A DNA stretch of 64,000 bases from Arthrobacter burdickii. GTDB lineage: Bacteria > Actinomycetota > Actinomycetes > Actinomycetales > Micrococcaceae. The notes beneath the pieces were generated by a model. That model saw nothing but the letters and a program-made list of their open reading frames with translations, did not search any database and had not been told where the DNA came from. The DNA lies in the NCBI RefSeq assembly GCF_030433645.1, contig NZ_JAROCG010000001.1:1550001-1614000 (forward strand). Reading direction: 5' to 3'. The position numbers and the translations under genes were made by a program. This document shows, piece after piece, positions 1 through 64,000 of this stretch (position 1 is its first letter; every line of letters starts with the position of its first letter).

Positions 1-903
1 CGATCGGACGACCCGCTGGCGCTGCCCCCGCCAGGGTTCGAGCAGTTCGATCATCCCGGCGTCGTCGGTCCGCCGGCCGGTGAGGGCCGCGCCCACGTAG
101 GCCGCGAGATGGTAGTCGCCCACCGAGATGGAGTCGGGGCAGCCGTGCGTGCGCTGCACCACTTCCGCCACCGTCCACACGCCGATGCCGGGAACGGACC
201 GCAGGCCGGCGCGGACGGCCTCCCCGCCCGGCAGCGACGCGAGGCGCTCCAGTCCGCTCGCCACGAGGGCCGCCCTGAGGATGGTCGCCGAGCGCTTCGA
301 ATCCACTCCGGCCTTGTGCCAGTCCCAGGAGGGGACGCGGCGCCACTGTTCCGCGGTCGGGGGTAGGCGGAGCGCCGCGGGGGCGGAATCTCCCGCACCA
401 GGAGCGGCATCCCCGTACCGCGTGAGCAGGTAGCGCCAGGCGCGCTTGGCCTCGAGGCCCGTGACCTTCTGTTCGAGGATCGCCCGGGCCACCGTATCGA
501 GCATGCGGCGCGACGCGGGCAGCCGTAGCCCCGGGTCGAGGTACCGGCCCTTGCGGGCGAGCTCGGGCAGGCCCGCGCGGAACCGGGGGCTGTCGAAGGC
601 ACTCCAGTCGTCCTCCGCGCCGAGCAGGCGCGGAAGGGACTCGAGCGCCCGGGCGGCACCCGGCCCCCACGCCGTGGCCTGGATGCGGCTGTCGTTCAAC
701 GAGCCGCGCTGCCGCAGAGCGAGCGTGACCGGTCCGTCACTCGTCCGGAACGCGAGCCAGCGATCAGGGCCCTGGACGATGAACGAGGGGTCGTGCGGGC
801 CGCACTGCAGCGTACCCACCGTCCCTGCCAGGTTGTACGGGCCGTCGGGAATCCATTCCGCAGCTTCCGCGCCGGAGGAAACGGCGGCGGGGGCGATGCT
901 CAT
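1..903 (-). CDS. DNA-3-methyladenine glycosylase 2 (AlkA-like), C-terminus cut by window edge
   Basis: This is an HhH-GPD superfamily base-excision glycosylase, which would remove alkylated bases such as 3-methyladenine. About 301 residues are visible, and the frame is still open at base 1, so the C-terminus is missing. The helix-hairpin-helix core is visible as VPGIGVWTV near residues 235-243, followed by the SVGDYH motif. Its Asp (about residue 263) corresponds to the catalytic aspartate of AlkA. The N-terminal 100 residues fit an AlkA-type accessory domain. The start is the ATG whose complement lies at 901-903; a GATAGA stretch just upstream resembles the local -10 elements. The gene is divergent from the CapA lipoprotein. 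Family assignment is firm; substrate range is inferred. Confidence 0.85.
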   Translation of the reverse strand, partial: MSIAPAAVSSGAEAAEWIPDGPYNLAGTVGTLQCGPHDPSFIVQGPDRWLAFRTSDGPVTLALRQRGSLNDSRIQATAWGPGAARALESLPRLLGAEDDWSAFDSPRFRAGLPELARKGRYLDPGLRLPASRRMLDTVARAILEQKVTGLEAKRAWRYLLTRYGDAAPGAGDSAPAALRLPPTAEQWRRVPSWDWHKAGVDSKRSATILRAALVASGLERLASLPGGEAVRAGLRSVPGIGVWTVAEVVQRTHGCPDSISVGDYHLAAYVGAALTGRRTDDAGMIELLEPWRGQRQRVVRS

Positions 904-1009
904 GCGTCTATCGTCCCACGAGGCCCCTGCGGTCCCGGGATGTGTCATGCTCGGGGTCCCGCAGGGGTACCATCGGGCCGTCCGGTGGAAGAGGTGGAAG
1001 GAACAGCAG

Positions 1010-2284
1010 ATGGCAGAGGTGCGGAGGGCTCGGGCGGGGAAGATCCCGTCGTCGGCGGCCAGGGGCCGGCGTCCGCGTCCCGCGCTGAGCACGGGCAGGC
1101 GTCTCGGCGTCCTCCTGGGGCTGGCGCTGCTGTGCGGCGGGTGCACCGCGGACAGGTCCGGCGATGCCGCGGAGACGTCGACACCGGCCGCTCCAGCAAC
1201 GTCGTCCCCGTCGTCGTCCCCGACGCAGTCCTCCCAGGCCTGCGAGGACTGCGTCGGGATCGTGCTCACGGGCGACCTCCTGGTGCATCCGCAACTGTGG
1301 GAGCAGGCCGCGGAGGATGCGGCGGTGACGGGGAAGCCTCCGCTCGATTTCGAGCCGCTTCTTGCGGGGCAGCGCCCCTACCTCGCGGCCGGGACGCTGG
1401 GGATCTGCCACCTGGAGACCCCGGTGGCCGACCCTCAAGGGCCCTTCTCGGGGTACCCGCAGTTCAACGTCCCCCCGCAGATCGTCGTCGCCGCGAAGGA
1501 AGTCGGGTACGACGCCTGCACCACTGCCAGCAACCATTCGATGGACTGGGGCCCGGAGGGCGTAGAGCGTTCACTCGCGGCCCTGGACGCGGCGGGCCTC
1601 CCGCACACGGGTTCCTATGTAAGCGCCGCCGATGCCGGGAAGGCCCTGATCCTCGACCAGCCGGAGGCGAAGGTGGCGGTCATCGAAGCGACCTACGGCC
1701 TCAACGGGCTGGTGCCCGACCAGCCCTGGCGGGTGGACATGCTCGACGCGCCGACGATGATCGCCAAGGCCAGGGCCGCCAGGGAGCAGGGAGCGGACAT
1801 CGTGGTCGCAGCCCTGCACGCCGGAGACGAATACGCCTCCGTCCCGAATGCCCAGCAGACCGAGGTGGCGCACGCGCTCGCCGACAGCGGCGAGGTGGAC
1901 TTCATCTACGGACACCACACCCACTCGGTCCTGCCCATCGAGAAGTACAACGGCACGTGGATCGTCTACGGCCTGGGGAACGGGGTGACCGAACTGTCGC
2001 CCACCTACGAGGTCAACAACGAGGGGCTGATGGTGCGGGCCCGCCTCAGCCGGGACGACGCGGGCGCCTGGTCGGTCTCCGGGCTGGACTGGCTGCCGTC
2101 GCTGATCGTCGCCGGGCCCTATCGCTGGTGTTCGCTGGCGCCCGACCAGCCGGCCGGCGCCTGCTCGTCGCCCGAGCAGGAGGCGGCCGTCCGGGAGCGC
2201 ACCCGGAGCGTGGTCGAATCCCTCGGCGCAGCCGAGGCGGGAGCTCGTCAGTGGGAGCTGTCCACGGAGGGCCCGGGACGCTAG
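1010..2284 (+). CDS. CapA/PgsA-family metallophosphatase-like lipoprotein
   Basis: The 424-residue product belongs to the CapA (poly-gamma-glutamate capsule/PGA_cap) family, a calcineurin-like metallophosphoesterase fold. Residues 1-45 form a twin-arginine-containing basic stretch, a hydrophobic segment and a Cys at about 45 (LCGGC). This is a relaxed lipobox, so membrane anchoring by lipidation is likely but not certain. A Ser/Thr/Pro-rich linker follows. Family motifs are then visible: GDLLVH, ASNHSMDWG and GHHTHSVLP, which supply the usual metal-binding Asp, Asn and His residues. The ATG at 1010 was chosen because it precedes a normal signal sequence; the same frame is open much further upstream without coding sense. 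Its stop overlaps the stop of the convergent tartrate dehydrogenase by four bases. The substrate is unknown; a capsule role is not shown by the neighbours. Confidence 0.82.
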   Translation: MAEVRRARAGKIPSSAARGRRPRPALSTGRRLGVLLGLALLCGGCTADRSGDAAETSTPAAPATSSPSSSPTQSSQACEDCVGIVLTGDLLVHPQLWEQAAEDAAVTGKPPLDFEPLLAGQRPYLAAGTLGICHLETPVADPQGPFSGYPQFNVPPQIVVAAKEVGYDACTTASNHSMDWGPEGVERSLAALDAAGLPHTGSYVSAADAGKALILDQPEAKVAVIEATYGLNGLVPDQPWRVDMLDAPTMIAKARAAREQGADIVVAALHAGDEYASVPNAQQTEVAHALADSGEVDFIYGHHTHSVLPIEKYNGTWIVYGLGNGVTELSPTYEVNNEGLMVRARLSRDDAGAWSVSGLDWLPSLIVAGPYRWCSLAPDQPAGACSSPEQEAAVRERTRSVVESLGAAEAGARQWELSTEGPGR

Positions 2285-3363
2285 CGCGCCCCTGCGATGA
2301 CCGAGGCGATGGTTCCGCCGAGCGACGCCGTCGTCCCTGTGCCGCCCAGGTCCCGCGTCAGCGCATCGCCGCCGGTGGCCAGCACCGACTCGATGGCGCC
2401 CAGGATGCCGGCGGCTGCCTCCGTCTCGCCGAGGTGGTCCAGCATCATCGACGCACTCCAGATCTGTCCCACCGGGTTCGCGATGCCCTTGCCGGCGATG
2501 TCCGGCGCGGAGCCGTGGACCGGTTCGAAGAGGCTGGGGAAGGTGCGGTCCGGATTGATGTTTCCGCTGGGCGCCACGCCGATGGTGCCGGTGCAGGCCG
2601 GCCCCAGGTCGGACAGGATGTCCCCGAAGAGGTTGCTCGCCACGACGACGTCGAACCAGTCCGGGTGGAGTACGAAGTTCGCACAGAGGATGTCGATGTG
2701 GAACTTGTCCACGCGCACGTCGTCGTACCTGCCCGCCATCGCCTCCACGCGCTCGTCCCAGTACGGCATGGTGATCGAGATGCCGTTGCTCTTCGTCGCG
2801 GACGTGAGGTGCTTCTTCTCGCGCTTCTGCGCAAGATCGAAGGCGTACTTCAGGATGCGATCCACACCCGTGCGGGTCATGACGGTGTCCTGGATGACCG
2901 TCTCGCGGTCGGTGCCCTCGAACATCCTGCCCCCGACGCTCGAATACTCACCCTCGGTGTTCTCGCGGACGACGTAGAAATCCACGTCGCCCGGCTTCCG
3001 GCCGGCGAGGGGGCTGGTGATCCCGGGCAGCAGCCTCACCGGGCGCAGGTTGACGTACTGGTCGAAGTGGCGCCGGAACTGCAGCAGGCTGCCCCACAGG
3101 GACACGTGGTCGGGCACGACGTCGGGCCAGCCGACGGCTCCGAAGAAGATCGCGTCGAAGCGGCGCAGTTCCTCGAACCAGCCGTCGGGCAGCATCTGGC
3201 CGTGCTCCAGGTAGTAGTCCGCGCTGGCGTAGTCGAACTCGACCGCGTCCACCTCGAAGCCGTACGCGTCCGCGGCCGCGCGGAGTGCTCGAAGGCCCTC
3301 CGGCATGACCTCCTTGCCGATGCCGTCGCCGGCTATGACCGCGATCCGGTAGGTGTTCGTCAT
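2281..3363 (-). CDS. Tartrate dehydrogenase/decarboxylase-type beta-decarboxylating dehydrogenase
   Basis: The 360-residue enzyme is of the isocitrate/isopropylmalate dehydrogenase superfamily and most resembles tartrate dehydrogenase (TtuC/YeaU type). It would oxidise tartrate or D-malate with NAD, in some cases with decarboxylation. The N-terminus carries IAVIAGDGIGKEV; the substrate-binding Arg/Lys/Asp set is visible in NLRPVRL, VVRENTEGEYSS and DVVVASNLFGDILSDL; the cofactor site is visible in EPVHGSAPDIAGKG. The start at 3363 has GAGGAG seven bases upstream; an in-frame ATG 15 bases earlier lies on the Shine-Dalgarno itself and is less likely. It is the second gene of an operon behind the anion transporter (46-base gap), which suggests uptake and oxidation of a dicarboxylic acid. 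Tartrate versus D-malate cannot be separated by eye. Confidence 0.85.
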   Translation of the reverse strand: MTNTYRIAVIAGDGIGKEVMPEGLRALRAAADAYGFEVDAVEFDYASADYYLEHGQMLPDGWFEELRRFDAIFFGAVGWPDVVPDHVSLWGSLLQFRRHFDQYVNLRPVRLLPGITSPLAGRKPGDVDFYVVRENTEGEYSSVGGRMFEGTDRETVIQDTVMTRTGVDRILKYAFDLAQKREKKHLTSATKSNGISITMPYWDERVEAMAGRYDDVRVDKFHIDILCANFVLHPDWFDVVVASNLFGDILSDLGPACTGTIGVAPSGNINPDRTFPSLFEPVHGSAPDIAGKGIANPVGQIWSASMMLDHLGETEAAAGILGAIESVLATGGDALTRDLGGTGTTASLGGTIASVIAGAR

Positions 3364-3408
3364 GGTGGTTCTCCTCATCGGCAGGCGGCTTACCGTTCCA
3401 GCCTAGGC

Positions 3409-4563
3409 TCATCGGCCCCAGGAGAGCACGACGACGGCGGACGGCAGCGTCAGTGCCGTCACCAGCAACCCGGCGAGGCCGAAGGGCACCCAGCGGATGG
3501 ACAGGCCCAGGGATCGCAGCCGCTCGGCCCAGAGGAGTGTCGCGAGCGAGCCCCAGGGAGTGACGAGGGGACCGAGGTTCACGCCGACGAGCAGGGCGGC
3601 GAGGCGTAGCGGGGAGGCCGCGGACGGCTCGAGGGCGAGATAGGCGGGCAGGTTGTTGACGGCGTTCGCTCCGGCCGCTCCTACGGCGGCCAGTCGCAGC
3701 AGGTCCGGGAACCCTTCGCCGGTACCTGCCATGGGGGCGACAAAGGCGTCGAGGCCCTGTGCGTGCGCGGCGGTGACGAGGACGAAGAGGCTGAGCGCGA
3801 GGACGAGCGGAGCAACGGGGAGCATCTTCACCGTCAACGCGCCGGGCCGGCGGACCGCGCAGAGGACGGCCAGGACCACCGCGGCGAGGGTCGCGCTCAG
3901 TGCGACCGGCAGCCCGCTGACGAGTGCCGGCAGGAGGAGTGCAAGGACCGCGTACCCGCAGTACAGCAGCACGCGGTCCTCGGCCGGGCGGGGAGGGGCG
4001 GGGGAGAATCGCCCCGCGAGCTGCCGGCGGAAGATCAGCAGCAGGACGGCGCAGGGCACGACGACCCCGACCAGCGCAGGGCCGGCCACGAGGCCCGCGA
4101 ACTGCGCCGGGCTGAGCTGCAGCCCTTCCTGCACCAGCAGGTTGGTCAGGTTGGACACCGGCAGGAGCAGCGACGCGGTATTGGCGAGCCAGACGATCGT
4201 CACTGCGAACGGCAGCGGCGGCAGACCGGCCCTGCGGGCGAGGAGCACCACGAGCGGAGTGAGCAGCACGGCCGTCGTGTCCAGCGAGAAGAACACCGTG
4301 CAGGCCACGGCGAGGAGGACCGTCACGAGCCACAGGACGAGGGTCCGGCCTCCGGCCGCGCGGGCCGAGGCCGCGATGATCTTCTCGAAGACCCCGGCAG
4401 CGAAGAGGAGGTCGGTGGCCACCGTCATGGCGGCCACGAAGAGCAGGATCGGCCAGATGCGCCCCCACAGCTCCGCCAGGTCCGGACCGGGCAGCGCGCC
4501 GGTTCCGATGCAGAGCGCCGCGAGGACCGGCAGGATCGCGCGGGAGGCACTGCGAAGGTTCAA
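3409..4563 (-). CDS. SLC13/ArsB-like anion permease (ion transporter superfamily)
   Basis: The 384-residue polytopic membrane protein has about ten hydrophobic segments. The paired motifs FSLDTTAVLLTPLVV and GANAVNNLPAYLAL are typical of the ion transporter superfamily (ArsB/NhaD, CitM, SLC13). The start is a TTG (complement at 4561-4563) with GGAG eight bases upstream; this is the only start that gives a clean N-terminus, since the antisense strand upstream is occupied by the CBS gene promoter. It is the first gene of an operon with tartrate dehydrogenase, so a dicarboxylate such as tartrate or malate is a reasonable substrate. Arsenite or citrate are alternatives that the sequence does not exclude. 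No ars genes lie nearby. Confidence 0.75.
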   Translation of the reverse strand: MNLRSASRAILPVLAALCIGTGALPGPDLAELWGRIWPILLFVAAMTVATDLLFAAGVFEKIIAASARAAGGRTLVLWLVTVLLAVACTVFFSLDTTAVLLTPLVVLLARRAGLPPLPFAVTIVWLANTASLLLPVSNLTNLLVQEGLQLSPAQFAGLVAGPALVGVVVPCAVLLLIFRRQLAGRFSPAPPRPAEDRVLLYCGYAVLALLLPALVSGLPVALSATLAAVVLAVLCAVRRPGALTVKMLPVAPLVLALSLFVLVTAAHAQGLDAFVAPMAGTGEGFPDLLRLAAVGAAGANAVNNLPAYLALEPSAASPLRLAALLVGVNLGPLVTPWGSLATLLWAERLRSLGLSIRWVPFGLAGLLVTALTLPSAVVVLSWGR

Positions 4564-4685
4564 GGGTGGTCTCCGTTCCGCCGGACAGTATGGCACGGAC
4601 GCCCGCGAGCACTGCGCGACGGCCTCCGTCCGCGCGAGGACGTCCTGCGGCGTAACGGCGGCATGGAGGTCGGCTCGCCAGCCGG

Positions 4686-4691
4686 TAGCGT
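4686..4691 (+). promoter_or_regulatory. Leaderless-type -10 element for cystathionine beta-synthase
   Basis: TAGCGT lies exactly seven bases before the ATG at 4699 and there is no good Shine-Dalgarno. This matches the TANNNT-N6/7-start pattern seen at ten other genes in the window. Confidence 0.55.
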
Positions 4692-4698
4692 TGTAGGC

Positions 4699-6075
4699 AT
4701 GAAGTACGCCAATTCCATTGTTGACCTGATCGGCAACACCCCGCTCGTCAAGCTCAACTCCGTCACCGACGGCATCGCAGCCACCGTCCTCGCGAAGGTC
4801 GAATACCTCAACCCCGGCGGGTCGGTGAAGGACCGCATCGCGGCGAAGATCATCGACGCCGCGGAGGCCGAGGGCAAGATCAAGCCCGGCGGCACCATCG
4901 TCGAACCGACCTCCGGCAACACCGGCGTCGGGCTCGCCCTCGTCGCCCAGCAGCGCGGCTACAAGTGCGTGTTCGTGGTGCCCGACAAGGTGGGCGAGGA
5001 CAAGCGCAACGTCCTCAAGGCCTACGGCGCGGAGGTCGTCGTCACTCCGACCGCCGTCGCCCCCGACAGTCCGCAGTCCTACTACGGCGTCTCCGACCGC
5101 CTGGTCCGCGAGATCCCCGGCGCCTACAAGCCGGACCAGTTCTCGAACCAGAACGGCCCCCTGAGCCACTACGAGACCACCGGCCCCGAGATCTGGAACG
5201 ACACCGACGGCAAGCTCACGCACTTCGTCACGGGCGTCGGGACGGGCGGCACCATCACCGGCACGGGGCGGTACCTCAAGGAGATTTCCGCTGACCGCGC
5301 GAGCGGGCCCGTACGCATCGTCGGCGCCGATCCGGAGGGCTCGATCTACTCCGGTGGCACCGGGCGCCCCTACTTCGTGGAGGGCGTCGGCGAGGACATG
5401 TGGCCGGACTCCTACGACCCGTCCATCCCGGACGAGATCCACGCCGTCACGGATGCCGAGAGCTTCGAGATGACGCGGCGCCTCGCCCGCGAGGAGGGTC
5501 TGCTGGTCGGCGGCTCCTGCGGCATGGCCGTCGTCGCGGCCCTCCGCGTCGCGAAGGACCTGACGGCGGACGATGTCGTTGTGGTCCTCCTGCCCGACGG
5601 CGGCCGCGGCTACCTCGGCAAGATCTTCAACGACGACTGGATGAAGTCCTACGGCTTCATGGACAGTGGCGAGGACGGGAGCGTCGGTGACGTGCTGCGG
5701 TCCAAGAGCGGCTCCCTCCCTGACCTCGTCCACACGCACCCGTCGGAGACGGTCCGCGACGTCATCTCGATCATGGACGAGTACGGGGTCTCCAGCATCC
5801 CGGTGCTGTCCCAGGAGCCGCCCGTCAAGATGGGCGAGGTGCTGGGCTCGGTCGACGAGCGCTCCCTGACGGCGAAGATCTTCCACGGCGAGGCCAAGCT
5901 CACCGACAAGATCTCGCAGCACATGGACGCGAAGCTGCCCCTGATCGGGTCGCTCGAATCCATCGGCACGGCGCGCGAGCGGCTCCAGGACAGCGACACG
6001 CTGATGGTGACGTTCGTCGGGTCCCCGGTGGGAATTCTTACGCGCCATGACTTGCTGACATATGTGAGCAAGTAA
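4699..6075 (+). CDS. cbs: Cystathionine beta-synthase
   Basis: The 458-residue PLP enzyme condenses serine (or O-acetylserine) with homocysteine to cystathionine in the cytosol. The fold-type II catalytic domain occupies roughly residues 1-320. The Schiff-base Lys is in GGSVKDR (about K44), followed by the TSGNTG substrate/PLP loop (about 74) and the phosphate-binding run GTGGTITGTG. A C-terminal pair of CBS (Bateman) domains spans roughly 335-458 and ends in VGILTRHDLL. Such a tail usually regulates the enzyme or binds adenosyl compounds. It is followed after 27 bases by cystathionine gamma-synthase/lyase in the same orientation, which makes a transsulfuration operon. The length matches mycobacterial Cbs. 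Confidence 0.93.
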   Translation: MKYANSIVDLIGNTPLVKLNSVTDGIAATVLAKVEYLNPGGSVKDRIAAKIIDAAEAEGKIKPGGTIVEPTSGNTGVGLALVAQQRGYKCVFVVPDKVGEDKRNVLKAYGAEVVVTPTAVAPDSPQSYYGVSDRLVREIPGAYKPDQFSNQNGPLSHYETTGPEIWNDTDGKLTHFVTGVGTGGTITGTGRYLKEISADRASGPVRIVGADPEGSIYSGGTGRPYFVEGVGEDMWPDSYDPSIPDEIHAVTDAESFEMTRRLAREEGLLVGGSCGMAVVAALRVAKDLTADDVVVVLLPDGGRGYLGKIFNDDWMKSYGFMDSGEDGSVGDVLRSKSGSLPDLVHTHPSETVRDVISIMDEYGVSSIPVLSQEPPVKMGEVLGSVDERSLTAKIFHGEAKLTDKISQHMDAKLPLIGSLESIGTARERLQDSDTLMVTFVGSPVGILTRHDLLTYVSK

Positions 6076-6102
6076 CAACCCGATCCGAATTCCAGGAGTA
6101 TC

Positions 6103-7266
6103 GTGACGCACTCGAACGACCAGGGCTTCAACACCCGAGCCGTCCACGCGGGCCAGACCCCCGACCCCACGACCGGAGCGGTGATCCCGCCCCTCTACCA
6201 GACCACCACCTTCGCGCAGGACGGCATCGGCAAGCTGCGCAACGGGTACGAGTACGGGCGTGGCACCAACCCCACCCGGGATGCGCTGCAGACCCAGATC
6301 GCGGCGCTCGAGGGCGGCAAGCACGCCTTCAGCTTCTCGTCCGGCCTCGCCGCCGAGGACGCGCTCATCCGGGCCGCGCTCCGCCCCGGCGACCACATCG
6401 TCCTCGGGAACGACGCCTACGGCGGAACCTACCGGCTGATCGATCGCGTGCTGTCCCAGTGGGGCATCACCAACACGGCCGTGGACATGGCGGACCCCGC
6501 TGCGGTCCAGGCTGCCATCGCGGCGAACAACACGAAGATGGTCTGGGTCGAGACGCCGTCGAACCCCATGATGAAGATCACCGACATCGCCGCGACCGCC
6601 CAGCTCGCGCACGACGCCGGTGCCCTGCTCGTCGTGGACAACACGTTCGCGTCGCCGTACCTGCAGCAGCCGCTCACGTTCGGTGCGGATGTGGTCGTGC
6701 ACTCGACCACCAAGTACATCGGCGGGCACTCGGACGCCAGCGGCGGGGCCGTCGTCGTGAACGACGACGAGCTCGCCGAGAAGATCGGTTTCGTGCAGTT
6801 CGCCGTCGGCGCCGTGTCCGCCCCCATGGAGGCCTGGCTCACCACGCGCGGACTCAAGACCCTCGGGGTCCGCATGGACCGCCACTCCTCGAACGCCACC
6901 GCGATCGCGCGCTGGCTGCAGGAGCAGGACGAGGTGGAGCGCGTGTACTACCCGGGGCTGCCCGAGCACCCGGGCCACGACCTCGCTGCAGCGCAGATGA
7001 AGGACTTCGGCGGCATGATCTCCGTGACCTTCAAGGGCGGGGCGGAGGCCGCGAAGAAGGTGGCGGAGTCGACCCACGTCTTCATCCTCGCGGAGTCCCT
7101 CGGCGGCATCGAGTCGCTGATGAACTACCCCTCCGACATGACGCACGCGTCGGTCAAGGGCACGGAACTCGCGGTTCCCGAGAACCTGATCCGGCTGTCC
7201 GTCGGCATCGAGGACATCGAGGACCTGATCGGTGACCTCGAGCAGGCCATCTCCTCCCTGCGCTAG
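6103..7266 (+). CDS. metB: Cystathionine gamma-synthase/gamma-lyase (Cys/Met metabolism PLP enzyme)
   Basis: The 387-residue fold-type I PLP enzyme is of the Cys/Met metabolism family. The visible features are YEYGRGTNPTR near the N-terminus, the PLP phosphate loop in FSFSSGLAAEDA, and the PLP lysine in HSTTKYIGGHSD (about K204). The GTG start at 6103 has AGGAG five bases upstream. It is co-transcribed with cbs. That pairing favours reverse transsulfuration (gamma-lyase, homocysteine to cysteine), yet the sequence is of the type usually annotated as gamma-synthase, and actinobacterial members can do both. A strong hairpin terminator follows. Symbol metB is given on family resemblance only. 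Confidence 0.9.
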   Translation: MTHSNDQGFNTRAVHAGQTPDPTTGAVIPPLYQTTTFAQDGIGKLRNGYEYGRGTNPTRDALQTQIAALEGGKHAFSFSSGLAAEDALIRAALRPGDHIVLGNDAYGGTYRLIDRVLSQWGITNTAVDMADPAAVQAAIAANNTKMVWVETPSNPMMKITDIAATAQLAHDAGALLVVDNTFASPYLQQPLTFGADVVVHSTTKYIGGHSDASGGAVVVNDDELAEKIGFVQFAVGAVSAPMEAWLTTRGLKTLGVRMDRHSSNATAIARWLQEQDEVERVYYPGLPEHPGHDLAAAQMKDFGGMISVTFKGGAEAAKKVAESTHVFILAESLGGIESLMNYPSDMTHASVKGTELAVPENLIRLSVGIEDIEDLIGDLEQAISSLR

Positions 7267-7289
7267 GTCCCGCTGCGCCGGCTGTTTTA

Positions 7290-7325
7290 CACGGAAGGCC
7301 CCTCCGGTTGGAGGGGCCTTCCGTG
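7290..7325 (+). terminator. Rho-independent-type hairpin after metB
   Basis: A perfect 16-bp stem (7290-7305 with 7310-7325) closes on a GGTT loop 23 bases after the metB stop. There is no long T-tract, as is common in high-GC actinobacteria. Confidence 0.8.
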
Positions 7326-7430
7326 TGTCCGGAGCTGTGTCCGGCCTCGCCGCCGCGCCGGGTGCCCAGATCCGGGGGTGCGCCGCCCCGGGTCTGCGCC
7401 GCTGCGCCGGGTGCCCGGGCGGAGATGGGG

Positions 7431-7856
7431 CTAGCGTGACCCCGGCAGCCGGAAGCGCTTCCTCGCCTTCGGCTGGGTCTGCTGGAAGAAGGCACTGCTC
7501 TGCGGCAGCCACAGGAGCAGCACCGCTACCAGCATCCCGACGGCGATCAGTGACAGGCCCGGCGTCCCGCGCACGACGACGGGCACTCCCGCGATGATGC
7601 CGATGGTGCTCAGCAGCTCGCGGGCGCTCCTCCTGCCCCGGCGCAGCGGGAGCAGGAGGAGCAACTGCAGGATGGCGAGCGCCCCGAGGAGCGTGCCGAG
7701 CCCGATGAACCCTGCACGGTCGAGGTCCTGCACCGCAGCCGATGCGATGAACGTGCCCGCCGCGACGAGCAGCAGCACCGCGACCACGAGCCACAGGGCG
7801 ATCGCGGCCCGCAGCGTCCACGGCCGGGGCGGCAGGGCATCCTTCCGAGGACTCAC
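7431..7856 (-). CDS. Hypothetical four-helix membrane protein
   Basis: The function is not recognised. The 141-residue product has four hydrophobic segments (about residues 17-38, 48-70, 82-97 and 100-118), a basic N-terminus, an Arg-rich loop after the second helix, and a basic C-terminal tail (KARKRFRLPGSR). The start is a GTG (complement 7854-7856) that lies just 12 bases behind the amidohydrolase stop, so the two are probably co-transcribed. It is convergent with metB, with the metB terminator in between. Confidence 0.65.
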   Translation of the reverse strand: MSPRKDALPPRPWTLRAAIALWLVVAVLLLVAAGTFIASAAVQDLDRAGFIGLGTLLGALAILQLLLLLPLRRGRRSARELLSTIGIIAGVPVVVRGTPGLSLIAVGMLVAVLLLWLPQSSAFFQQTQPKARKRFRLPGSR

Positions 7857-7868
7857 CGGGAAGGCTGC

Positions 7869-9074
7869 CTAGCCCCGGGGAGCGACGGTGCCGCTGCGCG
7901 TCTCGGTGTCGTAGGAGTAGACCTCGGTGCCGCCGATCCACACCTGCAGGGCACGCTGCATTACATCGAGCGGATCGCCGCTCCAGAGCACCAGGTCCGC
8001 GTCCTTCCCGACGGCGAGCGAGCCGAGGCGGTCCGCCAGACCGAGGACTTTCGCGGGGTTGATGGTGATGGAGCGCAGGGCGGTCTCCCGGTCGAGGCCC
8101 TCCTTGATTGCGAGGGTGGCCTGGTGCACCAGGAAGTTGATCGGGATGACGGGGTGGTCCGTGATGATCGAGATCTCGACGCCGGCCCGCGCGAGCTTGC
8201 CGGGATTGGCGATGGAGCGGCCGCGCAGCTCCACCTTGGACTTCGTGGTGAACAGGGGACCGATCAGGACGGGGGTTCCGCGTTCTGCGAGGACGTCGCC
8301 GAGCAGGTGCGCCTCGGTGCCGTGGTCGAGGACGAGGTCGTACCCGAACTCGTCCGCGATGCGGAGGGCTGTCGCGATGTCGTCGGCACGGTGTGCGTGC
8401 TGGCGCCAGGGGATCTCGCGCCGCAGCACCATGGCCAGGGCCTCGAGGTGCGGGTCCCGCGCGTTCTCGTCGTCCTTGCCCATGTAGTTCTGGGCCTTCA
8501 TGAACGCCTCGCGGATGACGAGCGCGGTGCCGAGGCGGGTCGACGGCATCTTGCCCTTGCCGCCGTAGACGCGCTTCGGGTTCTCGCCCAGTGCCGACTT
8601 CAGTCCGCTGGGGGAGCGCAGCACCATCTCCTCGAGGTAACGCCCGTGCGTGTGGATGGCGACGGCGAGCCCGCCGATCGGGTTGCCGGAGCCGGGGTTC
8701 ACGTTCACGGTGGTGACCCCGCCCGCGAGCGCGTCGTCGAACCCGGGGTCATAGGGGTTGATGGCGTCGATCGCCCGGACGCCAGCCGTGTTGGGCTCGG
8801 TCATCTCATTGGTGTCGTCCCCGGCTGTTCCCTCGCCCTCTTCGTGCGTGCCCAGGTGCACATGGGCGTCCACGAACCCGGGGAGCAGCCACTTTCCTGC
8901 CGCGTCGATGACGGTGGCGCCGTCGGGCACGGGAACGGAGGAACCGAGCGCCGTGATGCGCCCGTCCTCGACGACGACCGTGCCGTCGAAGGGCTCGCCG
9001 TCGATCGGGACGACGTGGGCGTTGGTGATTGCTGTGGCGGGAGCGGGCGGGGTTGTGCCGCTGGGGGAGGACAT
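7869..9074 (-). CDS. Amidohydrolase (imidazolonepropionase/dihydroorotase-like superfamily)
   Basis: The 401-residue metal-dependent hydrolase of the amidohydrolase superfamily would act on a C-N bond of an unidentified cyclic or amide substrate. The N-terminal composite beta-sandwich (AITNAHVVPIDGEPF) leads to the metal motif GFVDAHVHLG (HxH). Later in the barrel come VLDHGTEAHLL and ITDHPVIPIN (metal His/Asp), and the tail AVGKDADLVLWSGDPL is typical of the family. The start is the ATG with GAAAGG six bases upstream; an open extension to 9113 is less likely. It is divergent from the GT87 gene. The family is secure but the substrate is not. Confidence 0.85.
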   Translation of the reverse strand: MSSPSGTTPPAPATAITNAHVVPIDGEPFDGTVVVEDGRITALGSSVPVPDGATVIDAAGKWLLPGFVDAHVHLGTHEEGEGTAGDDTNEMTEPNTAGVRAIDAINPYDPGFDDALAGGVTTVNVNPGSGNPIGGLAVAIHTHGRYLEEMVLRSPSGLKSALGENPKRVYGGKGKMPSTRLGTALVIREAFMKAQNYMGKDDENARDPHLEALAMVLRREIPWRQHAHRADDIATALRIADEFGYDLVLDHGTEAHLLGDVLAERGTPVLIGPLFTTKSKVELRGRSIANPGKLARAGVEISIITDHPVIPINFLVHQATLAIKEGLDRETALRSITINPAKVLGLADRLGSLAVGKDADLVLWSGDPLDVMQRALQVWIGGTEVYSYDTETRSGTVAPRG

Positions 9075-9215
9075 GGTCGGCCTTTCGCGGGGGATCGGGG
9101 TGATTTCCACCATATCCGGCCGCGGGTGGCAGCCCGGGAGCCGTGCCTACACTGGATGAGCCGTTCTCCGGGCCACCGGGACCGGTGACCGCACCCTGTC
9201 CATCGGAAGGAAAGC

Positions 9216-10595
9216 ATGAGCCAGCGCAGTACAGCGGCAGGAGTCCGGGCGCTGGGCCTTGTCGCCGCAGTGGCGGTGGCCTGGGCCCTGGTGGCCTGGG
9301 CGTTCGCCTGGGCCGACGTCATCGGCCTCGATTTCCGGGTGTACCGCATGGGCGGGCAGTCCGTGGTCGACGGCGACGGCTCGCTGTACACGCGCTCCTT
9401 CGGGGAGGGCGAGGGATCCCTCCTCTTCACGTATCCGCCGTTCGCGGCGCTCGCCTTCACTGTGCTCACGCTCGTCAGCGCCGAGACCGGCGCATTGCTG
9501 TTCGTGTGGCTGTCGATCCTCATCGCCGCCGCGACGTCCCTGCTGGTAACGCGGTACCTCGGCGGTTTCCGCACCGTCCGGGACGTGGTGATGCACCCTA
9601 CGGCACTGCCGCTGGCGATCGCCGGAACCGGGCTCGTCTCCCTCCTGGGCCCGTGGCGCGAGACCATGGCCTTCTCGCAGGTCAACATCCTGCTCTTCGC
9701 GATGATCGCCGCCGACCTCCTCTCGGGACCGCACCGCCGGATGCCCACCGGACTGCTCACGGGCATCGCGGCCGGCATCAAACTGACGCCTCTGGTCTTC
9801 GGCCTGTACTTCCTCGTGCGCGGCGAGTGGAAGCAGCTGTTCACCATGGCGGCCGGCTTCTTCGGGACCATCGCGCTGGGCTTCCTCCTGCTGCCGGCCG
9901 AATCGGCGACCTACTGGCTGCAGATGCTGCGGGACACCGGCCGGATCGGCGGCGAGGGGTATGTGGACAACCTCTCCCTCCGCGGTGCCATCCTCCACTT
10001 CCTGGGCCCGGACTTTCCCTCCACCCTTCCGTGGCTGCTCATCTCACTGCTGCTCGTGGCGGCGACCGCCTACATCATCCGCGAGGCCCGGCGGCGCGCG
10101 GACCGGTTCCTGCCGATCGCCATGACGTCGCTGCTCATGCTTCTCATCTCACCGATCTCGTGGTCACACCACTGGGTCTGGATCGTCGTGGTCCTGGCGG
10201 TCCTCGCCGGCCAGGCTGCAGGGCTTCCCAGGGAACTGCGTGCACACCGTACGACGGCAGCCGTACTCTTCGTGCTCACCCTCCTGGTCTTCATCTACTC
10301 GCCCAAGACGATCGGTCAGCTGTTGGGCGCGGACGACCTCGATTCCCAGCTGGTGACCGGCTGGCTCATGGCGTCCAGCGCCGGCGTGTTCTGCGCGCTC
10401 GCCGTCACCGTGTTCTGGGTCCTCCTGTCGCGGAGGCTGCGAGCGGTGCGCCCGGAGCGGGCGATGCACCCGCACGAAGCGGTGCGTCCACGTGACGAGG
10501 AGCGGGCCACGGCAGGCGGCAGCACTGCCAGGGACCGCGTGTCCGGCGCCCTGCACGGCCGGCTCGACGACGGCGCCCTCCGCGGCAACCGCTGA
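9216..10595 (+). CDS. GT87-family (DUF2029) membrane glycosyltransferase, alpha-1,2-mannosyltransferase-like
   Basis: The 459-residue polytopic protein is of the GT87/GT-C class, like mycobacterial PimE. Such enzymes use polyprenyl-phosphate-mannose to mannosylate lipids or glycans at the outer face of the membrane. The first helix is followed by DFRVYRMGGQSVVDG, which has the Asp expected in the first extracytoplasmic loop, and then by TYPPFAAL. Hydrophobic helices continue to about residue 410, followed by a hydrophilic tail rich in Arg and Glu. The ATG at 9216 has GGAAGGAA upstream; a TACACT -10-like element lies at 9148. Its stop overlaps the start of the sensor kinase by one base (TGATG). 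The donor and acceptor are inferred. Confidence 0.82.
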   Translation: MSQRSTAAGVRALGLVAAVAVAWALVAWAFAWADVIGLDFRVYRMGGQSVVDGDGSLYTRSFGEGEGSLLFTYPPFAALAFTVLTLVSAETGALLFVWLSILIAAATSLLVTRYLGGFRTVRDVVMHPTALPLAIAGTGLVSLLGPWRETMAFSQVNILLFAMIAADLLSGPHRRMPTGLLTGIAAGIKLTPLVFGLYFLVRGEWKQLFTMAAGFFGTIALGFLLLPAESATYWLQMLRDTGRIGGEGYVDNLSLRGAILHFLGPDFPSTLPWLLISLLLVAATAYIIREARRRADRFLPIAMTSLLMLLISPISWSHHWVWIVVVLAVLAGQAAGLPRELRAHRTTAAVLFVLTLLVFIYSPKTIGQLLGADDLDSQLVTGWLMASSAGVFCALAVTVFWVLLSRRLRAVRPERAMHPHEAVRPRDEERATAGGSTARDRVSGALHGRLDDGALRGNR

Positions 10596-12331
10596 TGGTG
10601 ACCGCAGCGCGGCGCACCCTCGCGGCTCCGGTCAGCCGCCCGCGGGTAGCCGCCGGCTGCGCCGTCGCACTGGTCCTGCCGCCGCTGCTCGAGACGGCCG
10701 TCTTCCTGGCGGGGAACTCGCTGCTCGCGGTCGACGTCCTCTTCCAGCTCGCCGGGGTCATCGCCGTCGCCCTGATCGGCGGCCTCTGGCCCGCGCTGCT
10801 CGGCGCCCTGTGGAGCAGCATCATCCTGAACTACACCTCGACGGAGCCCTTCGGGTCCCTCGAGATCTCGGATGCCGAGAACGTCATCACAGTGCTGATC
10901 TTCATCGCCGTCGCGGTGACGGTGTCGCTCGTCGTCGGGCTGTCGGCACGCCGGTCCCGGGAAGCGGCCCTGGCGCAGCAGGAGGCCGCCCTGCTCGGCG
11001 AACTCGCGCGCGGCGCACTGGCCGAGGAGGACACGCTCCAGGGCTTCCTGCGCCACGTCCAGACCCAGTTCGACGTGGATGCCGTGGCGTTGTTCGGGCT
11101 CGTCAGCCCCCCGGAGCAGGACGACGATGACGAGTCAGACGACCACGCGGGCGGTGCGCAGGGCGGCGCGCAGGACGGCGCTGCGCAGGACGGGACCGCG
11201 CAGGGCGGCGCGCAGGGCGGCGCTGCGCAGGACGGGGGCGTGCACGGCGAGGCGGCGGGCGGCGGAAGGATGGAGCGCAAGGCCCTGGCCGTGCGCCCAC
11301 CGGTACCCGGTCCTGCCCTCCCGGGAGCCGTCCCCGGAGGGGCGGCGGCAACCGTTGCGGCAACCACTGCGGGCGCCAGGACAGAAGCCAGGACAGGAGC
11401 CAGGCTGCGCGCCGACCCGCAGGCAGGTGACATGGACCGATGGACGATGGACGCCGCGACCACGGTCGAGACGGTCGACGGCGACTTCTTCCTCGCGCTC
11501 TACGGGCACCACCTCTCGGCGCGCGAGCGCGGACTGCTGACGGCATTCGCCGGCCAGCTCCGCTCGATGCTGCAGCGGCAGGAACTCCTCGCGAGCACGC
11601 GCACCAACCAGAGGCTCATCGAGGGCAACGTCATGCGTACGGCGATCCTGCGTGCGGTGTCCCACGACCTGCGGACCCCCCTCGCCGGGATCAAGCTCGC
11701 CGTCAGCAGCCTCCGGCAGTCCGATGTGACCTTCTCCAAGGAGGACGAGGACGAACTGCTGGAAACCATTGAGGACTACTCGGACCGGCTGGACGCGCTC
11801 GTCAACAACCTGCTGGACATGTCGCGTATCACCGGGGACGCGGTGAACGCGCACGTGCGGCCGCTGCGATGGATCGACGTCGTCGGGCCCGCCCTCGCCA
11901 ACGTGCCCGAGGACCGCGTCCGCGTGCACATCCCGCCGAACCTGCCCGCCATCGAGGGAGACCCCGGGCTGCTGGAGCGCGTGATCGCGAACATCGTCGA
12001 GAACGGGGTGAAGTACGCGCCGGGTTCCCCGATCGAGGTCACCGCATCCGTGGGCGGTACCGGGAAGGCCCTGATCAACGGCTTCCCGGCCAGTGAGCTG
12101 CGCGTCATCGACCACGGACACGGTGTGTCCCGGGACGACGTCGACGCCATGTTCCGCCCGTTCCAGCGGCTCGACGACGCTCCGTCGGGGGCCGGCGTCG
12201 GGCTCGGGCTGGCGGTGGCCAAGGGATTCACGGAGGTCATGGGCGGCGTGCTCGACGCCGAGCAGACTCCCGGCGGCGGCCTGACGCTCGTCATCCGCCT
12301 GCCCATCTCGACGGGAGTCGTGGAGCTGTGA
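10595..12331 (+). CDS. KdpD-like sensor histidine kinase (DUF4118) without the KdpD N-terminal domain
   Basis: The 578-residue kinase begins directly with the four-helix DUF4118 module of KdpD (about residues 15-115). A GAF-like sensor region follows, broken by a Gly/Ala/Gln/Asp-rich linker (about 185-225). Then come a HisKA domain with AVSHDLRTPLAG (phospho-acceptor His about 357) and an HATPase domain with NIVENGVKYAP and GVGLGLAVAKG. The KdpD N-terminal ATP-binding/USP part is absent. It is translationally coupled to both neighbours: the GT87 stop overlaps its start by one base, and its stop overlaps the regulator start by four. No kdpFABC pump is present in the window, so a role in potassium sensing is uncertain. 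Confidence 0.85.
   Translation: MVTAARRTLAAPVSRPRVAAGCAVALVLPPLLETAVFLAGNSLLAVDVLFQLAGVIAVALIGGLWPALLGALWSSIILNYTSTEPFGSLEISDAENVITVLIFIAVAVTVSLVVGLSARRSREAALAQQEAALLGELARGALAEEDTLQGFLRHVQTQFDVDAVALFGLVSPPEQDDDDESDDHAGGAQGGAQDGAAQDGTAQGGAQGGAAQDGGVHGEAAGGGRMERKALAVRPPVPGPALPGAVPGGAAATVAATTAGARTEARTGARLRADPQAGDMDRWTMDAATTVETVDGDFFLALYGHHLSARERGLLTAFAGQLRSMLQRQELLASTRTNQRLIEGNVMRTAILRAVSHDLRTPLAGIKLAVSSLRQSDVTFSKEDEDELLETIEDYSDRLDALVNNLLDMSRITGDAVNAHVRPLRWIDVVGPALANVPEDRVRVHIPPNLPAIEGDPGLLERVIANIVENGVKYAPGSPIEVTASVGGTGKALINGFPASELRVIDHGHGVSRDDVDAMFRPFQRLDDAPSGAGVGLGLAVAKGFTEVMGGVLDAEQTPGGGLTLVIRLPISTGVVEL
11150..11239 (+). repeat. Degenerate GC-rich direct repeats inside the kinase linker
   Basis: Variants of GCGCAGGGCGG and GCGCAGGACGG recur about seven times and encode alternating AQGG/AQDG units. 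The reading frame is kept throughout. Confidence 0.75.
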
Positions 12332-13002
12332 CGCGGGTGCTCGTCGTCGACGACGAACCGCAGCTCCTCCGCGCCCTGGAGATCAACCTCCGCGCCTACG
12401 GCTACCAGTGCGTGACGGCGGTCGACGGCGAGACGGCACTCGCAGCCGCGTCCGAACACCACCCCGACATCATCGTGCTGGACCTCGGGTTGCCGGACAT
12501 CGACGGGGTGGACGTCATCCGTCGGATCCGCGGCTGGTCGCAGGTGCACATCATCGTGCTGTCCGCCCGGCACGGCTCGCAGGACAAGGTCGATGCGCTC
12601 GATGCAGGCGCGGACGACTACGTGACGAAGCCGTTCGGCCTCGATGAACTGCTCGCACGCCTCCGCGCGGCCAGCCGGCGTGCGGCGGCCGAGGCCGGCG
12701 CGCCGGTCATCGAGACACCCGATTTCACGCTCGACGCCGGAGCCCGCCGGGTGCTCAAGGATGGCAGGGACATCCGGCTCACGCCCACCGAGTGGAAGAT
12801 CGTGGACCGCCTGATCGCACATCCGGGCCGGCTCGTCTCGCAGCAGCAGCTGCTGCTCGATGTGTGGGGTCCGGCGTATGCGAAGGACGTCCAGTACCTC
12901 CGCGTGTACATGGCGCAACTGCGGAAGAAGCTCGAACCCGATCCGGGTGCGCCCCGCTACTTCGTGACCGAGAGTGGCATGGGCTACCGGTTCGAGCCGT
13001 GA
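12328..13002 (+). CDS. kdpE: KdpE-like response regulator (OmpR/PhoB class)
   Basis: The 224-residue regulator has a receiver domain at about 1-115. The acidic pair is in VVDDEP, the phospho-acceptor is Asp about 52 in VLDLGLPDIDG, and the Lys is in YVTKPFG. A winged-helix DNA-binding domain spans about 130-224 with TPTEWKIVDRL and VYMAQLRKKLEPD, ending in ESGMGYRFEP as in KdpE. The GTG start overlaps the kinase stop by four bases (GTGA), so the two are translationally coupled. It is probably the partner of the preceding kinase. The gene symbol rests on sequence likeness; no kdp target operon lies in the window. Confidence 0.88.
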   Translation: MTRVLVVDDEPQLLRALEINLRAYGYQCVTAVDGETALAAASEHHPDIIVLDLGLPDIDGVDVIRRIRGWSQVHIIVLSARHGSQDKVDALDAGADDYVTKPFGLDELLARLRAASRRAAAEAGAPVIETPDFTLDAGARRVLKDGRDIRLTPTEWKIVDRLIAHPGRLVSQQQLLLDVWGPAYAKDVQYLRVYMAQLRKKLEPDPGAPRYFVTESGMGYRFEP

Positions 13003-13025
13003 CGGGGAGGCCGGCGAGGTGCCCC

Positions 13026-13031
13026 TAGGAT
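13026..13031 (+). promoter_or_regulatory. Leaderless-type -10 element for the MOSC protein
   Basis: TAGGAT lies seven bases before the ATG at 13039. It overlaps an alternative ATG at 13030, which argues for the downstream start. Confidence 0.55.
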
Positions 13032-13038
13032 GGTCGCC

Positions 13039-13695
13039 ATGACCACCGGTACCCTCCTCGCCATCTGTCGCGTGCACGAGCTCCTTCCCACGCGGGACTC
13101 GACCGGTGTCACCGCGATCGACAAACGGGCGGTCGACGGGCCGGTGAACGTGCACCCGCTGGGCCTGACCGGCGACGTCCAGGCGAGCCGCAAGCACCAC
13201 GGCGGACCCACGAAGGCCCTCTACGCCTACGCGCAGGACGACGCCGACTACTGGTCGCAGCAGCTGGGACGCGAGGTGACGCCGGGCCTGTTCGGTGAGA
13301 ACCTCCGCGTGGCGGGTATCGACGCCTCCCATGCCGTCATCGGCGAGCGCTGGCGCGTGGGGGAGCAGGTGGTGCTCGAAGTGACCATGCCGCGCACGCC
13401 CTGCGTGAACTTCGCCCGGTACCTCGGCGAGAAATCCTGGGTGAAGCGCTTCGCGGAGGCGAACCGTGTGGGCACCTACTTGAGCGTCGTCACGAAGGGC
13501 AGCATCGTCGCGGGCGACACCATCCACGTGGACAGCGTCCCCGACCACGGCGTCACCGCGGCACAGGTCTACGCGGGCCTCGACGAGCCGCAGGCGCAGA
13601 GGCTGCTCGACACCGCGGCCGAAGGGCATCTCACGCTCACCCCGCAGGTCCGGAAGGCCGTGCTGAAGGCACTGAGGGTCGCCTCGCCGGCCTGA
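13039..13695 (+). CDS. MOSC domain-containing protein (YiiM-like)
   Basis: The 218-residue protein contains a MOSC domain, a beta-barrel sulfur-carrier fold related to the C-terminus of molybdenum cofactor sulfurase. Visible motifs are DVQASRKHHGGPTKALYAY near residue 50, FGENLRVAGID near 90, and TMPRTPCVNFARYLG with the conserved Cys near 122. YiiM proteins reduce N-hydroxylated compounds with molybdenum cofactor in some bacteria. The start was set at 13039 because a TAGGAT element lies seven bases upstream; an ATG nine bases earlier would fall inside that element. It stands alone after the two-component operon. Confidence 0.82.
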   Translation: MTTGTLLAICRVHELLPTRDSTGVTAIDKRAVDGPVNVHPLGLTGDVQASRKHHGGPTKALYAYAQDDADYWSQQLGREVTPGLFGENLRVAGIDASHAVIGERWRVGEQVVLEVTMPRTPCVNFARYLGEKSWVKRFAEANRVGTYLSVVTKGSIVAGDTIHVDSVPDHGVTAAQVYAGLDEPQAQRLLDTAAEGHLTLTPQVRKAVLKALRVASPA

Positions 13696-14030
13696 CGTGC
13701 CGAAGGTCACCTCCCGGAGGACCCCGGATGGAACGGATCGATCCGGTTGTGCAGTAGACTGGATATATCCCCCACACCGGTATTCCCTTTATTTCCGCCC
13801 CTCAGGGCCGGATAGGTTGTGTTGGGGCTCGGAGCACAGACTCGCGAGCAGATTCATCAGGGAGCGCCGGCTAGAAGAAAAGTCACACATCACTGCTGAG
13901 AGAGCAGAGACCACGGTGTGACGAGGAAGTTCGGCCTCGGGATTGAAACAGTGCCGGATTTCCATGTTCATTCGGCACTGCAGGCTTCTTCCTGTCAGGC
14001 CGTCCGGCACCTACCTGAAGGAATTCTTCC
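13696..14030 (+). promoter_or_regulatory. Gene-free 335-base leader/promoter region of the DEAD-box helicase
   Basis: A perfect palindrome GGATCGATCC (13735-13744) and a candidate -10 TAGACT (13755-13760) lie near the start of this stretch. If used, that promoter would give a 5' leader of roughly 260 bases. A hairpin with an 8-bp stem (13949-13956 with 13973-13980) and 16-base loop lies about 50 bases before the GTG start, followed by a small CAGG/CCTG hairpin (13981-13994). Long structured leaders are typical of cold-inducible helicase and csp genes. No small gene was seen. Confidence 0.5.
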
Positions 14031-15950
14031 GTGCCTGAAAACCTGTCCGAGCAGATCACCGACACCACCCTCGTCACCGAGACCACCGCAGCGGTTCCCG
14101 CAGCAGAGTCCGACGACGACGGCGTGAATATCCGCTTCACCGAGCTGAACCTCGACGGCCGTATCCTCGCGGCGCTGAACGACCTCGGCTACGAGAAGCC
14201 CTCACCCATCCAGGCAGCGACCATCCCCGCGCTGCTCGAAGGCCGCGACGTCGTCGGGCTGGCGCAGACCGGCACCGGCAAGACCGCCGCGTTCGCCGTG
14301 CCCGCGCTGTCCAAGATGGCGGAACTGGCCGACGTCAACGGCGGACCCAGCAAGAACACGCAGGTCCTGGTGCTCGCACCGACCCGCGAGCTCGCGCTGC
14401 AGGTAGCCGACGCCTTCACGTCCTACGCCAAGCACATGGAGGGCTTCACCGTCCTCCCCGTCTACGGCGGATCGCCCTACGGCCCCCAGCTCAACGGTCT
14501 CCGCCGCGGAGCGCAGGTCGTCGTGGGTACCCCCGGCCGCGTCATCGACCACATCGAGAAGGGGTCCCTGGACCTCTCGAACCTCGAGTACGTCGTCCTC
14601 GACGAGGCCGATGAGATGCTGCGCATGGGCTTCGCCGAGGACGTCGAGAAGATCCTCGCCTCGACGCCGGCGGAGAAGCAGGTTGCACTGTTCTCCGCGA
14701 CCATGCCCCCGGCCATCCGCCGAATCGCCAAGAAGTACCTGAACGATCCGGCCGAGATCTCCGTCAAGGGCAAGACGACGACGGGCACCAACACGCGCCA
14801 GCGCTACCTGCAGGTCATGGGCCCGCACAAGCTCGACGCGATGACCCGCATCCTTGAGGTCGAGGACTACGACGGCATCATCGCCTTCGTCCGTACCAAG
14901 GCGGCTACCGAAGACCTGGCGGACAAGTTGCGTTCACGGGGCTTCACGGCTGCAGCCATCAACGGAGACATCCCCCAGCAGCAGCGCGAGCGCACCGTCG
15001 AGGCGCTGCGCGAAGGCAAGATCGACATCCTCGTCGCCACGGACGTAGCAGCCCGCGGTCTCGACGTGGAGCGCATCTCGCTCGTCGTGAACTACGACAT
15101 CCCGAACGACACCGAGTCCTACGTGCACCGCATCGGCCGCACCGGCCGTGCAGGCCGTTCAGGTGACGCGATCCTCTTCATCACCCCGCGTGAGAAGTAC
15201 CTGCTCCGTTCGATCGAGAAGGCCACGCGCCAGCCCGTCGAGCAGATGCAGCTGCCCTCCACCGAGAAGATCAACGAGCTGCGCCTCAGCAAGTTCGCGG
15301 ACAAGATCACGCAGACGCTGGCCGGCAAGGACGTCGCGCTCTTCCGCGATCTGATCGCCACCTACGAGCGCGAGCACGACGTGCCCGCCAGCGAGATCGC
15401 TGCAGCCCTTGCCGTCATGGCGCAGGGCGGCCAGCCGATCCTCGTGCAGGACATCCCCGTCGCTCCCGCCGGACAGCGCGAGCGTGCCGAGGGACGCAAG
15501 GATGCCTTCGGGTCCCGCGGCCCGACGCGCACGCTCACCGAGGGCAACGCCACCTACCGCATCGCGGTGGGCCGTCGCCAGCGCGTGATGCCGGGCTCGA
15601 TCGTCGGTGCCATCGCCAACGAGGGTGGCCTGTCCTCCTCGCAGATCGGCGGCATCGACATCCGTGCGGACCACAGCCTGGTGGAGCTGCCCGCGGACCT
15701 GACGACCGACCAGCTGCGCGCACTCTCCAGGACGCGCATCGGCGGCGAGCTCATCCACCTCGAGCTCGACAAGGGACGCAAGCCCGCAGGCAACCGCGGC
15801 GCAGGCGAGTTCAAGAAGCCCTTCAAGAAGGACTTCCCGAAGCGTGACGGCGACACCCGGTTTTCGGGAGACGCCAACCGCAAGCCCCGCCACGCCAAGG
15901 GTGCCGGAGCCGGAGCAGGACGCTCCACCGCGCAGTCCGAGCAGTGGTAG
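14031..15950 (+). CDS. deaD: DEAD/DEAH-box RNA helicase (CsdA/DeaD type)
   Basis: The 639-residue ATP-dependent RNA helicase acts in ribosome assembly and RNA decay, often in the cold. The Q motif (YEKPSPIQ) is followed by Walker A AQTGTGKT (about 78-85), PTRELALQ, DEAD (in VLDEADEML, about 190), SAT (in LFSATMPP, about 222), and VATDVAARGLDVE and HRIGRTGRAGR in the second RecA domain. A DbpA/CsdA-type RNA-binding domain lies at about 510-590, followed by a basic Gly/Lys/Arg tail. The GTG start has GAAGGA upstream. The acidic Thr-rich N-terminal 30 residues are typical of actinobacterial members. Confidence 0.93.
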   Translation: MPENLSEQITDTTLVTETTAAVPAAESDDDGVNIRFTELNLDGRILAALNDLGYEKPSPIQAATIPALLEGRDVVGLAQTGTGKTAAFAVPALSKMAELADVNGGPSKNTQVLVLAPTRELALQVADAFTSYAKHMEGFTVLPVYGGSPYGPQLNGLRRGAQVVVGTPGRVIDHIEKGSLDLSNLEYVVLDEADEMLRMGFAEDVEKILASTPAEKQVALFSATMPPAIRRIAKKYLNDPAEISVKGKTTTGTNTRQRYLQVMGPHKLDAMTRILEVEDYDGIIAFVRTKAATEDLADKLRSRGFTAAAINGDIPQQQRERTVEALREGKIDILVATDVAARGLDVERISLVVNYDIPNDTESYVHRIGRTGRAGRSGDAILFITPREKYLLRSIEKATRQPVEQMQLPSTEKINELRLSKFADKITQTLAGKDVALFRDLIATYEREHDVPASEIAAALAVMAQGGQPILVQDIPVAPAGQRERAEGRKDAFGSRGPTRTLTEGNATYRIAVGRRQRVMPGSIVGAIANEGGLSSSQIGGIDIRADHSLVELPADLTTDQLRALSRTRIGGELIHLELDKGRKPAGNRGAGEFKKPFKKDFPKRDGDTRFSGDANRKPRHAKGAGAGAGRSTAQSEQW

Positions 15951-15972
15951 GAACTAGCTAGGCAAAACCCCG

Positions 15973-15999
15973 TCGGACCCGTGCACTGCACGGGTCCGA
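15973..15999 (+). terminator. GC-rich hairpin after deaD
   Basis: A 13-bp inverted repeat (15973-15985 with 15987-15999) is nested inside a weaker outer pairing, beginning 23 bases after the helicase stop. No T-tract follows. Confidence 0.6.
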
Positions 16000-16040
16000 T
16001 GCGGAATCCGGGGTCCGTCCCTCAGGGGGCGGCTGTCGAT

Positions 16041-16070
16041 TTCGCACCAGCGGCTCGGAACTGGTAAAGT
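16041..16070 (+). promoter_or_regulatory. Promoter of the tRNA-Thr/tRNA-Met pair
   Basis: TTCGCA (16041-16046) and TAAAGT (16065-16070) are separated by 18 bases and lie 12 bases before tRNA-Thr. The -35 is a weak match. Confidence 0.45.
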
Positions 16071-16081
16071 TTCTTGCTGTT

Positions 16082-16153
16082 GCCCCCCTAGCTCAGTGGT
16101 AGAGCGCGTTCTTGGTAAGAACGAGGTCACCGGATCGATTCCGGTGGGGGGCT
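16082..16153 (+). tRNA. tRNA-Thr (anticodon GGT)
   Basis: A 72-base cloverleaf was folded by eye. The acceptor stem pairs GCCCCCC with GGGGGGC, the D loop has AGTGGTAGA, and the anticodon stem CGTTC/GAACG encloses TTGGTAA. The T arm is CACCG/CGGTG-like with loop GATCGATTC. CCA is not encoded. Confidence 0.95.
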
Positions 16154-16207
16154 CGTAAATGAGGGGCCCGTGACGATCATCCGATCGGTGCGGGCAGCCT
16201 CATTTAG

Positions 16208-16281
16208 GGCGGTGTAGCTCAGCTGGTTAGAGCGCACGACTCATAATCGTGAGGTCGTGGGATCGAGTCCCACCACCGCTA
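16208..16281 (+). tRNA. tRNA-Met, elongator type (anticodon CAT)
   Basis: A 74-base cloverleaf has acceptor stem GGCGGTG/CACCGCT (the first pair is a G-U wobble) and anticodon stem CACGA/TCGTG around loop CTCATAA. It lacks the initiator features. A CAT anticodon modified to lysidine (tRNA-Ile2) is the alternative, but the overall sequence fits elongator Met. Confidence 0.88.
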
Positions 16282-16286
16282 CGGGC

Positions 16287-16318
16287 AAGGCCCCGGAACT
16301 TCGGTTCCGGGGCCTTTT
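16287..16318 (+). terminator. Terminator after tRNA-Met
   Basis: A 13-bp stem (16287-16299 with 16304-16316) closes on a stable TTCG tetraloop and runs into five T residues, a classic intrinsic terminator. Confidence 0.92.
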
Positions 16319-16340
16319 TCGTTCTCCGGATACCGGACGA

Positions 16341-16372
16341 CGAAGCCCGGCAGGCGTGCCTGCCGGGCTTCG
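16341..16372. terminator. Inverted repeat between tRNA-Met and the convergent small gene
   Basis: A 15-base arm (16341-16355) is perfectly complementary to 16358-16372. It lies 35 bases beyond the stop of the minus-strand gene and probably terminates it. Confidence 0.7.
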
Positions 16373-16406
16373 TTCTGATGCTTCGATCCGAAGGTCTGGA
16401 GGAGGC

Positions 16407-16580
16407 CTATCGCTTGCCTTCCGCGACATCCTTCACTGATTGCGGGGTCTTGCGGCCCAGTTGCTGGTCGAGTGCGACCCGAAGACGTGCCTTCGCCGCT
16501 GTCACCCTCGGGGTATCGGCGGGCCGCCGGTAGCCCGCCTGCGCGGACGGGGCTTGCCGCACGCGTGCTGTATCGGTCAT
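16407..16580 (-). CDS. Small basic hypothetical protein (57 aa)
   Basis: The function is not recognised. The 57-residue product is hydrophilic and basic, with a disordered-looking N-terminal half rich in Arg/Ala/Pro and a helix-prone C-terminal half (VTAAKARLRVALDQQLG). The ATG start (complement 16578-16580) has AAGGAG seven bases upstream, which supports translation. It lies downstream of a membrane-anchored hypothetical gene in the same orientation. Confidence 0.6.
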   Translation of the reverse strand: MTDTARVRQAPSAQAGYRRPADTPRVTAAKARLRVALDQQLGRKTPQSVKDVAEGKR

Positions 16581-16608
16581 CGGCGCTCTCCTTGTCCTCA
16601 TCCTCGTC

Positions 16609-17037
16609 TCATTGTCCGGTACCGCCGTCGGGCAGTCCAGCATCGGGGTCCTCCGGATTGGCTACGGGGTTGCTCACCCAGATCGCGTCGAGGATCCGGC
16701 GGTCCTCCTCGGTGGCCAGGTCGCTGTAGGAGAGCTGGAGGAGTGCCTCCACTCCTGCTTCCTGCCGGATCGGGTCGAGGGACGTCGCGGCGTCGATGGC
16801 CCACTGCGTCCTGCGCCACCATTCGGCACGGTCGTCGGCGCGCCGCTTCTGCTCCAGGGCGGCCCGGTCCGCCGTCGCGCGCTGCTGGAGGGTGGCGAAG
16901 GCCGTTCCGGCCGCCAGGACCGCCGCGATGAGCACCGCGACCGGAGCGAGGGCGCCCACGATCTCCCACCACGGAACGTCGGATGCGACCTCCACGAGGA
17001 TCGGGGCCGGTGTCGGCGGGACGGCCGGGATGGACAT
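16609..17037 (-). CDS. Hypothetical protein with one transmembrane helix
   Basis: No family was recognised in this 142-residue protein. A single hydrophobic helix spans about residues 25-48 (IVGALAPVAVLIAAVLAAGT). A charged coiled-coil-like cytoplasmic part follows (RATADRAALEQKRRADDRAEW), and the C-terminal tail is acidic and rich in Pro/Gly. This resembles small DUF-type membrane anchors found near phage or toxin genes, but no such partner is present. The ATG at 17037 was chosen because a TAGGCT element lies seven bases upstream; an in-frame GTG further out is less likely. Confidence 0.6.
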   Translation of the reverse strand: MSIPAVPPTPAPILVEVASDVPWWEIVGALAPVAVLIAAVLAAGTAFATLQQRATADRAALEQKRRADDRAEWWRRTQWAIDAATSLDPIRQEAGVEALLQLSYSDLATEEDRRILDAIWVSNPVANPEDPDAGLPDGGTGQ

Positions 17038-17044
17038 GGGCGTC

Positions 17045-17050
17045 AGCCTA
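17045..17050 (-). promoter_or_regulatory. Leaderless-type -10 element for the hypothetical at 16609-17037
   Basis: TAGGCT (read on the minus strand) lies seven bases before the ATG. Confidence 0.5.
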
Positions 17051-17110
17051 ACCGCCGCCACTCCCGTTCCCGGTGCACCCGGTCGGCCGTTCGACGGCCG
17101 CGGTGGCCGA

Positions 17111-18280
17111 TCAGTCGCCCTTCACATTGATGACCTGCCGTAGCGTATGGCGGACGTCCACCAGGTCCTTCGCATCCTGCATGACGACGTCGATGTCCTT
17201 GTAGGCTGCGGGGATCTCGTCGAGGAACGCCGGGGTGTCCCGGAATTCGATGCCCCGCATGGCGGCACGGAGCTGGTCCTGCGTGAACGTCCTGCGGGCA
17301 GCATTGCGGGAGTACTCACGCCCAGCCCCGTGCGGGGCCGAATCCATCGCCTCCCGGTTGCCCCTGCCCGTGACCACGTAGGATCGCGTGCCCATCGAAC
17401 CGGGGATCAGCCCGGGACGCCCGGGGTCGGCGGCGATGGCTCCCTTGCGCGACAGCCACACATCCTTGCCGTAGTGCGTCTCCCGCTGCGTGTAGTTGTG
17501 GTGGCAGTTGATGCGTTCGCGCTCCTCCACCGGTTTGCCGACCCAGGAGGTGAACTGGCGGACCACGCGGTCCATCATCTCCTCACGGTTGAGCAGCGCG
17601 AATTTCTGCGCCCACATCAGTTCGCTGATGTACCGGTCGAACTCGGGGGTGCCCTCCTCGAGGTGCGCGAGGTCCCGGTGCGGCAGGGTGATGGACCGGC
17701 GTGCGCAGTAGTCCTGTGCTACCTCGATATGCCGCTGCGCGATGCGGTTCCCGATGCCCCGGGACCCGGAGTGCAGGAAGAGCCACACGTCGTCCACTTC
17801 ATCGAGGGACACCTCGATGAAGTGGTTGCCCGACCCGAGCGTCCCGAGCTGCAGGCGCCATGCCTTCACGTAGGTCGACGGGTCGAAGCCGGCCGAGCGC
17901 GCCTCCCGTTCGAGGGAGTCGATGCGGGGCTCGGCCGAGGCGCTCACCCGCTTGTTGTTGTTGCCGGCCGAGAGGGGGACGGCCCGTTCGATCGCCTCGC
18001 GCAGGACACGGCGATCAAGGCGTGCGATGTCCCGTGCGGTGTAGTCGGTGCGCACGGCGACCATTCCGCAGCCGATGTCGACGCCGACCGCTGCGGGGAT
18101 GATTGCCCCGAGGGTCGGCAGGACCGAGCCGACGGCGCATCCCAGGCCGAGGTGGGCGTCCGGCATGGAGGCGAAGTGCGGGTACACGAACGGCATCGAG
18201 CTCGTCATCCGATTCTGCGCGAGCGTCGCGTCATCGATGATGCTGGCGAAATTGACGTACTTCTCGCTGATCCACTCCAT
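17111..18280 (-). CDS. rtcB: RtcB-family RNA-splicing ligase
   Basis: The 389-residue enzyme belongs to the RtcB family, which joins RNA 2',3'-cyclic-phosphate (or 3'-phosphate) ends to 5'-OH ends with GTP and Mn2+. Visible catalytic elements are MPDAHLG near residue 40, AVGVDIGCGM near 67 (metal Asp and Cys), LGTLGSGNHF near 148, LFLHSGSRGIG near 170, INCHHNY, and SAPHGAGREYSR near 318, whose His is the guanylylated residue. The start is supported by a TAGCCT element six bases upstream. There is no rtcA or archease next to it. It is near two tRNA genes, but on the opposite strand with two hypotheticals between. Confidence 0.93.
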   Translation of the reverse strand: MEWISEKYVNFASIIDDATLAQNRMTSSMPFVYPHFASMPDAHLGLGCAVGSVLPTLGAIIPAAVGVDIGCGMVAVRTDYTARDIARLDRRVLREAIERAVPLSAGNNNKRVSASAEPRIDSLEREARSAGFDPSTYVKAWRLQLGTLGSGNHFIEVSLDEVDDVWLFLHSGSRGIGNRIAQRHIEVAQDYCARRSITLPHRDLAHLEEGTPEFDRYISELMWAQKFALLNREEMMDRVVRQFTSWVGKPVEERERINCHHNYTQRETHYGKDVWLSRKGAIAADPGRPGLIPGSMGTRSYVVTGRGNREAMDSAPHGAGREYSRNAARRTFTQDQLRAAMRGIEFRDTPAFLDEIPAAYKDIDVVMQDAKDLVDVRHTLRQVINVKGD

Positions 18281-18286
18281 CCGTCG

Positions 18287-18292
18287 AGGCTA
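18287..18292 (-). promoter_or_regulatory. Leaderless-type -10 element for rtcB
   Basis: TAGCCT (minus strand) lies six bases before the rtcB ATG. Confidence 0.5.
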
Positions 18293-18351
18293 CCGAGGAG
18301 CCCGGCGGGACGGCAGGCCGTACGTCCTCCCGCCGGACCCTTGCGGATGCC

Positions 18352-18981
18352 TCAGCGGATCCGTACCGCCTGGAGCACCGCATCGTGGACGGTGACGTCT
18401 CGGCCGTCTCCCGTGCGCTCGGTCCGCGGGCGCGACTCGCAGACCCGGATGTCCCAGGCGTCGTCGAGGAGGTCCGCGATCTCCTGCGGCGTGTAGAACA
18501 GCTCGGGCTGCGGCGGCCGCCGGATCTCGGTCTTCAGGTCCGAGGGATCATGGGCCACGATCAGCAGTGTCCCACCGGCACCGACGAGAGGGGCCAGCGC
18601 GCGGAAGATGCGGGAACGCGCCGGCTCGGGAAGGTGCAGAAAGTGGATGGAGACGAGGTCCAGGTTGCCGGGCAACTCCGGCGAGGCCAGCAGGTCCACC
18701 TGCCGGAACTCCAGGCGTTCGGCGACGGAGGCATCGAGGTCCGCCGTATGGGCGTGTGCCCGGGACAGGGCGACCTCGGAGATGTCGATCCCCAGGACCG
18801 CCCAGCCGCGGGAGGCGAGCCAGACGGCATCCGCTCCCTCCCCGCAGCCGACGTCGAGCGCCCTTCCCGGCGGCAGGTCCTCCACCACCGCGACGAGCTG
18901 CCGGTTCGGTCTGCCGCTCCAGATCCTCGTGTGCTGCCGGTAGCGGTCGTCCCAGAATTCCTGTGTGTACTCAACCCGCAC
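18352..18981 (-). CDS. Class I SAM-dependent methyltransferase
   Basis: The 209-residue methyltransferase has a Rossmann-fold SAM site: motif I ALDVGCGEGADAVWLA near residue 40, GIDISEVAL near 62, and VDLLASPELPGNLDLVSIHFLHL near 93-115. Methyltransferases of this kind act on small molecules such as tellurite or thiols, but nothing here fixes the substrate. The start is a GTG (complement 18979-18981) with GGAAGGG six bases upstream. It lies 71 bases upstream of rtcB in the same orientation. Confidence 0.82.
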   Translation of the reverse strand: MRVEYTQEFWDDRYRQHTRIWSGRPNRQLVAVVEDLPPGRALDVGCGEGADAVWLASRGWAVLGIDISEVALSRAHAHTADLDASVAERLEFRQVDLLASPELPGNLDLVSIHFLHLPEPARSRIFRALAPLVGAGGTLLIVAHDPSDLKTEIRRPPQPELFYTPQEIADLLDDAWDIRVCESRPRTERTGDGRDVTVHDAVLQAVRIR

Positions 18982-19112
18982 GGCGTACCCTTCCCGGTCT
19001 GCGGCGCCGCCGGATGGGGCGCCACCTGCGCACCCATCATCGAGCCCACGAGCGCATGTGCCAAGGATGCGGTCCGGACTTGCTCGCCCGGCAAGAGGCT
19101 GCAGCCGGTGTG

Positions 19113-20174
19113 TCAGGCGCGCAGGCCGATCGTCCGCGACTGCTGCTCCACCCGCTGGTCAGTGTGTGCTGACGGAGGTGTTGCGAGTCCTGCCAACCAG
19201 GTCGCGAGTGCGCCGATGGCGGCGCCGGCAACGACGTCGACGAGGTAGTGCCACCCGAAATAGACGGTCGCGAGGGCGGTGAGCAGGACGTAGACCCAGA
19301 GGATTGCCCGCAGGACGAGCGGCAGACGGACCAGATGCGCGATCAGGGCGGCGGTGAAGACCACTGACACGTGCAGGGAAGCGAAGGCAGCGATGCCGTA
19401 CATGGAGTCCGTGGCGTGGGGATCGACGAGGACCCGTAACCGACTCCGGTACAGCGATTCCTGCAGGTTCGTGACGGCCGTGTCGGGCAGGTCCGTGTAG
19501 TGGATCCGCTCGACGAAGATCGGCCCCAGGGAGGGCAGCGCGTAATAGCTTGCCGCGCCGAGCATCCAGTTGAAGGACACCGCGCTGACGTACCATGCCC
19601 CGCGGGACAGTTGCCGGGAGCACGCGAGGGCAGCGGCAATGGACAGCGGGACGAAGTAGAGGTAGGACACATACACGACGGACAGGACATGGGCACTCAG
19701 TCCTGTCCCGAGAGCATCCTGGAGCGCATCCCCGGGATGGCTGCCACCGGTGAGCCATCGATCGCTCTGCTGGAGAAGAGGATCCATCACCCGGTCACGG
19801 ATGAATGGCAGGAAGCTCTTCATATTGCGGTACGAGACATACGCGAGGTAGAAGGTGAGGATCCCCACCGAGGTGGCCACCAGCCGTGGCCCGGACCATC
19901 GACGGCGGAACTCGGCAGCAGCCAGACCGAGGAGGTTCCGCGAGGAGGACCGCTGGAGCAGCGTCCGCGAGGCGACGTCGACCAGGATCATCGCGCCCAG
20001 GAGGAAGGGCAGGCGGATGTAGCTGGGACCCAGGAAACCGTCCGGGTCACGCAGCGGCAGGTCGAAAACCACGGCTGTCCCCGCGGTGAGGACGCTGAAG
20101 GAGGCCGCCACGGTGAAGGGAACGCGGAAGAACCCGGGCAGGACGCGCGTCGGTGGCGGAGCTTTCAGCTTCAT
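19113..20174 (-). CDS. PAP2/inositolphosphotransferase-like membrane protein
   Basis: The 353-residue protein has about eight hydrophobic segments and a C-terminal PAP2-type phosphatase core. Within the core, IAAFASLHVS carries the first conserved His and VYFGWHYLVDVVAG the second His/Asp. This layout matches PAP2-superfamily enzymes that transfer or remove phospho-groups on lipids, for example Aur1/Ipt1-like phosphotransferases of actinobacterial envelopes. It is divergent from the DNA ligase; no Shine-Dalgarno is obvious before the ATG at 20174. The substrate is unknown. Confidence 0.78.
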   Translation of the reverse strand: MKLKAPPPTRVLPGFFRVPFTVAASFSVLTAGTAVVFDLPLRDPDGFLGPSYIRLPFLLGAMILVDVASRTLLQRSSSRNLLGLAAAEFRRRWSGPRLVATSVGILTFYLAYVSYRNMKSFLPFIRDRVMDPLLQQSDRWLTGGSHPGDALQDALGTGLSAHVLSVVYVSYLYFVPLSIAAALACSRQLSRGAWYVSAVSFNWMLGAASYYALPSLGPIFVERIHYTDLPDTAVTNLQESLYRSRLRVLVDPHATDSMYGIAAFASLHVSVVFTAALIAHLVRLPLVLRAILWVYVLLTALATVYFGWHYLVDVVAGAAIGALATWLAGLATPPSAHTDQRVEQQSRTIGLRA

Positions 20175-20206
20175 CAGACATTTCTAGCGCAGTATGATGC
20201 GATTCG

Positions 20207-20224
20207 TTACTCATTTGTTAGTAA
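20207..20224. promoter_or_regulatory. AT-rich inverted repeat in the PAP2/ligase divergent region
   Basis: TTACT-N8-AGTAA lies in an unusually AT-rich patch between the two divergent genes, where an operator would be expected. Confidence 0.35.
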
Positions 20225-20340
20225 TGCCCACAATTGCACCGGGCAGCCACACCCTACCCACGGGAGAGCAGCATGTCCGGAGACGACGTTCCAGGCACGA
20301 AAGTCGGAGGCGCGCACCGCGGCGGCAGTGGGGTCAGGGG

Positions 20341-21390
20341 ATGACGAACCTGCCGTTTCCCGTCCAGCCGATGCTCGCGAAGGCCGTGGACTCCGTCCCC
20401 GAGCCGGACGGCGTTCCGGGCGGACTGCTCTACGAGCCGAAATGGGACGGCTTCCGGGCGATCGTGAGGATCGAGGACGGCACCTGCGAGATCGGGAGCC
20501 GCGGCTCGAAGATGCTCACCCGCTACTTCCCCGAGCTCGTCGACGCGCTGCTCGAGAACCTCCCCGGACGTTGCGTCGTCGACGGCGAGATCGTGGTGCG
20601 CCAGGGTGAGCACGGCGCGGAGAGGCTGGACTGGGAGGCCCTGTCCCAGCGCATCCACCCGGCGGAGAGCCGGGTACGCCTCCTCGCGGGGCAGACGCCG
20701 TCGTCGTTCATCGCCTTCGACCTCCTCGGTGTCGACGACAACGACCTGACGGGCGTGCCCTTCAGCCGGCGGCGGGCAGCGCTCGAAGGCATCGGGGAAT
20801 CCTTCTCCGCGCCGGTCCACCTGTCGCAGGTCACGCACGACGTCGAGCTCGCCCGGCGCTGGCTCGTGGAGTTCGAGGGCGCCGGACTGGACGGCGTCGT
20901 GGCGAAGCCCCTCGCGGCGGCGTACGGGCCGAACAAGCGGCTCATGCTCAAGGTCAAGCACCATCGCAGCGCCGACGTCGTGGTGCTCGGGTACCGGGTG
21001 CACAAGTCCGGCCAGGGAGTCGGCTCCCTGCTGCTCGGCCTGTACGACGACGGCGGCGAGCTGCGGAACGTGGGCGGCATCTCGGCCTTCTCCGACAAGC
21101 GGCGCCTGGAGCTCGTGGACGAGCTGGAGCCCGACGTGATGCGCGACGACAGCGGCGGCGTCCAACTCGGCGCGACCGACCGCAGCCGTTTCGCCTCCGC
21201 GAAGGACGTGTCCTATATCCGGCTGGAGCCCCGCCGGGTCGTCGAGGTGCGGTACGACCAGATGGAGGGCGACCGCTTCCGCCACACCGTCCAGTTCGAA
21301 CGGTGGCGGCCCGACCGCGAGGCCCGCTCCTGCACCTTCGAGCAGCTCGAGATCCCCGCGGCCTACGACCTCAGCAAGGTGCTCGCCTGA
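20341..21390 (+). CDS. ligC: ATP-dependent DNA ligase (LigC type)
   Basis: The 349-residue ligase is of the two-domain ATP-dependent family. The nucleotidyl-transfer Lys is in EPKWDGFRA (motif I, about residue 35). Later motifs are CEIGSRGSKML, VVDGEIVV, GLDGVVAKPL and RLMLKVKHHRSADVVV (motif V). The OB-fold domain begins at about 205. LigC enzymes act in ribonucleotide- or base-excision repair in mycobacteria and are usually dispensable. The ATG at 20341 is preceded by a weak CAGGGG. No Ku or polymerase gene is adjacent, so the symbol is based on domain layout only. Confidence 0.85.
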   Translation: MTNLPFPVQPMLAKAVDSVPEPDGVPGGLLYEPKWDGFRAIVRIEDGTCEIGSRGSKMLTRYFPELVDALLENLPGRCVVDGEIVVRQGEHGAERLDWEALSQRIHPAESRVRLLAGQTPSSFIAFDLLGVDDNDLTGVPFSRRRAALEGIGESFSAPVHLSQVTHDVELARRWLVEFEGAGLDGVVAKPLAAAYGPNKRLMLKVKHHRSADVVVLGYRVHKSGQGVGSLLLGLYDDGGELRNVGGISAFSDKRRLELVDELEPDVMRDDSGGVQLGATDRSRFASAKDVSYIRLEPRRVVEVRYDQMEGDRFRHTVQFERWRPDREARSCTFEQLEIPAAYDLSKVLA

Positions 21391-21431
21391 GCTGCCCGGT
21401 TTCCGCAGACCGCACCGCCGCTCCGCCTGTC

Positions 21432-21437
21432 TAGGCT
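21432..21437 (+). promoter_or_regulatory. Leaderless-type -10 element for the DUF2797 gene
   Basis: TAGGCT lies six bases before the ATG at 21444. Confidence 0.5.
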
Positions 21438-21443
21438 GAAGGG

Positions 21444-22433
21444 ATGAACCCCATCTACCTCTGCAGCGGCGTCAGCTGGCACGCCGCGGGTCCCGTCCTG
21501 TCGCTGCACCCGGTGCCTCCGGAGAAGGTGCACTCGGTGCCTCCGGAGAAGGTGTCCGAGGAACCGTCCGGGGCGCAGGCGGGCGACGGAGCGCACGACG
21601 ACGGGCGATGGGACCTCGACCTCCCCGGGAGGAAGCTGGCCTTCGAGGTTCCGGAGGAGGGCAGGTTCTGCCTGGGGTTCCAGCGCGTCCACGGACGCGA
21701 TGACCGCACCGGGGTGCCCTGCGCGGACCAGGCGCCGGCCGAACGCGGTTACCAGTGCACCCGGTGCTTCGCCCAGGACGACGTCCGTTTCATGCACGAC
21801 ATCCACCGCTCCGGCATCGCTCCGGCCGGGCTCAAGCGATACCTCGACCAGCCGCACTGGCTGTATGTCGCGACGTTCGCGGATGGTTCCAGCAAGGTCG
21901 GCACGGCGTCGGATCCCCGGAAGCGGGCGCGCCTCGTGGAACAGGGCGCCGTCGTCGCGCAGTTCGTCGCCCATGCGGCCGACGGGCGGATCGTCCGGAT
22001 CCTCGAGGACGAGGTGACCCGGACGGTGGGCCTGCAGCAGGCCGTGAGGTCCGGGGCCAAGGCGGCATCCCTGTGCGCGCCGCTGCCCTTCGCGCGGCTC
22101 GAATCCATCAATGACGGCTTCGCCCTGGCTGCCCGGGGGCTGCTCGAGGGCGGGATCGGCATCGATGGCTTCGAGGTGGTGCACGAGGAGTTCGACCCGC
22201 CGCCGTCCTGGTCCGCAGTCCTCGGCCTGAGTGGACTGCAGCCGTACCCGCAACCCCTCGGGAGCGGGCAGCACGGGTTCATCATCCGGGAGTTGATCGG
22301 CCCGTCGGCCCTGGTCTCGATCGAGGGCGCGGACCTGGTGTTCGTCGCGGACCTCGCCCAGCTCAAGGGCAGGCGGCTGCGCCTCGGGGACTTCAGCACA
22401 CCGGTACCCGCCGTGCAGGAAGCCCTCTTCTGA
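21444..22433 (+). CDS. DUF2797 domain-containing protein
   Basis: The 329-residue protein matches the DUF2797 family, whose function is unknown. A Cys-rich segment at about residues 73-112 (FCLGF, VPCAD, CTRCF) looks like a zinc ribbon. It is followed by LYVATFADGSSKVGTAS with RKRARLVEQGA, which resembles the GIY-YIG nuclease fold seen in this family. Residues 22-37 are an exact 8-residue tandem duplication, apart from one residue (HPVPPEKV HSVPPEKV), created by a 24-base repeat. It sits in the same direction behind ligC with a 53-base gap and its own promoter element. Confidence 0.75.
   Translation: MNPIYLCSGVSWHAAGPVLSLHPVPPEKVHSVPPEKVSEEPSGAQAGDGAHDDGRWDLDLPGRKLAFEVPEEGRFCLGFQRVHGRDDRTGVPCADQAPAERGYQCTRCFAQDDVRFMHDIHRSGIAPAGLKRYLDQPHWLYVATFADGSSKVGTASDPRKRARLVEQGAVVAQFVAHAADGRIVRILEDEVTRTVGLQQAVRSGAKAASLCAPLPFARLESINDGFALAARGLLEGGIGIDGFEVVHEEFDPPPSWSAVLGLSGLQPYPQPLGSGQHGFIIRELIGPSALVSIEGADLVFVADLAQLKGRRLRLGDFSTPVPAVQEALF
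21507..21554 (+). repeat. 24-base tandem duplication in the DUF2797 gene
   Basis: Two 24-base units (21507-21530 and 21531-21554) differ at one base and keep the reading frame, adding eight residues. Confidence 0.9.
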
Positions 22434-22456
22434 GCAATGACCCCCACCGTCGGCAG

Positions 22457-22462
22457 TAGAAT
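22457..22462 (+). promoter_or_regulatory. Leaderless-type -10 element for the 76-aa membrane protein
   Basis: TAGAAT lies six bases before the ATG at 22469. Confidence 0.5.
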
Positions 22463-22468
22463 CGGATC

Positions 22469-22699
22469 ATGCTGAATACGCCCTGGGAGACCGGCTCGGA
22501 CCTGTACCGACGGCTGGTGGTCTCGGCACTGGTGACCACGGCGATCGGCATCCTCATCGCCGTGGTCGGCGCCGCGACGGACCGGCCCGGTCTCGTCGTC
22601 ACGGGCATCCCGATCATCGTGGTCGGCATGGTGTGCCACCTCGCAGGCATGGTCGTCCGCGCGCGCGACACCCGACGCCGCAGGCCGGACACGCGCTGA
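22469..22699 (+). CDS. Small two-helix membrane protein (76 aa)
   Basis: The function is not recognised. The product has two predicted transmembrane helices (about residues 16-36 and 41-63) with a short loop containing an Asp, and a very basic C-terminal tail (RARDTRRRRPDTR) that would lie in the cytoplasm. A TAGAAT element six bases before the ATG, without Shine-Dalgarno, supports a leaderless transcript. It precedes the dehydratase pair by 82 bases. Confidence 0.6.
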   Translation: MLNTPWETGSDLYRRLVVSALVTTAIGILIAVVGAATDRPGLVVTGIPIIVVGMVCHLAGMVVRARDTRRRRPDTR

Positions 22700-22781
22700 C
22701 CCGAGCGCCGATCGGCGCCGACCCACAGATTCCGCACCAGGATTACCAGCACCGCCCGACGCCGCTTCCACCGGAGGATCC

Positions 22782-23231
22782 ATGACCATCGACCCAGACC
22801 TGCAGGGACGCAGCTACCCCGCGGGAGACACCTACTCCGTGGGACGCGAGGCCATCCGCGACTTCGCCCGGGCCGTCAAGGCCACCCACCCGGCGCACTA
22901 CGACGTCGACGCCGCGGCGGCGCTCGGCTACCGGGACCTCGTGGCCCCGCCCACCTTCGCCATCATCGTGGCCCAGCGTGCCGACGCCCAGCTCATCAGT
23001 GATCCGAGCGCGGGCATCGACTTCACCCGCGTGGTCCACGCCGACCAGCGGTTCGTCCACCACCGCCCCATCCTCGCCGGGGACGAACTCGTCGCCGAAC
23101 TGCACGTGGACCAGGTGCGCGCCATGGGCGGCGGAGCGATGATCACCACACGCGCCGAGATCTCGACCGTCGACGGCGAGCCGACGGCCACGTCGACGTC
23201 ATCCCTTCTCGTGCGCGGAGAGGACCAGTAA
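22782..23231 (+). CDS. FAS1-like dehydratase domain (HadA-like) MaoC-fold protein
   Basis: The 149-residue single-hotdog protein is of the MaoC/FAS1-dehydratase class and resembles the stabilising subunit of the mycobacterial HadAB 3-hydroxyacyl-ACP dehydratase. Visible stretches are FARAVKATHPAHYD near the N-terminus, LVAPPTFAIIVAQR near 48, and VVHADQRFVHHRPILAGDEL near 82-101. It lacks the Asp-x4-His catalytic pair seen in its neighbour, as expected for the non-catalytic partner. GGAGGATCC lies directly before the ATG. It is followed after two bases by the catalytic-type subunit and then murB. A role in long-chain fatty acid elongation is inferred from the family. Confidence 0.8.
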   Translation: MTIDPDLQGRSYPAGDTYSVGREAIRDFARAVKATHPAHYDVDAAAALGYRDLVAPPTFAIIVAQRADAQLISDPSAGIDFTRVVHADQRFVHHRPILAGDELVAELHVDQVRAMGGGAMITTRAEISTVDGEPTATSTSSLLVRGEDQ

Positions 23232-23233
23232 CC

Positions 23234-23674
23234 ATGGCAGTGTCAACAGCTTCCCTCGAGGTCGGTCAGCAGATCGGCTCCACCACCATCGGCATCACCC
23301 GGCAGGACCTCGTGCGGTATGCCGGTGCCTCGGGCGACCTCAACCCGATCCACTGGAACCAGTCCTTCGCGGAGGGCGTCGGGCTCCCCGGCGTGATCGC
23401 GCACGGCATGTTCACGATGGGTGCGGCGGTGCAGCTCGTGACCGACTGGATCGGCGACCCGGCCGCCGTCGTGGACTACCAGACGCGCTTCACCAAGCCG
23501 GTGATCGTCGAGGACACGACGGCGCAGCCCGGTGAGCCCGGGGCGGTCGTCGAGGTGACCGGCGTCGTCGGTGCGATCGACACCGAACGGTCGACGGCGC
23601 GCATCGACCTCACCGTGACGTTCGCCGGACAGAAGGTCCTCGTCAAGGCCCAGGCCGTGGTGAAACTCCCATGA
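23234..23674 (+). CDS. MaoC-family dehydratase (HadB-like)
   Basis: The 146-residue hotdog protein carries the hydratase motif AGASGDLNPIHWNQSFA (about residues 31-47), with the catalytic Asp and His, and PGVIAHGMFTMG further on. It should pair with the preceding subunit to form an active (R)-specific 3-hydroxyacyl dehydratase. The ATG is two bases behind the upstream stop, and its own stop overlaps the murB start by four bases, so the three genes are translationally coupled. The organism class usually lacks mycolic acids, so the substrate is probably an ordinary or branched acyl chain. Confidence 0.82.
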   Translation: MAVSTASLEVGQQIGSTTIGITRQDLVRYAGASGDLNPIHWNQSFAEGVGLPGVIAHGMFTMGAAVQLVTDWIGDPAAVVDYQTRFTKPVIVEDTTAQPGEPGAVVEVTGVVGAIDTERSTARIDLTVTFAGQKVLVKAQAVVKLP

Positions 23675-24762
23675 CCGTCCCCGTGACGGGCACGCGCCTC
23701 GCCGACCTCACCACGGCCCGCGTGGGAGGACCTGCGCGCACTCTCGTGGCAGCGTCGACGGAATCCGAGATCGTCGAGGCGGTCCGCGCCGCCGATGCCG
23801 CGGGGGAGCCGCTCCTGATCATCAGCGGGGGCTCGAACCTCCTCATCGGTGACGACGGTTTCGACGGGACGGTCGTCCACATCACCTCCACGGGCTTCAC
23901 GGTGAACGATGACGACGCCACGTGCGGCGGCGTCATGGTCAAGGCGCAGGCAGGCCAGGACTGGGACGAGCTCGTTCGGTACACGGTGATGCATGCGTTC
24001 TCCGGGCTCGAAGCCCTCTCGGGCATCCCCGGCTCCACCGGGGCGACGCCCGTCCAGAACGTCGGGGCGTACGGATCGGACGTGTCCCAGACGATCGCCA
24101 CCGTCCGGACGTACGACCGCGAGACGGACAGCATCAGGAGCTTCACCAACTTCGAGTTGAAGTTCGGCTACCGGGACTCCCTCCTCAAGCGCAGCACCGT
24201 CGACGGGTCGCCCCGCTACGTGGTGCTGTCGGTGGAGTTCCAGCTGGGACTGGGTCGCCTGAGCAAGCCGGTCCGTTATGCGGAACTCGCTCGCGCGCTG
24301 GGGATCGAGGTGGGCGCCCGCGCCTACGCGAACGACGTGCGCCGCGAGGTACTGAAGCTGCGGGCCGGCAAGGGCATGGTGCTCGATGCCCCCGACCCCG
24401 ACACCTGGAGCACGGGATCGTTCTTCACCAATCCCATCGTCGCCCAGGAGACTGCGGACCGCCTGCCGGACGAGGCTCCCCGGTACCCGTCCGGCGCCGA
24501 CGGCCAGGTGAAGCTCAGCGCGGCCTGGCTGATCGAGCACGCCGGGTTCTCGAAGGGCTTCGGCCTCGCCGACGACGACGGGCACGCTGCGGCGGGAGGG
24601 CGGGCATCGCTGTCCACCAAGCACACACTGGCCGTCACCAACAGGGGAGGCGCCTCGGCATCGGACCTCCTGGCTGTCGCCGGGCTCGTGCGGGACGGGG
24701 TCGAGCGCACCTTCGGCATCCGACTGGAACCGGAGCCGCTGCTCATCAACTGCAAGCTCTGA
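23671..24762 (+). CDS. murB: UDP-N-acetylenolpyruvoylglucosamine reductase
   Basis: The 363-residue FAD enzyme reduces UDP-GlcNAc-enolpyruvate to UDP-MurNAc in peptidoglycan synthesis. The N-terminal FAD-binding domain shows LTTARVGGPAR and IISGGSNLLIGDDGF. The core shows GIPGSTGATPVQNVGAYG, FGYRDSLLKR (substrate Arg), and TGSFFTNPIV (proton-donor Ser). The C-terminal part shows SAAWLIEHAGFSKG and a final Glu region. The length matches type I MurB. The start overlaps the HadB-like stop. Confidence 0.95.
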   Translation: MTVPVTGTRLADLTTARVGGPARTLVAASTESEIVEAVRAADAAGEPLLIISGGSNLLIGDDGFDGTVVHITSTGFTVNDDDATCGGVMVKAQAGQDWDELVRYTVMHAFSGLEALSGIPGSTGATPVQNVGAYGSDVSQTIATVRTYDRETDSIRSFTNFELKFGYRDSLLKRSTVDGSPRYVVLSVEFQLGLGRLSKPVRYAELARALGIEVGARAYANDVRREVLKLRAGKGMVLDAPDPDTWSTGSFFTNPIVAQETADRLPDEAPRYPSGADGQVKLSAAWLIEHAGFSKGFGLADDDGHAAAGGRASLSTKHTLAVTNRGGASASDLLAVAGLVRDGVERTFGIRLEPEPLLINCKL

Positions 24763-24782
24763 GCAGCCCCGCTCACGCAGGC

Positions 24783-24799
24783 CGGGCCGTCCCGGCCCG
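24783..24799. terminator. Short hairpin between murB and a convergent gene
   Basis: A 7-bp GC stem (24783-24789 with 24793-24799) closes on TCC between the two convergent stops. It is short and has no T-tract. Confidence 0.4.
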
Positions 24800-24804
24800 T
24801 ACTC

Positions 24805-25233
24805 CTAGAGCGCGGGGGAGCGCCGCGCCTGCTCGGCGGCGGCGCGCGTGAGGACGACATCGCCCCAGCTGTCCTCGCGCTGCACGAGCCGCCGCGAGCA
24901 CAGCCACTGGGCCAGACGGGAGGCCACGCTGATCTGGGCGAGGCGATCGTGGAAATCGGGCAGTAGCTGGGGGGCCGCGAGGAAGTCCGGCAGGGCATGG
25001 AGCAGTTCCCGGGCACCCATCACCTGGACGTACGGGGCGGCTGTGCCGAACTGTCGCTCCAGCTCGAGCAACTCGCGCTCGGCGGCCGCCAGACGGGTGA
25101 CGGCTCCATGTTCGAGGTAGTCCCGGAGGTGGCACTGTACCCGCTCGTAGCGCAGGAGGCTCTCCGGGTGCCGCACGTGGCTGCTGCCCGCGAAGAAGCG
25201 CTTGAGGATGGTGTCTGCGTTCACGGGGTCCAT
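24805..25233 (-). CDS. Hypothetical protein (142 aa)
   Basis: No family was recognised. The 142-residue soluble protein looks mostly alpha-helical, with a Leu/Glu-rich central helix (RLAAAERELLELERQFG) and a possible small winged-helix-like C-terminus (RLAQWLCSRRLVQRE ... VVLTRAAAEQARR). The ATG at 25233 has AGGA seven bases upstream; an ATG six bases earlier is possible. It is convergent with murB and divergent from the PAS-ANTAR regulator. Confidence 0.55.
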   Translation of the reverse strand: MDPVNADTILKRFFAGSSHVRHPESLLRYERVQCHLRDYLEHGAVTRLAAAERELLELERQFGTAAPYVQVMGARELLHALPDFLAAPQLLPDFHDRLAQISVASRLAQWLCSRRLVQREDSWGDVVLTRAAAEQARRSPAL

Positions 25234-25392
25234 GCGCATATCCTGCCGCTGCGCACCGACCTTTTCCCGCTCCGCGACAACAGCGCGATGCACCGGCGGA
25301 ATGTCCGGAATACTGGATAGCATCGGATGTTCGTACGACCGCACGTTCCGGCCCGGCCCGGTGGTGGATCGTCTCGGGCGAGGAGGACTGCA

Positions 25393-26205
25393 ATGGCGGA
25401 ACAGGGGAGTGGAATGGCCGAGCAGCAGCACGTCGCGCAGCGTCGTCCCGTCGGTGCGGCCGATGCCCTCCGCGCGAGTACCTTCGAGGCGACGACGCTG
25501 GCCTACTCGCTGATGGACACGGACTTCGTCATCCTGGACGTCAACACGGCGTTCGCGGAGGCGACGGGCATGGCGCGGGACGAACTCGTCGGGCACCAGG
25601 CGTTCGAGCTCTTCCCCGAGAATCCCCTGCAGTCCGACGATGCCCCCGCCCGGGCCATGCGCCAGTCCCTGGAACGGGTGATCTCGACCAGGCAGCGCGA
25701 CAGCATGATCATCCACCGCTACGACATCCCCGATCCCGACCAGCCGGGCGCTTTCGTGGAGCGCTACTGGAGCCCGGTCAACATCCCCGTGTTCGACGAC
25801 GACGGGGAGCTGATCGCCATCCTCCAGCAGGTGGAGGACGTGACCGACTACCGTGAGGACCTCGTCAAGGTGCTCGGCTACCTGCAGGAGCCGACGCCGG
25901 GAACCTCGAGCGAGACCTCACGCCGCTTCGTGGAGTATGCCGCGACCGCCATGGCGCATTCCAGCCTCTACCACTCGGCCCGCCGTGAGGTGGAGCAGCT
26001 GCAGGAGGCGCTCACGTCCCGTGGAGTCATCGACCAGGCGAAGGGCATCCTGATGGGGCGATACCGGTGCGGGAGCGACGAGGCGTTCCAGCGCCTCAAG
26101 CAGATGTCGAACGACAGCAACGTTCGGCTCCGGGATGTCGCCACCGCCCTGATCTACCAGGTGTCCGCGCCGGGTTCTGCGCCCGCTAAAAGGGGGGAGT
26201 CCTAG
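25393..26205 (+). CDS. PAS-ANTAR sensor/antiterminator protein
   Basis: The 270-residue protein joins a PAS domain (about residues 30-150, with [15 protein letters not shown] and [12 protein letters not shown]) to a C-terminal ANTAR RNA-binding domain (about 205-262, with [17 protein letters not shown] and LRDVATALI). ANTAR proteins bind paired hexanucleotide hairpins in mRNA and prevent termination, so this is likely a soluble RNA-level regulator that senses a ligand or redox signal. AGGAGG lies six bases before the ATG at 25393; the frame is open further upstream without a good start. Its stop overlaps the stop of the convergent asd gene. Confidence 0.85.
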
Positions 26206-27341
26206 AGGTTCCCGGTGGCGATCATCAGCATCCGGCGGAGCGGTTCGGCCGCGCCCCACAACAGCTGGTCGCCCACGGTGAAGGCGCTGATGTAGTCCGG
26301 GCCCATCTCGAGCTTGCGGACGCGCCCTACGGGGATCTCCAGCGAGCCCGTCGCTGCAATCGGCGTCAGGCCTGCGAGGGTGTCCGTCTTGGTGTTCGGG
26401 ATGACGCGCACCCACTCGTTGTCCGCGGCGATGATCGACTCGATCTCACTGACCGGCAGGTCCTGGGTCAGTTTGAGGGTCAGGGCCTGGGAGTGCGACC
26501 TCATGGCGCCCACGCGGACGCACAGGCCGTCGAAGGGGATGCGGGTGTCGGTGCCGAGGATCTTGTTGGTCTCCGCACCGGCCTTCCACTCCTCCTTCGA
26601 CTGGCCGTTGCCGAGGTCGCTGTCGATCCAGGGGATGACGGACCCGGCGAGGGGGACGCCGAACTGGGTCGCCTCGAGGCTCGGGTGCCGCTGCTTCGTG
26701 AGGATGGCACGGTCGATGTCGAGGATCGCGGACGCGGGGTCGTCCAGGTTGATGGCCACCGTGCTGTGGAGGGCGCCGAACTGGGTGAGGAGTTCGCGCA
26801 TGTGGCGGGCACCGCCACCCGAGGCCGCCTGGTAGGTCATGGACGTGCCCCACTCCACGAGCCCGTTGCGGAAGAGCCCGCCCAGGCCCATGAGCATGCA
26901 GGAGACCGTGCAGTTGCCGCCGATGAAGTCGCGGATGCCGCCGGCGAGGCCGGCATCGATGGCGGACCGGTTGACCGGGTCGAGCACGATGATGCTGTCC
27001 TGCTCCATGCGCAGGGTGGATGCGGCGTCGAGCCACAGCCCCGACCAGCCGGCGTCGCGCAGCTTGGGGTAGACCTCGGAGGTGTAGTCGCCGCCCTGCG
27101 CGGTCACGATGATCGGCAGCTTGGCGAGCGTCTCGACGTCGTACGCGTCCTGGAGCGTCCCGGCGCCCTCGGCGAACGACGGAGCTGCGCCACCGGCGGC
27201 GGACGTCGAGAAGAACACGGGGTTGATGCGGGCGAAATCGCCCTCGTCCTGGAGTCGCTGCATGAGGACCGAGCCCACCATGCCGCGCCATCCCACGAAT
27301 CCGACGGACGGCAGGGCGGAACTCTCGGGTACTGAAGTCAT
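26202..27341 (-). CDS. asd: Aspartate-semialdehyde dehydrogenase
   Basis: The 379-residue enzyme reduces aspartyl-4-phosphate to aspartate semialdehyde for lysine, DAP, threonine and methionine synthesis. It is of the longer enterobacterial type: [18 protein letters not shown] at the NADP site, FFSTSAAGG, and [14 protein letters not shown] with the catalytic Cys near 135, and later [17 protein letters not shown] and [13 protein letters not shown] with the catalytic His. No lysC lies next to it. TAAACT is placed seven bases before the ATG, with GGAGGG in between, so a leaderless transcript or a normal Shine-Dalgarno is possible. Confidence 0.95.
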
Positions 27342-27348
27342 GCCCTCC

Positions 27349-27354
27349 AGTTTA
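27349..27354 (-). promoter_or_regulatory. Leaderless-type -10 element for asd
   Basis: TAAACT (minus strand) lies seven bases before the asd ATG. Confidence 0.45.
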
Positions 27355-27449
27355 GGGGCGAGGATAGCGTCCGGTCCCCTTTGTGACTGAGGCCTCCCTC
27401 ACGCCTGCCGGGCACCTCGATCCAGCAGTCGGCGGCGATCCCGAGCCGG

Positions 27450-28013
27450 CTAGCCCTGCCGCACCCAGAGGCTGATCCGGTACCTGGTCCCGTTCGACGA
27501 TTCCAGCCACCCGGACTCCGGGGTCAGTGCGGCGAGCGCCCAGTCGGTTCCGAGGGCGGGAGCGACGGTGTCGCCTTCCGCGGAGGACTCGACAACGGTG
27601 ACGAGTGCGGCGTTGGCGCGGTGCAGGGCGTCGGCGTACACCCGGCCTCCGCCGATGACCCAGATCTCCTCGGCTCCCGGGCTGGCCTGCGCGGCCTCGA
27701 AGGCGGCGTCGAGCGAATCGACGACGATCGCCCCCGGCAGGTCTCCGGACCCGGAGCGGGAAAGGACGATGTTGGTGCGGTCCGGCAGGGGCCGGAACTT
27801 CTCGGGGAAGGACTCCCAGGTGCGGCGGCCCATGATCACGGGATGCCCCGTCGTCGTGGCCCTGAAGTGTGCCATGTCCTCCGGCAGGTGCCAGGGGATC
27901 CCGCCGTCCCTGCCGATCACGCCGTTCTCGGTCTGGGCCCAGATCATGCCGACCACGGGGCGTGACCCGACGGCGTCGGGCACGCTCAGGGTGTGGGCGG
28001 GGGCGTCACTCAT
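27450..28013 (-). CDS. folA: Dihydrofolate reductase
   Basis: The 187-residue enzyme reduces dihydrofolate to tetrahydrofolate with NADPH. The family signature is [30 protein letters not shown] in the first 55 residues (active-site Asp in PEDM), followed by [22 protein letters not shown] and [15 protein letters not shown]. The start overlaps the thyA stop by four bases (ATGA), so it is co-transcribed and translationally coupled with thyA, which makes its substrate. Confidence 0.95.
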
Positions 28014-28837
28014 ACCGCCACCGGAGCCTTGATGGTGGGGTGGTGCTGGTAGTCGACCACGTCGAAATCCTCCAGGGTGTAGTCGAAGATGCTGGCGGGT
28101 TTCCGCTTCAGCTCGACGCGCGGGTACGGGTACGGCTCGCGGGACAGTTGTTCCGTGACCTGCTCCACGTGGTTGTCGTACACGTGGACGTCACCGCCGG
28201 TCCAGATGAACTCGCCCGGTTCCAGGCCGGTCTGCTGCGCGACCATGAGGGTCAGCAGTGCGTAGGAGGCGATGTTGAAGGGGACGCCGAGGAAGGTGTC
28301 CGCAGACCGCTGGTACAGCTGACAGGACAGACTGCCCGGACCGCCGTCGACGCCGGGAGTCACGTAGAACTGGAAGAAGACGTGGCAGGGAGGCAGCGCC
28401 ATGTTGGAGATCTCCGACACGTTCCAGGCCGAGACGAGGTGCCTGCGCGAGTCGGGATTCGTCTTCAGCGCTTCGACGACCTGGGCGATCTGGTCGATGT
28501 GCCCGCCGTCGGGCGTCGGCCACGACCGCCACTGGACGCCGTAGACAGGGCCGAGTTCGCCGTCGTCGTCCGCCCACTCGTCCCAGATGGACACGCCGCG
28601 CTCCTGGAGCCAGCGGACGTTCGAGTCACCGCGGAGGAACCAGAGCAGTTCGAGGGCCACGGACTTGAAGTGCACGCGCTTGGTGGTGATGAGCGGGAAG
28701 GACTCGCGGAGGTCGAACCGCAACTGCCGGCCGAAGACGCTCCGTGTTCCGGTGCCCGTCCTGTCGCTCTTGGCTGCGCCGTTCGCCATCACATCGCGCA
28801 GCAGATCCTCATAAGGGGTGGGGATGGGGGTGCTCAC
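28010..28837 (-). CDS. thyA: Thymidylate synthase (ThyA)
   Basis: The 275-residue enzyme methylates dUMP to dTMP using methylene-tetrahydrofolate, leaving dihydrofolate for FolA. Visible motifs are [12 protein letters not shown] near the N-terminus, [14 protein letters not shown] with the catalytic Cys near 160, [23 protein letters not shown], and the nucleotide-binding HVYDNHVEQ. The GTG start is preceded by TAGACT at six bases, so a leaderless transcript that also carries folA is likely. Confidence 0.95.
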
Positions 28838-28843
28838 CCGGCC

Positions 28844-28849
28844 AGTCTA
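28844..28849 (-). promoter_or_regulatory. Leaderless-type -10 element for thyA-folA
   Basis: TAGACT (minus strand) lies six bases before the thyA GTG. Confidence 0.5.
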
Positions 28850-28969
28850 CGGGGAAACCATGACCGGCCGGCGGTCCACGGCGAGCGGCAGCGGCACTCC
28901 GGGAGGTGGTGTCACCGGCGTGGGCACGTCAGTTCCGCGACGGCGAGGGCCTCGATCACGAGGTCCCTG

Positions 28970-29722
28970 CTACGCGGGGTCGATTCCTGCGAATGCCCGA
29001 ATGGCGTCCCGTACGAATTCCGCACCGGGGATGCCGCCGTAGTTGCGGGCGAATCGTTCATCGGTGGCATACATGTCGCCGTAGCTCGGGAAATGTTCGG
29101 CCGAAACCGGGTTCCCGGTCGCTGCAGCGGACAGGTTGAGCCAGTCGAGGTGTCGTGACACGATCGCCTGCACCACATCGCTGCCTGGTGCAAGACCCGC
29201 GTCGCGTGCCGCCGCATAGTCCCGCGCGATGCGGCGGTGCTGCTCCGTGAAGGCCTTCTTCTCGGCGTCCGTCTTCGACCGCCACCATCGGTCCCCCGAG
29301 GCATAGGCTTCGCTGCCCCATCGTTCCTCGACCTCGTCCCTGTAAAGCGTGTGGTCGAACCCGTCGAACATGTCTTCCGGCATGAGTTGCCTGCCCTCTT
29401 CCTGTGCAGCGATGGTGGTCCGGACCGATCGTATTTGTCGTTCGATCCGTTGTTGTTCCTGTGCCAGCCACGTGAGGTGGGAGCGGAGCGCCGGCACCGT
29501 CTGGTCCTGATGATCCAGGACCCGCGCGATCTCGGGGAGCCCGAGCCCGAGCTCCCTCAGCATGAGGATGCGTTGCAGGCGAACGAGGGCCTCCTGGTCG
29601 TAGTAGCGGTAGCCATTGGGACCCATACGGCTCGGCCTCAGCAGTCCGAGCCGGTCATAGTGACGCAACGTTCGGCTGGTCGTGTTGGCGAGCCGCGCTA
29701 TCTCCTGGATCGGCCAATCCAC
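28970..29722 (-). CDS. MerR-family regulator with TipAS-like C-terminal domain
   Basis: The 250-residue protein has an N-terminal MerR winged helix (IQEIARLANTTSRTLRHYDRLGLL, MGPNGYRYYDQEALVRL), a coiled-coil linker at about residues 75-105, and a C-terminal TipAS-type ligand domain (DHTLYRDEVEERWG, AFTEQHRRIARDYAAARDAG, MYATDERFARNYGG). TipAS domains bind thiopeptide-like antibiotics. The GTG start has AAGGAGG seven bases upstream. It lies 53 bases behind the VOC gene in the same direction and probably controls the shared promoter, which has MerR geometry. Confidence 0.88.
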   Translation of the reverse strand: MDWPIQEIARLANTTSRTLRHYDRLGLLRPSRMGPNGYRYYDQEALVRLQRILMLRELGLGLPEIARVLDHQDQTVPALRSHLTWLAQEQQRIERQIRSVRTTIAAQEEGRQLMPEDMFDGFDHTLYRDEVEERWGSEAYASGDRWWRSKTDAEKKAFTEQHRRIARDYAAARDAGLAPGSDVVQAIVSRHLDWLNLSAAATGNPVSAEHFPSYGDMYATDERFARNYGGIPGAEFVRDAIRAFAGIDPA

Positions 29723-29775
29723 GGTGCTGCCTCCTTCGCCCGTCGGTGCGGTGGATCGTCGCAGGCCCGGTGCGG

Positions 29776-30315
29776 TCATCGGGCACCCCACGGCGGGTCA
29801 GGCTTCGACAGTCCCTGCTCCGTGCTCCACTGTCGCATTCGTTCGGAGAACGCGGCATCGGTTGCCTCCGGTGGACGTCCGGCGGTGAAGACGACGACAT
29901 TCCCGTCCGGGTCGGTCGCCGTGACATCGCGGGTGTTCCACGGTGAGTCGACGGGCCCCTCGACCGTGCCGGCACCATGGGCGCGGGCCCGGCCGGCCAG
30001 CTGCCCGATCTCGTCGTAGACGGCAGCGAAGCTCAGTATCAGGCCGGACCCCGGAGTGGCGGGGCCGACCGATGGCCGGACGAGCAGGTCCTGGAACTGC
30101 CATCTGCGGAGGTGCACCAGCGCGGTGCTTCCCCCGGGACCCGGGAGAGTGAACAGCACGATGAAACCGAGGCCTTCGGTGTACCAGGAGACCGTGGCCT
30201 CGATGTCGGCAACCAGCAAGGTCGCGAACATGGGCATCCCGTAGATGTCACGGGTGACGCCGGGGGCTTCCACGCCGGGTCCGGGTGCGGGAACCGGAGA
30301 TTCGAGAGGAGTCAT
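29776..30315 (-). CDS. VOC-family (glyoxalase/bleomycin-resistance-like) protein
   Basis: The 179-residue protein has a VOC fold: MFATLLVADIEATVSWYTEGLGF near residues 29-51, LVHLRRWQFQDLLV, and VTATDPDGNVVVF near 132-144 with the metal-type Asp/Glu positions only partly conserved. Such proteins include glyoxalase I-like enzymes and drug-binding resistance proteins. The ATG at 30315 sits six bases behind a GAGACT element of a promoter with a MerR-type 19-base spacer. It forms an operon with the MerR/TipAS gene, which suggests an inducible detoxification or drug-binding role. The ligand is unknown. Confidence 0.78.
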   Translation of the reverse strand: MTPLESPVPAPGPGVEAPGVTRDIYGMPMFATLLVADIEATVSWYTEGLGFIVLFTLPGPGGSTALVHLRRWQFQDLLVRPSVGPATPGSGLILSFAAVYDEIGQLAGRARAHGAGTVEGPVDSPWNTRDVTATDPDGNVVVFTAGRPPEATDAAFSERMRQWSTEQGLSKPDPPWGAR

Positions 30316-30321
30316 GCCACC

Positions 30322-30352
30322 AGTCTCGACCTTGCCGTAGCGTCAAGGTCAA
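30322..30352 (-). promoter_or_regulatory. MerR-type promoter/operator for the VOC-merR operon
   Basis: On the minus strand, TTGACC (30347-30352) and GAGACT (30322-30327) are separated by exactly 19 bases, the over-long spacer that MerR activators correct. The spacer and the -35 hold a perfect dyad GACCTTG-N9-CAAGGTC (30328-30334 and 30344-30350). Confidence 0.8.
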
Positions 30353-30432
30353 GAGGGCGGGAACTCCGGCGGTACGTCGGCAGTCGGGATCACGGAGCCT
30401 CTCCCGGACTGCCACTGCCCGCCCGGCGCCGG

Positions 30433-31401
30433 TCAGTCGTCGTAGGCGCGGAACTGCTCCACGGAGACGATGCACCCGGCGTTGAAGCTGCTGACCTGGC
30501 AGATCACGGCCTCGCCCGGCGCCAAATAGGGGTCGTCGGCGGGGAGGAGCTTCCGCAGCCTGCTCGTCATGTGGCTGCCGAGGACCGAGAACACGAGCGG
30601 GAGCACCGGGCGGTGCGTGCAGATGGCCACCGGGCGGCGCTTGTCGAAGACCCGCTCGACGGCGTTCCGCGCACGCCCCGGCTTACGGGCGGCGTCGTGC
30701 TCGGTGAGGGCGTCCACGAGCTTCAGCTTCGCGCTGCGCTGGTGCACGTAGGGGGAAATCGTCTGGACGCAGCGCTCCCAGGGGCTGCTCACCACGCGTT
30801 CGGGGCTCCAAGCCTGCAGCAGCCGGCTGACCGCGACGGCCTGGCGCCGGCCGGTCGCGGCCAGCGGCCGCTCGCCCTCGGCCCTGCTCCACGAGGACCG
30901 GGGCTTCGCCTTCGCATGCCGGACGACGATCAGCGGCCAGGTCTGCAGGTCCTTCGCCCGGTGCGCTTCGACGAGGGCGTCCAGGGGTTCGATGTCGGAC
31001 GGATTGGACAGCAGTTCGCGCGCCTTCTCCGGCGACACCCACTCGGCCCGATCCACTTCCTTGCCGTCCGGGGCAGGGACGAGCCGTTCGGCCCGGGCCG
31101 CCCAGTAGTGCACCACCTTGTCCCGGGAGGACACCGGGTAGTTGATTGTGGCGAGCGGGATGCCCAGCGTGACGCTCAACCCCACCTCCTCGAACGTCTC
31201 ACGGACGGCGCACTCCGGCGTCGTCTCACCCGGATCGAGCTTGCCCTTCGGCCAGGACCAGTCCTTGTACCGGGGACGGTGGATGATGAGGAGCTCGAGT
31301 TCGCCTTTCCCGAGGCGCCAGCAGAGCGTTCCGGCAGCGACCACGGCGGCACCGCTTGCCTGCACCGCGGCGGCGGGGGCGACTTTCGTGGGGGCGGCCA
31401 T
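30433..31401 (-). CDS. MutT1-like Nudix hydrolase fused to histidine phosphatase
   Basis: The 322-residue protein joins an N-terminal Nudix domain (box GKLDPGETTPECAVRETFEEVG, about residues 54-75) to a C-terminal SixA-like histidine phosphatase (IVVRHAKA near 160, catalytic His; later SPWERCVQT and ICTHRPVLP). This is the domain order of mycobacterial MutT1, which degrades 8-oxo-GTP and dinucleoside polyphosphates. Its ATG overlaps the ppk stop by one base (TGATG), so it is translationally coupled to polyphosphate kinase. Substrate assignment is by analogy. Confidence 0.88.
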   Translation of the reverse strand: MAAPTKVAPAAAVQASGAAVVAAGTLCWRLGKGELELLIIHRPRYKDWSWPKGKLDPGETTPECAVRETFEEVGLSVTLGIPLATINYPVSSRDKVVHYWAARAERLVPAPDGKEVDRAEWVSPEKARELLSNPSDIEPLDALVEAHRAKDLQTWPLIVVRHAKAKPRSSWSRAEGERPLAATGRRQAVAVSRLLQAWSPERVVSSPWERCVQTISPYVHQRSAKLKLVDALTEHDAARKPGRARNAVERVFDKRRPVAICTHRPVLPLVFSVLGSHMTSRLRKLLPADDPYLAPGEAVICQVSSFNAGCIVSVEQFRAYDD

Positions 31402-33623
31402 CAGCGGCGCGACACCGCACGCTGGCGGGCCCGGGAGGCGAGCAGCCAGGACTGGATGTCCTCGAGCGGCGCGCCGTCGTCGTCCTTGTGGTGGCGCGTC
31501 CAGCAGCCGGTCTCGTCGAGGTGCCAGCTGGAGACCGCGGGGTTCATGTAGCGGTCCATGAGGTTCATCAGGTAGGAGATGTCCTCGGGCGAGCTGAGCT
31601 GCACGAGGGCCTCGACGCGGCGGTCCAGGTTGCGGTGCATCATGTCGGCCGAGCCGATGAAGACCGCCGGTTCGCCGCCGTTCGCGAAGGCGAACACGCG
31701 GGAGTGCTCCAGGAAACGGCCGAGGACGGAGCGGACGGTCACGTTCTCGCTGAGGCCCGGGACACCCGGCCGCACCGAGCAGATGCCGCGGACGATCACG
31801 TCGACCTGGACGCCCGCCTGGGATGCGCGGTACAGCGAGTCGATGATCGCCTCGTCGACCATCGAGTTGACCTTAATGACCACGCGTGCTGCGAGGCCCG
31901 CGTGCTTGTTGGCGATCTCACGCTCGATACGGTCGATCAGGCCCGAGCGCACGGAGCGCGGAGCGACGAGGAGCCGCTTGAAGGTGGACTTCGGTGCGTA
32001 CCCGGAGAGCTGGTTGAACAGGCGCGACAGGTCCTGGCCCACCTGCTCGTTGGCCGTGAGCAGTCCGAGGTCCTCGTAGTACCGCGCCGTGCGCGGGTGG
32101 TAGTTGCCCGTGCCGATGTGGCAGTAGCGCCGCAGCCCGTCGATCTCCTGCCGCACCACGAGCGAGAGCTTGCAGTGCGTCTTGAGGCCCACGATCCCGT
32201 AGACCACGTGCACGCCGGCCTGCTCGAGCTTGCGGGCCCAGGAGATGTTCGCCTGCTCGTCGAAGCGGGCCTTGATCTCCACGAGCGCGAGGACCTGCTT
32301 GCCCGCCTCGGCGGCGTCGATCAGGGCGTCGACGATGGGGGAGTCGCCCGACGTCCGGTACAGGGTCTGCTTGATGGCCTGCACCTTCGGATCGGCGGCG
32401 GCCTGCTCCAGGAAGGCCTGGACCGACGTCGAGAACGAGTCGTACGGGTGGTGCAGCAGGATGTCCCGGCGGCGCATCGCCGCGAACACGTTGGCCGCCT
32501 TGGAGGTCTCGCTCTCGTTGAGGTACCGGCTCGTGTGCGGGACGTGCTTGGGGTAGTGGAGTTCGCCGCGGTCGATCCCGGCGATGACGCTGAGCCCGCG
32601 CAGGTCCAGGGGCGCGGGCAGGTTGTAGACCTCGTCCTCCTCGACGCCGAGTTCGCGGGACAGGAGCGCCCGGATGCTCGGGTTGATGTCCGTGGTCACC
32701 TCGAGGCGCACGGGCGGGCCGAAGCGGCGACGCAGCAGCTCCTTCTCGAGCGCCTGCAGGAGGTTCTCGGCGTCGTCCTCCTCGACCTCGAGGTCCTCGT
32801 TGCGCGTCACGCGGAACAGGTGGTGTTCCAGGACCTCCATGCCCGGGAAGAGCTGGTCCAGGTGGACGGCGATGACCTCCTCCAGCGGGATGAAGCGCGC
32901 GACGCGTCCGGCGACGTTGCCGGCGCGGGGTCCGTCGACGGACATCAGGCGCGGCAGCTGGTCGGGCACCTTGACGCGTGCGAAAAGCTCTTTCTCGCTG
33001 ATCGGGTTGCGCACCACGACGGCGAGGTTCAGGGACAGCCCGGAGATGTAGGGGAAGGGATGCGCGGGGTCCACGGCGAGGGGCGTGAGGATCGGGAAGA
33101 CCTTCTCGGCGAAGATCTTATGGAGCTCGGCCCTGGCGGGCTCGTCGAGCTCCTCCCACGTGGTGAGGTGGATCTGCTCCCGGGCGAGGGCCGGCCGGAT
33201 GTGCTCGGCGAAGACGGCCGCGTGGCGCTGCTGCAGCTGGTAGCCGTCCTGCATGATCTTCTCGAGCTGCTCGATGGGGCTCAGGCCGGCGGCGGAGGGG
33301 ACTGCCAGGCCTGTGGCGATGCGGCGTTTCAGGCCGGCGACGCGCACCATGAAGAACTCGTCCAGGTTGGACGCGAAGATGGACAGGAAACTGACGCGCT
33401 CGAGGAGGAAGAGGTCGGGGTCCTCGGCGAGTTCGAGGACGCGGGCGTTGAAGTCGAGCCAGCTGATCTCGCGGTCCAGGAAGCGGTCCGGCCGGATGTC
33501 GCCGGACGGCAGGAGGCTGGGGGCGAAGTCCGGGATGTCGATGCGGTCCTGGGTCGCCCTGGCCGGTGCCGTCTCGGAAGATCCGTACAGTGACGCTCCC
33601 CGGCGTTTTGTCTCTGAATCCAT
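31401..33623 (-). CDS. ppk: Polyphosphate kinase 1
   Basis: The 740-residue PPK1 reversibly makes polyphosphate from ATP. It has the usual four domains: an N-terminal helical domain with [16 protein letters not shown] and [18 protein letters not shown] near 50-95; a head domain; and two catalytic phospholipase D-like domains with [20 protein letters not shown]-type [26 protein letters not shown] (the phospho-His), [17 protein letters not shown], and the second His near EHSRVFAF. It is upstream of and coupled to the MutT1-like gene, a linkage seen in other actinobacteria. It lies 75 bases downstream of mshD in the same direction. Confidence 0.95.
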
Positions 33624-33698
33624 TGCGTCTCCTGCGGCGTGGGCGGGCGTAAGCGAGCGCGCCGCTCGGACCAGCCGGGGGGCGCCTCGAAAATAACC

Positions 33699-34670
33699 TT
33701 ACAAGGTGGGTTGCTGCGCCTTGCCCGCGTACATGACGTCCACGTCCCAGCGGGTGAAGCCGAGCTTCCGGTACAGGGCGACGGCAGCGGTGTTGTCGGC
33801 GTCGACGTACAGCATGATGGCCTGCAGTCCCTTGCCGTGGAGGTACTCGATGCCCGCGATGGTGAGGGCCTTGCCGAGGCCCATGCCCTGGGCCTCCGGC
33901 GTGACGCCGACCACGTACACCTCGCCCATGGGAGGGTGCGCGCCGACAGCGGGATGGACCTTCGTCCAGTGGAAGCCGAGCAGGGTGCCGTCCTCCTCGC
34001 GCACCGCCAGCAGGAACCCGTCGGCGTCGAACCAGTCCTCGTCCATCCGTGCCTCGAGGTCGGCGCGCGTCGTGGCGCCCTGCTCGGGGTGGTGGGCGAA
34101 CGCAGCCGCGTTGGCCGCGAGCCACGCGTCCTCGTCCTGGCCGCGGACGAACGCACGCAGGGCCACTCCCTCGGGAAGCTGCAGGGCGGGGACGGACTGC
34201 TCGACGGCGGCACGCGTCAGGCGCATGCGCCACAACTCCCGCACGGGTTCGAACCCGAATCGCGCGGCGAGGTCGGCGGCAGCGGAGTGGTTCCCGTGCG
34301 ACCAGCCCCGGAGGCCGGGGATGCCCTCGGCCAGGACGGCCTCGATGAGCGCGGTTCCTGCGCCCTCGCCGCGTCCGTCGGGTGCGACGACGAGTTCGAG
34401 CACCGCGCCGTCCTCGGCGCCGCGGGTGATGACGGCGACGCCCGCCAGTTCACTCTCCTGCTGTCCGGATGTCCGTGCCGTGACGACCAGCAGCCGGTCC
34501 CCGGCGTCCTGCGCCCGGAGGGTCACCAGGGTCTGTTCGGACAGGGGCGGGTTCCCGTCCGCCTCGGTGGCGGCTGATGCGAGGCGGTGTATCTCCTCGA
34601 GGGCGGCGGGCGAAGGGGCACCCTCGACCCTGTCGACGGACCAGGTGGGGGTGTGCTGCGCGGCTGTCAT
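33699..34670 (-). CDS. mshD: Mycothiol synthase
   Basis: The 323-residue enzyme consists of two GNAT domains and performs the last step of mycothiol synthesis, acetylating the Cys-GlcN-Ins amine with acetyl-CoA. The N-terminal domain shows LELVVAPDGRGEGAGTALIEAVL. The C-terminal, catalytically active domain shows GEVYVVGVTPEAQGMGLGKALTIAGIEYL and ALYRKLGFTRWDVDVMY. Mycothiol is restricted to actinobacteria. glnR lies upstream in the same direction, separated by a strong terminator; the same glnR-mshD neighbourhood is found in Mycobacterium. TAGGCT lies six bases before the ATG. Confidence 0.93.
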   Translation of the reverse strand: MTAAQHTPTWSVDRVEGAPSPAALEEIHRLASAATEADGNPPLSEQTLVTLRAQDAGDRLLVVTARTSGQQESELAGVAVITRGAEDGAVLELVVAPDGRGEGAGTALIEAVLAEGIPGLRGWSHGNHSAAADLAARFGFEPVRELWRMRLTRAAVEQSVPALQLPEGVALRAFVRGQDEDAWLAANAAAFAHHPEQGATTRADLEARMDEDWFDADGFLLAVREEDGTLLGFHWTKVHPAVGAHPPMGEVYVVGVTPEAQGMGLGKALTIAGIEYLHGKGLQAIMLYVDADNTAAVALYRKLGFTRWDVDVMYAGKAQQPTL

Positions 34671-34676
34671 GCGCCC

Positions 34677-34682
34677 AGCCTA
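34677..34682 (-). promoter_or_regulatory. Leaderless-type -10 element for mshD
   Basis: TAGGCT (minus strand) lies six bases before the mshD ATG. Confidence 0.55.
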
Positions 34683-34824
34683 GTCCCCGCTCCTTTCCTG
34701 CGGTTTGGCCGACCGGCCGGCGTGGGGTAGTGTCGGTAACTGCTCGAGGGGGATGCACCAGTGGGGTGCCCGCGATACGTTCGACCCGTATGTCCTCCAC
34801 CAAGGGTCCGGCCATCAGGACCGG

Positions 34825-34872
34825 ATACGCGAAAGCCCCCTTCACCAGCAGGTGGAGGGGGCTTTCGCGTAT
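34825..34872. terminator. Long hairpin downstream of glnR
   Basis: A 22-bp stem (34825-34846 with 34851-34872, one G-U-type mismatch) closes on AGCA. It begins 18 bases beyond the glnR stop on the minus strand and isolates glnR from mshD. Confidence 0.85.
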
Positions 34873-34889
34873 GTCCTCGTGGTGTTGCG

Positions 34890-35597
34890 TCAGGCGTCCT
34901 GGTTGACCGGGCTGCGGTCCTCCGGCAGGCGCGTCAGCGTGAAGCGGTACCCGACGTTCCGCACCGTCCCGATCAGCTGCTCATGGTCCGCTCCCAGCTT
35001 CGCCCGGAGGCGCCGGACGTGGACGTCGACGGTGCGCGTGCCGCCGTAGTAGTCGTAGCCCCACACCTCGTGCAGGAGCTGGTCCCGGGTGAAGACACGT
35101 CCCGGATGCTGCGCCAGGTACTTGAGGAGCTCGAACTCCTTGTACGTCAGGTTCAGCGGTTCGCCGCCGACCCGTGCCGTGTAGCTTGCCTCGTCGATCA
35201 CCACGCCGGACGCGTGGATCTCGGCGCTCGTCTCCTCGCTCGCCGCCGTCGACCGCGCGATGACGAGGCGCAGCCGCGCCTCCACTTCCGCCGGGCCGGC
35301 CGAGTCGAGGACGACGTCGTCCGCGAGCCAGTTGGCCGCCACCGCCGCCATGCCACCCTCGGTGAGGACGAGTACCAGGGGCGCGCTCAGGCCGGTGGCC
35401 TTGAGGAGCTGGGTGAGGGACCGGGCGCCGACCAGGTCCTTGCGCGCGTCCACCAGGACGACGTCGCAGGGTTCGGTCTCGAGGAGTGCCGTGGGCTCCG
35501 CCGCGAGGATGTGCACCTTGTGGTTGAGCAGTTCGAGGGCCGGCAGGATGTCGACCGACGAGCCGGTGGTGTTGGTGAGCATCAGGATGTGCGGCAT
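34890..35597 (-). CDS. glnR: GlnR-like OmpR-class nitrogen regulator
   Basis: The 235-residue regulator matches actinobacterial GlnR, the global nitrogen activator. The receiver-like domain (1-115) starts [21 protein letters not shown] without the usual acidic pair, has [10 protein letters not shown] near 50 and [12 protein letters not shown] near 77, and lacks the receiver Lys-Pro. This makes it an atypical, probably phosphorylation-independent receiver, as known for GlnR. The wHTH domain (about 130-225) shows [26 protein letters not shown] and [18 protein letters not shown] lies four bases before the ATG. Location next to mshD matches Mycobacterium, where glnR and mshD are neighbours. Confidence 0.88.
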
Positions 35598-35779
35598 GGG
35601 TCCTCCACGGATCGGGTATGCGCATCATCGGGCAGCGGTGCCCTCGTTCCCGGAACCGGTGGCGAGGGCGGTAGAGATTTCGACAAGTATAGCCGCAGCC
35701 GTGTGATCGGCCGCACGTGCGGCGTATCGGCGCGGGCCGGTTTTCCCGTCCGAAGTACCGGTAGGGCAGTATTGCTGGA

Positions 35780-36532
35780 GTGAAGAGGACGAGCGTGGCC
35801 ACTGCGGCCGGAGCCGCGGCCGTGGCGGCAGGCGCCATCGTCGCGTCCTCGTACGCCTCCCTGCAGATCACTGCCATCACCGCCGGCGCGGCCTGCGTCC
35901 TGGCCGCCATCGGGTGGCCCGCCATCCTTCGCGTCCCCGCCAGGAAGAGCCAGACGGCGGCCATCGGGCTCAGCGCCCTGCTGGCCATGGTCCTGACGGC
36001 CACCGTGCCCGGGCCGGCCTTCCTGGCCTGGTTCCCGGCGTCCGTGGCGCTCGGTGTCGGCGCGGTCTTCATGATCCAGCTTCTGCGCGGGACGGGCCAG
36101 AGCCACCGCCTGGAGTCCACCCTCGGTGCCAGTGCGGGCGTCATCGCCGTCGGCATGGGCTCCGGCTGGGCTGCAGCGGACCGCCTGGCCGCCAACGCGG
36201 CCGATTCCGGCATGATGCTCGTGACCGGGGTCAGCATCCTCGTCGCGATCGCCGTCTCCCTCCTGCCGCTCCCGGACCGGCTCGTGGCCCCCGCCGCCGT
36301 CGCCCTCGCGGCGCTCGCCGGGCCCCTCGGCGCACTGCTGTTCACCGACGTTCCCGAGCTCGCCGCGGCAGTGGTGGGACTCGCCTGCGGGGCCGTCATC
36401 GCCGGGACGCGCCGGCTTCTGGTCGGCCGCGAGGCGCCGCTGGACCCTCTCGCGGCCGTGGCGGCAGGCATCACCCCGGTGCTCGCGATCGGCTCCGTGG
36501 TCTACTTCCTCGACAAGCTCTTCCTGTCCTGA
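35780..36532 (+). CDS. Hypothetical polytopic membrane protein
   Basis: The function is not recognised. The 250-residue product has seven or eight hydrophobic segments spread over nearly its whole length, short loops and no obvious catalytic motif. The N-terminus is basic (MKRTSVATAAG). The start is taken as the GTG at 35780; a second GTG 15 bases downstream is possible. It is divergent from glnR with a 182-base intergenic region and is followed by a 37-residue membrane peptide with its own promoter. Confidence 0.6.
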   Translation: MKRTSVATAAGAAAVAAGAIVASSYASLQITAITAGAACVLAAIGWPAILRVPARKSQTAAIGLSALLAMVLTATVPGPAFLAWFPASVALGVGAVFMIQLLRGTGQSHRLESTLGASAGVIAVGMGSGWAAADRLAANAADSGMMLVTGVSILVAIAVSLLPLPDRLVAPAAVALAALAGPLGALLFTDVPELAAAVVGLACGAVIAGTRRLLVGREAPLDPLAAVAAGITPVLAIGSVVYFLDKLFLS

Positions 36533-36595
36533 GCACGGATCAGGGCGCCGGTGCCACCCTGCGGTCCAGCGTCCCGTGCTGTCCGGAGCGGGCGT

Positions 36596-36601
36596 TAGGA
36601 T
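36596..36601 (+). promoter_or_regulatory. Leaderless-type -10 element for the 37-aa peptide
   Basis: TAGGAT lies six bases before the ATG at 36608 and no Shine-Dalgarno is visible. Confidence 0.55.
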
Positions 36602-36607
36602 GGAAGC

Positions 36608-36721
36608 ATGTCCATCCTCGCTCTTGAAATCTTCTTCATCTCGCTGCTGGTCGTCGCCGGTCTCGGCATGGCGGGTTTCGCAGCCCTCGTCATCACGCGC
36701 CTGTACAAGGGCCAGAAGTAG
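36608..36721 (+). CDS. 37-residue single-helix membrane peptide
   Basis: This short frame (ATG at 36608, TAG at 36719-36721) encodes MSILALEIFFISLLVVAGLG followed by a further 17 residues that end in a basic LYKGQK tail. One transmembrane helix covers nearly the whole peptide. It is supported by a promoter element at the leaderless distance, by codon usage (mostly G/C third positions) and by a clean intergenic location 21 bases before the nitrobindin gene. The function is unknown; small membrane peptides of this kind often modulate larger membrane proteins. Confidence 0.6.
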   Translation: MSILALEIFFISLLVVAGLGMAGFAALVITRLYKGQK

Positions 36722-36742
36722 CCGACTGACCCCGGAGTACCC

Positions 36743-37342
36743 ATGTCGATTGACCTGCCCACCGACCTGACGCCCGAGCTCGTCCCACTGTCGTGGCTCC
36801 TCGGAACCTGGGAGGGGACCGGGATGCTCGGCGAGGGCACGGCAGACTCGGAGCGCTTCTCACAGCGCGTCGTGTTCTCGCAGAACGGCCTCCCGTACCT
36901 GCAGTACAGCGCCGAATCGTGGCTCATCGACGAGCAGGGCTCGCAGTTGCGCCCGCTCTCGGTCGAGACGGGCTTCTGGGCGCTCGACCGCAAACTGAAC
37001 GACGCCGACGTCGGCCCCGGCCTGAGCCCCGCGGACATCGTCCCGGCCCTCAAGACCGCCGACGAGGTCGAGCAGTTCCGCAATGACGCCGGTGGCTTCG
37101 ACATCACGGCCACCATCGTCCACCCCGGCGGTATCGCCGAGCTCTACTACGGGAGCATCAAGGGCCCGCAGATCCAGCTCAGCACCGACCTCGTGATGCG
37201 CGGCCAGCACTCCAAGGAGTACACCGCCGCCACGCGCCTGTTCGGGCTCGTCGAGGGCAACCTGTACTGGCGCTGGGACGTCGCCGCGGACGGCAACTCG
37301 CTCGAGGCGCACGCCTCCGCCATCCTGAAGAAAGCCTCCTGA
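36743..37342 (+). CDS. Nitrobindin-like (FABP/DUF1794) heme-binding protein
   Basis: The 199-residue protein is of the bacterial nitrobindin/FABP-like family (mycobacterial Rv0813c type). The fingerprint LSWLLGTWEGTGMLGEG lies at residues 16-32 and the C-terminal LEAHASAILKK carries the His expected to ligate heme. Family members form a beta-barrel that binds ferric heme and can convert peroxynitrite to nitrate. It starts 21 bases behind the 37-residue peptide and shares the neighbourhood with glnR and mshD, as in Mycobacterium. Confidence 0.87.
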   Translation: MSIDLPTDLTPELVPLSWLLGTWEGTGMLGEGTADSERFSQRVVFSQNGLPYLQYSAESWLIDEQGSQLRPLSVETGFWALDRKLNDADVGPGLSPADIVPALKTADEVEQFRNDAGGFDITATIVHPGGIAELYYGSIKGPQIQLSTDLVMRGQHSKEYTAATRLFGLVEGNLYWRWDVAADGNSLEAHASAILKKAS

Positions 37343-37454
37343 CCGAGGAGCACCCTGCCGTCGCGTCCCCGCGGGGTCGCGTACCCCCGTGCGGCCACGC
37401 CGCACCCCATCAGCTGACGCAGGAATAGTCCTGCCCGGAAGGCGTTATACCGTC

Positions 37455-38543
37455 ATGATCCCAAGCCCCCTCCTGAACCGTCCCGGTGCCGTCGAGGGTG
37501 GCGGACCGGACACCGGCGTCGCCGCCCACTACGGCGACCCCTTCCGTGAACAGCGCTTCCTCGCCGACGGTCAGGCCGTCGTCGACCTCTCGCACCGCGG
37601 CGTCGTGACGGTCTCCGGGCCCGATCGCCTCAGCTGGCTCAACACACTGTCCTCGCAGCTGCTCCTCGGCCTCCAGCCCGGACAGAGCTCCGAGACGCTG
37701 CTCCTCACCGTGCAGGGCCGCATCGAGCACTCGGTCCATGTCGTAGACGACGGCGCCGTCGCCTGGCTCATCACCGAAGGGAGCGAGGCAGCACCGCTCG
37801 CCGCCTGGCTCGAGCGCATGAAGTTCATGCTCCGCGTCGAGGTCACGGACGCCACCGATGCATGGGCCGTCCTCGGCGCGACCCGGGCCCTGCCCGAACT
37901 GGGCGACGACGTCCTCGTCTGGGACGATCCGTGGCCCTCCACCGGGTCGGGCGGCTATGCCTACTCGACGGTCGACGACGCCGGACACCCGGGACGGGAA
38001 CGGCCCTGGTTCGAGTACCTCGTGCCGCGTGACGGCCTGGAAGCGGCGGTCACGTCCTCGGGGCTCGCCCTCGCCGGTTCTCTCGCGGCCGAGGCCCTGC
38101 GCATCGCCGCCTGGCGGCCGCGACACGGCTTCGAGACGGATGAGAAGACGATCCCGCACGAACTCGACCTCCTGCGCACCGCCGTACACCTCGCGAAGGG
38201 GTGCTACAAGGGGCAGGAGACCATCGCCCGCGTCCACAACCTCGGTCACCCGCCACGCCGGCTGACCTTCCTCCACCTCGACGGCAGCCAGCACACGCTC
38301 CCGGCCGTAGGGAGCGCCGTCCTCAGCGAGGGCCGCACCGTGGGCCGCGTGACGTCGGTCGGCCATCACTACGAGATGGGACCGATCGCCCTCGCCGTGC
38401 TCAAGCGCTCCGCCGACGCCTCCGCCGACCTCCTGGTGCAGGACGGCGAAGAGATGTACGCGGCAGGCCAGGAGGTCATCGTGGCACCGGACGCCGGGCA
38501 GGTCGTCGGGCGCGCTACGGGATTCCTGAAGGGGCCGCGATGA
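37455..38543 (+). CDS. ygfZ: Folate-binding YgfZ/GcvT-like protein
   Basis: The 362-residue protein belongs to the YgfZ family, tetrahydrofolate-dependent proteins that help assemble or repair some Fe-S enzymes. The diagnostic motif KGCYKGQET with the conserved Cys is at about residues 247-255. The GcvT-like N-terminal part includes VDLSHRGVVTVSGPDRLSWLNTLSSQ. The ATG at 37455 starts MIPSPLLNRPG; the frame is open earlier but without family resemblance. Its stop overlaps the start of the ankyrin protein by four bases. Confidence 0.9.
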   Translation: MIPSPLLNRPGAVEGGGPDTGVAAHYGDPFREQRFLADGQAVVDLSHRGVVTVSGPDRLSWLNTLSSQLLLGLQPGQSSETLLLTVQGRIEHSVHVVDDGAVAWLITEGSEAAPLAAWLERMKFMLRVEVTDATDAWAVLGATRALPELGDDVLVWDDPWPSTGSGGYAYSTVDDAGHPGRERPWFEYLVPRDGLEAAVTSSGLALAGSLAAEALRIAAWRPRHGFETDEKTIPHELDLLRTAVHLAKGCYKGQETIARVHNLGHPPRRLTFLHLDGSQHTLPAVGSAVLSEGRTVGRVTSVGHHYEMGPIALAVLKRSADASADLLVQDGEEMYAAGQEVIVAPDAGQVVGRATGFLKGPR

Positions 38544-39058
38544 GCGCCGGGAACGACGGCGGTGCGGGCTCGAACACCGACTCCGGAGTGAACACCGATG
38601 CGGGTAGGGACGGCGGTGCGGGCATGAATGCCGACGCAGGTAGGGACGGCGACGCAGGACCGGGCGGAACCGGCGACGACGCGGGGGCGGCGGCCGCGAT
38701 TGCCCTGGCCCACGCGCTGTTCGATGCTGCCCGCCAAGGGGACAGCGCGCTCCTGATGCGGTACCTCGACGCAGGAGTTCCGTTCACGCTCACCAACACC
38801 GCCGGCGACAGCCTGCTCATGCTCGCCGCCTACAACGGGCACCCGGCCATCGTGCGCGACCTCCTGAACCGCGGCGCCGATGCCGACCAGGCCAACGACC
38901 GCGGGCAGACGCCCCTGGCGGGCGCCGTCTTCAAGGGGCACACGGACGTGGTCCGGCTCCTCGTCGACGCCGGAGCGGACCCCGACGCGGGGACCCCGTC
39001 CGCCCGTGCCGCTGCCGAGATGTTCGGCCGGACGGAGCTCGTCGAGCTGTTCGGCTAG
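38540..39058 (+). CDS. Ankyrin-repeat protein with low-complexity N-terminus
   Basis: The 172-residue protein has an N-terminal Gly/Asp/Asn-rich stretch (about 1-48), built from imperfect repeats of DAGRDGGAG-type units. Three ankyrin repeats follow at about 58-165 (GDSALLMRYLDAGVPFTLTN, GDSLLMLAAYNGHPAIVRDL, GQTPLAGAVFKGHTDVVRLL). It should mediate a protein contact. The ATG overlaps the ygfZ stop by four bases, so it is translationally coupled and may work with YgfZ. Its partner is unknown. Confidence 0.82.
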   Translation: MSAGNDGGAGSNTDSGVNTDAGRDGGAGMNADAGRDGDAGPGGTGDDAGAAAAIALAHALFDAARQGDSALLMRYLDAGVPFTLTNTAGDSLLMLAAYNGHPAIVRDLLNRGADADQANDRGQTPLAGAVFKGHTDVVRLLVDAGADPDAGTPSARAAAEMFGRTELVELFG

Positions 39059-39074
39059 TTATACCCACCGCTGC

Positions 39075-39446
39075 CTACAGGGCCCACTCGGTGGCGCGTC
39101 CCCAGGCCACGAACAGCGCGAGCAGCAGAGCAACGATGTTGATGGTGAATCCCTTTTCGCCCCGCGAGAGGTGGAACGCGATCGACAGCGCCATGATCAG
39201 CGCCAGCCCGATTGCTGCTGCCGGGATCAGGAACGTGGCCACCCGGAAGATCCCGGGGAGGATCAGCCCCAGAGCACCCAGGATCTCGAACACACCAGCA
39301 GTGCGCGCGTAGCCCGGCTTGTCGTTCACCCAGGTCATCCCCTGCCGGGACGAGAGCTTGTCGATGGGCTGGAAGGTCTTCGCGACGCCGGCAGCGAGGA
39401 AGAAGGCTGCTAGCGCACCGGCCACGATCCACAAGGCGATATGCAT
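39075..39446 (-). CDS. DoxX-family membrane protein
   Basis: The 123-residue protein has four transmembrane helices and DoxX-like features: IVAGALAAFFLAAGVAKTF in helix 1, GYARTAGVFEILGALGLILPG in helix 2, and AIAFHLSRGEK before helix 4. DoxX-like proteins are linked to thiol and redox stress in actinobacteria. GGAGGAG lies six bases before the ATG. It is convergent with the ankyrin gene. Confidence 0.82.
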   Translation of the reverse strand: MHIALWIVAGALAAFFLAAGVAKTFQPIDKLSSRQGMTWVNDKPGYARTAGVFEILGALGLILPGIFRVATFLIPAAAIGLALIMALSIAFHLSRGEKGFTINIVALLLALFVAWGRATEWAL

Positions 39447-39623
39447 GACTTCTCCTCCCGAAGCCCCGACAGGGTAAGCATGCGCCCCTCGGGGTGCATT
39501 GGCTACGGGTTCGCACCGGGGAAAAGTCGGGGAAGGCAGCAGCAGGGGACTGCGGCGTTCGTCCCTTGCACAGCGTCCCCGGCGCCGCGCGGACACCGTC
39601 CGTCGAGTACCCGCACCCCGAGT

Positions 39624-39653
39624 ACCCGCGCCGGGTTTTTCCCCGGCGCGGGT
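39624..39653 (-). terminator. Terminator of the pfkA-GNAT operon
   Basis: A 12-bp GC-rich stem (39624-39635 with 39642-39653) encloses a T-rich loop and touches the stop codon of the minus-strand GNAT gene. Confidence 0.65.
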
Positions 39654-40372
39654 CAGCTGTCGAGTAGCACCGATGTCTGCGTCCCGGCGAAGGCGAACCC
39701 CGCACGGCGGGCGGTCCGCTGGGATGCGGTGTTGTCGGTCCTCGCGCGCCACTGCGGGACCAGTCCTGCGGCCATGGCCTCCTCGACGGCCACGGCAGTG
39801 ATGCGCTGGGCGTGGCCCTTCCGTCGATGCTCGGGCGGCGTCAGGACCGCGAGATGGGCCAGGATGCCCTCCCAGATGTCGTAGCCCGCGCCGGCCAGGG
39901 GAGTCGGTTCGTCCGTCTCCTGGTCGCCCTCGTCGACGAGGACGAACGGGTGCTCCACGCCGCTGAGATCCGCCTCGGCGACGTCGTCGGGCGGGCACAG
40001 CCGCTCGAGCGCCCGGACGAGGCCCGCCTCGCTGGACACGACGGCCGACGGGCCCTCGAACTCGGGCAGGGCATCGCAGAAGTAGAGCTGCGCCTCGCCG
40101 AGGCCGCGCCCGCCGTGGTCGCGGCTGAGCGTGAGCAGGGTCGAGGAGCTGCGCAGTTCCAGGGCCGGTAGGTGCCTCCCCGCGTCGACGGCCCACCCCG
40201 GGCCCCGAAGGACCTCCCGGCCGAACAGCGTCACGAAGGTCAGCACCGGGGCGTCGTCGTCGATGCTGTACAGGCGGCCCTCGCCGCCGTCGGCGAGGGC
40301 GTCGTCGTCGAGCCCCAGCAGACGCGACCAGGCGAGCTGGATGATCGAGACCGTCCCGGGGTCGAGTTCCAC
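39653..40372 (-). CDS. GNAT-family N-acetyltransferase-like protein
   Basis: The 239-residue protein carries a C-terminal GNAT fold (about 150-235): YDIWEGILAHLAVLTPPEHRRKGHAQRI contains the acetyl-CoA pyrophosphate loop and TDNTASQRTARRAGF the final helix. The N-terminal 130 residues are unassigned. The GTG start (complement 40370-40372) has GAGG that overlaps the pfkA stop region and is seven bases behind it, so the gene is co-transcribed with pfkA. Substrate unknown. Confidence 0.72.
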   Translation of the reverse strand: MELDPGTVSIIQLAWSRLLGLDDDALADGGEGRLYSIDDDAPVLTFVTLFGREVLRGPGWAVDAGRHLPALELRSSSTLLTLSRDHGGRGLGEAQLYFCDALPEFEGPSAVVSSEAGLVRALERLCPPDDVAEADLSGVEHPFVLVDEGDQETDEPTPLAGAGYDIWEGILAHLAVLTPPEHRRKGHAQRITAVAVEEAMAAGLVPQWRARTDNTASQRTARRAGFAFAGTQTSVLLDS

Positions 40373-40379
40373 GGGGACC

Positions 40380-41405
40380 TCAGCCGAACAGGATCGCGGC
40401 TTCGTCGTAGCGGTGCTGCGGAACCCGCTTGAGGTTGCCGAGCGCCGCCTCGAAGCCGACATGCGCGATCTCGGTGCCGTGGAGCGAGACCATGGTGCCC
40501 CACAGTTCGTCCTTCACGGAGTCGACGGCGGCCATCCCGAGGCGGGTGGCGAGCACGCGGTCGAACGACGTCGGGACGCCGCCGCGCTGGATGTGGCCGA
40601 GGATGGTCGCGCGGGTCTCGATACCCGTGCGTGCTTCCAGCTCCGGTGCGAGCTGGTCGGCGATGCCACCCAGACGGGGGCGGCCGAACGTGTCCAGACC
40701 ACGCTCGGAGTGCGCCTGCTCCATGTGGGAGGGCACGAAGCCCTCGGCGACGACGACGAGGGGCGCGCGTCCTCGGGCGTTCGCGGTCGCGACCCACTCG
40801 GCGATCTGCTCGATGCTGGTCTGCTGCTCGGGGATCAGGATGGCGTGGGCGCCCGAGGCCATGCCGGCGTGCAGGGCGATCCAGCCCACGTGCCGGCCCA
40901 TGACCTCCGCGATCATGCAGCGACTGTGCGATTCGCCGGTGGTGCGGAGCCGGTCGATCGCCTCGGTCGCGATCTGGACAGCCGTGTCGAAACCGAAGGT
41001 GTAATCGGTGGCGTCGAGGTCGTTGTCGACCGTTTTGGGGACTCCGACGATCTTCAGGCCGAGGTCCGTGAGCCGCTTCGCCGCGGCGAGGGTGCCTTCA
41101 CCGCCGATCGCGATCATCGCGTCGATGCCGAGGCGCGCCATGTTCTCCTTGATGGCCTCCGCTCCGCCCTTGCCCTCGAAGGGATTGGTGCGCGAGGTGC
41201 CGAGGATCGTGCCGCCCTGCTTGGAGATGCCGCGCACTGCGTGGCGGGGAAGGTCGATGATGTCGCCCTCGACGACGCCACGCCAGCCATCACGGAATCC
41301 GACGAACTCCTGCTCGTGCACCTTGATGCCCTTGAGCACCGCGCCGCGGATGACGGCATTCAGCCCGGGGCAGTCGCCGCCGCTGGTGAGGATTCCGATC
41401 TTCAT
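40380..41405 (-). CDS. pfkA: 6-phosphofructokinase (group III, GGEGT/PKTVDND type)
   Basis: The 341-residue enzyme phosphorylates fructose 6-phosphate in glycolysis. The N-terminus is IGILTSGGDCPGLNAVIRG; IAIGGEGTLAAA near residue 100 and VGVPKTVDNDLDATD near 122 are the phosphoryl-donor and catalytic motifs. A Gly in the first and Lys in the second is the actinobacterial group III pattern, intermediate between ATP- and pyrophosphate-dependent enzymes; characterised members use ATP or both. Later motifs are AEVMGRHVGWIA and GHIQRGG. GAAGGAA lies before the ATG. Phosphoryl donor preference cannot be read with certainty. Confidence 0.92.
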   Translation of the reverse strand: MKIGILTSGGDCPGLNAVIRGAVLKGIKVHEQEFVGFRDGWRGVVEGDIIDLPRHAVRGISKQGGTILGTSRTNPFEGKGGAEAIKENMARLGIDAMIAIGGEGTLAAAKRLTDLGLKIVGVPKTVDNDLDATDYTFGFDTAVQIATEAIDRLRTTGESHSRCMIAEVMGRHVGWIALHAGMASGAHAILIPEQQTSIEQIAEWVATANARGRAPLVVVAEGFVPSHMEQAHSERGLDTFGRPRLGGIADQLAPELEARTGIETRATILGHIQRGGVPTSFDRVLATRLGMAAVDSVKDELWGTMVSLHGTEIAHVGFEAALGNLKRVPQHRYDEAAILFG

Positions 41406-41564
41406 GTGGCTGGGGTTCCTTCGACGAGGGGGGTGGATGATCCTGGGGGAGCACGCCGTCGGGCCCAGCTATGATTCTAGACACACCGCGGAAGCCCACC
41501 CGACTGCGTCACATCGGCCTCCGGCCCGCACCCCTCCCTGCGCCGCGCCCGTCCCGGAACCACG

Positions 41565-41570
41565 TAGGCT
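41565..41570 (+). promoter_or_regulatory. Possible -10 element of the lyeJ-crtD operon
   Basis: TAGGCT lies about 70 bases before the GTG of the UbiA gene; no convincing -35 was seen. Confidence 0.35.
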
Positions 41571-41640
41571 GGGGGCACCCGGCGCACGAGCGGCCCAGAC
41601 CCGTCCGTTGCGCCCCCGCCGGTCCGAGGAGGACGCAGCA

Positions 41641-42507
41641 GTGCCCCAGGCAGGTTTCGCGCCAGCGGCGCTGCGCATGGTCCATATCTCCCGGCCGGTC
41701 CTCTGGATCAACACCCTGGGCACCGGCGTCGTCGGCATGTGGCTCACGGGCACCTTCTGGGACGCGGGAGTCCTCGCCCTCCTGGTCTGGCTCACGCTGC
41801 CGTTCAACCTGCTCATCTACGGCGTGAACGACATCTTCGACCAGGACACCGACGCACTCAACCCGCGCAAGGGATCGCTCGAGGGCGCCCGGATCCGCGC
41901 CTCCGAGGTCCGGGCCATCTGGCTCTGGGTCCTCGTCACCAACGTGCCGTTCCTCGTCTGGTTCGTGGTGACGCTGACCCCGGCGGCGCTCGCCTGGATC
42001 GCGCTGTACGCGCTCGTCTTCGTCTTCTACTCCACGCCACCACTGCGCTTCAAGGCCCGGCCCTACCTCGATTCGATCAGCAACGCCGCCTACGCCTTCC
42101 CCCTGGTCTTCGTGCCCTATGCGCTCGGCGACGAGCCGGTCTGGGCCGCCGCGATCGGCCTGATGGCCTGGAGCGCGGCCAAGCACACCTACGACGCCGT
42201 CCAGGACATCGACGAGGACAGGGGAGCGGGCATCACGACGACGGCGGTTCGGCTGGGCGCTCGCGGGGTCGTGGCCTGGAGCGGTGCGTGGTGGGCTGCG
42301 GCGACGGTGTGCTTCGCGCTCGTCAACATCCCGGTGGCCGTCGTGAACGCACTCATCGCCGGCTGGCTGCTCCTGGGCCTGTATCGCGACCCGCGCCCCG
42401 AGACGGGCCACCGGCTGTACCGGTACTCCATCGCCTTCCCCTACGTGGCCGGGACCGTCGCCGGCGTGCAGCTCGTGGCCGCCCTGACGCTGGGGCTCTA
42501 CCGGTGA
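41641..42507 (+). CDS. UbiA-family prenyltransferase, lycopene elongase (CrtEb/LyeJ-like)
   Basis: The 288-residue membrane protein of the UbiA superfamily has the first Asp-rich motif NDIFDQDTD (about residues 62-70) and the second DAVQDIDEDR (about 188-197), with YSTPPLRFKARP near 130 and about eight helices. UbiA members next to CrtD-like desaturases are lycopene elongases that add two C5 units to lycopene to give C50 carotenoids. The GTG start has GAGGAGGA eight bases upstream. Its stop overlaps the next start by four bases (GTGA). Context (CrtD-like neighbour, CruF-like gene 2.3 kb away) supports bacterioruberin-type elongation; a quinone role is less likely. Confidence 0.82.
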   Translation: MPQAGFAPAALRMVHISRPVLWINTLGTGVVGMWLTGTFWDAGVLALLVWLTLPFNLLIYGVNDIFDQDTDALNPRKGSLEGARIRASEVRAIWLWVLVTNVPFLVWFVVTLTPAALAWIALYALVFVFYSTPPLRFKARPYLDSISNAAYAFPLVFVPYALGDEPVWAAAIGLMAWSAAKHTYDAVQDIDEDRGAGITTTAVRLGARGVVAWSGAWWAAATVCFALVNIPVAVVNALIAGWLLLGLYRDPRPETGHRLYRYSIAFPYVAGTVAGVQLVAALTLGLYR

Positions 42508-43931
42508 GCCGCGTCGTCGTCGTCGGGGGCGGGATCGGCGGGCTGACCGCCGCCGCGCTCCTCGCCCGGGCGGGCCACAGCGTGACCCTGCTCGAGGCCG
42601 CCGGGCACCTGGGCGGGAAGAGCCGCCGCGTTGAGGTGGCGGGACAGCGCATGGACACCGGTCCGTCCCTGTTCACCTTCCCGGGTGTCTGGGAGGAACT
42701 CCTGCGACGGCTCGACGCCGTCGCACCGTCCGGCTCCGCGAGCGCGGCGGACGTGGCCGACCTCCGCCTGGAGCGGCTGCAGGAGGTCGGCACCTACTAC
42801 TACCGCGGGGAGGAGTGCGCCCTGCCCGTTCCGGAGGGGCACCCCTGGCACGGGGCATGGGAGCGTTTCGCGGCCGAGCACGGCATCCTCGGTGGGGATG
42901 TCTCGAGCCTGCTGACCACGGGACCGCTGGAGCAGGCGTCGTATCCCGCGCTGGCTCGACTGGCCGGAGTGTACGGCCGCCGGCTCACCACGCGGAGCTA
43001 TCTCGACAGCCTGCCCTGGCTGCCCGAGGGACTGCGCGAGGTCATCGCGATCCACACCCTCAACGCGGGCGTCAGTCCCACCCGCACGCCCGCCCTGTAC
43101 GCGAGCATGCCCGCCATCATGGCGAACGACGGCGTCTGGATCCCGGAGGGCGGCGTCTACGAACTGGTGCTGGCACTGGAGCGGTTGGCCGTCGAGGCCG
43201 GCGTGGAGATCCGCACGGGAGAGCCGGTGCAGCGCATCGGACGACGGCGGGTGGTGACCGCCGTCGGCACCTACCCGGCCGACGCCGTCGTCAGCGGACT
43301 CGATGCCTCCCGGCTCACCGGCCTGCTGGCGGGCCGGCGTCCCCGCACCCCGAGGAAGCTCACCTGCTCGGCCGTCGGGATCTACGCCGTCCTCGCCGAA
43401 CCGCTCCCGGAGGGGACCGCGCGCCACGGCGTGATCCTGCCCGACGACCCCGCGGCGCTCTACGCCAGCCTCGAAGCCGGGGACGAGCCGGAGCAGACCA
43501 TGGCCTTCGCCAACTACTACCCCGCCCACGGCGTCTATCCGAACGCGTCGGCGACCCTCGCGCTACTGCTCACCGCTCCGGCGAACGGCAAGAGCTACTC
43601 CCTCGAGGATCCCTTCGTGCGCCGCGAGCTGAACCGGACGACGCGCGTCCTGGGGCTGCCCCTGCCCGTCGAGCAGTACTTCGAGGCCTACGAGATCCTG
43701 GATCCGGGCTACTTCGGCGAGCACGGTTCCGCAGGCGGTGCACTCTACGGAGCCGTCCATCCGACCTGGCGGAGCGGGCCCCTCCACGTCCCGGGCTACT
43801 CGGATCCGCTGCGGCCGTGGCTCTGGCGCGTCGGCGCGTCGGTCCACCCCGGGGGTGGCCTGCCGGCAGTGCTCGGCGGGGCGATGATGTCCACCCAGAA
43901 GCTGCTGGCCCGCCTGGGGTCTCCCGCCTGA
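42504..43931 (+). CDS. CrtI/CrtD-family carotenoid desaturase (FAD)
   Basis: The 475-residue flavoprotein starts with the dinucleotide motif VVVVGGGIGGLTAAALLARAGH and the CrtI-family signature DTGPSLFTFP at about residue 53. The C-terminus ends VGASVHPGGGLPAVLGGAMMSTQ, which is the conserved carotenoid-desaturase tail. It is the second such enzyme in the window, so it is likely to act after the phytoene desaturase. Coupling to the UbiA prenyltransferase fits CrtD, the 3,4-desaturase in bacterioruberin synthesis. A phytoene or neurosporene desaturase is the alternative. The GTG start overlaps the upstream stop. Confidence 0.83.
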   Translation: MSRVVVVGGGIGGLTAAALLARAGHSVTLLEAAGHLGGKSRRVEVAGQRMDTGPSLFTFPGVWEELLRRLDAVAPSGSASAADVADLRLERLQEVGTYYYRGEECALPVPEGHPWHGAWERFAAEHGILGGDVSSLLTTGPLEQASYPALARLAGVYGRRLTTRSYLDSLPWLPEGLREVIAIHTLNAGVSPTRTPALYASMPAIMANDGVWIPEGGVYELVLALERLAVEAGVEIRTGEPVQRIGRRRVVTAVGTYPADAVVSGLDASRLTGLLAGRRPRTPRKLTCSAVGIYAVLAEPLPEGTARHGVILPDDPAALYASLEAGDEPEQTMAFANYYPAHGVYPNASATLALLLTAPANGKSYSLEDPFVRRELNRTTRVLGLPLPVEQYFEAYEILDPGYFGEHGSAGGALYGAVHPTWRSGPLHVPGYSDPLRPWLWRVGASVHPGGGLPAVLGGAMMSTQKLLARLGSPA

Positions 43932-44022
43932 CCGGTGGGACCTGATCGCCGGTGAGACGCTCCGGCGACGGCGCCCGTCCCTTGCCGGCCCTTGCTTCCC
44001 CGTACCTAAGGATCCGAACCTT

Positions 44023-44712
44023 ATGAAGCGCTCCTTTCCCCTGTCAGCACTGACCCTCGTCACGGCCCTCGCCCTCGCCGCCTGCGGCTCCCCGGGCAGC
44101 GGCGATACCCACACCGGCCACACCTCCGGCGCCTCCGCTCCGACCTCCGGCGCGGACGCTGCCACCTCCGGCGCGGATGCTGCGACCTCCGGCGCGGACG
44201 CTCCGCCGGAGGAGCACAACGACGCGGACGTGATGTTCGCGCAGATGATGATCCCGCACCACCGGCAGGCCGTCGAGATGAGCGACATGATGCTGTCGAA
44301 GGACGGCATCAGCACGGAGGTCCTGGACCTCGCGACCGCGATCAGGGACGCCCAGGGGCCGGAAATCGGGACCATGACCGGCTGGCTCGAAGCGTGGGGT
44401 GAACCCCTCGAAGCCGGAGGGAGCATGGAAGGCCACGACATGGGCTCGGACTCCGGCTCGGACTCTGCTTCCGGATCGATGGACGGCATGATGAGCGAGG
44501 ACCAGATGTCCGAACTCGACGCCGCCGAGGGCGATGAAGCATCGCGCCTCTTCCTCGAGTCGATGACCGCCCACCACGAGGGTGCGATCGGCATGGCGCA
44601 AGACGAGATCGACAACGGCCAGGACCCGGAAGCTCTCCGGCTGGCGGAGACCATCGCCGAGACGCAGCAGGCCGAGATCGATCAGATGGCCGGCCTCCTC
44701 GAGCACCTCTGA
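44023..44712 (+). CDS. DUF305-domain lipoprotein with His/Met-rich core
   Basis: The 229-residue secreted lipoprotein has a signal peptide with lipobox LALAAC (Cys about 21). A Thr/Ser/Gly/Ala linker contains three copies of TSGADA(A). A DUF305 ferritin-like four-helix domain follows, with paired motifs MFAQMMIPHHRQAVEMSDMM near 75 and FLESMTAHHEGAIGMAQDE near 185; a Met/Asp-rich insert (EGHDMGSDSGSDSASGSMDG) lies between them. His/Met patterns suggest binding of copper or another metal. TAAGGATC lies upstream. It lies between the CrtD-like and CruF-like genes but its link to carotenoids is unproven. Confidence 0.85.
   Translation: MKRSFPLSALTLVTALALAACGSPGSGDTHTGHTSGASAPTSGADAATSGADAATSGADAPPEEHNDADVMFAQMMIPHHRQAVEMSDMMLSKDGISTEVLDLATAIRDAQGPEIGTMTGWLEAWGEPLEAGGSMEGHDMGSDSGSDSASGSMDGMMSEDQMSELDAAEGDEASRLFLESMTAHHEGAIGMAQDEIDNGQDPEALRLAETIAETQQAEIDQMAGLLEHL
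44143..44205 (+). repeat. Three 21-base tandem repeats in the DUF305 linker
   Basis: Units start at 44143, 44164 and 44185, each encoding TSGADA plus A or P. Differences are at third positions. Confidence 0.85.
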
Positions 44713-44787
44713 TCGGTTCCGCGCCTCCTGTCGGCAACGGGGGAGCCACCCCGTCCCTGGAGGAGGGGCGGCCGTTCCGGGGCCGAG

Positions 44788-44815
44788 GCGCCTGCTCAGT
44801 GGCGCCTGCTCAGTG
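44788..44815. repeat. 14-base tandem duplication over the CruF stop codon
   Basis: Two identical copies of GCGCCTGCTCAGTG lie at 44788-44801 and 44802-44815. Each carries a TCA, the complement of the stop codon TGA. Confidence 0.85.
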
Positions 44816-45622
44816 GCGCGGCGCTGCGAGTCCTGTCGTGCCGGCAGGCACGGGGTCGACCGCACGCGCGAGCTGCAGGCGTCGTCGCACCAGCAGGACG
44901 ATCAGGCCGGCGGCGAGCACGGCGGGGAAGACGAGCCCCGAGAAGATGCAGACACCCAGCCACAGGAACATCGAGACGAGCAGGCTGTCGAGCAGGCCCG
45001 GTCGCAGCACCCGGTCGGTGAGGCGACGCCCCCCGATCCCCGTGACGAGCGCCGAGGCGATAAGCCCCGAAAGCAGCCATCCGCCGTAGTTCGAGAGCGG
45101 GACCCCGTAGTAGGGGCCGCCGCCCTCCCAGATCCAGAAGCCGAGGGCTACGGCTCCCGGATCCAGGACGCCGTCGATGACGACCAGCAGTAGTCCACCG
45201 AGGACGATCCTGCGCAGGGCCGTTCCGGTGCCCGACACGGCGGCCACCGCGCCGATCACCAGCGGGACGTAGGAGAGCGGCAGCAGGTACGGCACGAGGC
45301 CGAGGATCGTGGGACCCAGCGGATCCCCGTAGTGGAAATCGCCGTAGGGCACGCCCGTCGCGACGCCGAAGCCTTCGATCAGGTAGCCGAAGACGGAGAC
45401 CGCCACCAGTGCTGCCGCGCCGCGCGCGGCGCCGAACTGCCGTACCAGGGCGATGAACGCCGGCAGGGCGATCAGCAGGTTGAAGCCGTAGGACGCATAG
45501 CTCGCGCCTTCCACGTCCGGGAACCGCACCACGAAGTAACCGGAGATGAAGAGGAACGCGCAGGACGCGATGAGCAGGCGGGGGAAGCTGCGGGTGGTGG
45601 AGGTCTTCGGCACGGCATCCAT
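44810..45622 (-). CDS. cruF: CruF-like carotenoid 1,2-hydratase (DUF422)
   Basis: The 270-residue polytopic membrane protein matches the DUF422/carotenoid biosynthesis family. The family stretches are visible: GYLIEGFGVATGVPYGDFHY (about 80-99), LVVIDGVLDPGAVALGFWIW (about 146-165) and GGGPYYGVPLSNYGGWLLSG (about 167-186), with about seven helices. In haloarchaea the CruF member hydrates bisanhydrobacterioruberin to bacterioruberin. It is convergent with the DUF305 gene; UbiA and CrtD-like genes lie 1.7-3.2 kb away on the other strand. Family is certain; the exact carotenoid substrate is inferred. Confidence 0.85.
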   Translation of the reverse strand: MDAVPKTSTTRSFPRLLIASCAFLFISGYFVVRFPDVEGASYASYGFNLLIALPAFIALVRQFGAARGAAALVAVSVFGYLIEGFGVATGVPYGDFHYGDPLGPTILGLVPYLLPLSYVPLVIGAVAAVSGTGTALRRIVLGGLLLVVIDGVLDPGAVALGFWIWEGGGPYYGVPLSNYGGWLLSGLIASALVTGIGGRRLTDRVLRPGLLDSLLVSMFLWLGVCIFSGLVFPAVLAAGLIVLLVRRRLQLARAVDPVPAGTTGLAAPRH

Positions 45623-45657
45623 CCTTGCAGGTACACGGTGGTCCTGGACGCAAGAGG

Positions 45658-45699
45658 AAGGGGCATCCGCGGGAGTGAACTGGTCCCCGGATGCCCCTT
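45658..45699 (-). terminator. Hairpin downstream of the small PspC gene
   Basis: A 12-bp stem (45658-45669 with 45688-45699) encloses an 18-base loop with a further short pairing. It lies 21 bases beyond the stop at 45720 on the minus strand. Confidence 0.6.
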
Positions 45700-45719
45700 G
45701 TGTTCGTTCGGTGCGGTCC

Positions 45720-45962
45720 CTAACGGTGCCTGAGGAGCTGCTCCAGGGCGATGCTGCCGTCGGTCTTGGGCAGCAGGAGCCAGAGGACCAGGTAGAGCGG
45801 GAGGCCGATGAAGGGGAGGAGGAAGCTGAGCAGCATGGCGATGCGGACGTAGCTCACGCGCCAGCCGTACTGCCGGGCGATGCCGGACGCGATGCCGCCG
45901 AAGATGCCGCCGGGAGCCCGCTTGATGGGGGAGGAGCGGAGGAAGCTGTAGAGGGATTGCAT
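45720..45962 (-). CDS. Small PspC-domain membrane protein (80 aa)
   Basis: The 80-residue protein is a single PspC domain: GGIFGGIASGIARQYGWRVSYVRIAMLLSFLLPFIG, then a second hydrophobic helix and LVLWLLLPKTD. PspC proteins sense envelope stress in the membrane. The ATG at 45962 has GAAAGG eight bases upstream; the frame extends to 46055 but lacks a plausible start there. It is the third gene of a minus-strand operon with the 84-residue protein and the 562-residue PspC protein. Confidence 0.82.
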   Translation of the reverse strand: MQSLYSFLRSSPIKRAPGGIFGGIASGIARQYGWRVSYVRIAMLLSFLLPFIGLPLYLVLWLLLPKTDGSIALEQLLRHR

Positions 45963-46068
45963 CGGAGTGCCTTTCGATCGGGACGGAGGTTGGAACGAGG
46001 GAAGGGATCTGGAAGGGATAGGGGAAGGATAGGGAGAAGCGGATGGTTCTGACATGGCCGGTATCCGC

Positions 46069-46323
46069 TCAGTATTCCGGAGCGTGGACCGCGTCGTCGT
46101 CCTGGCTGTCGGTGGTCGTGCGGGTCCGCAGGGACAGGATGCCCCCGGCGACGAGCGACAGTCCGACGCCGATGAGCAGGCCGAGCGCCACCACCACGGG
46201 GTCGATGTCGAGTGTGACGAACTGGCCGAGCAGGACCAGGCCTGCGACCGCGAGGATCACAGCCCCCCACACGATGGTGACGACGCGTGGACGGCGTTGC
46301 GGTCCGGTGATCGAGGTGCTCAT
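46069..46323 (-). CDS. Small membrane protein in the PspC operon (84 aa)
   Basis: The family is not recognised. The 84-residue product has two transmembrane helices (about 15-35 and 42-63) and a hydrophilic Thr/Asp-rich C-terminus (RTRTTTDSQDDD). Its ATG overlaps the stop of the large PspC protein by four bases (ATGA), so the two are translationally coupled. It presumably works with the PspC proteins. Confidence 0.7.
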   Translation of the reverse strand: MSTSITGPQRRPRVVTIVWGAVILAVAGLVLLGQFVTLDIDPVVVALGLLIGVGLSLVAGGILSLRTRTTTDSQDDDAVHAPEY

Positions 46324-48008
46324 GGTGTGTCTCCTGTACGGGTGGTGCCGGTGCTCTGCGGCGGGAAGGTGCCATCGATTCCGGTACCGGTATCAATACC
46401 GGTACCGGTTGCGGTGAGGATGGTGAGGTTGCTCAGGGCGCCCCTCACATCGAGGATCAGGGCGGCTCCTGTCGCGTCGGGGTTCAGCTGGCCCCGGCCC
46501 AACTGGAGGACGCCTCCGTCGCCCCGGAAAGCGGGCGACAGGGTGTCCGGGTCCGCCGTCGTTCCCAGGGCGTCCGCATTGGCGAGGGCCATCCGGGTGC
46601 GTACCTCGACGGGCACGTCCTCCGGAACGATGACGGTGACGTCACTGGCGAGGGAGTTCACCGGGACCACGACGTCCTGTGCGGGTGAGGGCAGGCCGGC
46701 GAGGTCGATCGTGGCCTGCGCTGCCATGACGCTGTAGCCGTCGGACGCCGCCTGGAGTGATGCCGGCGTGGTCGTCGTCTCCTGCGCGACGACCCAGGAG
46801 CCACCGACGACGGTGAGGGACGCGATGAGCGCGCCGATGGTTGCGAGCGCAGCTGTGACGCCCACGAGGCCCGAGCTCCGTCCCCGCACGCCCAGTCCGA
46901 CGATGCCGAGCGCGAGCACGATGGCGGCTGCCGCGAGCGCCACCGCGGCGGCGTTGGCGACGTCGAGGATGCGCGTGTAGTCCAGCACGAGGAGGACCGC
47001 CGCTGTGATGGTCGCCCCGCCGAGAAGGAGGGCCGTCACCGATCCGGAGGGCCGGATGCGGTCGGCTCGGTGGTTCCGGATGGCTGGCGGGAGGTTCTCC
47101 GGTCCCCCCGGGCCCTTGGACCACGCGGCGTCGGCCTCCGGATAGCCGGACCCCGCGGCCCAGGGCGCCGGCTGGTAGGGCAGCGGGTAGGTCTGCGTGT
47201 AGGGCCGCGGGTAGGACTCGGTGTCATTCTCCGAAGAGGACTGCTGGAAGGGTTCCGGAGAGTGCTTCGCAGGCGCCTCGGGGGAGCCCGGGGCGGGATC
47301 GCCGTCCACGTCTCCGGGGTCGGATCCGGTTGCATGCTTCCCGGAGAAGGCGGACGCGCCGGTTGCTCCTGACTGTCCGTCACCGGGCCCGGACGGGCCG
47401 CTGGAGGAGCCGGGCGCCGGTGTCACCGGGGATTCCGCCGGCCCGTAGGGCATCGGGCCGAAGGGCTGCGGCTGGCCGGGTCCACCGCCGGTGGGGCCCG
47501 GGTACGGGCTGCCGGGACGGGAGCCGCCCCTGCCGGAGCGATTGACGATCCAGTAGACGAAGAGGACGACGGCCCCGATCCAGAACAGCGTCCACAGCAG
47601 GCCACCGGCACCGCCGTCATGCGCGGAGACGTCCGGGCGCCACAGGCCGATCGCCACGAGCACGGCGGCTCCCGTCAGCCCGGAGGTCCAGGAGCCCCGT
47701 CCGGCCTGCTCCACATGGATGCGCCCATCGGGTTCCGGCAACAGTGCCCAGGCGAGCCCGTACAGCAGGACGCCGATACCGCCGAAGACCGCGAGGACCA
47801 CGATCAGGCCGCGGACGAGGGCCAGATCGAGGCCCGTGCGGCGGGCGACGCCACCTGCGACACCTCCCACCCAGCGGTCGGGCGTCCGGGTGATGTCGAG
47901 ACCCCGGATCCAGCGGAAGAACGAGGACGAGGCGGGAGGTTCCGCCTGATGGGATGCGGCCGGTTCGTGCTGCCAGGACGGCCCGCCTGGTGAGGGTGCT
48001 GAAGTCAT
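46320..48008 (-). CDS. Large PspC-domain membrane protein with LiaF-like tail
   Basis: The 562-residue protein begins with a PspC domain (about 38-100, RWVGGVAGGVARRTGLDLALVRG and LYGLAWALLPE). It continues with a further helix at about 110-160 and a long Gly/Pro/Ser-rich linker (about 165-320), then four hydrophobic helices (about 325-420). It ends in a soluble beta-rich domain with VVPVNSLASDVTVIVPEDVPVEVR, which resembles the LiaF/DUF4097-type stress-sensor tail. AGGATAGGAG lies before the ATG. It is divergent from the sensor kinase across 124 bases holding three direct repeats. A role in envelope stress signalling is inferred. Confidence 0.82.
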   Translation of the reverse strand: MTSAPSPGGPSWQHEPAASHQAEPPASSSFFRWIRGLDITRTPDRWVGGVAGGVARRTGLDLALVRGLIVVLAVFGGIGVLLYGLAWALLPEPDGRIHVEQAGRGSWTSGLTGAAVLVAIGLWRPDVSAHDGGAGGLLWTLFWIGAVVLFVYWIVNRSGRGGSRPGSPYPGPTGGGPGQPQPFGPMPYGPAESPVTPAPGSSSGPSGPGDGQSGATGASAFSGKHATGSDPGDVDGDPAPGSPEAPAKHSPEPFQQSSSENDTESYPRPYTQTYPLPYQPAPWAAGSGYPEADAAWSKGPGGPENLPPAIRNHRADRIRPSGSVTALLLGGATITAAVLLVLDYTRILDVANAAAVALAAAAIVLALGIVGLGVRGRSSGLVGVTAALATIGALIASLTVVGGSWVVAQETTTTPASLQAASDGYSVMAAQATIDLAGLPSPAQDVVVPVNSLASDVTVIVPEDVPVEVRTRMALANADALGTTADPDTLSPAFRGDGGVLQLGRGQLNPDATGAALILDVRGALSNLTILTATGTGIDTGTGIDGTFPPQSTGTTRTGDTP

Positions 48009-48052
48009 GCTCCTATCCTTCTGGTGGCGGCCGGGTGCGACTATCGGGGCCT

Positions 48053-48081
48053 ACCCTGAGCGGACCCTGATTACACCCTGA
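48053..48081. promoter_or_regulatory. Three ACCCTGA direct repeats at 11-base steps
   Basis: Identical heptamers lie at 48053-48059, 48064-48070 and 48075-48081, each one helical turn apart, in the divergent region between the PspC operon and the sensor kinase. The unit is ACCCTGA plus four variable bases. This is a candidate binding site for the LuxR-type regulator encoded at 49533. Confidence 0.65.
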
Positions 48082-48132
48082 TTGGCATCGGGGAACGGCC
48101 CCGAGCGCCCGCCGTCGTGCTTGGATGGGGGT

Positions 48133-49440
48133 ATGAGACCCCCGCTGCTGCGCAGATCCGACGGCGTGATCGCCGGCGTCTGTGCCGGGCTCGCCGTGCA
48201 CCTCGGGGTCAAGCGCTCCTGGGTCCGCATCGGCATGGCCGTGCTGACCCTGGCGTCCGGCGCCGGGGTCTTCCTGTACGCCTGGCTCTGGATCTTCGTC
48301 CCGACGGCGGCGGACAAGGCCGCGGAGCACGGACGGCCGACAGGCCCGGCCGCCTTCATGCAGGACGTCGGCGCGAAGAACGGGAAGACTCGGTCGGACG
48401 CGCAGGCCGGCGCAGCCGCATCCCGTCCGGCGGCAGGCCCGTTCGATCCCGAGTCATGGCGCGAGCGGACGCTGCGCGCCGGGCGGCGGGAGGTCCTGTT
48501 CGGTACGGTGCTGCTGGTCGCGGCGGCCGTGATCGTGGTGCAGTTGCTCGGGCTGCCGGTGAACTGGGGCTTCCTCGTCCCGATCGCCGTCGTGGCGACC
48601 GGCGCCGCCCTCGCATGGTCCCAGCTCGACGCCGTGCGCAGGGCCAGGGTCATGAACCGTGCGGGGGCCGGACGGGCGGGCGGGGTGCTGCGCCTGCTCG
48701 CGGGCATCGTGCTCGTCATCGCCGGCGTACTCGTCGCCCTGTCCAGCAGCGGCTCGTGGACTCTGACCATGGCCACCCTCGTCGCGGTGCTCGCCGTCCT
48801 CGCCGGCGTCGTCCTGGTCCTCGCGCCGTGGGGCCTCAAGTTCTGGCGCGATCTGGAGACGGAGCGGGCAGCCCGTGTGCGGGAGACGGAGCGTGCCGAG
48901 ATCGCGGCCCACCTGCACGACTCCGTCCTGCAGACCCTCGCGCTCATCCAGAACCGCGCGGACTCCGAGACGGACGTGCTGCGCCTGGCGCGTGCGCAGG
49001 AGCGGGAACTGCGCCAGTGGCTGTTCGCCGATCCGGCGAGGGACCCCGGCAGCCTCGCCGAACGCCTCCGCGGGATGGCGGGCGAGATCGAGGACCGCTA
49101 CGGGCATCCCGTCACGGTCGTCGCCGTCGGCGATGCAGTGCTGGGGGCGGGCGAGGACGCCCTGGCGCAGGCAGCGAGGGAAGCGATGCTGAACGCGGCG
49201 AAGCACGCGGGAGGCGCCGTCTCCGTCTACCTCGAGGCGGGCCCGGACTCCGTGGAGGTGTTCGTTCGGGACAGGGGCAGCGGCTTCGACCCGGCAGCGG
49301 TCCCGGCGGACCGCCTCGGGATCCGGGAATCCATCACCAGCAGGATGCTCCGCCATGGTGGATCCTCCGAGCTGCGCAGCGACGGGGACGGCACCGAGGT
49401 ACGGCTCCGGCTGCCACGGCAGGCCGGAAGCGCCGCGTAG
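48133..49440 (+). CDS. PspC-domain sensor histidine kinase (HisKA_3 type)
   Basis: The 435-residue kinase has an N-terminal PspC domain (about 5-60, LRRSDGVIAGVCAGLAVHLG and YAWLWIFVPT), a linker, four further hydrophobic helices (about 118-240), and a HisKA_3 dimerisation domain with AEIAAHLHDSVLQTLALIQ (phospho-His about 260). A C-terminal HATPase domain follows with EAMLNAAKHAGG and DRGSGFDPAAVPADRLGI. It has the pattern of LiaS/MacS-like envelope-stress kinases. It is probably paired with the LuxR-type regulator 92 bases downstream and divergent from three PspC/companion genes. Confidence 0.88.
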   Translation: MRPPLLRRSDGVIAGVCAGLAVHLGVKRSWVRIGMAVLTLASGAGVFLYAWLWIFVPTAADKAAEHGRPTGPAAFMQDVGAKNGKTRSDAQAGAAASRPAAGPFDPESWRERTLRAGRREVLFGTVLLVAAAVIVVQLLGLPVNWGFLVPIAVVATGAALAWSQLDAVRRARVMNRAGAGRAGGVLRLLAGIVLVIAGVLVALSSSGSWTLTMATLVAVLAVLAGVVLVLAPWGLKFWRDLETERAARVRETERAEIAAHLHDSVLQTLALIQNRADSETDVLRLARAQERELRQWLFADPARDPGSLAERLRGMAGEIEDRYGHPVTVVAVGDAVLGAGEDALAQAAREAMLNAAKHAGGAVSVYLEAGPDSVEVFVRDRGSGFDPAAVPADRLGIRESITSRMLRHGGSSELRSDGDGTEVRLRLPRQAGSAA

Positions 49441-49532
49441 GCCACCGCGGGGCACGGCAGGGGCACGGCCGGGAACGACAGAGGCGCGACAGAGGGAACA
49501 ACGGCCGGGAAACGGCGAGGAAGAGGGAGCAC

Positions 49533-50213
49533 GTGGACAGCGAGAACCTACCTGCGGACGCGGCAGCACCGGGAACGGTGTCCGTGGTCATCGTCGACGA
49601 TCATGGGATCTTCCGCTCGGGCCTCCGCGCCGCGCTGGGGCCCGTGATCCGTGTCCTCGGCGAGGCGGCGACGGTCGAGGAGGCGGAAGCGGTGATCGGT
49701 TCCACAGCGCCCGATGTCGTCCTCCTCGACGTCCACCTGCCCGGAGGCCGCGGCGGCGGGGGAGCGGAGGTCATCCACCGCTGCAGCGCCCTCGGCACGA
49801 CGTCGCGCTTCCTGGCCCTCAGCGTCTCGGATTCGGCGGAGGACGTCGTCGCGGTCATCCGTGCGGGCGCGCGTGGCTACGTCACCAAGACCATCTCCGG
49901 CCCCGAGATCACCGACGCCGTGCAGCGTATCGCCTCCGGGGACGCCGTCTTCTCCCCACGGCTCGCCGGTTTCGTCCTGGACGCGTTCGGGACCGCGTCG
50001 GTGGCCGTCGACGACGAACTCGACCGCCTCTCGGCACGCGAACTCGAAGTCATGCGGCTCATCGCGCGCGGCTACAGCTACAAGGAGACGGCGAAGGAAC
50101 TCTTCATCTCCGTGAAGACCGTCGAGACGCACGTGTCGGCCGTGCTCCGGAAGCTGCAGCTGTCCTCGCGGCACGAACTCACGCGCTGGGCGACGGAGCG
50201 CAAGCTGCTCTGA
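49533..50213 (+). CDS. NarL/LuxR-type response regulator
   Basis: The 226-residue regulator has a receiver domain at about 17-135 (VVIVDDHGIFRSG, phospho-Asp in VVLLDVHLPGGRG near 69, YVTKTISG) and a LuxR-type HTH at about 158-220 (LSARELEVMRLIARGYSYKETAKEL, VKTVETHVSAVLRKLQ). The GTG start is preceded by GAGGGAG. It is behind the PspC-domain kinase and very likely its partner. It is convergent with the aminotransferase, with only 15 bases between stops. Confidence 0.92.
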   Translation: MDSENLPADAAAPGTVSVVIVDDHGIFRSGLRAALGPVIRVLGEAATVEEAEAVIGSTAPDVVLLDVHLPGGRGGGGAEVIHRCSALGTTSRFLALSVSDSAEDVVAVIRAGARGYVTKTISGPEITDAVQRIASGDAVFSPRLAGFVLDAFGTASVAVDDELDRLSARELEVMRLIARGYSYKETAKELFISVKTVETHVSAVLRKLQLSSRHELTRWATERKLL

Positions 50214-50228
50214 GGAGGTGCCGGCTGC

Positions 50229-51464
50229 CTACCGGGCGGAACCGAGGAACTCCTGCAGGCGTCCCACACCCGTCGCGAGGTCCTCGTCGCCGAGCGCATA
50301 GGACAGGCGCAGGTAGCCGCTCGGTCCGAAGGCCTCACCGGGCACGACGGCGACTTCGACCTTCTCCAGGATCAGCGCGGCGAGTTCGGCGGACGTGGCG
50401 GGGGTGACGCCGTCGAAGCTCCGGCCGAGCAGCGGCCGCACGTCCGCGTAGGCGTAGAAGGCGCCGTGCGGGGTGGGGCATTCGACGCCCTCGATCTCGT
50501 TCAGCGCCGCCACCATGGCACGGCGGCGTCGGTCGAAGGCCACCTTCATCTCGTCGACCGCCGTCAGCGGCCCGGAGACAGCGGCGAGGGCCGCCATCTG
50601 GGGCACGTTCGACACGTTCGACGTCGCGTGCGACTGGAGGTTCGTCGCAGCCTTGACGAGGTCCTTCGGACCGACCATCCAGCCCACGCGCCAGCCGGTC
50701 ATCGCATACGTCTTGGCCACGCCGTTGAGGATGACCACCCTGTCCCCGAGGGAGGGAGCTGCCGTCGCGATCGACGTGAAGGGCACGCCGTCGTACGTCA
50801 GGTGCTCGTAGATCTCGTCCGTCACGACCCACAGCCCACGGGCGGCAGCCCACTCGCCGATCTCGCGGACGGCATCGGCGCCGTACACCGCTCCGGTGGG
50901 GTTCGACGGCGAGACGAACAGCAGCACCTTCGTGCGCGGTGTCAGCGCCGCCTCGAGCTGGTCCACGGTCACGAGGTAGCCCTGCTCGGGCCCGGCGAAC
51001 ACCTCGACCGGAACGCCGCCCGCGAGCCGGATGGCCTCCGGATAGGTGGTCCAGAACGGCGTGGGGACGAGGACCTCGTCCCCGGGGTCGAGGAGGGTGG
51101 CGAAGGACTCGTAGACGGCCTGCTTGCCGCCGTTGGTCACGAGCACGGAGGCGGGATCGACGGCGTAGCCGGAATCGCGCAGCGTCTTCTCCGCAATGGC
51201 CTGCTTGAGCTCGGGAAGGCCGCCGGCAGGGGAGTAGCGGTGGAATCGGGGCTGGCGGGCGGCAGCGATCGCGGCTTCGACGATGTAGTCCGGCGTCGGG
51301 AAGTCCGGTTCGCCGGCACCGAAACCGATGACGGGCCGGCCCGCAGCCTTGAGGGCCTTCGCCTTCGCATCCACGGCCAGCGTTGCGGACTCCGCGATCG
51401 AGCCGATCCGCCGGGAGATCCGGGGGAGGGCTGCGCGGGTGGAGTCGTCGGTCGTCGCGTTCAT
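50229..51464 (-). CDS. aspC: Class I/II pyridoxal-phosphate aminotransferase (aspartate-type)
   Basis: The 411-residue fold-type I aminotransferase has the motifs [52 protein letters not shown] and [17 protein letters not shown] (PLP Lys in AKTYAMTG near residue 257). The C-terminal Arg in [10 protein letters not shown] binds the substrate carboxylate. It is similar to the AspC-type enzymes found upstream of secE in many actinobacteria. The ATG at 51464 begins MNATTDDS; no strong Shine-Dalgarno was seen. Amino-donor specificity is inferred. Confidence 0.9.
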
Positions 51465-51579
51465 CGGGTCCCGTTCCGTGAGGTCTTCGTGGCAGCTTCC
51501 AGCTTAGGCGGTGGCCCCCGCCCGAGACCGCATCGGGTGTCCCCGCGTCGTACCGGCAGGCCGGGGACAGCCCCGGACG

Positions 51580-51603
51580 CCCCCGGACGAGCCCGTCCGG
51601 GGG
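51580..51603. terminator. GC-rich hairpin upstream of tRNA-Trp
   Basis: CCCCCGGACG (51580-51589) pairs perfectly with 51594-51603 around AGCC. No T-tract follows, and no gene end lies just upstream. Confidence 0.35.
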
Positions 51604-51664
51604 CCGCTCGGGGACTGTTGGGCGACTGCCCGGCCCCCTCCGCGGCACGGTCGGAGCGCCCCGG

Positions 51665-51694
51665 TTCGACGTTCCGGCGGTGATTGCGTAGACT
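51665..51694 (+). promoter_or_regulatory. Promoter of tRNA-Trp (and possibly secE)
   Basis: TTCGAC (51665-51670) and TAGACT (51689-51694) are separated by 18 bases. Confidence 0.45.
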
Positions 51695-51776
51695 TGTTCC
51701 TCGGTGTTGAAACACCATGATGGTTCCTGCCCGCACCGGGCCGGCCGGAGTGGAAGCTGTACCGGTTTCGAACCAA

Positions 51777-51849
51777 AGGGTAGTGGCGCAATTGGTAGCG
51801 CAGCGGTCTCCAAAACCGCAGGTTGCAGGTTCGAGTCCTGTCTGCCCTG
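51777..51849 (+). tRNA. tRNA-Trp (anticodon CCA)
   Basis: The 73-base cloverleaf has acceptor AGGGTAG/CTGCCCT, D arm GCGCAATTGGTAGCGC and anticodon stem GCGGT/ACCGC around CTCCAAA. The T arm is GCAGG/CCTGT with loop TTCGAGT. CCA is not encoded. tRNA-Trp before secE is the usual order in actinobacteria. Confidence 0.95.
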
Positions 51850-52002
51850 CGCGTGGCCTTCGCGGATGGATCGCGAAGGCCCGGCAGAAACAGATCACGA
51901 AGCCCCGGCGCAGGCACAGGCCCCGCGCGGCGGTAAACATGATCAGCTGGGGGCGCCACTGGTGGTCCGGCTGGAACACCACACAGATTGATGAGGTTGA
52001 CG

Positions 52003-52260
52003 GTGACCGATACGGCTGCGAGCAGCTCCAAGGGAAGCCCCTCCGAGAAGAAGGCTCCCCAGCGCGGGTTCTTCGGACGCATCATGCTGTTCATCCGCCA
52101 GGTCCTCGCGGAACTCGGGAAGGTCGTCACGCCCACCCGCCGGGAACTGGTTCGGTTCACCATCACCGTCCTCGCCTTCGTGGTCATCATGATGCTCCTC
52201 GTGACCGCCCTGGACCTCCTGTTCGGGGCCGGCGCGGTGTGGGTCTTCGGCGACAGCTGA
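52003..52260 (+). CDS. secE: Preprotein translocase subunit SecE
   Basis: The 85-residue single-helix subunit stabilises the SecYEG channel. The basic N-terminus is followed by GRIMLFIRQVLAELGKVVTPTRREL (the conserved amphipathic SecE region) and one transmembrane helix (about 53-78) with VLAFVVIMMLLVTALDLLFG. The GTG at 52003 was chosen because TGAGG precedes it at a proper distance; an ATG at 51991 in the same frame would put that site within the gene. nusG follows after 104 bases. Confidence 0.92.
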   Translation: MTDTAASSSKGSPSEKKAPQRGFFGRIMLFIRQVLAELGKVVTPTRRELVRFTITVLAFVVIMMLLVTALDLLFGAGAVWVFGDS

Positions 52261-52364
52261 CGCCGTCCTCCGGGAATGCAGGTTCCGGCACCGCTGTTGA
52301 CGTGTCGGGCTGAGTACAGGCAAGCAGAACAACTTCCGAAGAATGTCAGAAAGCAGGCGGCTAG

Positions 52365-53294
52365 GTGTCCGAGCAAGAACTCGAACGGCAGATCACTCCC
52401 GAAGATGGTCTGGAGAACGAGGAGTACGGAACGGAGGCGGAGGTCGACGCCTTCGAATCCGACGTGCCTGCGGACGACTCCGACGCGGCTGACTACCCTG
52501 CCGCTACCGATGTCGCCGCCGAGGACGGGCTCCTCGCCGACGACGTCGAAGCCGACGAGACCGACGACGAGGTAGACACCGACGTGGATGCCGACTACGA
52601 CGAGATCGAGGCCACTGCCTCCGACGCCGTCGACGATGCCGCCGCATCCGACGCGGACGAGGCCGGGGAGGCTTCGGAGGAAGCTCCCGCCGAGGACCCC
52701 GTTGCCGCCTTCAAGGCCAGGCTCCGCCGCCAGGAGGGTGACTGGTACGTCATCCACTCCTACGCAGGCTACGAGAACCGCGTGAAGGCGAACCTCGAGA
52801 CCCGCATCCAGACGCTGGACATGGAAGATTACATCTTCGAGATCCAGGTGCCGATGGAAGAGGTCGTCGAGATCAAGAACACCACGCGGAAGATCGTCAA
52901 CCGCGTGCGTATCCCCGGCTACGTGCTGGTCCGCATGGAACTCACCGACGAGTCCTGGGGTGCGGTCCGCCACACGCCGGGTGTCACCGGATTCGTGGGC
53001 AACGCCCACAACCCGGTCCCGCTGAGCCTCAACGAGGTGTTCTCGATGCTCGAGCACACGATCGTCCACACCGACGCCGAGTCGGGCAAGCCGGTCCAGC
53101 CCCAGTTCACGCCCGCCACCGTCAACTTCGAGGTCGGCGAGTCCGTCACCGTCAACGAGGGCCCCTTCGAGACCCTTCCGGCGACGATCTCCGAGATCAA
53201 GCACGAGTCGCAGCAGCTCGTCGTGCTCGTCTCGATCTTCGAGCGCGAGACCCCGGTCACGCTCTCGTACAACCAGGTCACCAAGATCCAGTAA
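52365..53294 (+). CDS. nusG: Transcription termination/antitermination protein NusG
   Basis: The 309-residue NusG has a long acidic N-terminal extension (about 1-115, many Asp/Glu/Ala), common in actinobacteria. Its NGN domain follows ([52 protein letters not shown]), then a KOW domain ([21 protein letters not shown]) up to the end. It modulates RNA polymerase pausing and Rho action. The GTG start is clean. A GC-rich imperfect hairpin (53300-53334) follows before rplK. Confidence 0.95.
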
Positions 53295-53417
53295 AGCTTC
53301 GACGACTCCCGGCGTGCTTGGCCGGGAAGCGTCGTGAAGGCCGTCACGCCATGACGGCCACCACCCTGCGGGACGCTCCTGTCCCGCAGGAACGCAATGC
53401 AAGAGAAGGACCCTTTC

Positions 53418-53849
53418 ATGGCCCCCAAGAAAAAGGTCACCGGCCTCATCAAGCTGCAGATCAATGCAGGCGCCGCCAACCCGGCTCCTCCGATTGGTCC
53501 CGCACTTGGCCAGCACGGTGTCAACATCATGGAATTCTGCAAGGCATACAACGCCGCCACGGAATCCCAGCGCGGAAACGTCATCCCCGTGGAGATCACG
53601 GTGTACGAGGACCGCTCGTTCACCTTCATCACCAAGACCCCGCCGGCGGCCGAGCTGATCAAGAAGGCAGCCGGAGTCGCCAAGGGCTCGGGCACGCCGC
53701 ACACCGTCAAGGTTGCGAAGCTGACCAACGCCCAGGTCGAAGAGATCGCCACCATGAAGATGGAAGACCTCAACGCCAACGATGTGCAGGCAGCTGCCAA
53801 GATCATCGCCGGCACCGCCCGCTCCATGGGCATCACGGTCGAGGGCTAA
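53418..53849 (+). CDS. rplK: 50S ribosomal protein L11
   Basis: The 143-residue L11 binds the GTPase-associated region of 23S rRNA. The start [20 protein letters not shown] and [24 protein letters not shown] are signature; the C-terminal half with [14 protein letters not shown] is complete. A GAAGGA lies before the ATG at 53418; an earlier in-frame ATG at 53397 is unlikely. A 7-bp hairpin (53869-53885) follows. Confidence 0.96.
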
Positions 53850-53996
53850 TACCCCTCCCTCCCGCTCCGTCCGGCACCGCCGGACAGGGCACACCACCAT
53901 TTCACAGCACGACGGCGCCGCATCCCGCGGACGACGGCGTGAGTGGCAGGGCCCGGCGCGGTCCGCAGACCACGACTGCATAAGGAGAACAAGCAG

Positions 53997-54701
53997 ATGG
54001 CACAGCGCAGCAAAGCATACAAGGACGCTGCCGCGAAGATCGAGGCGGACAAGCAGTACGCCCCCCTCGAAGCGGTAGTCCTCGCGAAGGAATCCAACCC
54101 TTCCAAGTTCGACGCCACGGTCGAGGTGTCCTTCCGTCTCGGAGTGGACCCCCGCAAGGCGGACCAGATGGTCCGTGGCACCGTGAACCTCCCCCACGGC
54201 ACCGGCAAGACCGCCCGTGTCCTGGTCTTCGCGACCGGCGAGAAGGCAGAGGCGGCCATCGCGGCCGGCGCTGACTTCGTCGGCTCCGACGACATGATCG
54301 AGAAGGTTTCCGGCGGCTGGACCGACTTCGACGCCGCGGTTGCAACCCCTGACCTCATGGGCAAGGTGGGACGCCTCGGAAAGATCCTCGGCCCCCGCAA
54401 CCTGATGCCGAACCCGAAGACCGGTACGGTCACGGCGGACGTCGCCAAGGCTGTCACCGACATCAAGGGTGGAAAGATCGACTTCCGCGTCGACAAGCAC
54501 TCGAACCTCCACTTCATCATCGGCAAGGTCTCCTTCGACGAGCAGAAGCTGGGCGAGAACTACGCCGCAGCGCTCGAGGAAATCCTCCGACTGAAGCCTT
54601 CGGCTTCGAAGGGCCGCTACATCCAGAAGGCAACGGTTTCGACCACCTTCGGTCCCGGCATCCCCGTCGACCCGAACGTCACCAAGGTCTACGCCTCCTA
54701 A
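53997..54701 (+). CDS. rplA: 50S ribosomal protein L1
   Basis: The 234-residue L1 forms the L1 stalk and in many bacteria represses its own operon. Motifs [28 protein letters not shown] and [22 protein letters not shown] are signature. TAAGGAG lies nine bases before the ATG. It is followed by a strong terminator, which separates rplKA from the downstream rplJL operon. Confidence 0.97.
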
Positions 54702-54712
54702 GGCGGGTCCCT

Positions 54713-54748
54713 GCAGAAGCCCCGCGGCGCGAGCCGCGGGGCTTCTGC
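54713..54748 (+). terminator. Terminator after rplA
   Basis: A perfect 16-bp stem (54713-54728 with 54733-54748) closes on GCGA and is followed by a short T run. Confidence 0.85.
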
Positions 54749-54792
54749 GTTTAAGGGAGTCCAGCCCGGCCGGGACCCCGACCGGGTAGGGC

Positions 54793-54798
54793 TATGCT
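54793..54798 (+). promoter_or_regulatory. Leaderless-type -10 element for the GNAT gene
   Basis: TATGCT lies six bases before the ATG at 54805. Confidence 0.5.
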
Positions 54799-54804
54799 CG
54801 GCGC

Positions 54805-55896
54805 ATGACGGCGATCAGCCTGCTCCGCGTCCCCGCAACCCTCGCCGAGCCCGAAGGGGACGACTTCGCACAGAGCGCCCGCGTGTCGGACGCCGTCGAG
54901 CGTGCGATCTGGGGTCACGACGACCACGGGATGGATCCGGCGGAGCGGCTCGCCAGGGACCAGCCGACGGCGGACCGGGGGTTCGTCCTGGGTGTCGCGA
55001 GGGACCGCGGGCGCATCGTCGCGAACGTGGGCATCGGCATCCCGCCTCGGGACAACCTGCGGAGCGCCGTCGTGCAGATCGAGGTCCTGCCGTCCTACCG
55101 GAGGCAGGGGATCGCCACCGCGCTCCTTGCCTTCGCGGAGCAGGAGATGGCGGACCGGGGCCGCTCCATCGCCATGGCCTGGAGCGAAGTGCGCGTCGAC
55201 GACGGGCCGGAGGCGGGCCCGGTCCTCGTACCGGCCTCCGGCGCCGGCTCGTTCCCGGCAACCGATCCGTCGGCCATTCTTGCCCTGCGGTCGGGATTCG
55301 AGCTGGTGCAGGTGGATCGGCAGAGCGTCCTGCACCTCGCCGACGTGCAGGGCGGGCGGGACGGCATCGCGCGGCAGGAGCGCGAGGCGCGCGCCGTGGG
55401 CTCCGGGGACTACGACCTCGTGGGCTGGACGGACAGCTGCCCGGAGGACCTCATCGACGACTATTCGCTCCTGCGCCAGAGGATGAGCACCGATCCGCCG
55501 CTCGGCGGGTTCGCCCAGGAGGAGGAGGCGTGGGACGCCGACCGCATCCGGCGGGAGGAGGACCGCGCCCGCATGGCCGGTGCCGAGACCCTGGTCTGCG
55601 CCGTCCGCCATACCGCGAGCGGACAGCTGGTCGGGCACACCATCCTCGACCGGTCGGAGGCGAAGCCCGCCGTGGTGTACCAGGAGGACACCCTGGTGCT
55701 CGGCGGGCACCGTGGGCACAGGCTGGGCCTGTGGCTCAAGGCGGCGAACCTGCGGCGCGTGCTCGACGAATGGCCGACCGCACAGCGCATCTACACGTGG
55801 AACGCCGAGGAGAACTCCCACATGCTCGACGTCAACGTCGCACTGGGCTTCCGTCCGTCGGGCCGCACGGCCGGATGGCAGAAGACCCTCGGCTAG
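54805..55896 (+). CDS. GNAT-family acetyltransferase with two GNAT-like halves
   Basis: The 363-residue protein contains two GNAT-like domains. The first shows VVQIEVLPSYRRQGIATALLAFAEQE (acetyl-CoA loop, about 90-115), the second VLGGHRGHRLGLWLKAANLRRVL with YTWNAEENSHMLDVNVALGFRPSG (about 300-350). The substrate is unknown. It sits between rplA and rplJ in the same direction, after a terminator and with its own promoter element, so it is an independent unit in a ribosomal cluster. Sequence layout is similar to mycothiol synthase-type tandem GNAT proteins but mshD is already present elsewhere. Confidence 0.8.
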   Translation: MTAISLLRVPATLAEPEGDDFAQSARVSDAVERAIWGHDDHGMDPAERLARDQPTADRGFVLGVARDRGRIVANVGIGIPPRDNLRSAVVQIEVLPSYRRQGIATALLAFAEQEMADRGRSIAMAWSEVRVDDGPEAGPVLVPASGAGSFPATDPSAILALRSGFELVQVDRQSVLHLADVQGGRDGIARQEREARAVGSGDYDLVGWTDSCPEDLIDDYSLLRQRMSTDPPLGGFAQEEEAWDADRIRREEDRARMAGAETLVCAVRHTASGQLVGHTILDRSEAKPAVVYQEDTLVLGGHRGHRLGLWLKAANLRRVLDEWPTAQRIYTWNAEENSHMLDVNVALGFRPSGRTAGWQKTLG

Positions 55897-55903
55897 CGTG
55901 GAT

Positions 55904-55932
55904 TTGGTCGAACCCGCAGAGTCACGTAGGCT
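55904..55932 (+). promoter_or_regulatory. Promoter of rplJL
   Basis: TTGGTC (55904-55909) and TAGGCT (55927-55932) with a 17-base spacer would give a leader of about 220 bases before rplJ. Confidence 0.55.
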
Positions 55933-55938
55933 TTAACT

Positions 55939-56160
55939 ACCAAAGACCGTCGGTCGATCCATCTCCCCTTCCTGCAGCGCACTCCTGCGCGGCCCGGAAA
56001 AGGAACAGGATCCGAAAGTTCCCGTGAGGGACGGCCTACGCAGGTGAACGAAGCTCCTCTCCACCGGCCTGTGCCCGTGTCGAGCAAAGCCCCGTGCATC
56101 TGCGCGGGGCGTTTTTTATTGGAGCTGGAAGACCGGCGCATATTCCCCGGAAGGAGGGTT
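55939..56160 (+). promoter_or_regulatory. L10-type leader of rplJL
   Basis: The untranslated leader has motifs typical of ribosomal L10 leaders (AGACCGTCGGTC and GGCCTACGCAGGTGAA). In bacteria the L10-L12 complex binds such a leader to repress its own operon. The leader contains an intrinsic terminator (56089-56117), which implies attenuation or readthrough control. Confidence 0.6.
56089..56117 (+). terminator. Attenuator hairpin upstream of rplJ
   Basis: A 9-bp GC-rich stem (56089-56097 with 56102-56110) is followed by G and six T residues, then the rplJ ribosome-binding site about 30 bases later. This is an intrinsic terminator inside the leader. Confidence 0.8.
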
Positions 56161-56760
56161 ATGGCAACGCCAACAAAGGTTTCTGCAGTGGACGAGATCA
56201 CCACCGATTTCAAGGACTCCACCGCGGCTGTCCTGACCGAATACCGCGGGCTCACTGTTGCTCAGCTCAAGGAACTGCGCCGTGCCCTTGGCACGGACAC
56301 GAAGTTCTCCGTCGTCAAGAACACCTTGACGGGCATCGCGGCAAAGGAAGCCGGCATCGACGCGTTCGATGGCCAGCTGTCCGGACCCACCGCGATCGCC
56401 TTCATCAAGGGTGACGCCGTTGCTGCGGCCAAGAGCCTCACGGATTTCGCGAAAGCCAACCCGAAGCTCGTCATCAAGACTGGAATCTTCGAGGGCAAGG
56501 CCCTCGACGCATCCGAGGTCGTTGCCCTGGCAGCCCTCGAGTCGCGCGAACTCCAGCTCGCCCGGGTGGCAGGTGTCCTCAAGGCGCCGATGTCCGCCCT
56601 GGCCCGCAGCGTCGATGCACTGCGCATCAAGCTCGAGGAGGGAAGCGGCGCTGCACCTGCAGCCGACGCTGACGCTCCTGCTGCCGAGGAAGCCGCTGCT
56701 CCTGCAGAAGCTGCCGCGGAGGCTCCCGCCGAGGAAGCCGCAGCAACCGAAGCGAACTAG
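56161..56760 (+). CDS. rplJ: 50S ribosomal protein L10
   Basis: The 199-residue L10 anchors L7/L12 to the stalk. The start MATPTKVSAVDEITTDFKDS leads to AVLTEYRGLTVAQLKELRRAL, GPTAIAFIKGD and KTGIFEGKALDASEV. A long Ala/Glu/Pro-rich tail (about 165-199) is typical of actinobacterial L10. AGGAGGG lies five bases before the ATG. Expression is likely controlled by the leader and attenuator upstream. Confidence 0.96.
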   Translation: MATPTKVSAVDEITTDFKDSTAAVLTEYRGLTVAQLKELRRALGTDTKFSVVKNTLTGIAAKEAGIDAFDGQLSGPTAIAFIKGDAVAAAKSLTDFAKANPKLVIKTGIFEGKALDASEVVALAALESRELQLARVAGVLKAPMSALARSVDALRIKLEEGSGAAPAADADAPAAEEAAAPAEAAAEAPAEEAAATEAN

Positions 56761-56817
56761 TTTCGCTTCGATCCCCACACTCCGGTGCAGTGCACCACTA
56801 AAGGAAGGACGCCTCCC

Positions 56818-57198
56818 ATGGCGAAGCTCACCAACGAAGAGCTCATTGAAGCTTTCAAGGAACTGTCCATCATTGAACTCTCGGACTTCGTAAAGCTGTT
56901 CGAGGAGACCTTCGATGTCACCGCTGCTGCAGTTGCAGTTGCAGGCCCCGCCGGTGGCGGAGCCGGCGAAGCCGCCGAAGAGGAGCAGACCTCCTTCGAC
57001 GTCGTCCTCGAGGCTGCTGGCGACAAGAAGATCGCAGTGATCAAGGAAGTTCGCGCCCTCACCTCGCTGGGCCTGAAGGAAGCCAAGGACGTTGTCGACA
57101 GCGCCCCCAAGGCCGTCCTCGAGGGCGTCACCAAGGAAGCTGCAGACAAGGCCAAGGAGGCCCTCGAGGCCGCCGGCGCCACCGTCACCCTCAAGTAA
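56818..57198 (+). CDS. rplL: 50S ribosomal protein L7/L12
   Basis: The 126-residue stalk protein recruits translation GTPases. The N-terminal dimerisation part, the Ala/Gly-rich hinge ([18 protein letters not shown]) and the globular C-terminal domain ([30 protein letters not shown]) are all present. AAGGAAGG lies before the ATG; an earlier in-frame start at 56785 is unlikely. A perfect 19-bp terminator follows, and the next rightward ribosomal-cluster gene (rpoB) is 6 kb away. Confidence 0.97.
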
Positions 57199-57244
57199 CA
57201 CCCGCTGCACCCGCAGCCCGGCGAAGGCCGGTGTTGCCGCAGTA

Positions 57245-57286
57245 CACGAAAGAGCCCCGCTTCTCGCGAAGCGGGGCTCTTTCGTG
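57245..57286. terminator. Bidirectional terminator between rplL and the thiolase gene
   Basis: A perfect 19-bp stem (57245-57263 with 57268-57286) closes on TCGC, with T- or A-rich edges on both strands. It separates the two convergent genes. Confidence 0.92.
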
Positions 57287-57303
57287 TTCCGGGCCGGAGC
57301 CGC

Positions 57304-58503
57304 TCAGCGCCAGAGGAGGAGGGCTTCACCCTGGCCGCCGCCGCCGCAGAGGCTCACGGCGGCCTTCCCGGTGCCCCGGCGGGCCAGCTCCATCGCGGCG
57401 TGGAGGGCGAGCCGTGTACCGGACGCACCGATGGGGTGCCCGAGTGCGATGGCCCCTCCATGGATGTTGCACTTCTCGAGCGGGTAGTCGAGGTCCTTGA
57501 GGGACTGGACGGCCACGGACCCGAACGCCTCGTTGATCTCGATGAAGTCGAGGTCTCCGGCCGTCCAGCCGGCCCGCCCGAGGGCCTGCTTGATCGCCTC
57601 GGACGGCTGCGAGTGGAGCGTGTTGTCCGGTCCCGCGACCTGGCCCGGCCGCCCGACGACGGCCAGCACCGTCAGTCCGGATTCCTCGGCGTAGGAGCGT
57701 GTGGTCACGACGAGCGCCGCGGCGCCGTCGGACAGGGGCGAGGAGTTGCCCGCCGTGATCGCGCCGTCCGGATTGAACGCCGGCCGGAGCTTCGCGAGGG
57801 ACTCGACGGTCGTGGCCGGCCGGATACCTTCGTCGCTGGTGAGGACGACGTCGTCGCCCTTGCGCTGCGGCACCCGGACCGGGACGATCTCCTCGGTCAG
57901 CACGCCGCTGTCCGTCGCGGCGGCCGCACGCTGGTGCGACGCCGCCGCGACCCCGTCCTGGGCCGTGCGGTCGATCTCGAGACGGACGTTCCCGCGCTCC
58001 GTCGACGCTCCCATCGACTCGTCGTCGAAGGCATCGGTCAGGCCGTCGTGCGCCACCGAATCGAGGGCGGGAATGGACCCGTAGGTCCAGCCCTGGCGGG
58101 AGCCGGGCAGCAGGTGGGGTCCGCGGGTCATCGACTCCTGGCCTCCGGCGACGACGACGCGCGCCTCGCCGCCGCGGATCAGGCGGGCGGCGTCGATCAC
58201 GGCGGTGAGGCCGGAGAGGCAGACCTTGTTGACGGTGACGGCCGGGACGTTCCAGGGGATGCCCGCCTTGACCGCGGACTGCCGGGCCGGGTTCTGGCCG
58301 CAGCCGGCCTGGACCACGTGACCCATGATGACGGCGTCCACGGCGGAGGCAGCGACGCCCGCGCGCTCCAGCGCTCCCGTGATGGCCAGTGCGCCGAGCT
58401 CGACGGCGGTGAAGGAGGCGAGCTGCCCGTTGAGGCGCCCGAGGGGTGTGCGGGCGCCGCCGACGAGGACGACGTCGTCGGGGGATGGCGTGGGTGTCGC
58501 CAT
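57304..58503 (-). CDS. Acetyl-CoA C-acyltransferase (thiolase)
   Basis: The 399-residue thiolase joins or cleaves acyl-CoA units. The nucleophilic Cys is in NKVCLSGL near residue 92, the catalytic His in ALGHPIGASGTR near 353, and the second Cys in SLCGGGGQGEAL near 385. A biosynthetic acetoacetyl-CoA thiolase is plausible. It runs opposite to rplL and sits 79 bases past the end of idi, in the same direction as idi. An operon with idi is likely. A link to isoprenoid supply is possible, but actinobacteria of this kind normally use the MEP pathway. Confidence 0.88.
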   Translation of the reverse strand: MATPTPSPDDVVLVGGARTPLGRLNGQLASFTAVELGALAITGALERAGVAASAVDAVIMGHVVQAGCGQNPARQSAVKAGIPWNVPAVTVNKVCLSGLTAVIDAARLIRGGEARVVVAGGQESMTRGPHLLPGSRQGWTYGSIPALDSVAHDGLTDAFDDESMGASTERGNVRLEIDRTAQDGVAAASHQRAAAATDSGVLTEEIVPVRVPQRKGDDVVLTSDEGIRPATTVESLAKLRPAFNPDGAITAGNSSPLSDGAAALVVTTRSYAEESGLTVLAVVGRPGQVAGPDNTLHSQPSEAIKQALGRAGWTAGDLDFIEINEAFGSVAVQSLKDLDYPLEKCNIHGGAIALGHPIGASGTRLALHAAMELARRGTGKAAVSLCGGGGQGEALLLWR

Positions 58504-58582
58504 GGCGAAACTCTCTTTCGTCGTTGAAATGGTGCCGCTACCAGACTAGGACTTTTTGGTGGCGCTTCCGCTGCGCCGCCGT

Positions 58583-59191
58583 TCAGGGGACGTCGCGGGG
58601 TCCGGGGCCGTCGGCGCCCTCCGGGTAGAGCAGGGGGAGCTGCAGGGTGAGCCAGGGACTGAACGCCCACGGCGTCGCGGTGACGGCACGTACGAGTTCG
58701 CGTGCGTCGACCCACTGGTAGTCCATGACCTCGGCGGGCAGCGGAGCCACGGGGCTGTCCGCCACGGCCGTGTAGACGGGGCAGATCTCGTTCTCGACGA
58801 TGCCCGAGGCGTCCACGGCTCGGTACCTGAACTCCGGCAGTGCGGGTCGGATGTCCGCGACCCTGAAGCCGAGCTCCTGGGCCGCGCGCCGCTGGACGGC
58901 GTCCTCGAACGGCTCGTCCGGTGCGGGGTGCCCGCAGAAGGAGTTGGTCCAGACGCCGGGCCAGGCCTTCTTGCCGAGGGCGCGGCGCGTGACGAGGATG
59001 CGACCGGCGTCGTCGAACACGTGCGTGGAAAAGGCCAGGTGCAGGGGGGTGTCGAGCGTGTGGACGGTCGCCTTGGGGTGCGTTCCGACGGGAGTGCCGT
59101 CCTCGGCGAGCAGCACCACGACCTCGGTCTCCGGACCCGTACCGCCGTCGATGCCCGTCCGCTGCGCCGTATATCCTGCTTCGCTCGCCAT
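58583..59191 (-). CDS. idi: Isopentenyl-diphosphate delta-isomerase, type I
   Basis: The 202-residue Nudix-fold enzyme interconverts IPP and DMAPP. TPLHLAFSTHVFDDAGR, WPGVWTNSFCGHPAPDE (catalytic Cys and metal His) and DAVQRRAAQELGF (Nudix Glu set) are visible, as is EVMDYQWVDARE near 160. The ATG complement lies at 59189-59191; the frame extends to 59488 without good starts. It is divergent from crtE, so the two share a 121-base control region. Confidence 0.92.
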   Translation of the reverse strand: MASEAGYTAQRTGIDGGTGPETEVVVLLAEDGTPVGTHPKATVHTLDTPLHLAFSTHVFDDAGRILVTRRALGKKAWPGVWTNSFCGHPAPDEPFEDAVQRRAAQELGFRVADIRPALPEFRYRAVDASGIVENEICPVYTAVADSPVAPLPAEVMDYQWVDARELVRAVTATPWAFSPWLTLQLPLLYPEGADGPGPRDVP

Positions 59192-59312
59192 CGTGGCACT
59201 CTTTTCGCTGATCGTCCGTGCGGTACGCGGGGTTCGCTCCAGCCGGGTGGCCGGCCCGGCTGTATACACCCGACGTGTCGTCAGGGCGCCATATCCGTTG
59301 TTTACTTTACCT
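59192..59312. promoter_or_regulatory. Divergent idi/crtE control region
   Basis: The region holds a perfect palindrome TGTATACA (59261-59268), and a TTTAC-TTTAC tandem (59301-59310) right before crtE. Read toward idi, the latter contains TAAAGT, a possible -10. A MarR- or MerR-type regulator site is possible, but no regulator gene is nearby. Confidence 0.4.
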
Positions 59313-60380
59313 ATGGACATGGACACTCTGCTGGTCGAGCCCGCCGGGCTCGAACAGGTCGAGAGTGCGCTCGAGCGGTTCTTCGAGGAGTCCAAGGCCC
59401 GTGCCGCGAGGATCGGACCGGGGTACCACGCCCTCTGGGAGACCCTCGAGCGGTGTACCGCCGGCGGGAAGCGATTCCGGCCCCGCATGGTGATGTCCGC
59501 CTACCAGATGCTCGGCGGCCGCGACCTCGCCAATGCGGCCGAGGTCGGTGCTGCCTTCGAGCTGCTCCATACGGCCCTGATCGTGCACGACGACGTGATC
59601 GACCGCGACTTCGTCCGCCGCGGGATCCCCAACGTCTCCGGCCGCTACCGCACCATCGCCGAGGGGGCAGGCATGTCACCCGAGGGAGCACATCACGTCG
59701 GCCTCTCCGCCGGGGTCATCGCCGGGGACCTGGCGCTCTCGAACGCCTACCGGCTGCTCGAGCGGGTCGAGGCGCCCCCCGCCGTTCGACGCCGGCTCGG
59801 GGACATCCTCGACGAGGCGGTCTTCGCGTCCGCCGCGGGGGAGTTCCTCGACATCGAGACCTCCCTGGATCCGGCCATGCCGTCCCTGGAGGCCATCGTC
59901 GACATGGCCCGGCTCAAGACCTCCGTCTACTCCTTCGAGGGACCCCTCCAGGCAGGTGCCGTCCTCGCCGGCGCCGACGAGGAGCTCATCGCCCGCCTCG
60001 GCGATTTCGGGCGGGACGCCGGCATCGCCTACCAGATCGCCGACGACCTGCTCGGTGTCTTCGGGAACGAGACGCGCACCGGGAAGACGAACTGGGGAGA
60101 CCTGCGCGAGGGCAAGCGGACCGCGCTCCTGTCCTACGTCTCCGCGCGGCCGGAATGGGAGGACATCTCGGCCCTCGTCGGCAGTCCCGGGATGTCGGCG
60201 GCGGACGCCGACTTCGTCCGGCGCATCCTCGTCGACAGCGGTGCCAAGGACTACTCCTCGGACCTCGCCGCCGAGTACGCCGCACGCGCCCGCACCCACC
60301 TCGACTCCGACGTCGTGCCCTCCGCACTGCGGTCCGCCCTCCACCCCGTGGTGACGGCCGTCGTGGACAGGGTGCACTGA
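59313..60380 (+). CDS. crtE: Geranylgeranyl diphosphate synthase
   Basis: The 355-residue trans-prenyltransferase makes GGPP from IPP and allylic diphosphates. The first Asp-rich motif LIVHDDVIDRDFVRRG (about 90-105) and the second YQIADDLLGVFGNE (about 243-256) are intact, as is GKRFRPRMV near 52. The start is the ATG at 59313, with another ATG six bases on. It abuts crtB with no gap and lies divergent from idi. Family members called IdsA share this pattern, so chain length is inferred from the carotenoid context. Confidence 0.93.
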   Translation: MDMDTLLVEPAGLEQVESALERFFEESKARAARIGPGYHALWETLERCTAGGKRFRPRMVMSAYQMLGGRDLANAAEVGAAFELLHTALIVHDDVIDRDFVRRGIPNVSGRYRTIAEGAGMSPEGAHHVGLSAGVIAGDLALSNAYRLLERVEAPPAVRRRLGDILDEAVFASAAGEFLDIETSLDPAMPSLEAIVDMARLKTSVYSFEGPLQAGAVLAGADEELIARLGDFGRDAGIAYQIADDLLGVFGNETRTGKTNWGDLREGKRTALLSYVSARPEWEDISALVGSPGMSAADADFVRRILVDSGAKDYSSDLAAEYAARARTHLDSDVVPSALRSALHPVVTAVVDRVH

Positions 60381-61280
60381 GTGGGCGTGAACGATCCGCT
60401 CGCACGCTACAACGCGGCAGCGCTCAAAACCTCCGCGGAGGTCATCCGCTGCTACTCGACGTCCTTCGGCATGGCCTCGCGCATCCTCGACCGCACCACG
60501 CGCGCCTCCATCGAGTCCGTGTATGCGCTGGTGCGCGTCGCCGACGAGGTCGTGGACGGCGCCGCTGCCGGAGCTGGGCTGCCGGTGGACGAGGTCGGAC
60601 GACTCCTGGACGACCTCGAGCGTGACACCGAGACGGCCATGACCACCGGCTACAGCACAAACCTGGTGGTGCACGCCTTCGCCCTCACGGCACGGGCCAC
60701 GGGCATCGGCGTCGACCTCACCCGGCCCTTCTTCGCCTCCATGCGCGCCGACCTCACCCGGAGCGAGCACACGCAGGAGTCCTTCGACCTGTACGTCTAC
60801 GGGTCCGCGGAGGTCGTCGGGCTGATGTGCCTGCGGGCCTTCCTCGTCGGCCGGACCGGAACGCCGGAGGAGGACGCCGTGCTCGTGGACGGCGCGAGGC
60901 ACCTCGGCGCCGCCTTCCAGAAGATCAATTTCCTCCGGGACCTCGCCGAGGACTTCTCCACCCTCGGCCGCAGCTACTTCCCGGGCGTGCGGCCGGGGAA
61001 CTTCACGGAGGCGGACAAGATCCGCCTCCTGGACGACATCGACCGGGACCTGCGCATCTCGGCCGCCGCGCTCCCGGGCCTGCCCCCGACGCCGCGGCGC
61101 GCCGTCACCCTCGCACAGGGACTGTTCACCGAGCTCGCCGCCAGGCTGCGCCGCACGCCGGCCGACGAACTCCTGCGGGCGCGGGTCCGGGTGCCCACCC
61201 CGGTCAAGCTCCGCATTCTGGCGCAAGCCTTCACCGGTCGCGCGGCACCGGAACTCGCCGCGCAGGAGAGGTCGGCATGA
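60381..61280 (+). CDS. crtB: Phytoene synthase
   Basis: The 299-residue enzyme condenses two GGPP into phytoene. Squalene/phytoene synthase motifs are YALVRVADEVVDGAAAG (first Asp motif near 55) and QKINFLRDLAEDFSTLGRSYFPG (second near 180). The GTG start directly follows the crtE stop; a GTG six bases later (MNDPLARY) is also possible. Its stop overlaps the crtI start by four bases. Confidence 0.94.
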   Translation: MGVNDPLARYNAAALKTSAEVIRCYSTSFGMASRILDRTTRASIESVYALVRVADEVVDGAAAGAGLPVDEVGRLLDDLERDTETAMTTGYSTNLVVHAFALTARATGIGVDLTRPFFASMRADLTRSEHTQESFDLYVYGSAEVVGLMCLRAFLVGRTGTPEEDAVLVDGARHLGAAFQKINFLRDLAEDFSTLGRSYFPGVRPGNFTEADKIRLLDDIDRDLRISAAALPGLPPTPRRAVTLAQGLFTELAARLRRTPADELLRARVRVPTPVKLRILAQAFTGRAAPELAAQERSA

Positions 61281-62896
61281 CACCCCAGCAGAGCGGGCGG
61301 ATACGCGTGGCAGCCAAGGACGTCGTCGTCATCGGCGGCGGGATCGGCGGGCTCGCGACGTCGGCCCTGCTGGCCCGTGAAGGGCACAGCGTCACCCTCC
61401 TGGAGAAGCGCGGACAGGTGGGCGGCCGCGCCGGTTCCTGGGAGCAGGGCGGTTTCCGCTTCGACACCGGCCCGTCCTGGTACCTGATGCCCGAGGTGAT
61501 CGACCACTTCTTCCGGCTGATGGGCACGAGCGCCGCGGAGCAGCTCGACCTCGTGAAGCTCGATCCCGGCTACCGCGTCGTCTTCGAGGAGGGCGGGGCG
61601 GTCGACGTCCCCGCGGACCGGGAAGCCGTCACCAAGCTTTTCGAATCCCTCGAGGCCGGCGCCGGCGAGCAGCTGTCGAAGTACCTCGACTCCGCGGAGG
61701 ACGCCTACGAGATCGCCAAGAAGCGTTTCCTCTACTCGACCTTCCAGTCCTTCCTGCCCTTCGTCCGGCCCGACGTCCTCGCCCGGCTCCCGCGGATCGC
61801 GTCGCTGCTCCTCCAGCCGCTGCAGTCCTTCGTCGAGAAGCGCTTCCAGGACCCGCGCATCCAGCAGATCCTCGGCTACCCGGCCGTGTTCCTCGGCAGC
61901 TCGCCCTTCGACGCGCCGAGCATGTACCACCTGATGAGCCACCTCGACCTCGACGACGGCGTGCTCTACCCGATGGGCGGTTTCAGCACCCTCATCGACG
62001 GGATGCGCCGGGTGGCGGTGGCCGCCGGCGTCGAGATCCGCACCGACGCCGACGTCGTCTCGATCGACACCGAGCCCCGGACGCCCGGCAGGTCCCCCCT
62101 CGACCGCCGGGCCGCGACGGTGCGCGGGGTCACCTACCGCACGAACGGTACGACGACGTCGATCGGTGCCGACATCGTCGTGTCCGCCGCGGACCTCCAC
62201 CACACCGAGACCACGATGCTGCCGGCGGACCTGCAGACGTACCCGGAGGGGTACTGGCAGAAGCGCGTGCCCGGTCCCAGTGCGCTGCTCCTCTACCTGG
62301 GCGTCCGGGGAAGCCTGCCGCAGCTCGAACACCACACCCTGCTGTTCACGACGGACTGGCGCGACAACTTCGGGCGGATCTTCGGCAAGGAGACCTCCGT
62401 GCCGTCACCGGCATCGCTGTACGTGTGCCGCCCGAGCGCCACGGACGGTTCCGTGGCCCCAGCCGGCCACGAGAACGTGTTCGTTCTCGTGCCCATCCCG
62501 GCGGACGTCACGATCGGCAGGGGAGGGCTCGAGCGCGGGGGAGACGCGAGGGTCGAGGACCTGGCCGACGCCGTCATCGGCCAGATCTCGGAGTGGGCAG
62601 GTATCCCCGATCTGGCCGAGCGCATCGTCGTCCGCCGCAGCTACGGGCCGCAGGACTTCGCCGACGACCTCAATGCGTGGCGCGGTACGTCGCTCGGTCC
62701 GGCGCACATCCTGAAGCAGAGCGCGTTCTTCCGCGGCTCGAACCGCAGCGCGAAGGTCGGCAACCTCTTCTACGCGGGGAGTTCCACGGTTCCCGGCATC
62801 GGCATCCCCATGTGCCTCATCAGTGCGGAACTCATCGTCAAACGGCTGCGCGGCGACACCAGCACGGGGCCGCTGCCGGAGCCTGCCGCCGGGTAG
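61277..62896 (+). CDS. crtI: Phytoene desaturase (CrtI type)
   Basis: The 539-residue FAD enzyme converts phytoene to lycopene in successive desaturations. The dinucleotide site is VVVIGGGIGGLATSALLA (about 17-34), followed by GGRAGSWEQGGFRFDTGPSWYLMPEV. The C-terminal signature is NLFYAGSSTVPGIGIPMCLISAEL. The start overlaps the crtB stop. No lycopene cyclase follows; rpoB starts 313 bases downstream, so lycopene is presumably handed to the distant UbiA/CrtD/CruF locus. Confidence 0.95.
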   Translation: MTPQQSGRIRVAAKDVVVIGGGIGGLATSALLAREGHSVTLLEKRGQVGGRAGSWEQGGFRFDTGPSWYLMPEVIDHFFRLMGTSAAEQLDLVKLDPGYRVVFEEGGAVDVPADREAVTKLFESLEAGAGEQLSKYLDSAEDAYEIAKKRFLYSTFQSFLPFVRPDVLARLPRIASLLLQPLQSFVEKRFQDPRIQQILGYPAVFLGSSPFDAPSMYHLMSHLDLDDGVLYPMGGFSTLIDGMRRVAVAAGVEIRTDADVVSIDTEPRTPGRSPLDRRAATVRGVTYRTNGTTTSIGADIVVSAADLHHTETTMLPADLQTYPEGYWQKRVPGPSALLLYLGVRGSLPQLEHHTLLFTTDWRDNFGRIFGKETSVPSPASLYVCRPSATDGSVAPAGHENVFVLVPIPADVTIGRGGLERGGDARVEDLADAVIGQISEWAGIPDLAERIVVRRSYGPQDFADDLNAWRGTSLGPAHILKQSAFFRGSNRSAKVGNLFYAGSSTVPGIGIPMCLISAELIVKRLRGDTSTGPLPEPAAG

Positions 62897-63209
62897 GACG
62901 GACCCCGGCCGCCGGATGCTACCGGCAGGACGTCCTCCCCACCAGGTGTGGTGGGCTTGACGCAGGGAGGGGAGAGGAGCTATTGGACTTTACGCTACGC
63001 ATGCCGTAACGTAGTTCTTTGCGTCTTCCCTCTAAACCTCAGCCTTCATATAGCGGTGGGCTTTGCTCTGCTCTCGTTGTTTAACCTGGCCATACGGTTG
63101 GGGTCACGCGGGCGGACACTGGTGGGCACTGAGATCCCCGCAGCATACTGCGGTGGCGGTGCTGAGGCGAATGCGCTGACAAGCCTGACGGTCTGTGGAA
63201 GGATCCCTC
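62897..63209 (+). promoter_or_regulatory. Gene-free 313-base rpoB upstream region
   Basis: No coding region was seen. TTGACG (62957-62962) with TATTGG 18 bases later is a promoter candidate. A 7-bp hairpin (62938-62955) that could end crtI lies just before it. An imperfect TTACG-N10-CGTAA dyad (62990-63009) and a long leader follow up to the TTG start. Confidence 0.4.
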
Positions 63210-64000
63210 TTGGTCGCCCCGAGCACCTCTAATAATGCAACCGCTACCAGCCAGGTCGACGCCGACGGCGCCGCACCCCGGCTCTCATTCGCAAAGATTC
63301 ACGAACCGCTTGAAGTTCCCAATCTTCTCGCCCTCCAGACGGACAGCTTCGACTGGCTCGTCGGCAACGAGCGCTGGAAGGCCCGCGTTGAGGAAGCGCT
63401 GGAGAAGGGGCTGCAGGGTGTAGCCACGACCTCCGGGCTGGCTGACATCTTCGAAGAGATCTCCCCGATCGAGGACTTCCAGGGCACCATGTCCCTGAGC
63501 TTCTCCGAGCCGGAATTCGCAGACCCCAAGTACACGATGGCCGAGTGCAAGGATCGCGACGCGACCTACTCCGCCCCGCTGTACGTCAAGGCCGAGTTCA
63601 TGAACAACAACACGGGCGAGATCAAGCAGCAGACCGTGTTCATGGGTGACTTCCCCCTCATGACCGACAAGGGCACCTTCGTCATCAACGGCACCGAGCG
63701 TGTCGTCGTGTCGCAGCTCGTCCGTTCACCCGGTGCCTACTTCGAGCGCACCGCGGACAAGACCAGTGACAAGGACATCTTCAGCGCGAAGATCATCCCG
63801 TCGCGTGGTGCCTGGTTCGAGCTCGAGATCGACAAGCGTGACCAGGTCGGCGTCCGTCTCGACCGCAAGCGCAAGCAGTCGGTCACCGTGCTCCTCAAGG
63901 CCCTCGGCTGGACCGAAGGCCAGATCCTGGAGGAGTTCGGCCAGTACGACTCCATCCGCGCCACCATGGAGAAGGACGCGACGGAGACCCGCGAGGACGC
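63210..64000 (+). CDS. rpoB: RNA polymerase beta subunit, N-terminal part (cut by window edge)
   Basis: About 263 residues of RpoB are visible and the frame runs off the window. The N-terminus reads [15 protein letters not shown], then [20 protein letters not shown] and [12 protein letters not shown]-like [58 protein letters not shown] and [16 protein letters not shown], all conserved in the beta1 lobe. The start is a TTG with GGAAGGA eight bases upstream; it is in frame with the core and no ATG/GTG gives the full N-terminus. The rifampicin-binding region lies beyond the window. Confidence 0.95.

Follow-up and report, generated by a model that had tools for sequence, protein, structure and literature searches.

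The window, a 64,000-nucleotide stretch of the Arthrobacter burdickii genome, contains carotenoid biosynthesis genes at two loci (Table 1). The early locus extends from idi to crtI (58583-62896), and the late locus contains lye, crtD, a copM-like gene, and cruF (41641-45622). The gap between cruF and crtE is 13,690 bp (13.7 kb). Both positions, and a distance of about 14 kb, had been given in a preliminary description of the sequence and are confirmed. All six enzyme families of the pathway were found in the window by profile search, and the family scores of the early and late genes far exceed chance.

Table 1. Genes of the early and late carotenoid loci, with positions in the window. Profile cut-offs are in parentheses.
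Gene	Position	Strand	Assignment	Evidence
lye	41641-42507	+	UbiA-family lycopene elongase/hydratase, actinobacterial clade PRK13595	GTG start; PRK13595 (NF010119) 430.5 bits (248)
crtD	42504-43931	+	divergent CrtI-superfamily desaturase, actinobacterial D-type	clade 100/100; best named families below cut-off
copM-like	44023-44712	+	lipoprotein gene (DUF305), located between crtD and cruF	NF049983 102.3 bits (90); PF03713 167 bits (27)
cruF	44810-45622	-	DUF422/PF04240 bisanhydrobacterioruberin hydratase-like membrane protein	PF04240 162.4 bits (25)
idi	58583-59191	-	isopentenyl-diphosphate isomerase, divergent from crtE	NF002995 260.7 bits (127)
crtE/idsA	59313-60380	+	polyprenyl (GGPP) synthase	PF00348 polyprenyl_synt 160.4 bits (27)
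crtB	60381-61280	+	phytoene synthase	PF00494 SQS_PSY 116.5 bits (26)
crtI	61277-62896	+	phytoene desaturase to lycopene	TIGR02734 578.7 bits (238.1)

A 4-bp overlap couples crtD to lye, in agreement with the earlier description of a second CrtI-family desaturase joined to a UbiA gene. The cruF gene is convergent with this pair. The GC content of lye, crtD, and cruF is 0.70, 0.73, and 0.70, near the 0.69 of the window, and base composition gives no sign of transfer of the late genes. The copM-like gene lies outside the conserved late module. It was matched in only 2 of 25 genus stretches of approximately 3.5 kb centred on cruF (the window and G003), which rules it out as a pathway gene.

Lye is placed by profile score in the actinobacterial lycopene elongase family. 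It falls below the cut-offs of PRK12875 (NF009516; 177.2 bits, cut-off 205) and of the CrtEb-type elongase family PRK13105 (NF009608; 157.6 bits, cut-off 217). PRK12875 probably represents the haloarchaeal LyeJ family, judging by the haloarchaeal cluster proteins of Halarchaeum (397 bits) and Halocatena (426 bits), and the CrtEb of the genus, tested for G028, scores 461 bits on PRK13105. The two Asp-rich motifs previously attributed to the UbiA protein are present (NDIFDQDTD and DIDED), and their columns are invariant across an alignment of seven sequences. Lye passes none of the listed quinone or heme UbiA cut-offs, and in the tree it does not group with either of the two further UbiA proteins that the genome encodes. 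The Lye tree is mostly open near its base; its bootstrap had not settled, two outgroup rows have a branch length of 10, and its actinobacterial root placement was not used. This tree and that of the D-type CrtD were built from a chosen part of 80 named loci. A phmmer search for a solved structure of the elongase gave no match.

The genomes of the genus can be sorted by their C50 genes. Among 38 genomes, 25 contain Lye, CrtD, and CruF (acyclic), 11 contain the cyclic C50 set of CrtEb and a cyclase pair, and none contains both. PF04240 was matched in 25 of the 38 and TIGR03462 in 11, with no overlap (Fisher p 6.5e-8, which is overstated since the genomes are related). Lye identity is 77-100% across the acyclic genomes (in two pieces in G025), while the cyclic genomes contain only a CrtEb-like UbiA protein, 32-38% identical to Lye. 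A D-type CrtD match (E 1e-30 or better) is present in 25/25 acyclic and 0/11 cyclic genomes. The heterodimeric-type lycopene cyclase domain TIGR03462, the one cyclase type searched, was not found in the window genome (four candidates scored, none matched). In the backbone tree, 20 acyclic and 10 cyclic genomes lie on opposite sides of one branch (100/99), and a tree of crtE, crtB, and crtI gives the same groups. Seven genomes are in neither tree (G024, with broken crtI and crtB, and G020, G021, G025, G029, G030, and G033), and G036 appears in the backbone tree but not in the other. The exclusion does not hold everywhere. In Kocuria rosea, Lye-CrtD lies beside a crtE-B-I cluster that includes a CrtEb-like protein and, judged by eye, cyclases, and PMC11731199 cites A. 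glacialis as making both decaprenoxanthin and bisanhydrobacterioruberin. The same source gives production of bacterioruberin or decaprenoxanthin by different Arthrobacter species as already known.

The two loci in all probability form one acyclic C50 pathway ending in the red pigment bacterioruberin. Its observed basis is the family-level identity of the genes, their conservation and adjacency, and the fact that no genome of the genus combines them with the cyclic C50 set; we infer the final pigment and every catalytic step, the steps being taken from PMC9122864 and the haloarchaeal studies that it cites. Idi and CrtE would provide GGPP, from which CrtB would form phytoene and CrtI lycopene. 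Lye would add two C5 units to the ends of lycopene and hydrate it at C1. The D-type CrtD would introduce the 3,4 double bonds to give bisanhydrobacterioruberin, and CruF would hydrate the two isopentenyl ends to give bacterioruberin. The earlier proposal of a complete complement of early and late genes for an acyclic C50 pigment, divided between two loci, is supported. All six genes occur in a single cluster in an uncultured member of the Micrococcaceae (L164).

A bacterioruberin reading of the window genes is very likely. Both the layout and the gene assignments have been published before, in A. agilis and A. bussei, which have the same two clusters, idi-idsA-crtB-crtI and lye-crtD-cruF, and in which silencing of crtB abolishes bacterioruberin (PMC9122864). 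At the late locus, A. agilis DSM 20550 and A. bussei KR32 have the gene order of the window, with the exception that the window contains the CopM gene between crtD and cruF. The closest named relative among the matches listed is A. agilis strain 4041 (CrtD 95%, Lye 95%), and nearer records may be missing.

The D-type CrtD is under every named CrtD cut-off: NF045637 (128.6 bits, cut-off 580), NF042421 (99, cut-off 500), and TIGR02733 (50, cut-off 549.7). It is also below those of TIGR02734 (125.1, cut-off 238.1) and of the bifunctional CrtID model NF058655 (108.6, cut-off 640). The 32 D-type rows form one clade with support of 100/100, and two haloarchaeal CrtD proteins in the same tree join CrtI at 100/99. 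By this placement, the window CrtD belongs to a separate actinobacterial clade and is not the counterpart of the haloarchaeal CrtD. Among the D-type rows, those of Micrococcaceae group together (97/99), and Kocuria falls within Arthrobacter.

It is conceivable, though unlikely, that CrtI is bifunctional, carrying out 3,4-desaturation in addition to the conversion of phytoene to lycopene, and that the D-type protein assists or does something else. Haloarcula C0507, at first named CrtD, is a bifunctional CrtI/CrtD, and two Haloarcula enzymes have been so shown (PMC11946383). The window CrtI shares 40% identity with its Halarchaeum counterpart and scores 505.1 bits on the CrtID model. This is under the cut-off of 640, and the score is no marker of bifunctionality, since a genome with the cyclic pathway has a CrtI of similar score (474). 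Also against a bifunctional CrtI, lye is directly upstream of a D-type crtD in 80/80 named loci (the best 80 of 135 found), and the D-type protein is confined to the acyclic genomes in the genus comparison above.

CruF is the sole PF04240 match in the window genome. The DUF422 protein had been described as CruF-like and does not fall outside CruF, being over the PF04240 cut-off, though just under that of TIGR03460 (144.8 bits, cut-off 154.7). On the haloarchaeal model CruF_Halo (NF041333) it scores 134 bits, below the cut-off of 300, and the Halarchaeum CruF scores 377.5; the two proteins are 47% identical over 162 aligned columns. These two shortfalls would fit a pathway that ends at bisanhydro- or monoanhydrobacterioruberin, with another activity for the CruF-like protein. 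PF04240 is a broad family, and a match by itself is no proof of a bacterioruberin hydratase: none of the 10 further PF04240 loci retrieved from outside the Rubrobacteraceae-type family (L126-L135) shows a Lye. Conversely, PF04240 was not found in 21/21 Kocuria, Microbacteriaceae, and Cellulomonas genomes with Lye-CrtD. The module can therefore do without it, and bisanhydrobacterioruberin is predicted in those genomes. Such an early end is nevertheless improbable in the window. In 25/25 acyclic genus genomes, cruF shares a contig with crtD and lies no more than approximately 4 kb from it, it adjoins lye-crtD in Rubrobacteraceae, and earlier detection of bisanhydrobacterioruberin together with bacterioruberin is cited in PMC9122864.

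A chance grouping of genes for quinones, heme, or other isoprenoids is an extremely improbable reading of the UbiA, CrtI-like, and DUF422 genes and is already contradicted. In its favor, the superfamilies of UbiA and of FAD oxidoreductases are broad. Against it, the two further UbiA proteins of the genome are distant and located elsewhere, unlike the grouping with menaquinone or heme enzymes that the preliminary description had named as a refutation, Lye exceeds the PRK13595 cut-off by approximately 180 bits, and the late genes exclude the cyclic C50 set.

The late steps had also been called haloarchaeal-like. This stands for the superfamilies, which Lye and CruF have in common with haloarchaeal LyeJ and CruF, but both proteins are below the haloarchaeal-family cut-offs. 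The haloarchaeal lyeJ-crtD-cruF loci of Halarchaeum and Halocatena, for which equal chemistry is expected, are one co-directed run, whereas the window cruF is on the minus strand. Haloarchaeal Lye is in a different curated family (37% identity between Halarchaeum and the window over aligned parts), and haloarchaeal CrtD is with CrtI rather than the D-type. The family scores and trees rule out a simple descent of the late genes from haloarchaea. In Rubrobacteraceae (named loci and family f18, including a Rubrobacter marinus contig), identity to the window is 66-74% for Lye, 56-69% for the D-type CrtD (some partial), and approximately 47-61% for CruF, and cruF is divergent from lye-crtD rather than convergent. 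A Rubrobacteraceae donor was considered because this level of Lye identity occurs in another class, and it is not claimed; the trees single out no donor.

The decaprenoxanthin-type operon of other species in the genus (crtE-B-I, cyclase pair, crtEb) has homologous crtE-B-I genes, with CrtEb and cyclases where the window has Lye, CrtD, and CruF. The crtE-B-I genes lie between thiolase and rpoB in 20/20 acyclic relatives fetched (of 24). In three cyclic genomes (G014, G023, and G026) this same site contains crtE-B-I, the cyclase pair, and CrtEb, the cyclases being placed between crtI and CrtEb from TIGR03462 positions set against those of the two genes. The site is empty in 6/11 cyclic genomes and is unplaced in G030, where rpoB was not found. 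A search for CrtEb or cyclase remnants between crtI and rpoB found none (best matches 9-11 amino acids, E 3.4-7.2), and the rpoB leader in this stretch is conserved. Loss of CrtEb and the cyclases here is only inferred because no remnant is visible.

It is somewhat more likely than not that the crtE-B-I operon at the thiolase/rpoB site tracks the genus tree, and that the late genes form a module of their own near pfkA, present in one branch in place of CrtEb and the cyclase pair. The two-locus split may be the trace of a late-module exchange, which could have run in either direction, since L164, the closest outgroup in the crt tree, also has the acyclic set. A broader reading is marginally favored, in which the D-type desaturase is a separate 3,4-desaturase lineage that forms an exchangeable late module with Lye, with or without CruF. 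This module would have been swapped once with the CrtEb-cyclase module over an inherited early operon in the genus, and the presence of CruF would decide between bacterioruberin and bisanhydrobacterioruberin across Actinomycetota. Its odds are lowered by the report on A. glacialis and by the PF04240 loci that lack a Lye.

New from the comparison is that one branch of the genus has acyclic late genes and another has cyclic C50 genes. A literature search of titles and abstract openings, with subscription titles mostly outside it, found no paper on this within-genus divide or on the D-type CrtD as a separate lineage. The likely actinobacterial 3,4-desaturase differs from that of haloarchaea. This is relevant to a proposal in PMC11946383 that Rubrobacter radiotolerans and Curtobacterium flaccumfaciens, each with a single CrtI copy, may use a bifunctional CrtI. 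A D-type CrtD besides CrtI is present in Rubrobacter marinus (CrtI in two pieces) and three Curtobacterium genomes, relatives of those two species and not the species themselves. With its one acyclic/cyclic C50 divide, the genus is well suited to studies of the role of pigment type in cold and light tolerance, and the type of pigment would be predictable from the presence of CruF.

The carotenoid genes of the window fall in two loci, as the preliminary description had proposed, with a cruF-to-crtE distance of 13,690 bp. The lye and crtD genes overlap by 4 bp. A search of the whole 3.95 Mb genome gave three matches to UbiA, a single CrtI-family protein above the cut-off, a single match to PF04240 (CruF), and none to the lycopene cyclase domain TIGR03462. 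By CrtD, the closest named relative among the matches listed is Arthrobacter agilis strain 4041 (95%). The window and one compared genome (G003), two of the 25 cruF-centred stretches, have a CopM/DUF305 gene separating crtD from cruF.

Positions of the carotenoid loci and of features in compared stretches
Feature	Stretch	Position	Strand	Description
Late locus	Window	41641-45622		lye (UbiA family), crtD, CopM/DUF305 gene; cruF on opposite strand
CopM/DUF305 gene	Window	44023-44712		Metallochaperone-like
Early locus	Window	58583-62896		idi divergent from crtE-crtB-crtI; rpoB directly after
Putative fused frame	L156 (Kocuria rosea)	7398-8702	-	434 aa; resembles cyclase subunit fused to CrtEb (by eye)
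ABC transporter and sensor kinase	L253	3555-6639		pfkA/pspC site (by eye)
ABC transporter and sensor kinase	L247	11283-14555		pfkA/pspC site (by eye)

The early enzymes would supply GGPP and convert it to phytoene and then to lycopene. Lycopene would become bisanhydrobacterioruberin by C5 additions (Lye) alternating with 3,4-desaturations (CrtD), and hydration by CruF would yield bacterioruberin. This chemistry is as given in PMC9122864, for Arthrobacter by homology, plus haloarchaeal work cited there. We infer every catalytic step, while gene identity, conservation, and linkage were observed; the bacterioruberin-type reading is very likely right. In PMC9122864, A. agilis and A. bussei carry the same two clusters, earlier detection of bisanhydrobacterioruberin and bacterioruberin is stated, and crtB silencing reduces bacterioruberin below detection and leaves colony formation absent at 10 °C. 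The window is a further member of this published arrangement.

The best linkage evidence that the two loci form one pathway is L164, a locus from an uncultured Micrococcaceae, since all six genes are clustered there with lye-crtD facing cruF-crtI-crtB-crtE. Scanning genome contigs with an alignment of the actinobacterial (D-type) CrtD clade found 135 relatives, and a Lye homologue is immediately upstream of crtD in 80 of 80 loci (the best 80 of 135). The fetched stretches contain cruF at the Arthrobacter loci, the Rubrobacteraceae loci, and L164. It was not seen in the other loci fetched, from Kocuria, Microbacteriaceae, Cellulomonas, and a few further groups, where some stretches end at contig ends. 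Among 23 Lye-CrtD genomes searched whole, PF04240 is present in two, that of L164 and Rubrobacter marinus. It was not found in the other 21, whose completeness is not given (4 Kocuria, 3 Cryobacterium, 3 Microbacterium, 3 Curtobacterium, 3 Cellulomonas, 2 Clavibacter, and 1 each of Frigoribacterium, Planctomonas, and Rathayibacter). Bisanhydrobacterioruberin is predicted for these genomes; one Kocuria is reported in PMC9616409 to yield a bisanhydrobacterioruberin derivative and trisanhydrobacterioruberin. PF04240 is broader than the pathway: of 396 genomes sampled across the phylum, 85 have a match, and outside the Rubrobacteraceae-type family no Lye was found near PF04240 in 10 of 10 fetched loci (L126-L135).

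A contig titled Vibrio cholerae strain 35D (WNZI01000028.1; L162, G025) contains an Arthrobacter-type lye-crtD-cruF locus with CrtD at 86% and with lye and crtD in two pieces each. This record is mislabelled: G025 is placed in the genus of the window.

The genus sample is 38 genomes, including that of the window. PF04240 is present in 25, TIGR03462 in 11, both in none, and neither in two (G017 and G020, completeness 68%). The 25 PF04240 genomes (acyclic) contain Lye at 77-100% and a D-type CrtD, and the 11 TIGR03462 genomes (cyclic) contain only a CrtEb-like UbiA at 32-38%. CrtI is present in 36 of 38. Fisher p for the exclusion is 6.5e-8, which overstates the association because the genomes share one history. 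In G024 (L284), crtI is in pieces with an in-frame stop, crtB is in pieces, and the PF04240 match is short; this is possibly a pigment-less strain or a poor assembly.

A backbone tree of eight proteins from 31 genomes places 20 acyclic and 10 cyclic genomes on opposite sides of a branch (100/99). In the crtE+B+I tree (34 rows, five of them outgroups), the acyclic genomes group together (100/99) and the cyclic genomes form two groups (each 100/100). Comparison of the two trees indicates that the early genes follow the genus, while the late module differs. One change would suffice for the distribution within the genus. The exclusion has exceptions: in Kocuria rosea, Lye-CrtD adjoins crtE-B-I with a CrtEb-like protein and cyclases, the latter recognized by eye. 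The putative fused frame of Kocuria rosea adjoins lye-crtD in opposite orientation. A. glacialis is cited in PMC11731199 as a producer of both pigment kinds.

The late steps had been described as haloarchaeal-like, and for CrtD this label requires correction. In the desaturase tree, the 32 D-type rows are monophyletic (100/100) and separate from a group of two haloarchaeal and 15 CrtI rows (100/99). This agrees with PMC11946383, in which the Haloarcula "CrtD" turned out to be a bifunctional CrtI/CrtD. Four D-type proteins (window, G048, L164, and Clavibacter) are over no desaturase cut-off among the matches listed.

Curated models separate three UbiA elongase groups. PRK13595 scores 430 bits for the window, 410 for G090 (Rubrobacter marinus family), 424 for Kocuria rosea, and 460 for Curtobacterium. 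PRK12875 scores 397 for Halarchaeum, 426 for Halocatena, and 177 for the window (cut-off 205), and PRK13105 scores 461 for CrtEb of G028 and 158 for the window (cut-off 217). In the UbiA tree, 12 CrtEb rows (100/100) and four haloarchaeal rows (100/99) each form one clade. A branch (96/96) separates both clades from the remaining rows, namely those of actinobacterial Lye and of two distant paralogues from the window's genome.

The order pfkA..pspC..aspC-nusG-rplK-rplA..rplJ-rplL-thiolase-rpoB is common to 10 fetched cyclic genomes and G017, where the stretches of G026 and G017 stop short of pfkA. In the window, the thiolase-rpoB interval contains crtE-B-I, as it does in every acyclic relative that was fetched (20 of the 24). 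It contains crtE-B-I, a cyclase pair, and CrtEb in G014, G023, and G026, and crtE-B-I-CrtEb in G028. A second cyclase pair lies away from the crt operon in G014, G023, and G026; G028 has only the distant pair. The interval is without crt genes in G011, G012, G031, G035, G036, and G037, whose cyclic clusters are elsewhere (five fetched; that of G036 on another contig than rpoB). G030 has a cyclic cluster of unplaced position, as rpoB was not found.

Between pfkA and pspC, lye, crtD, and cruF are absent in every cyclic genome reaching pfkA. The two genes are approximately 150 bp apart in G031 and G036. In G011 and G028, the only cyclic relatives looked at for this, an ABC transporter and sensor kinase are present, named by eye. 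The pfkA/pspC site is variable in the genus.

In 22 of 25 acyclic genomes, lye and crtI share a contig and are 16.0-33.8 kb apart, so the early/late split is constant in this group. We read it as a trace of an exchange of late modules, in either direction, while the early operon stayed conserved. The crt tree has the acyclic L164 as its closest outgroup, and Kocuria rosea apparently carries both sets; an ancestor with both modules, one of which was later lost, is therefore just as possible. These comparative points are modest, yet testable.
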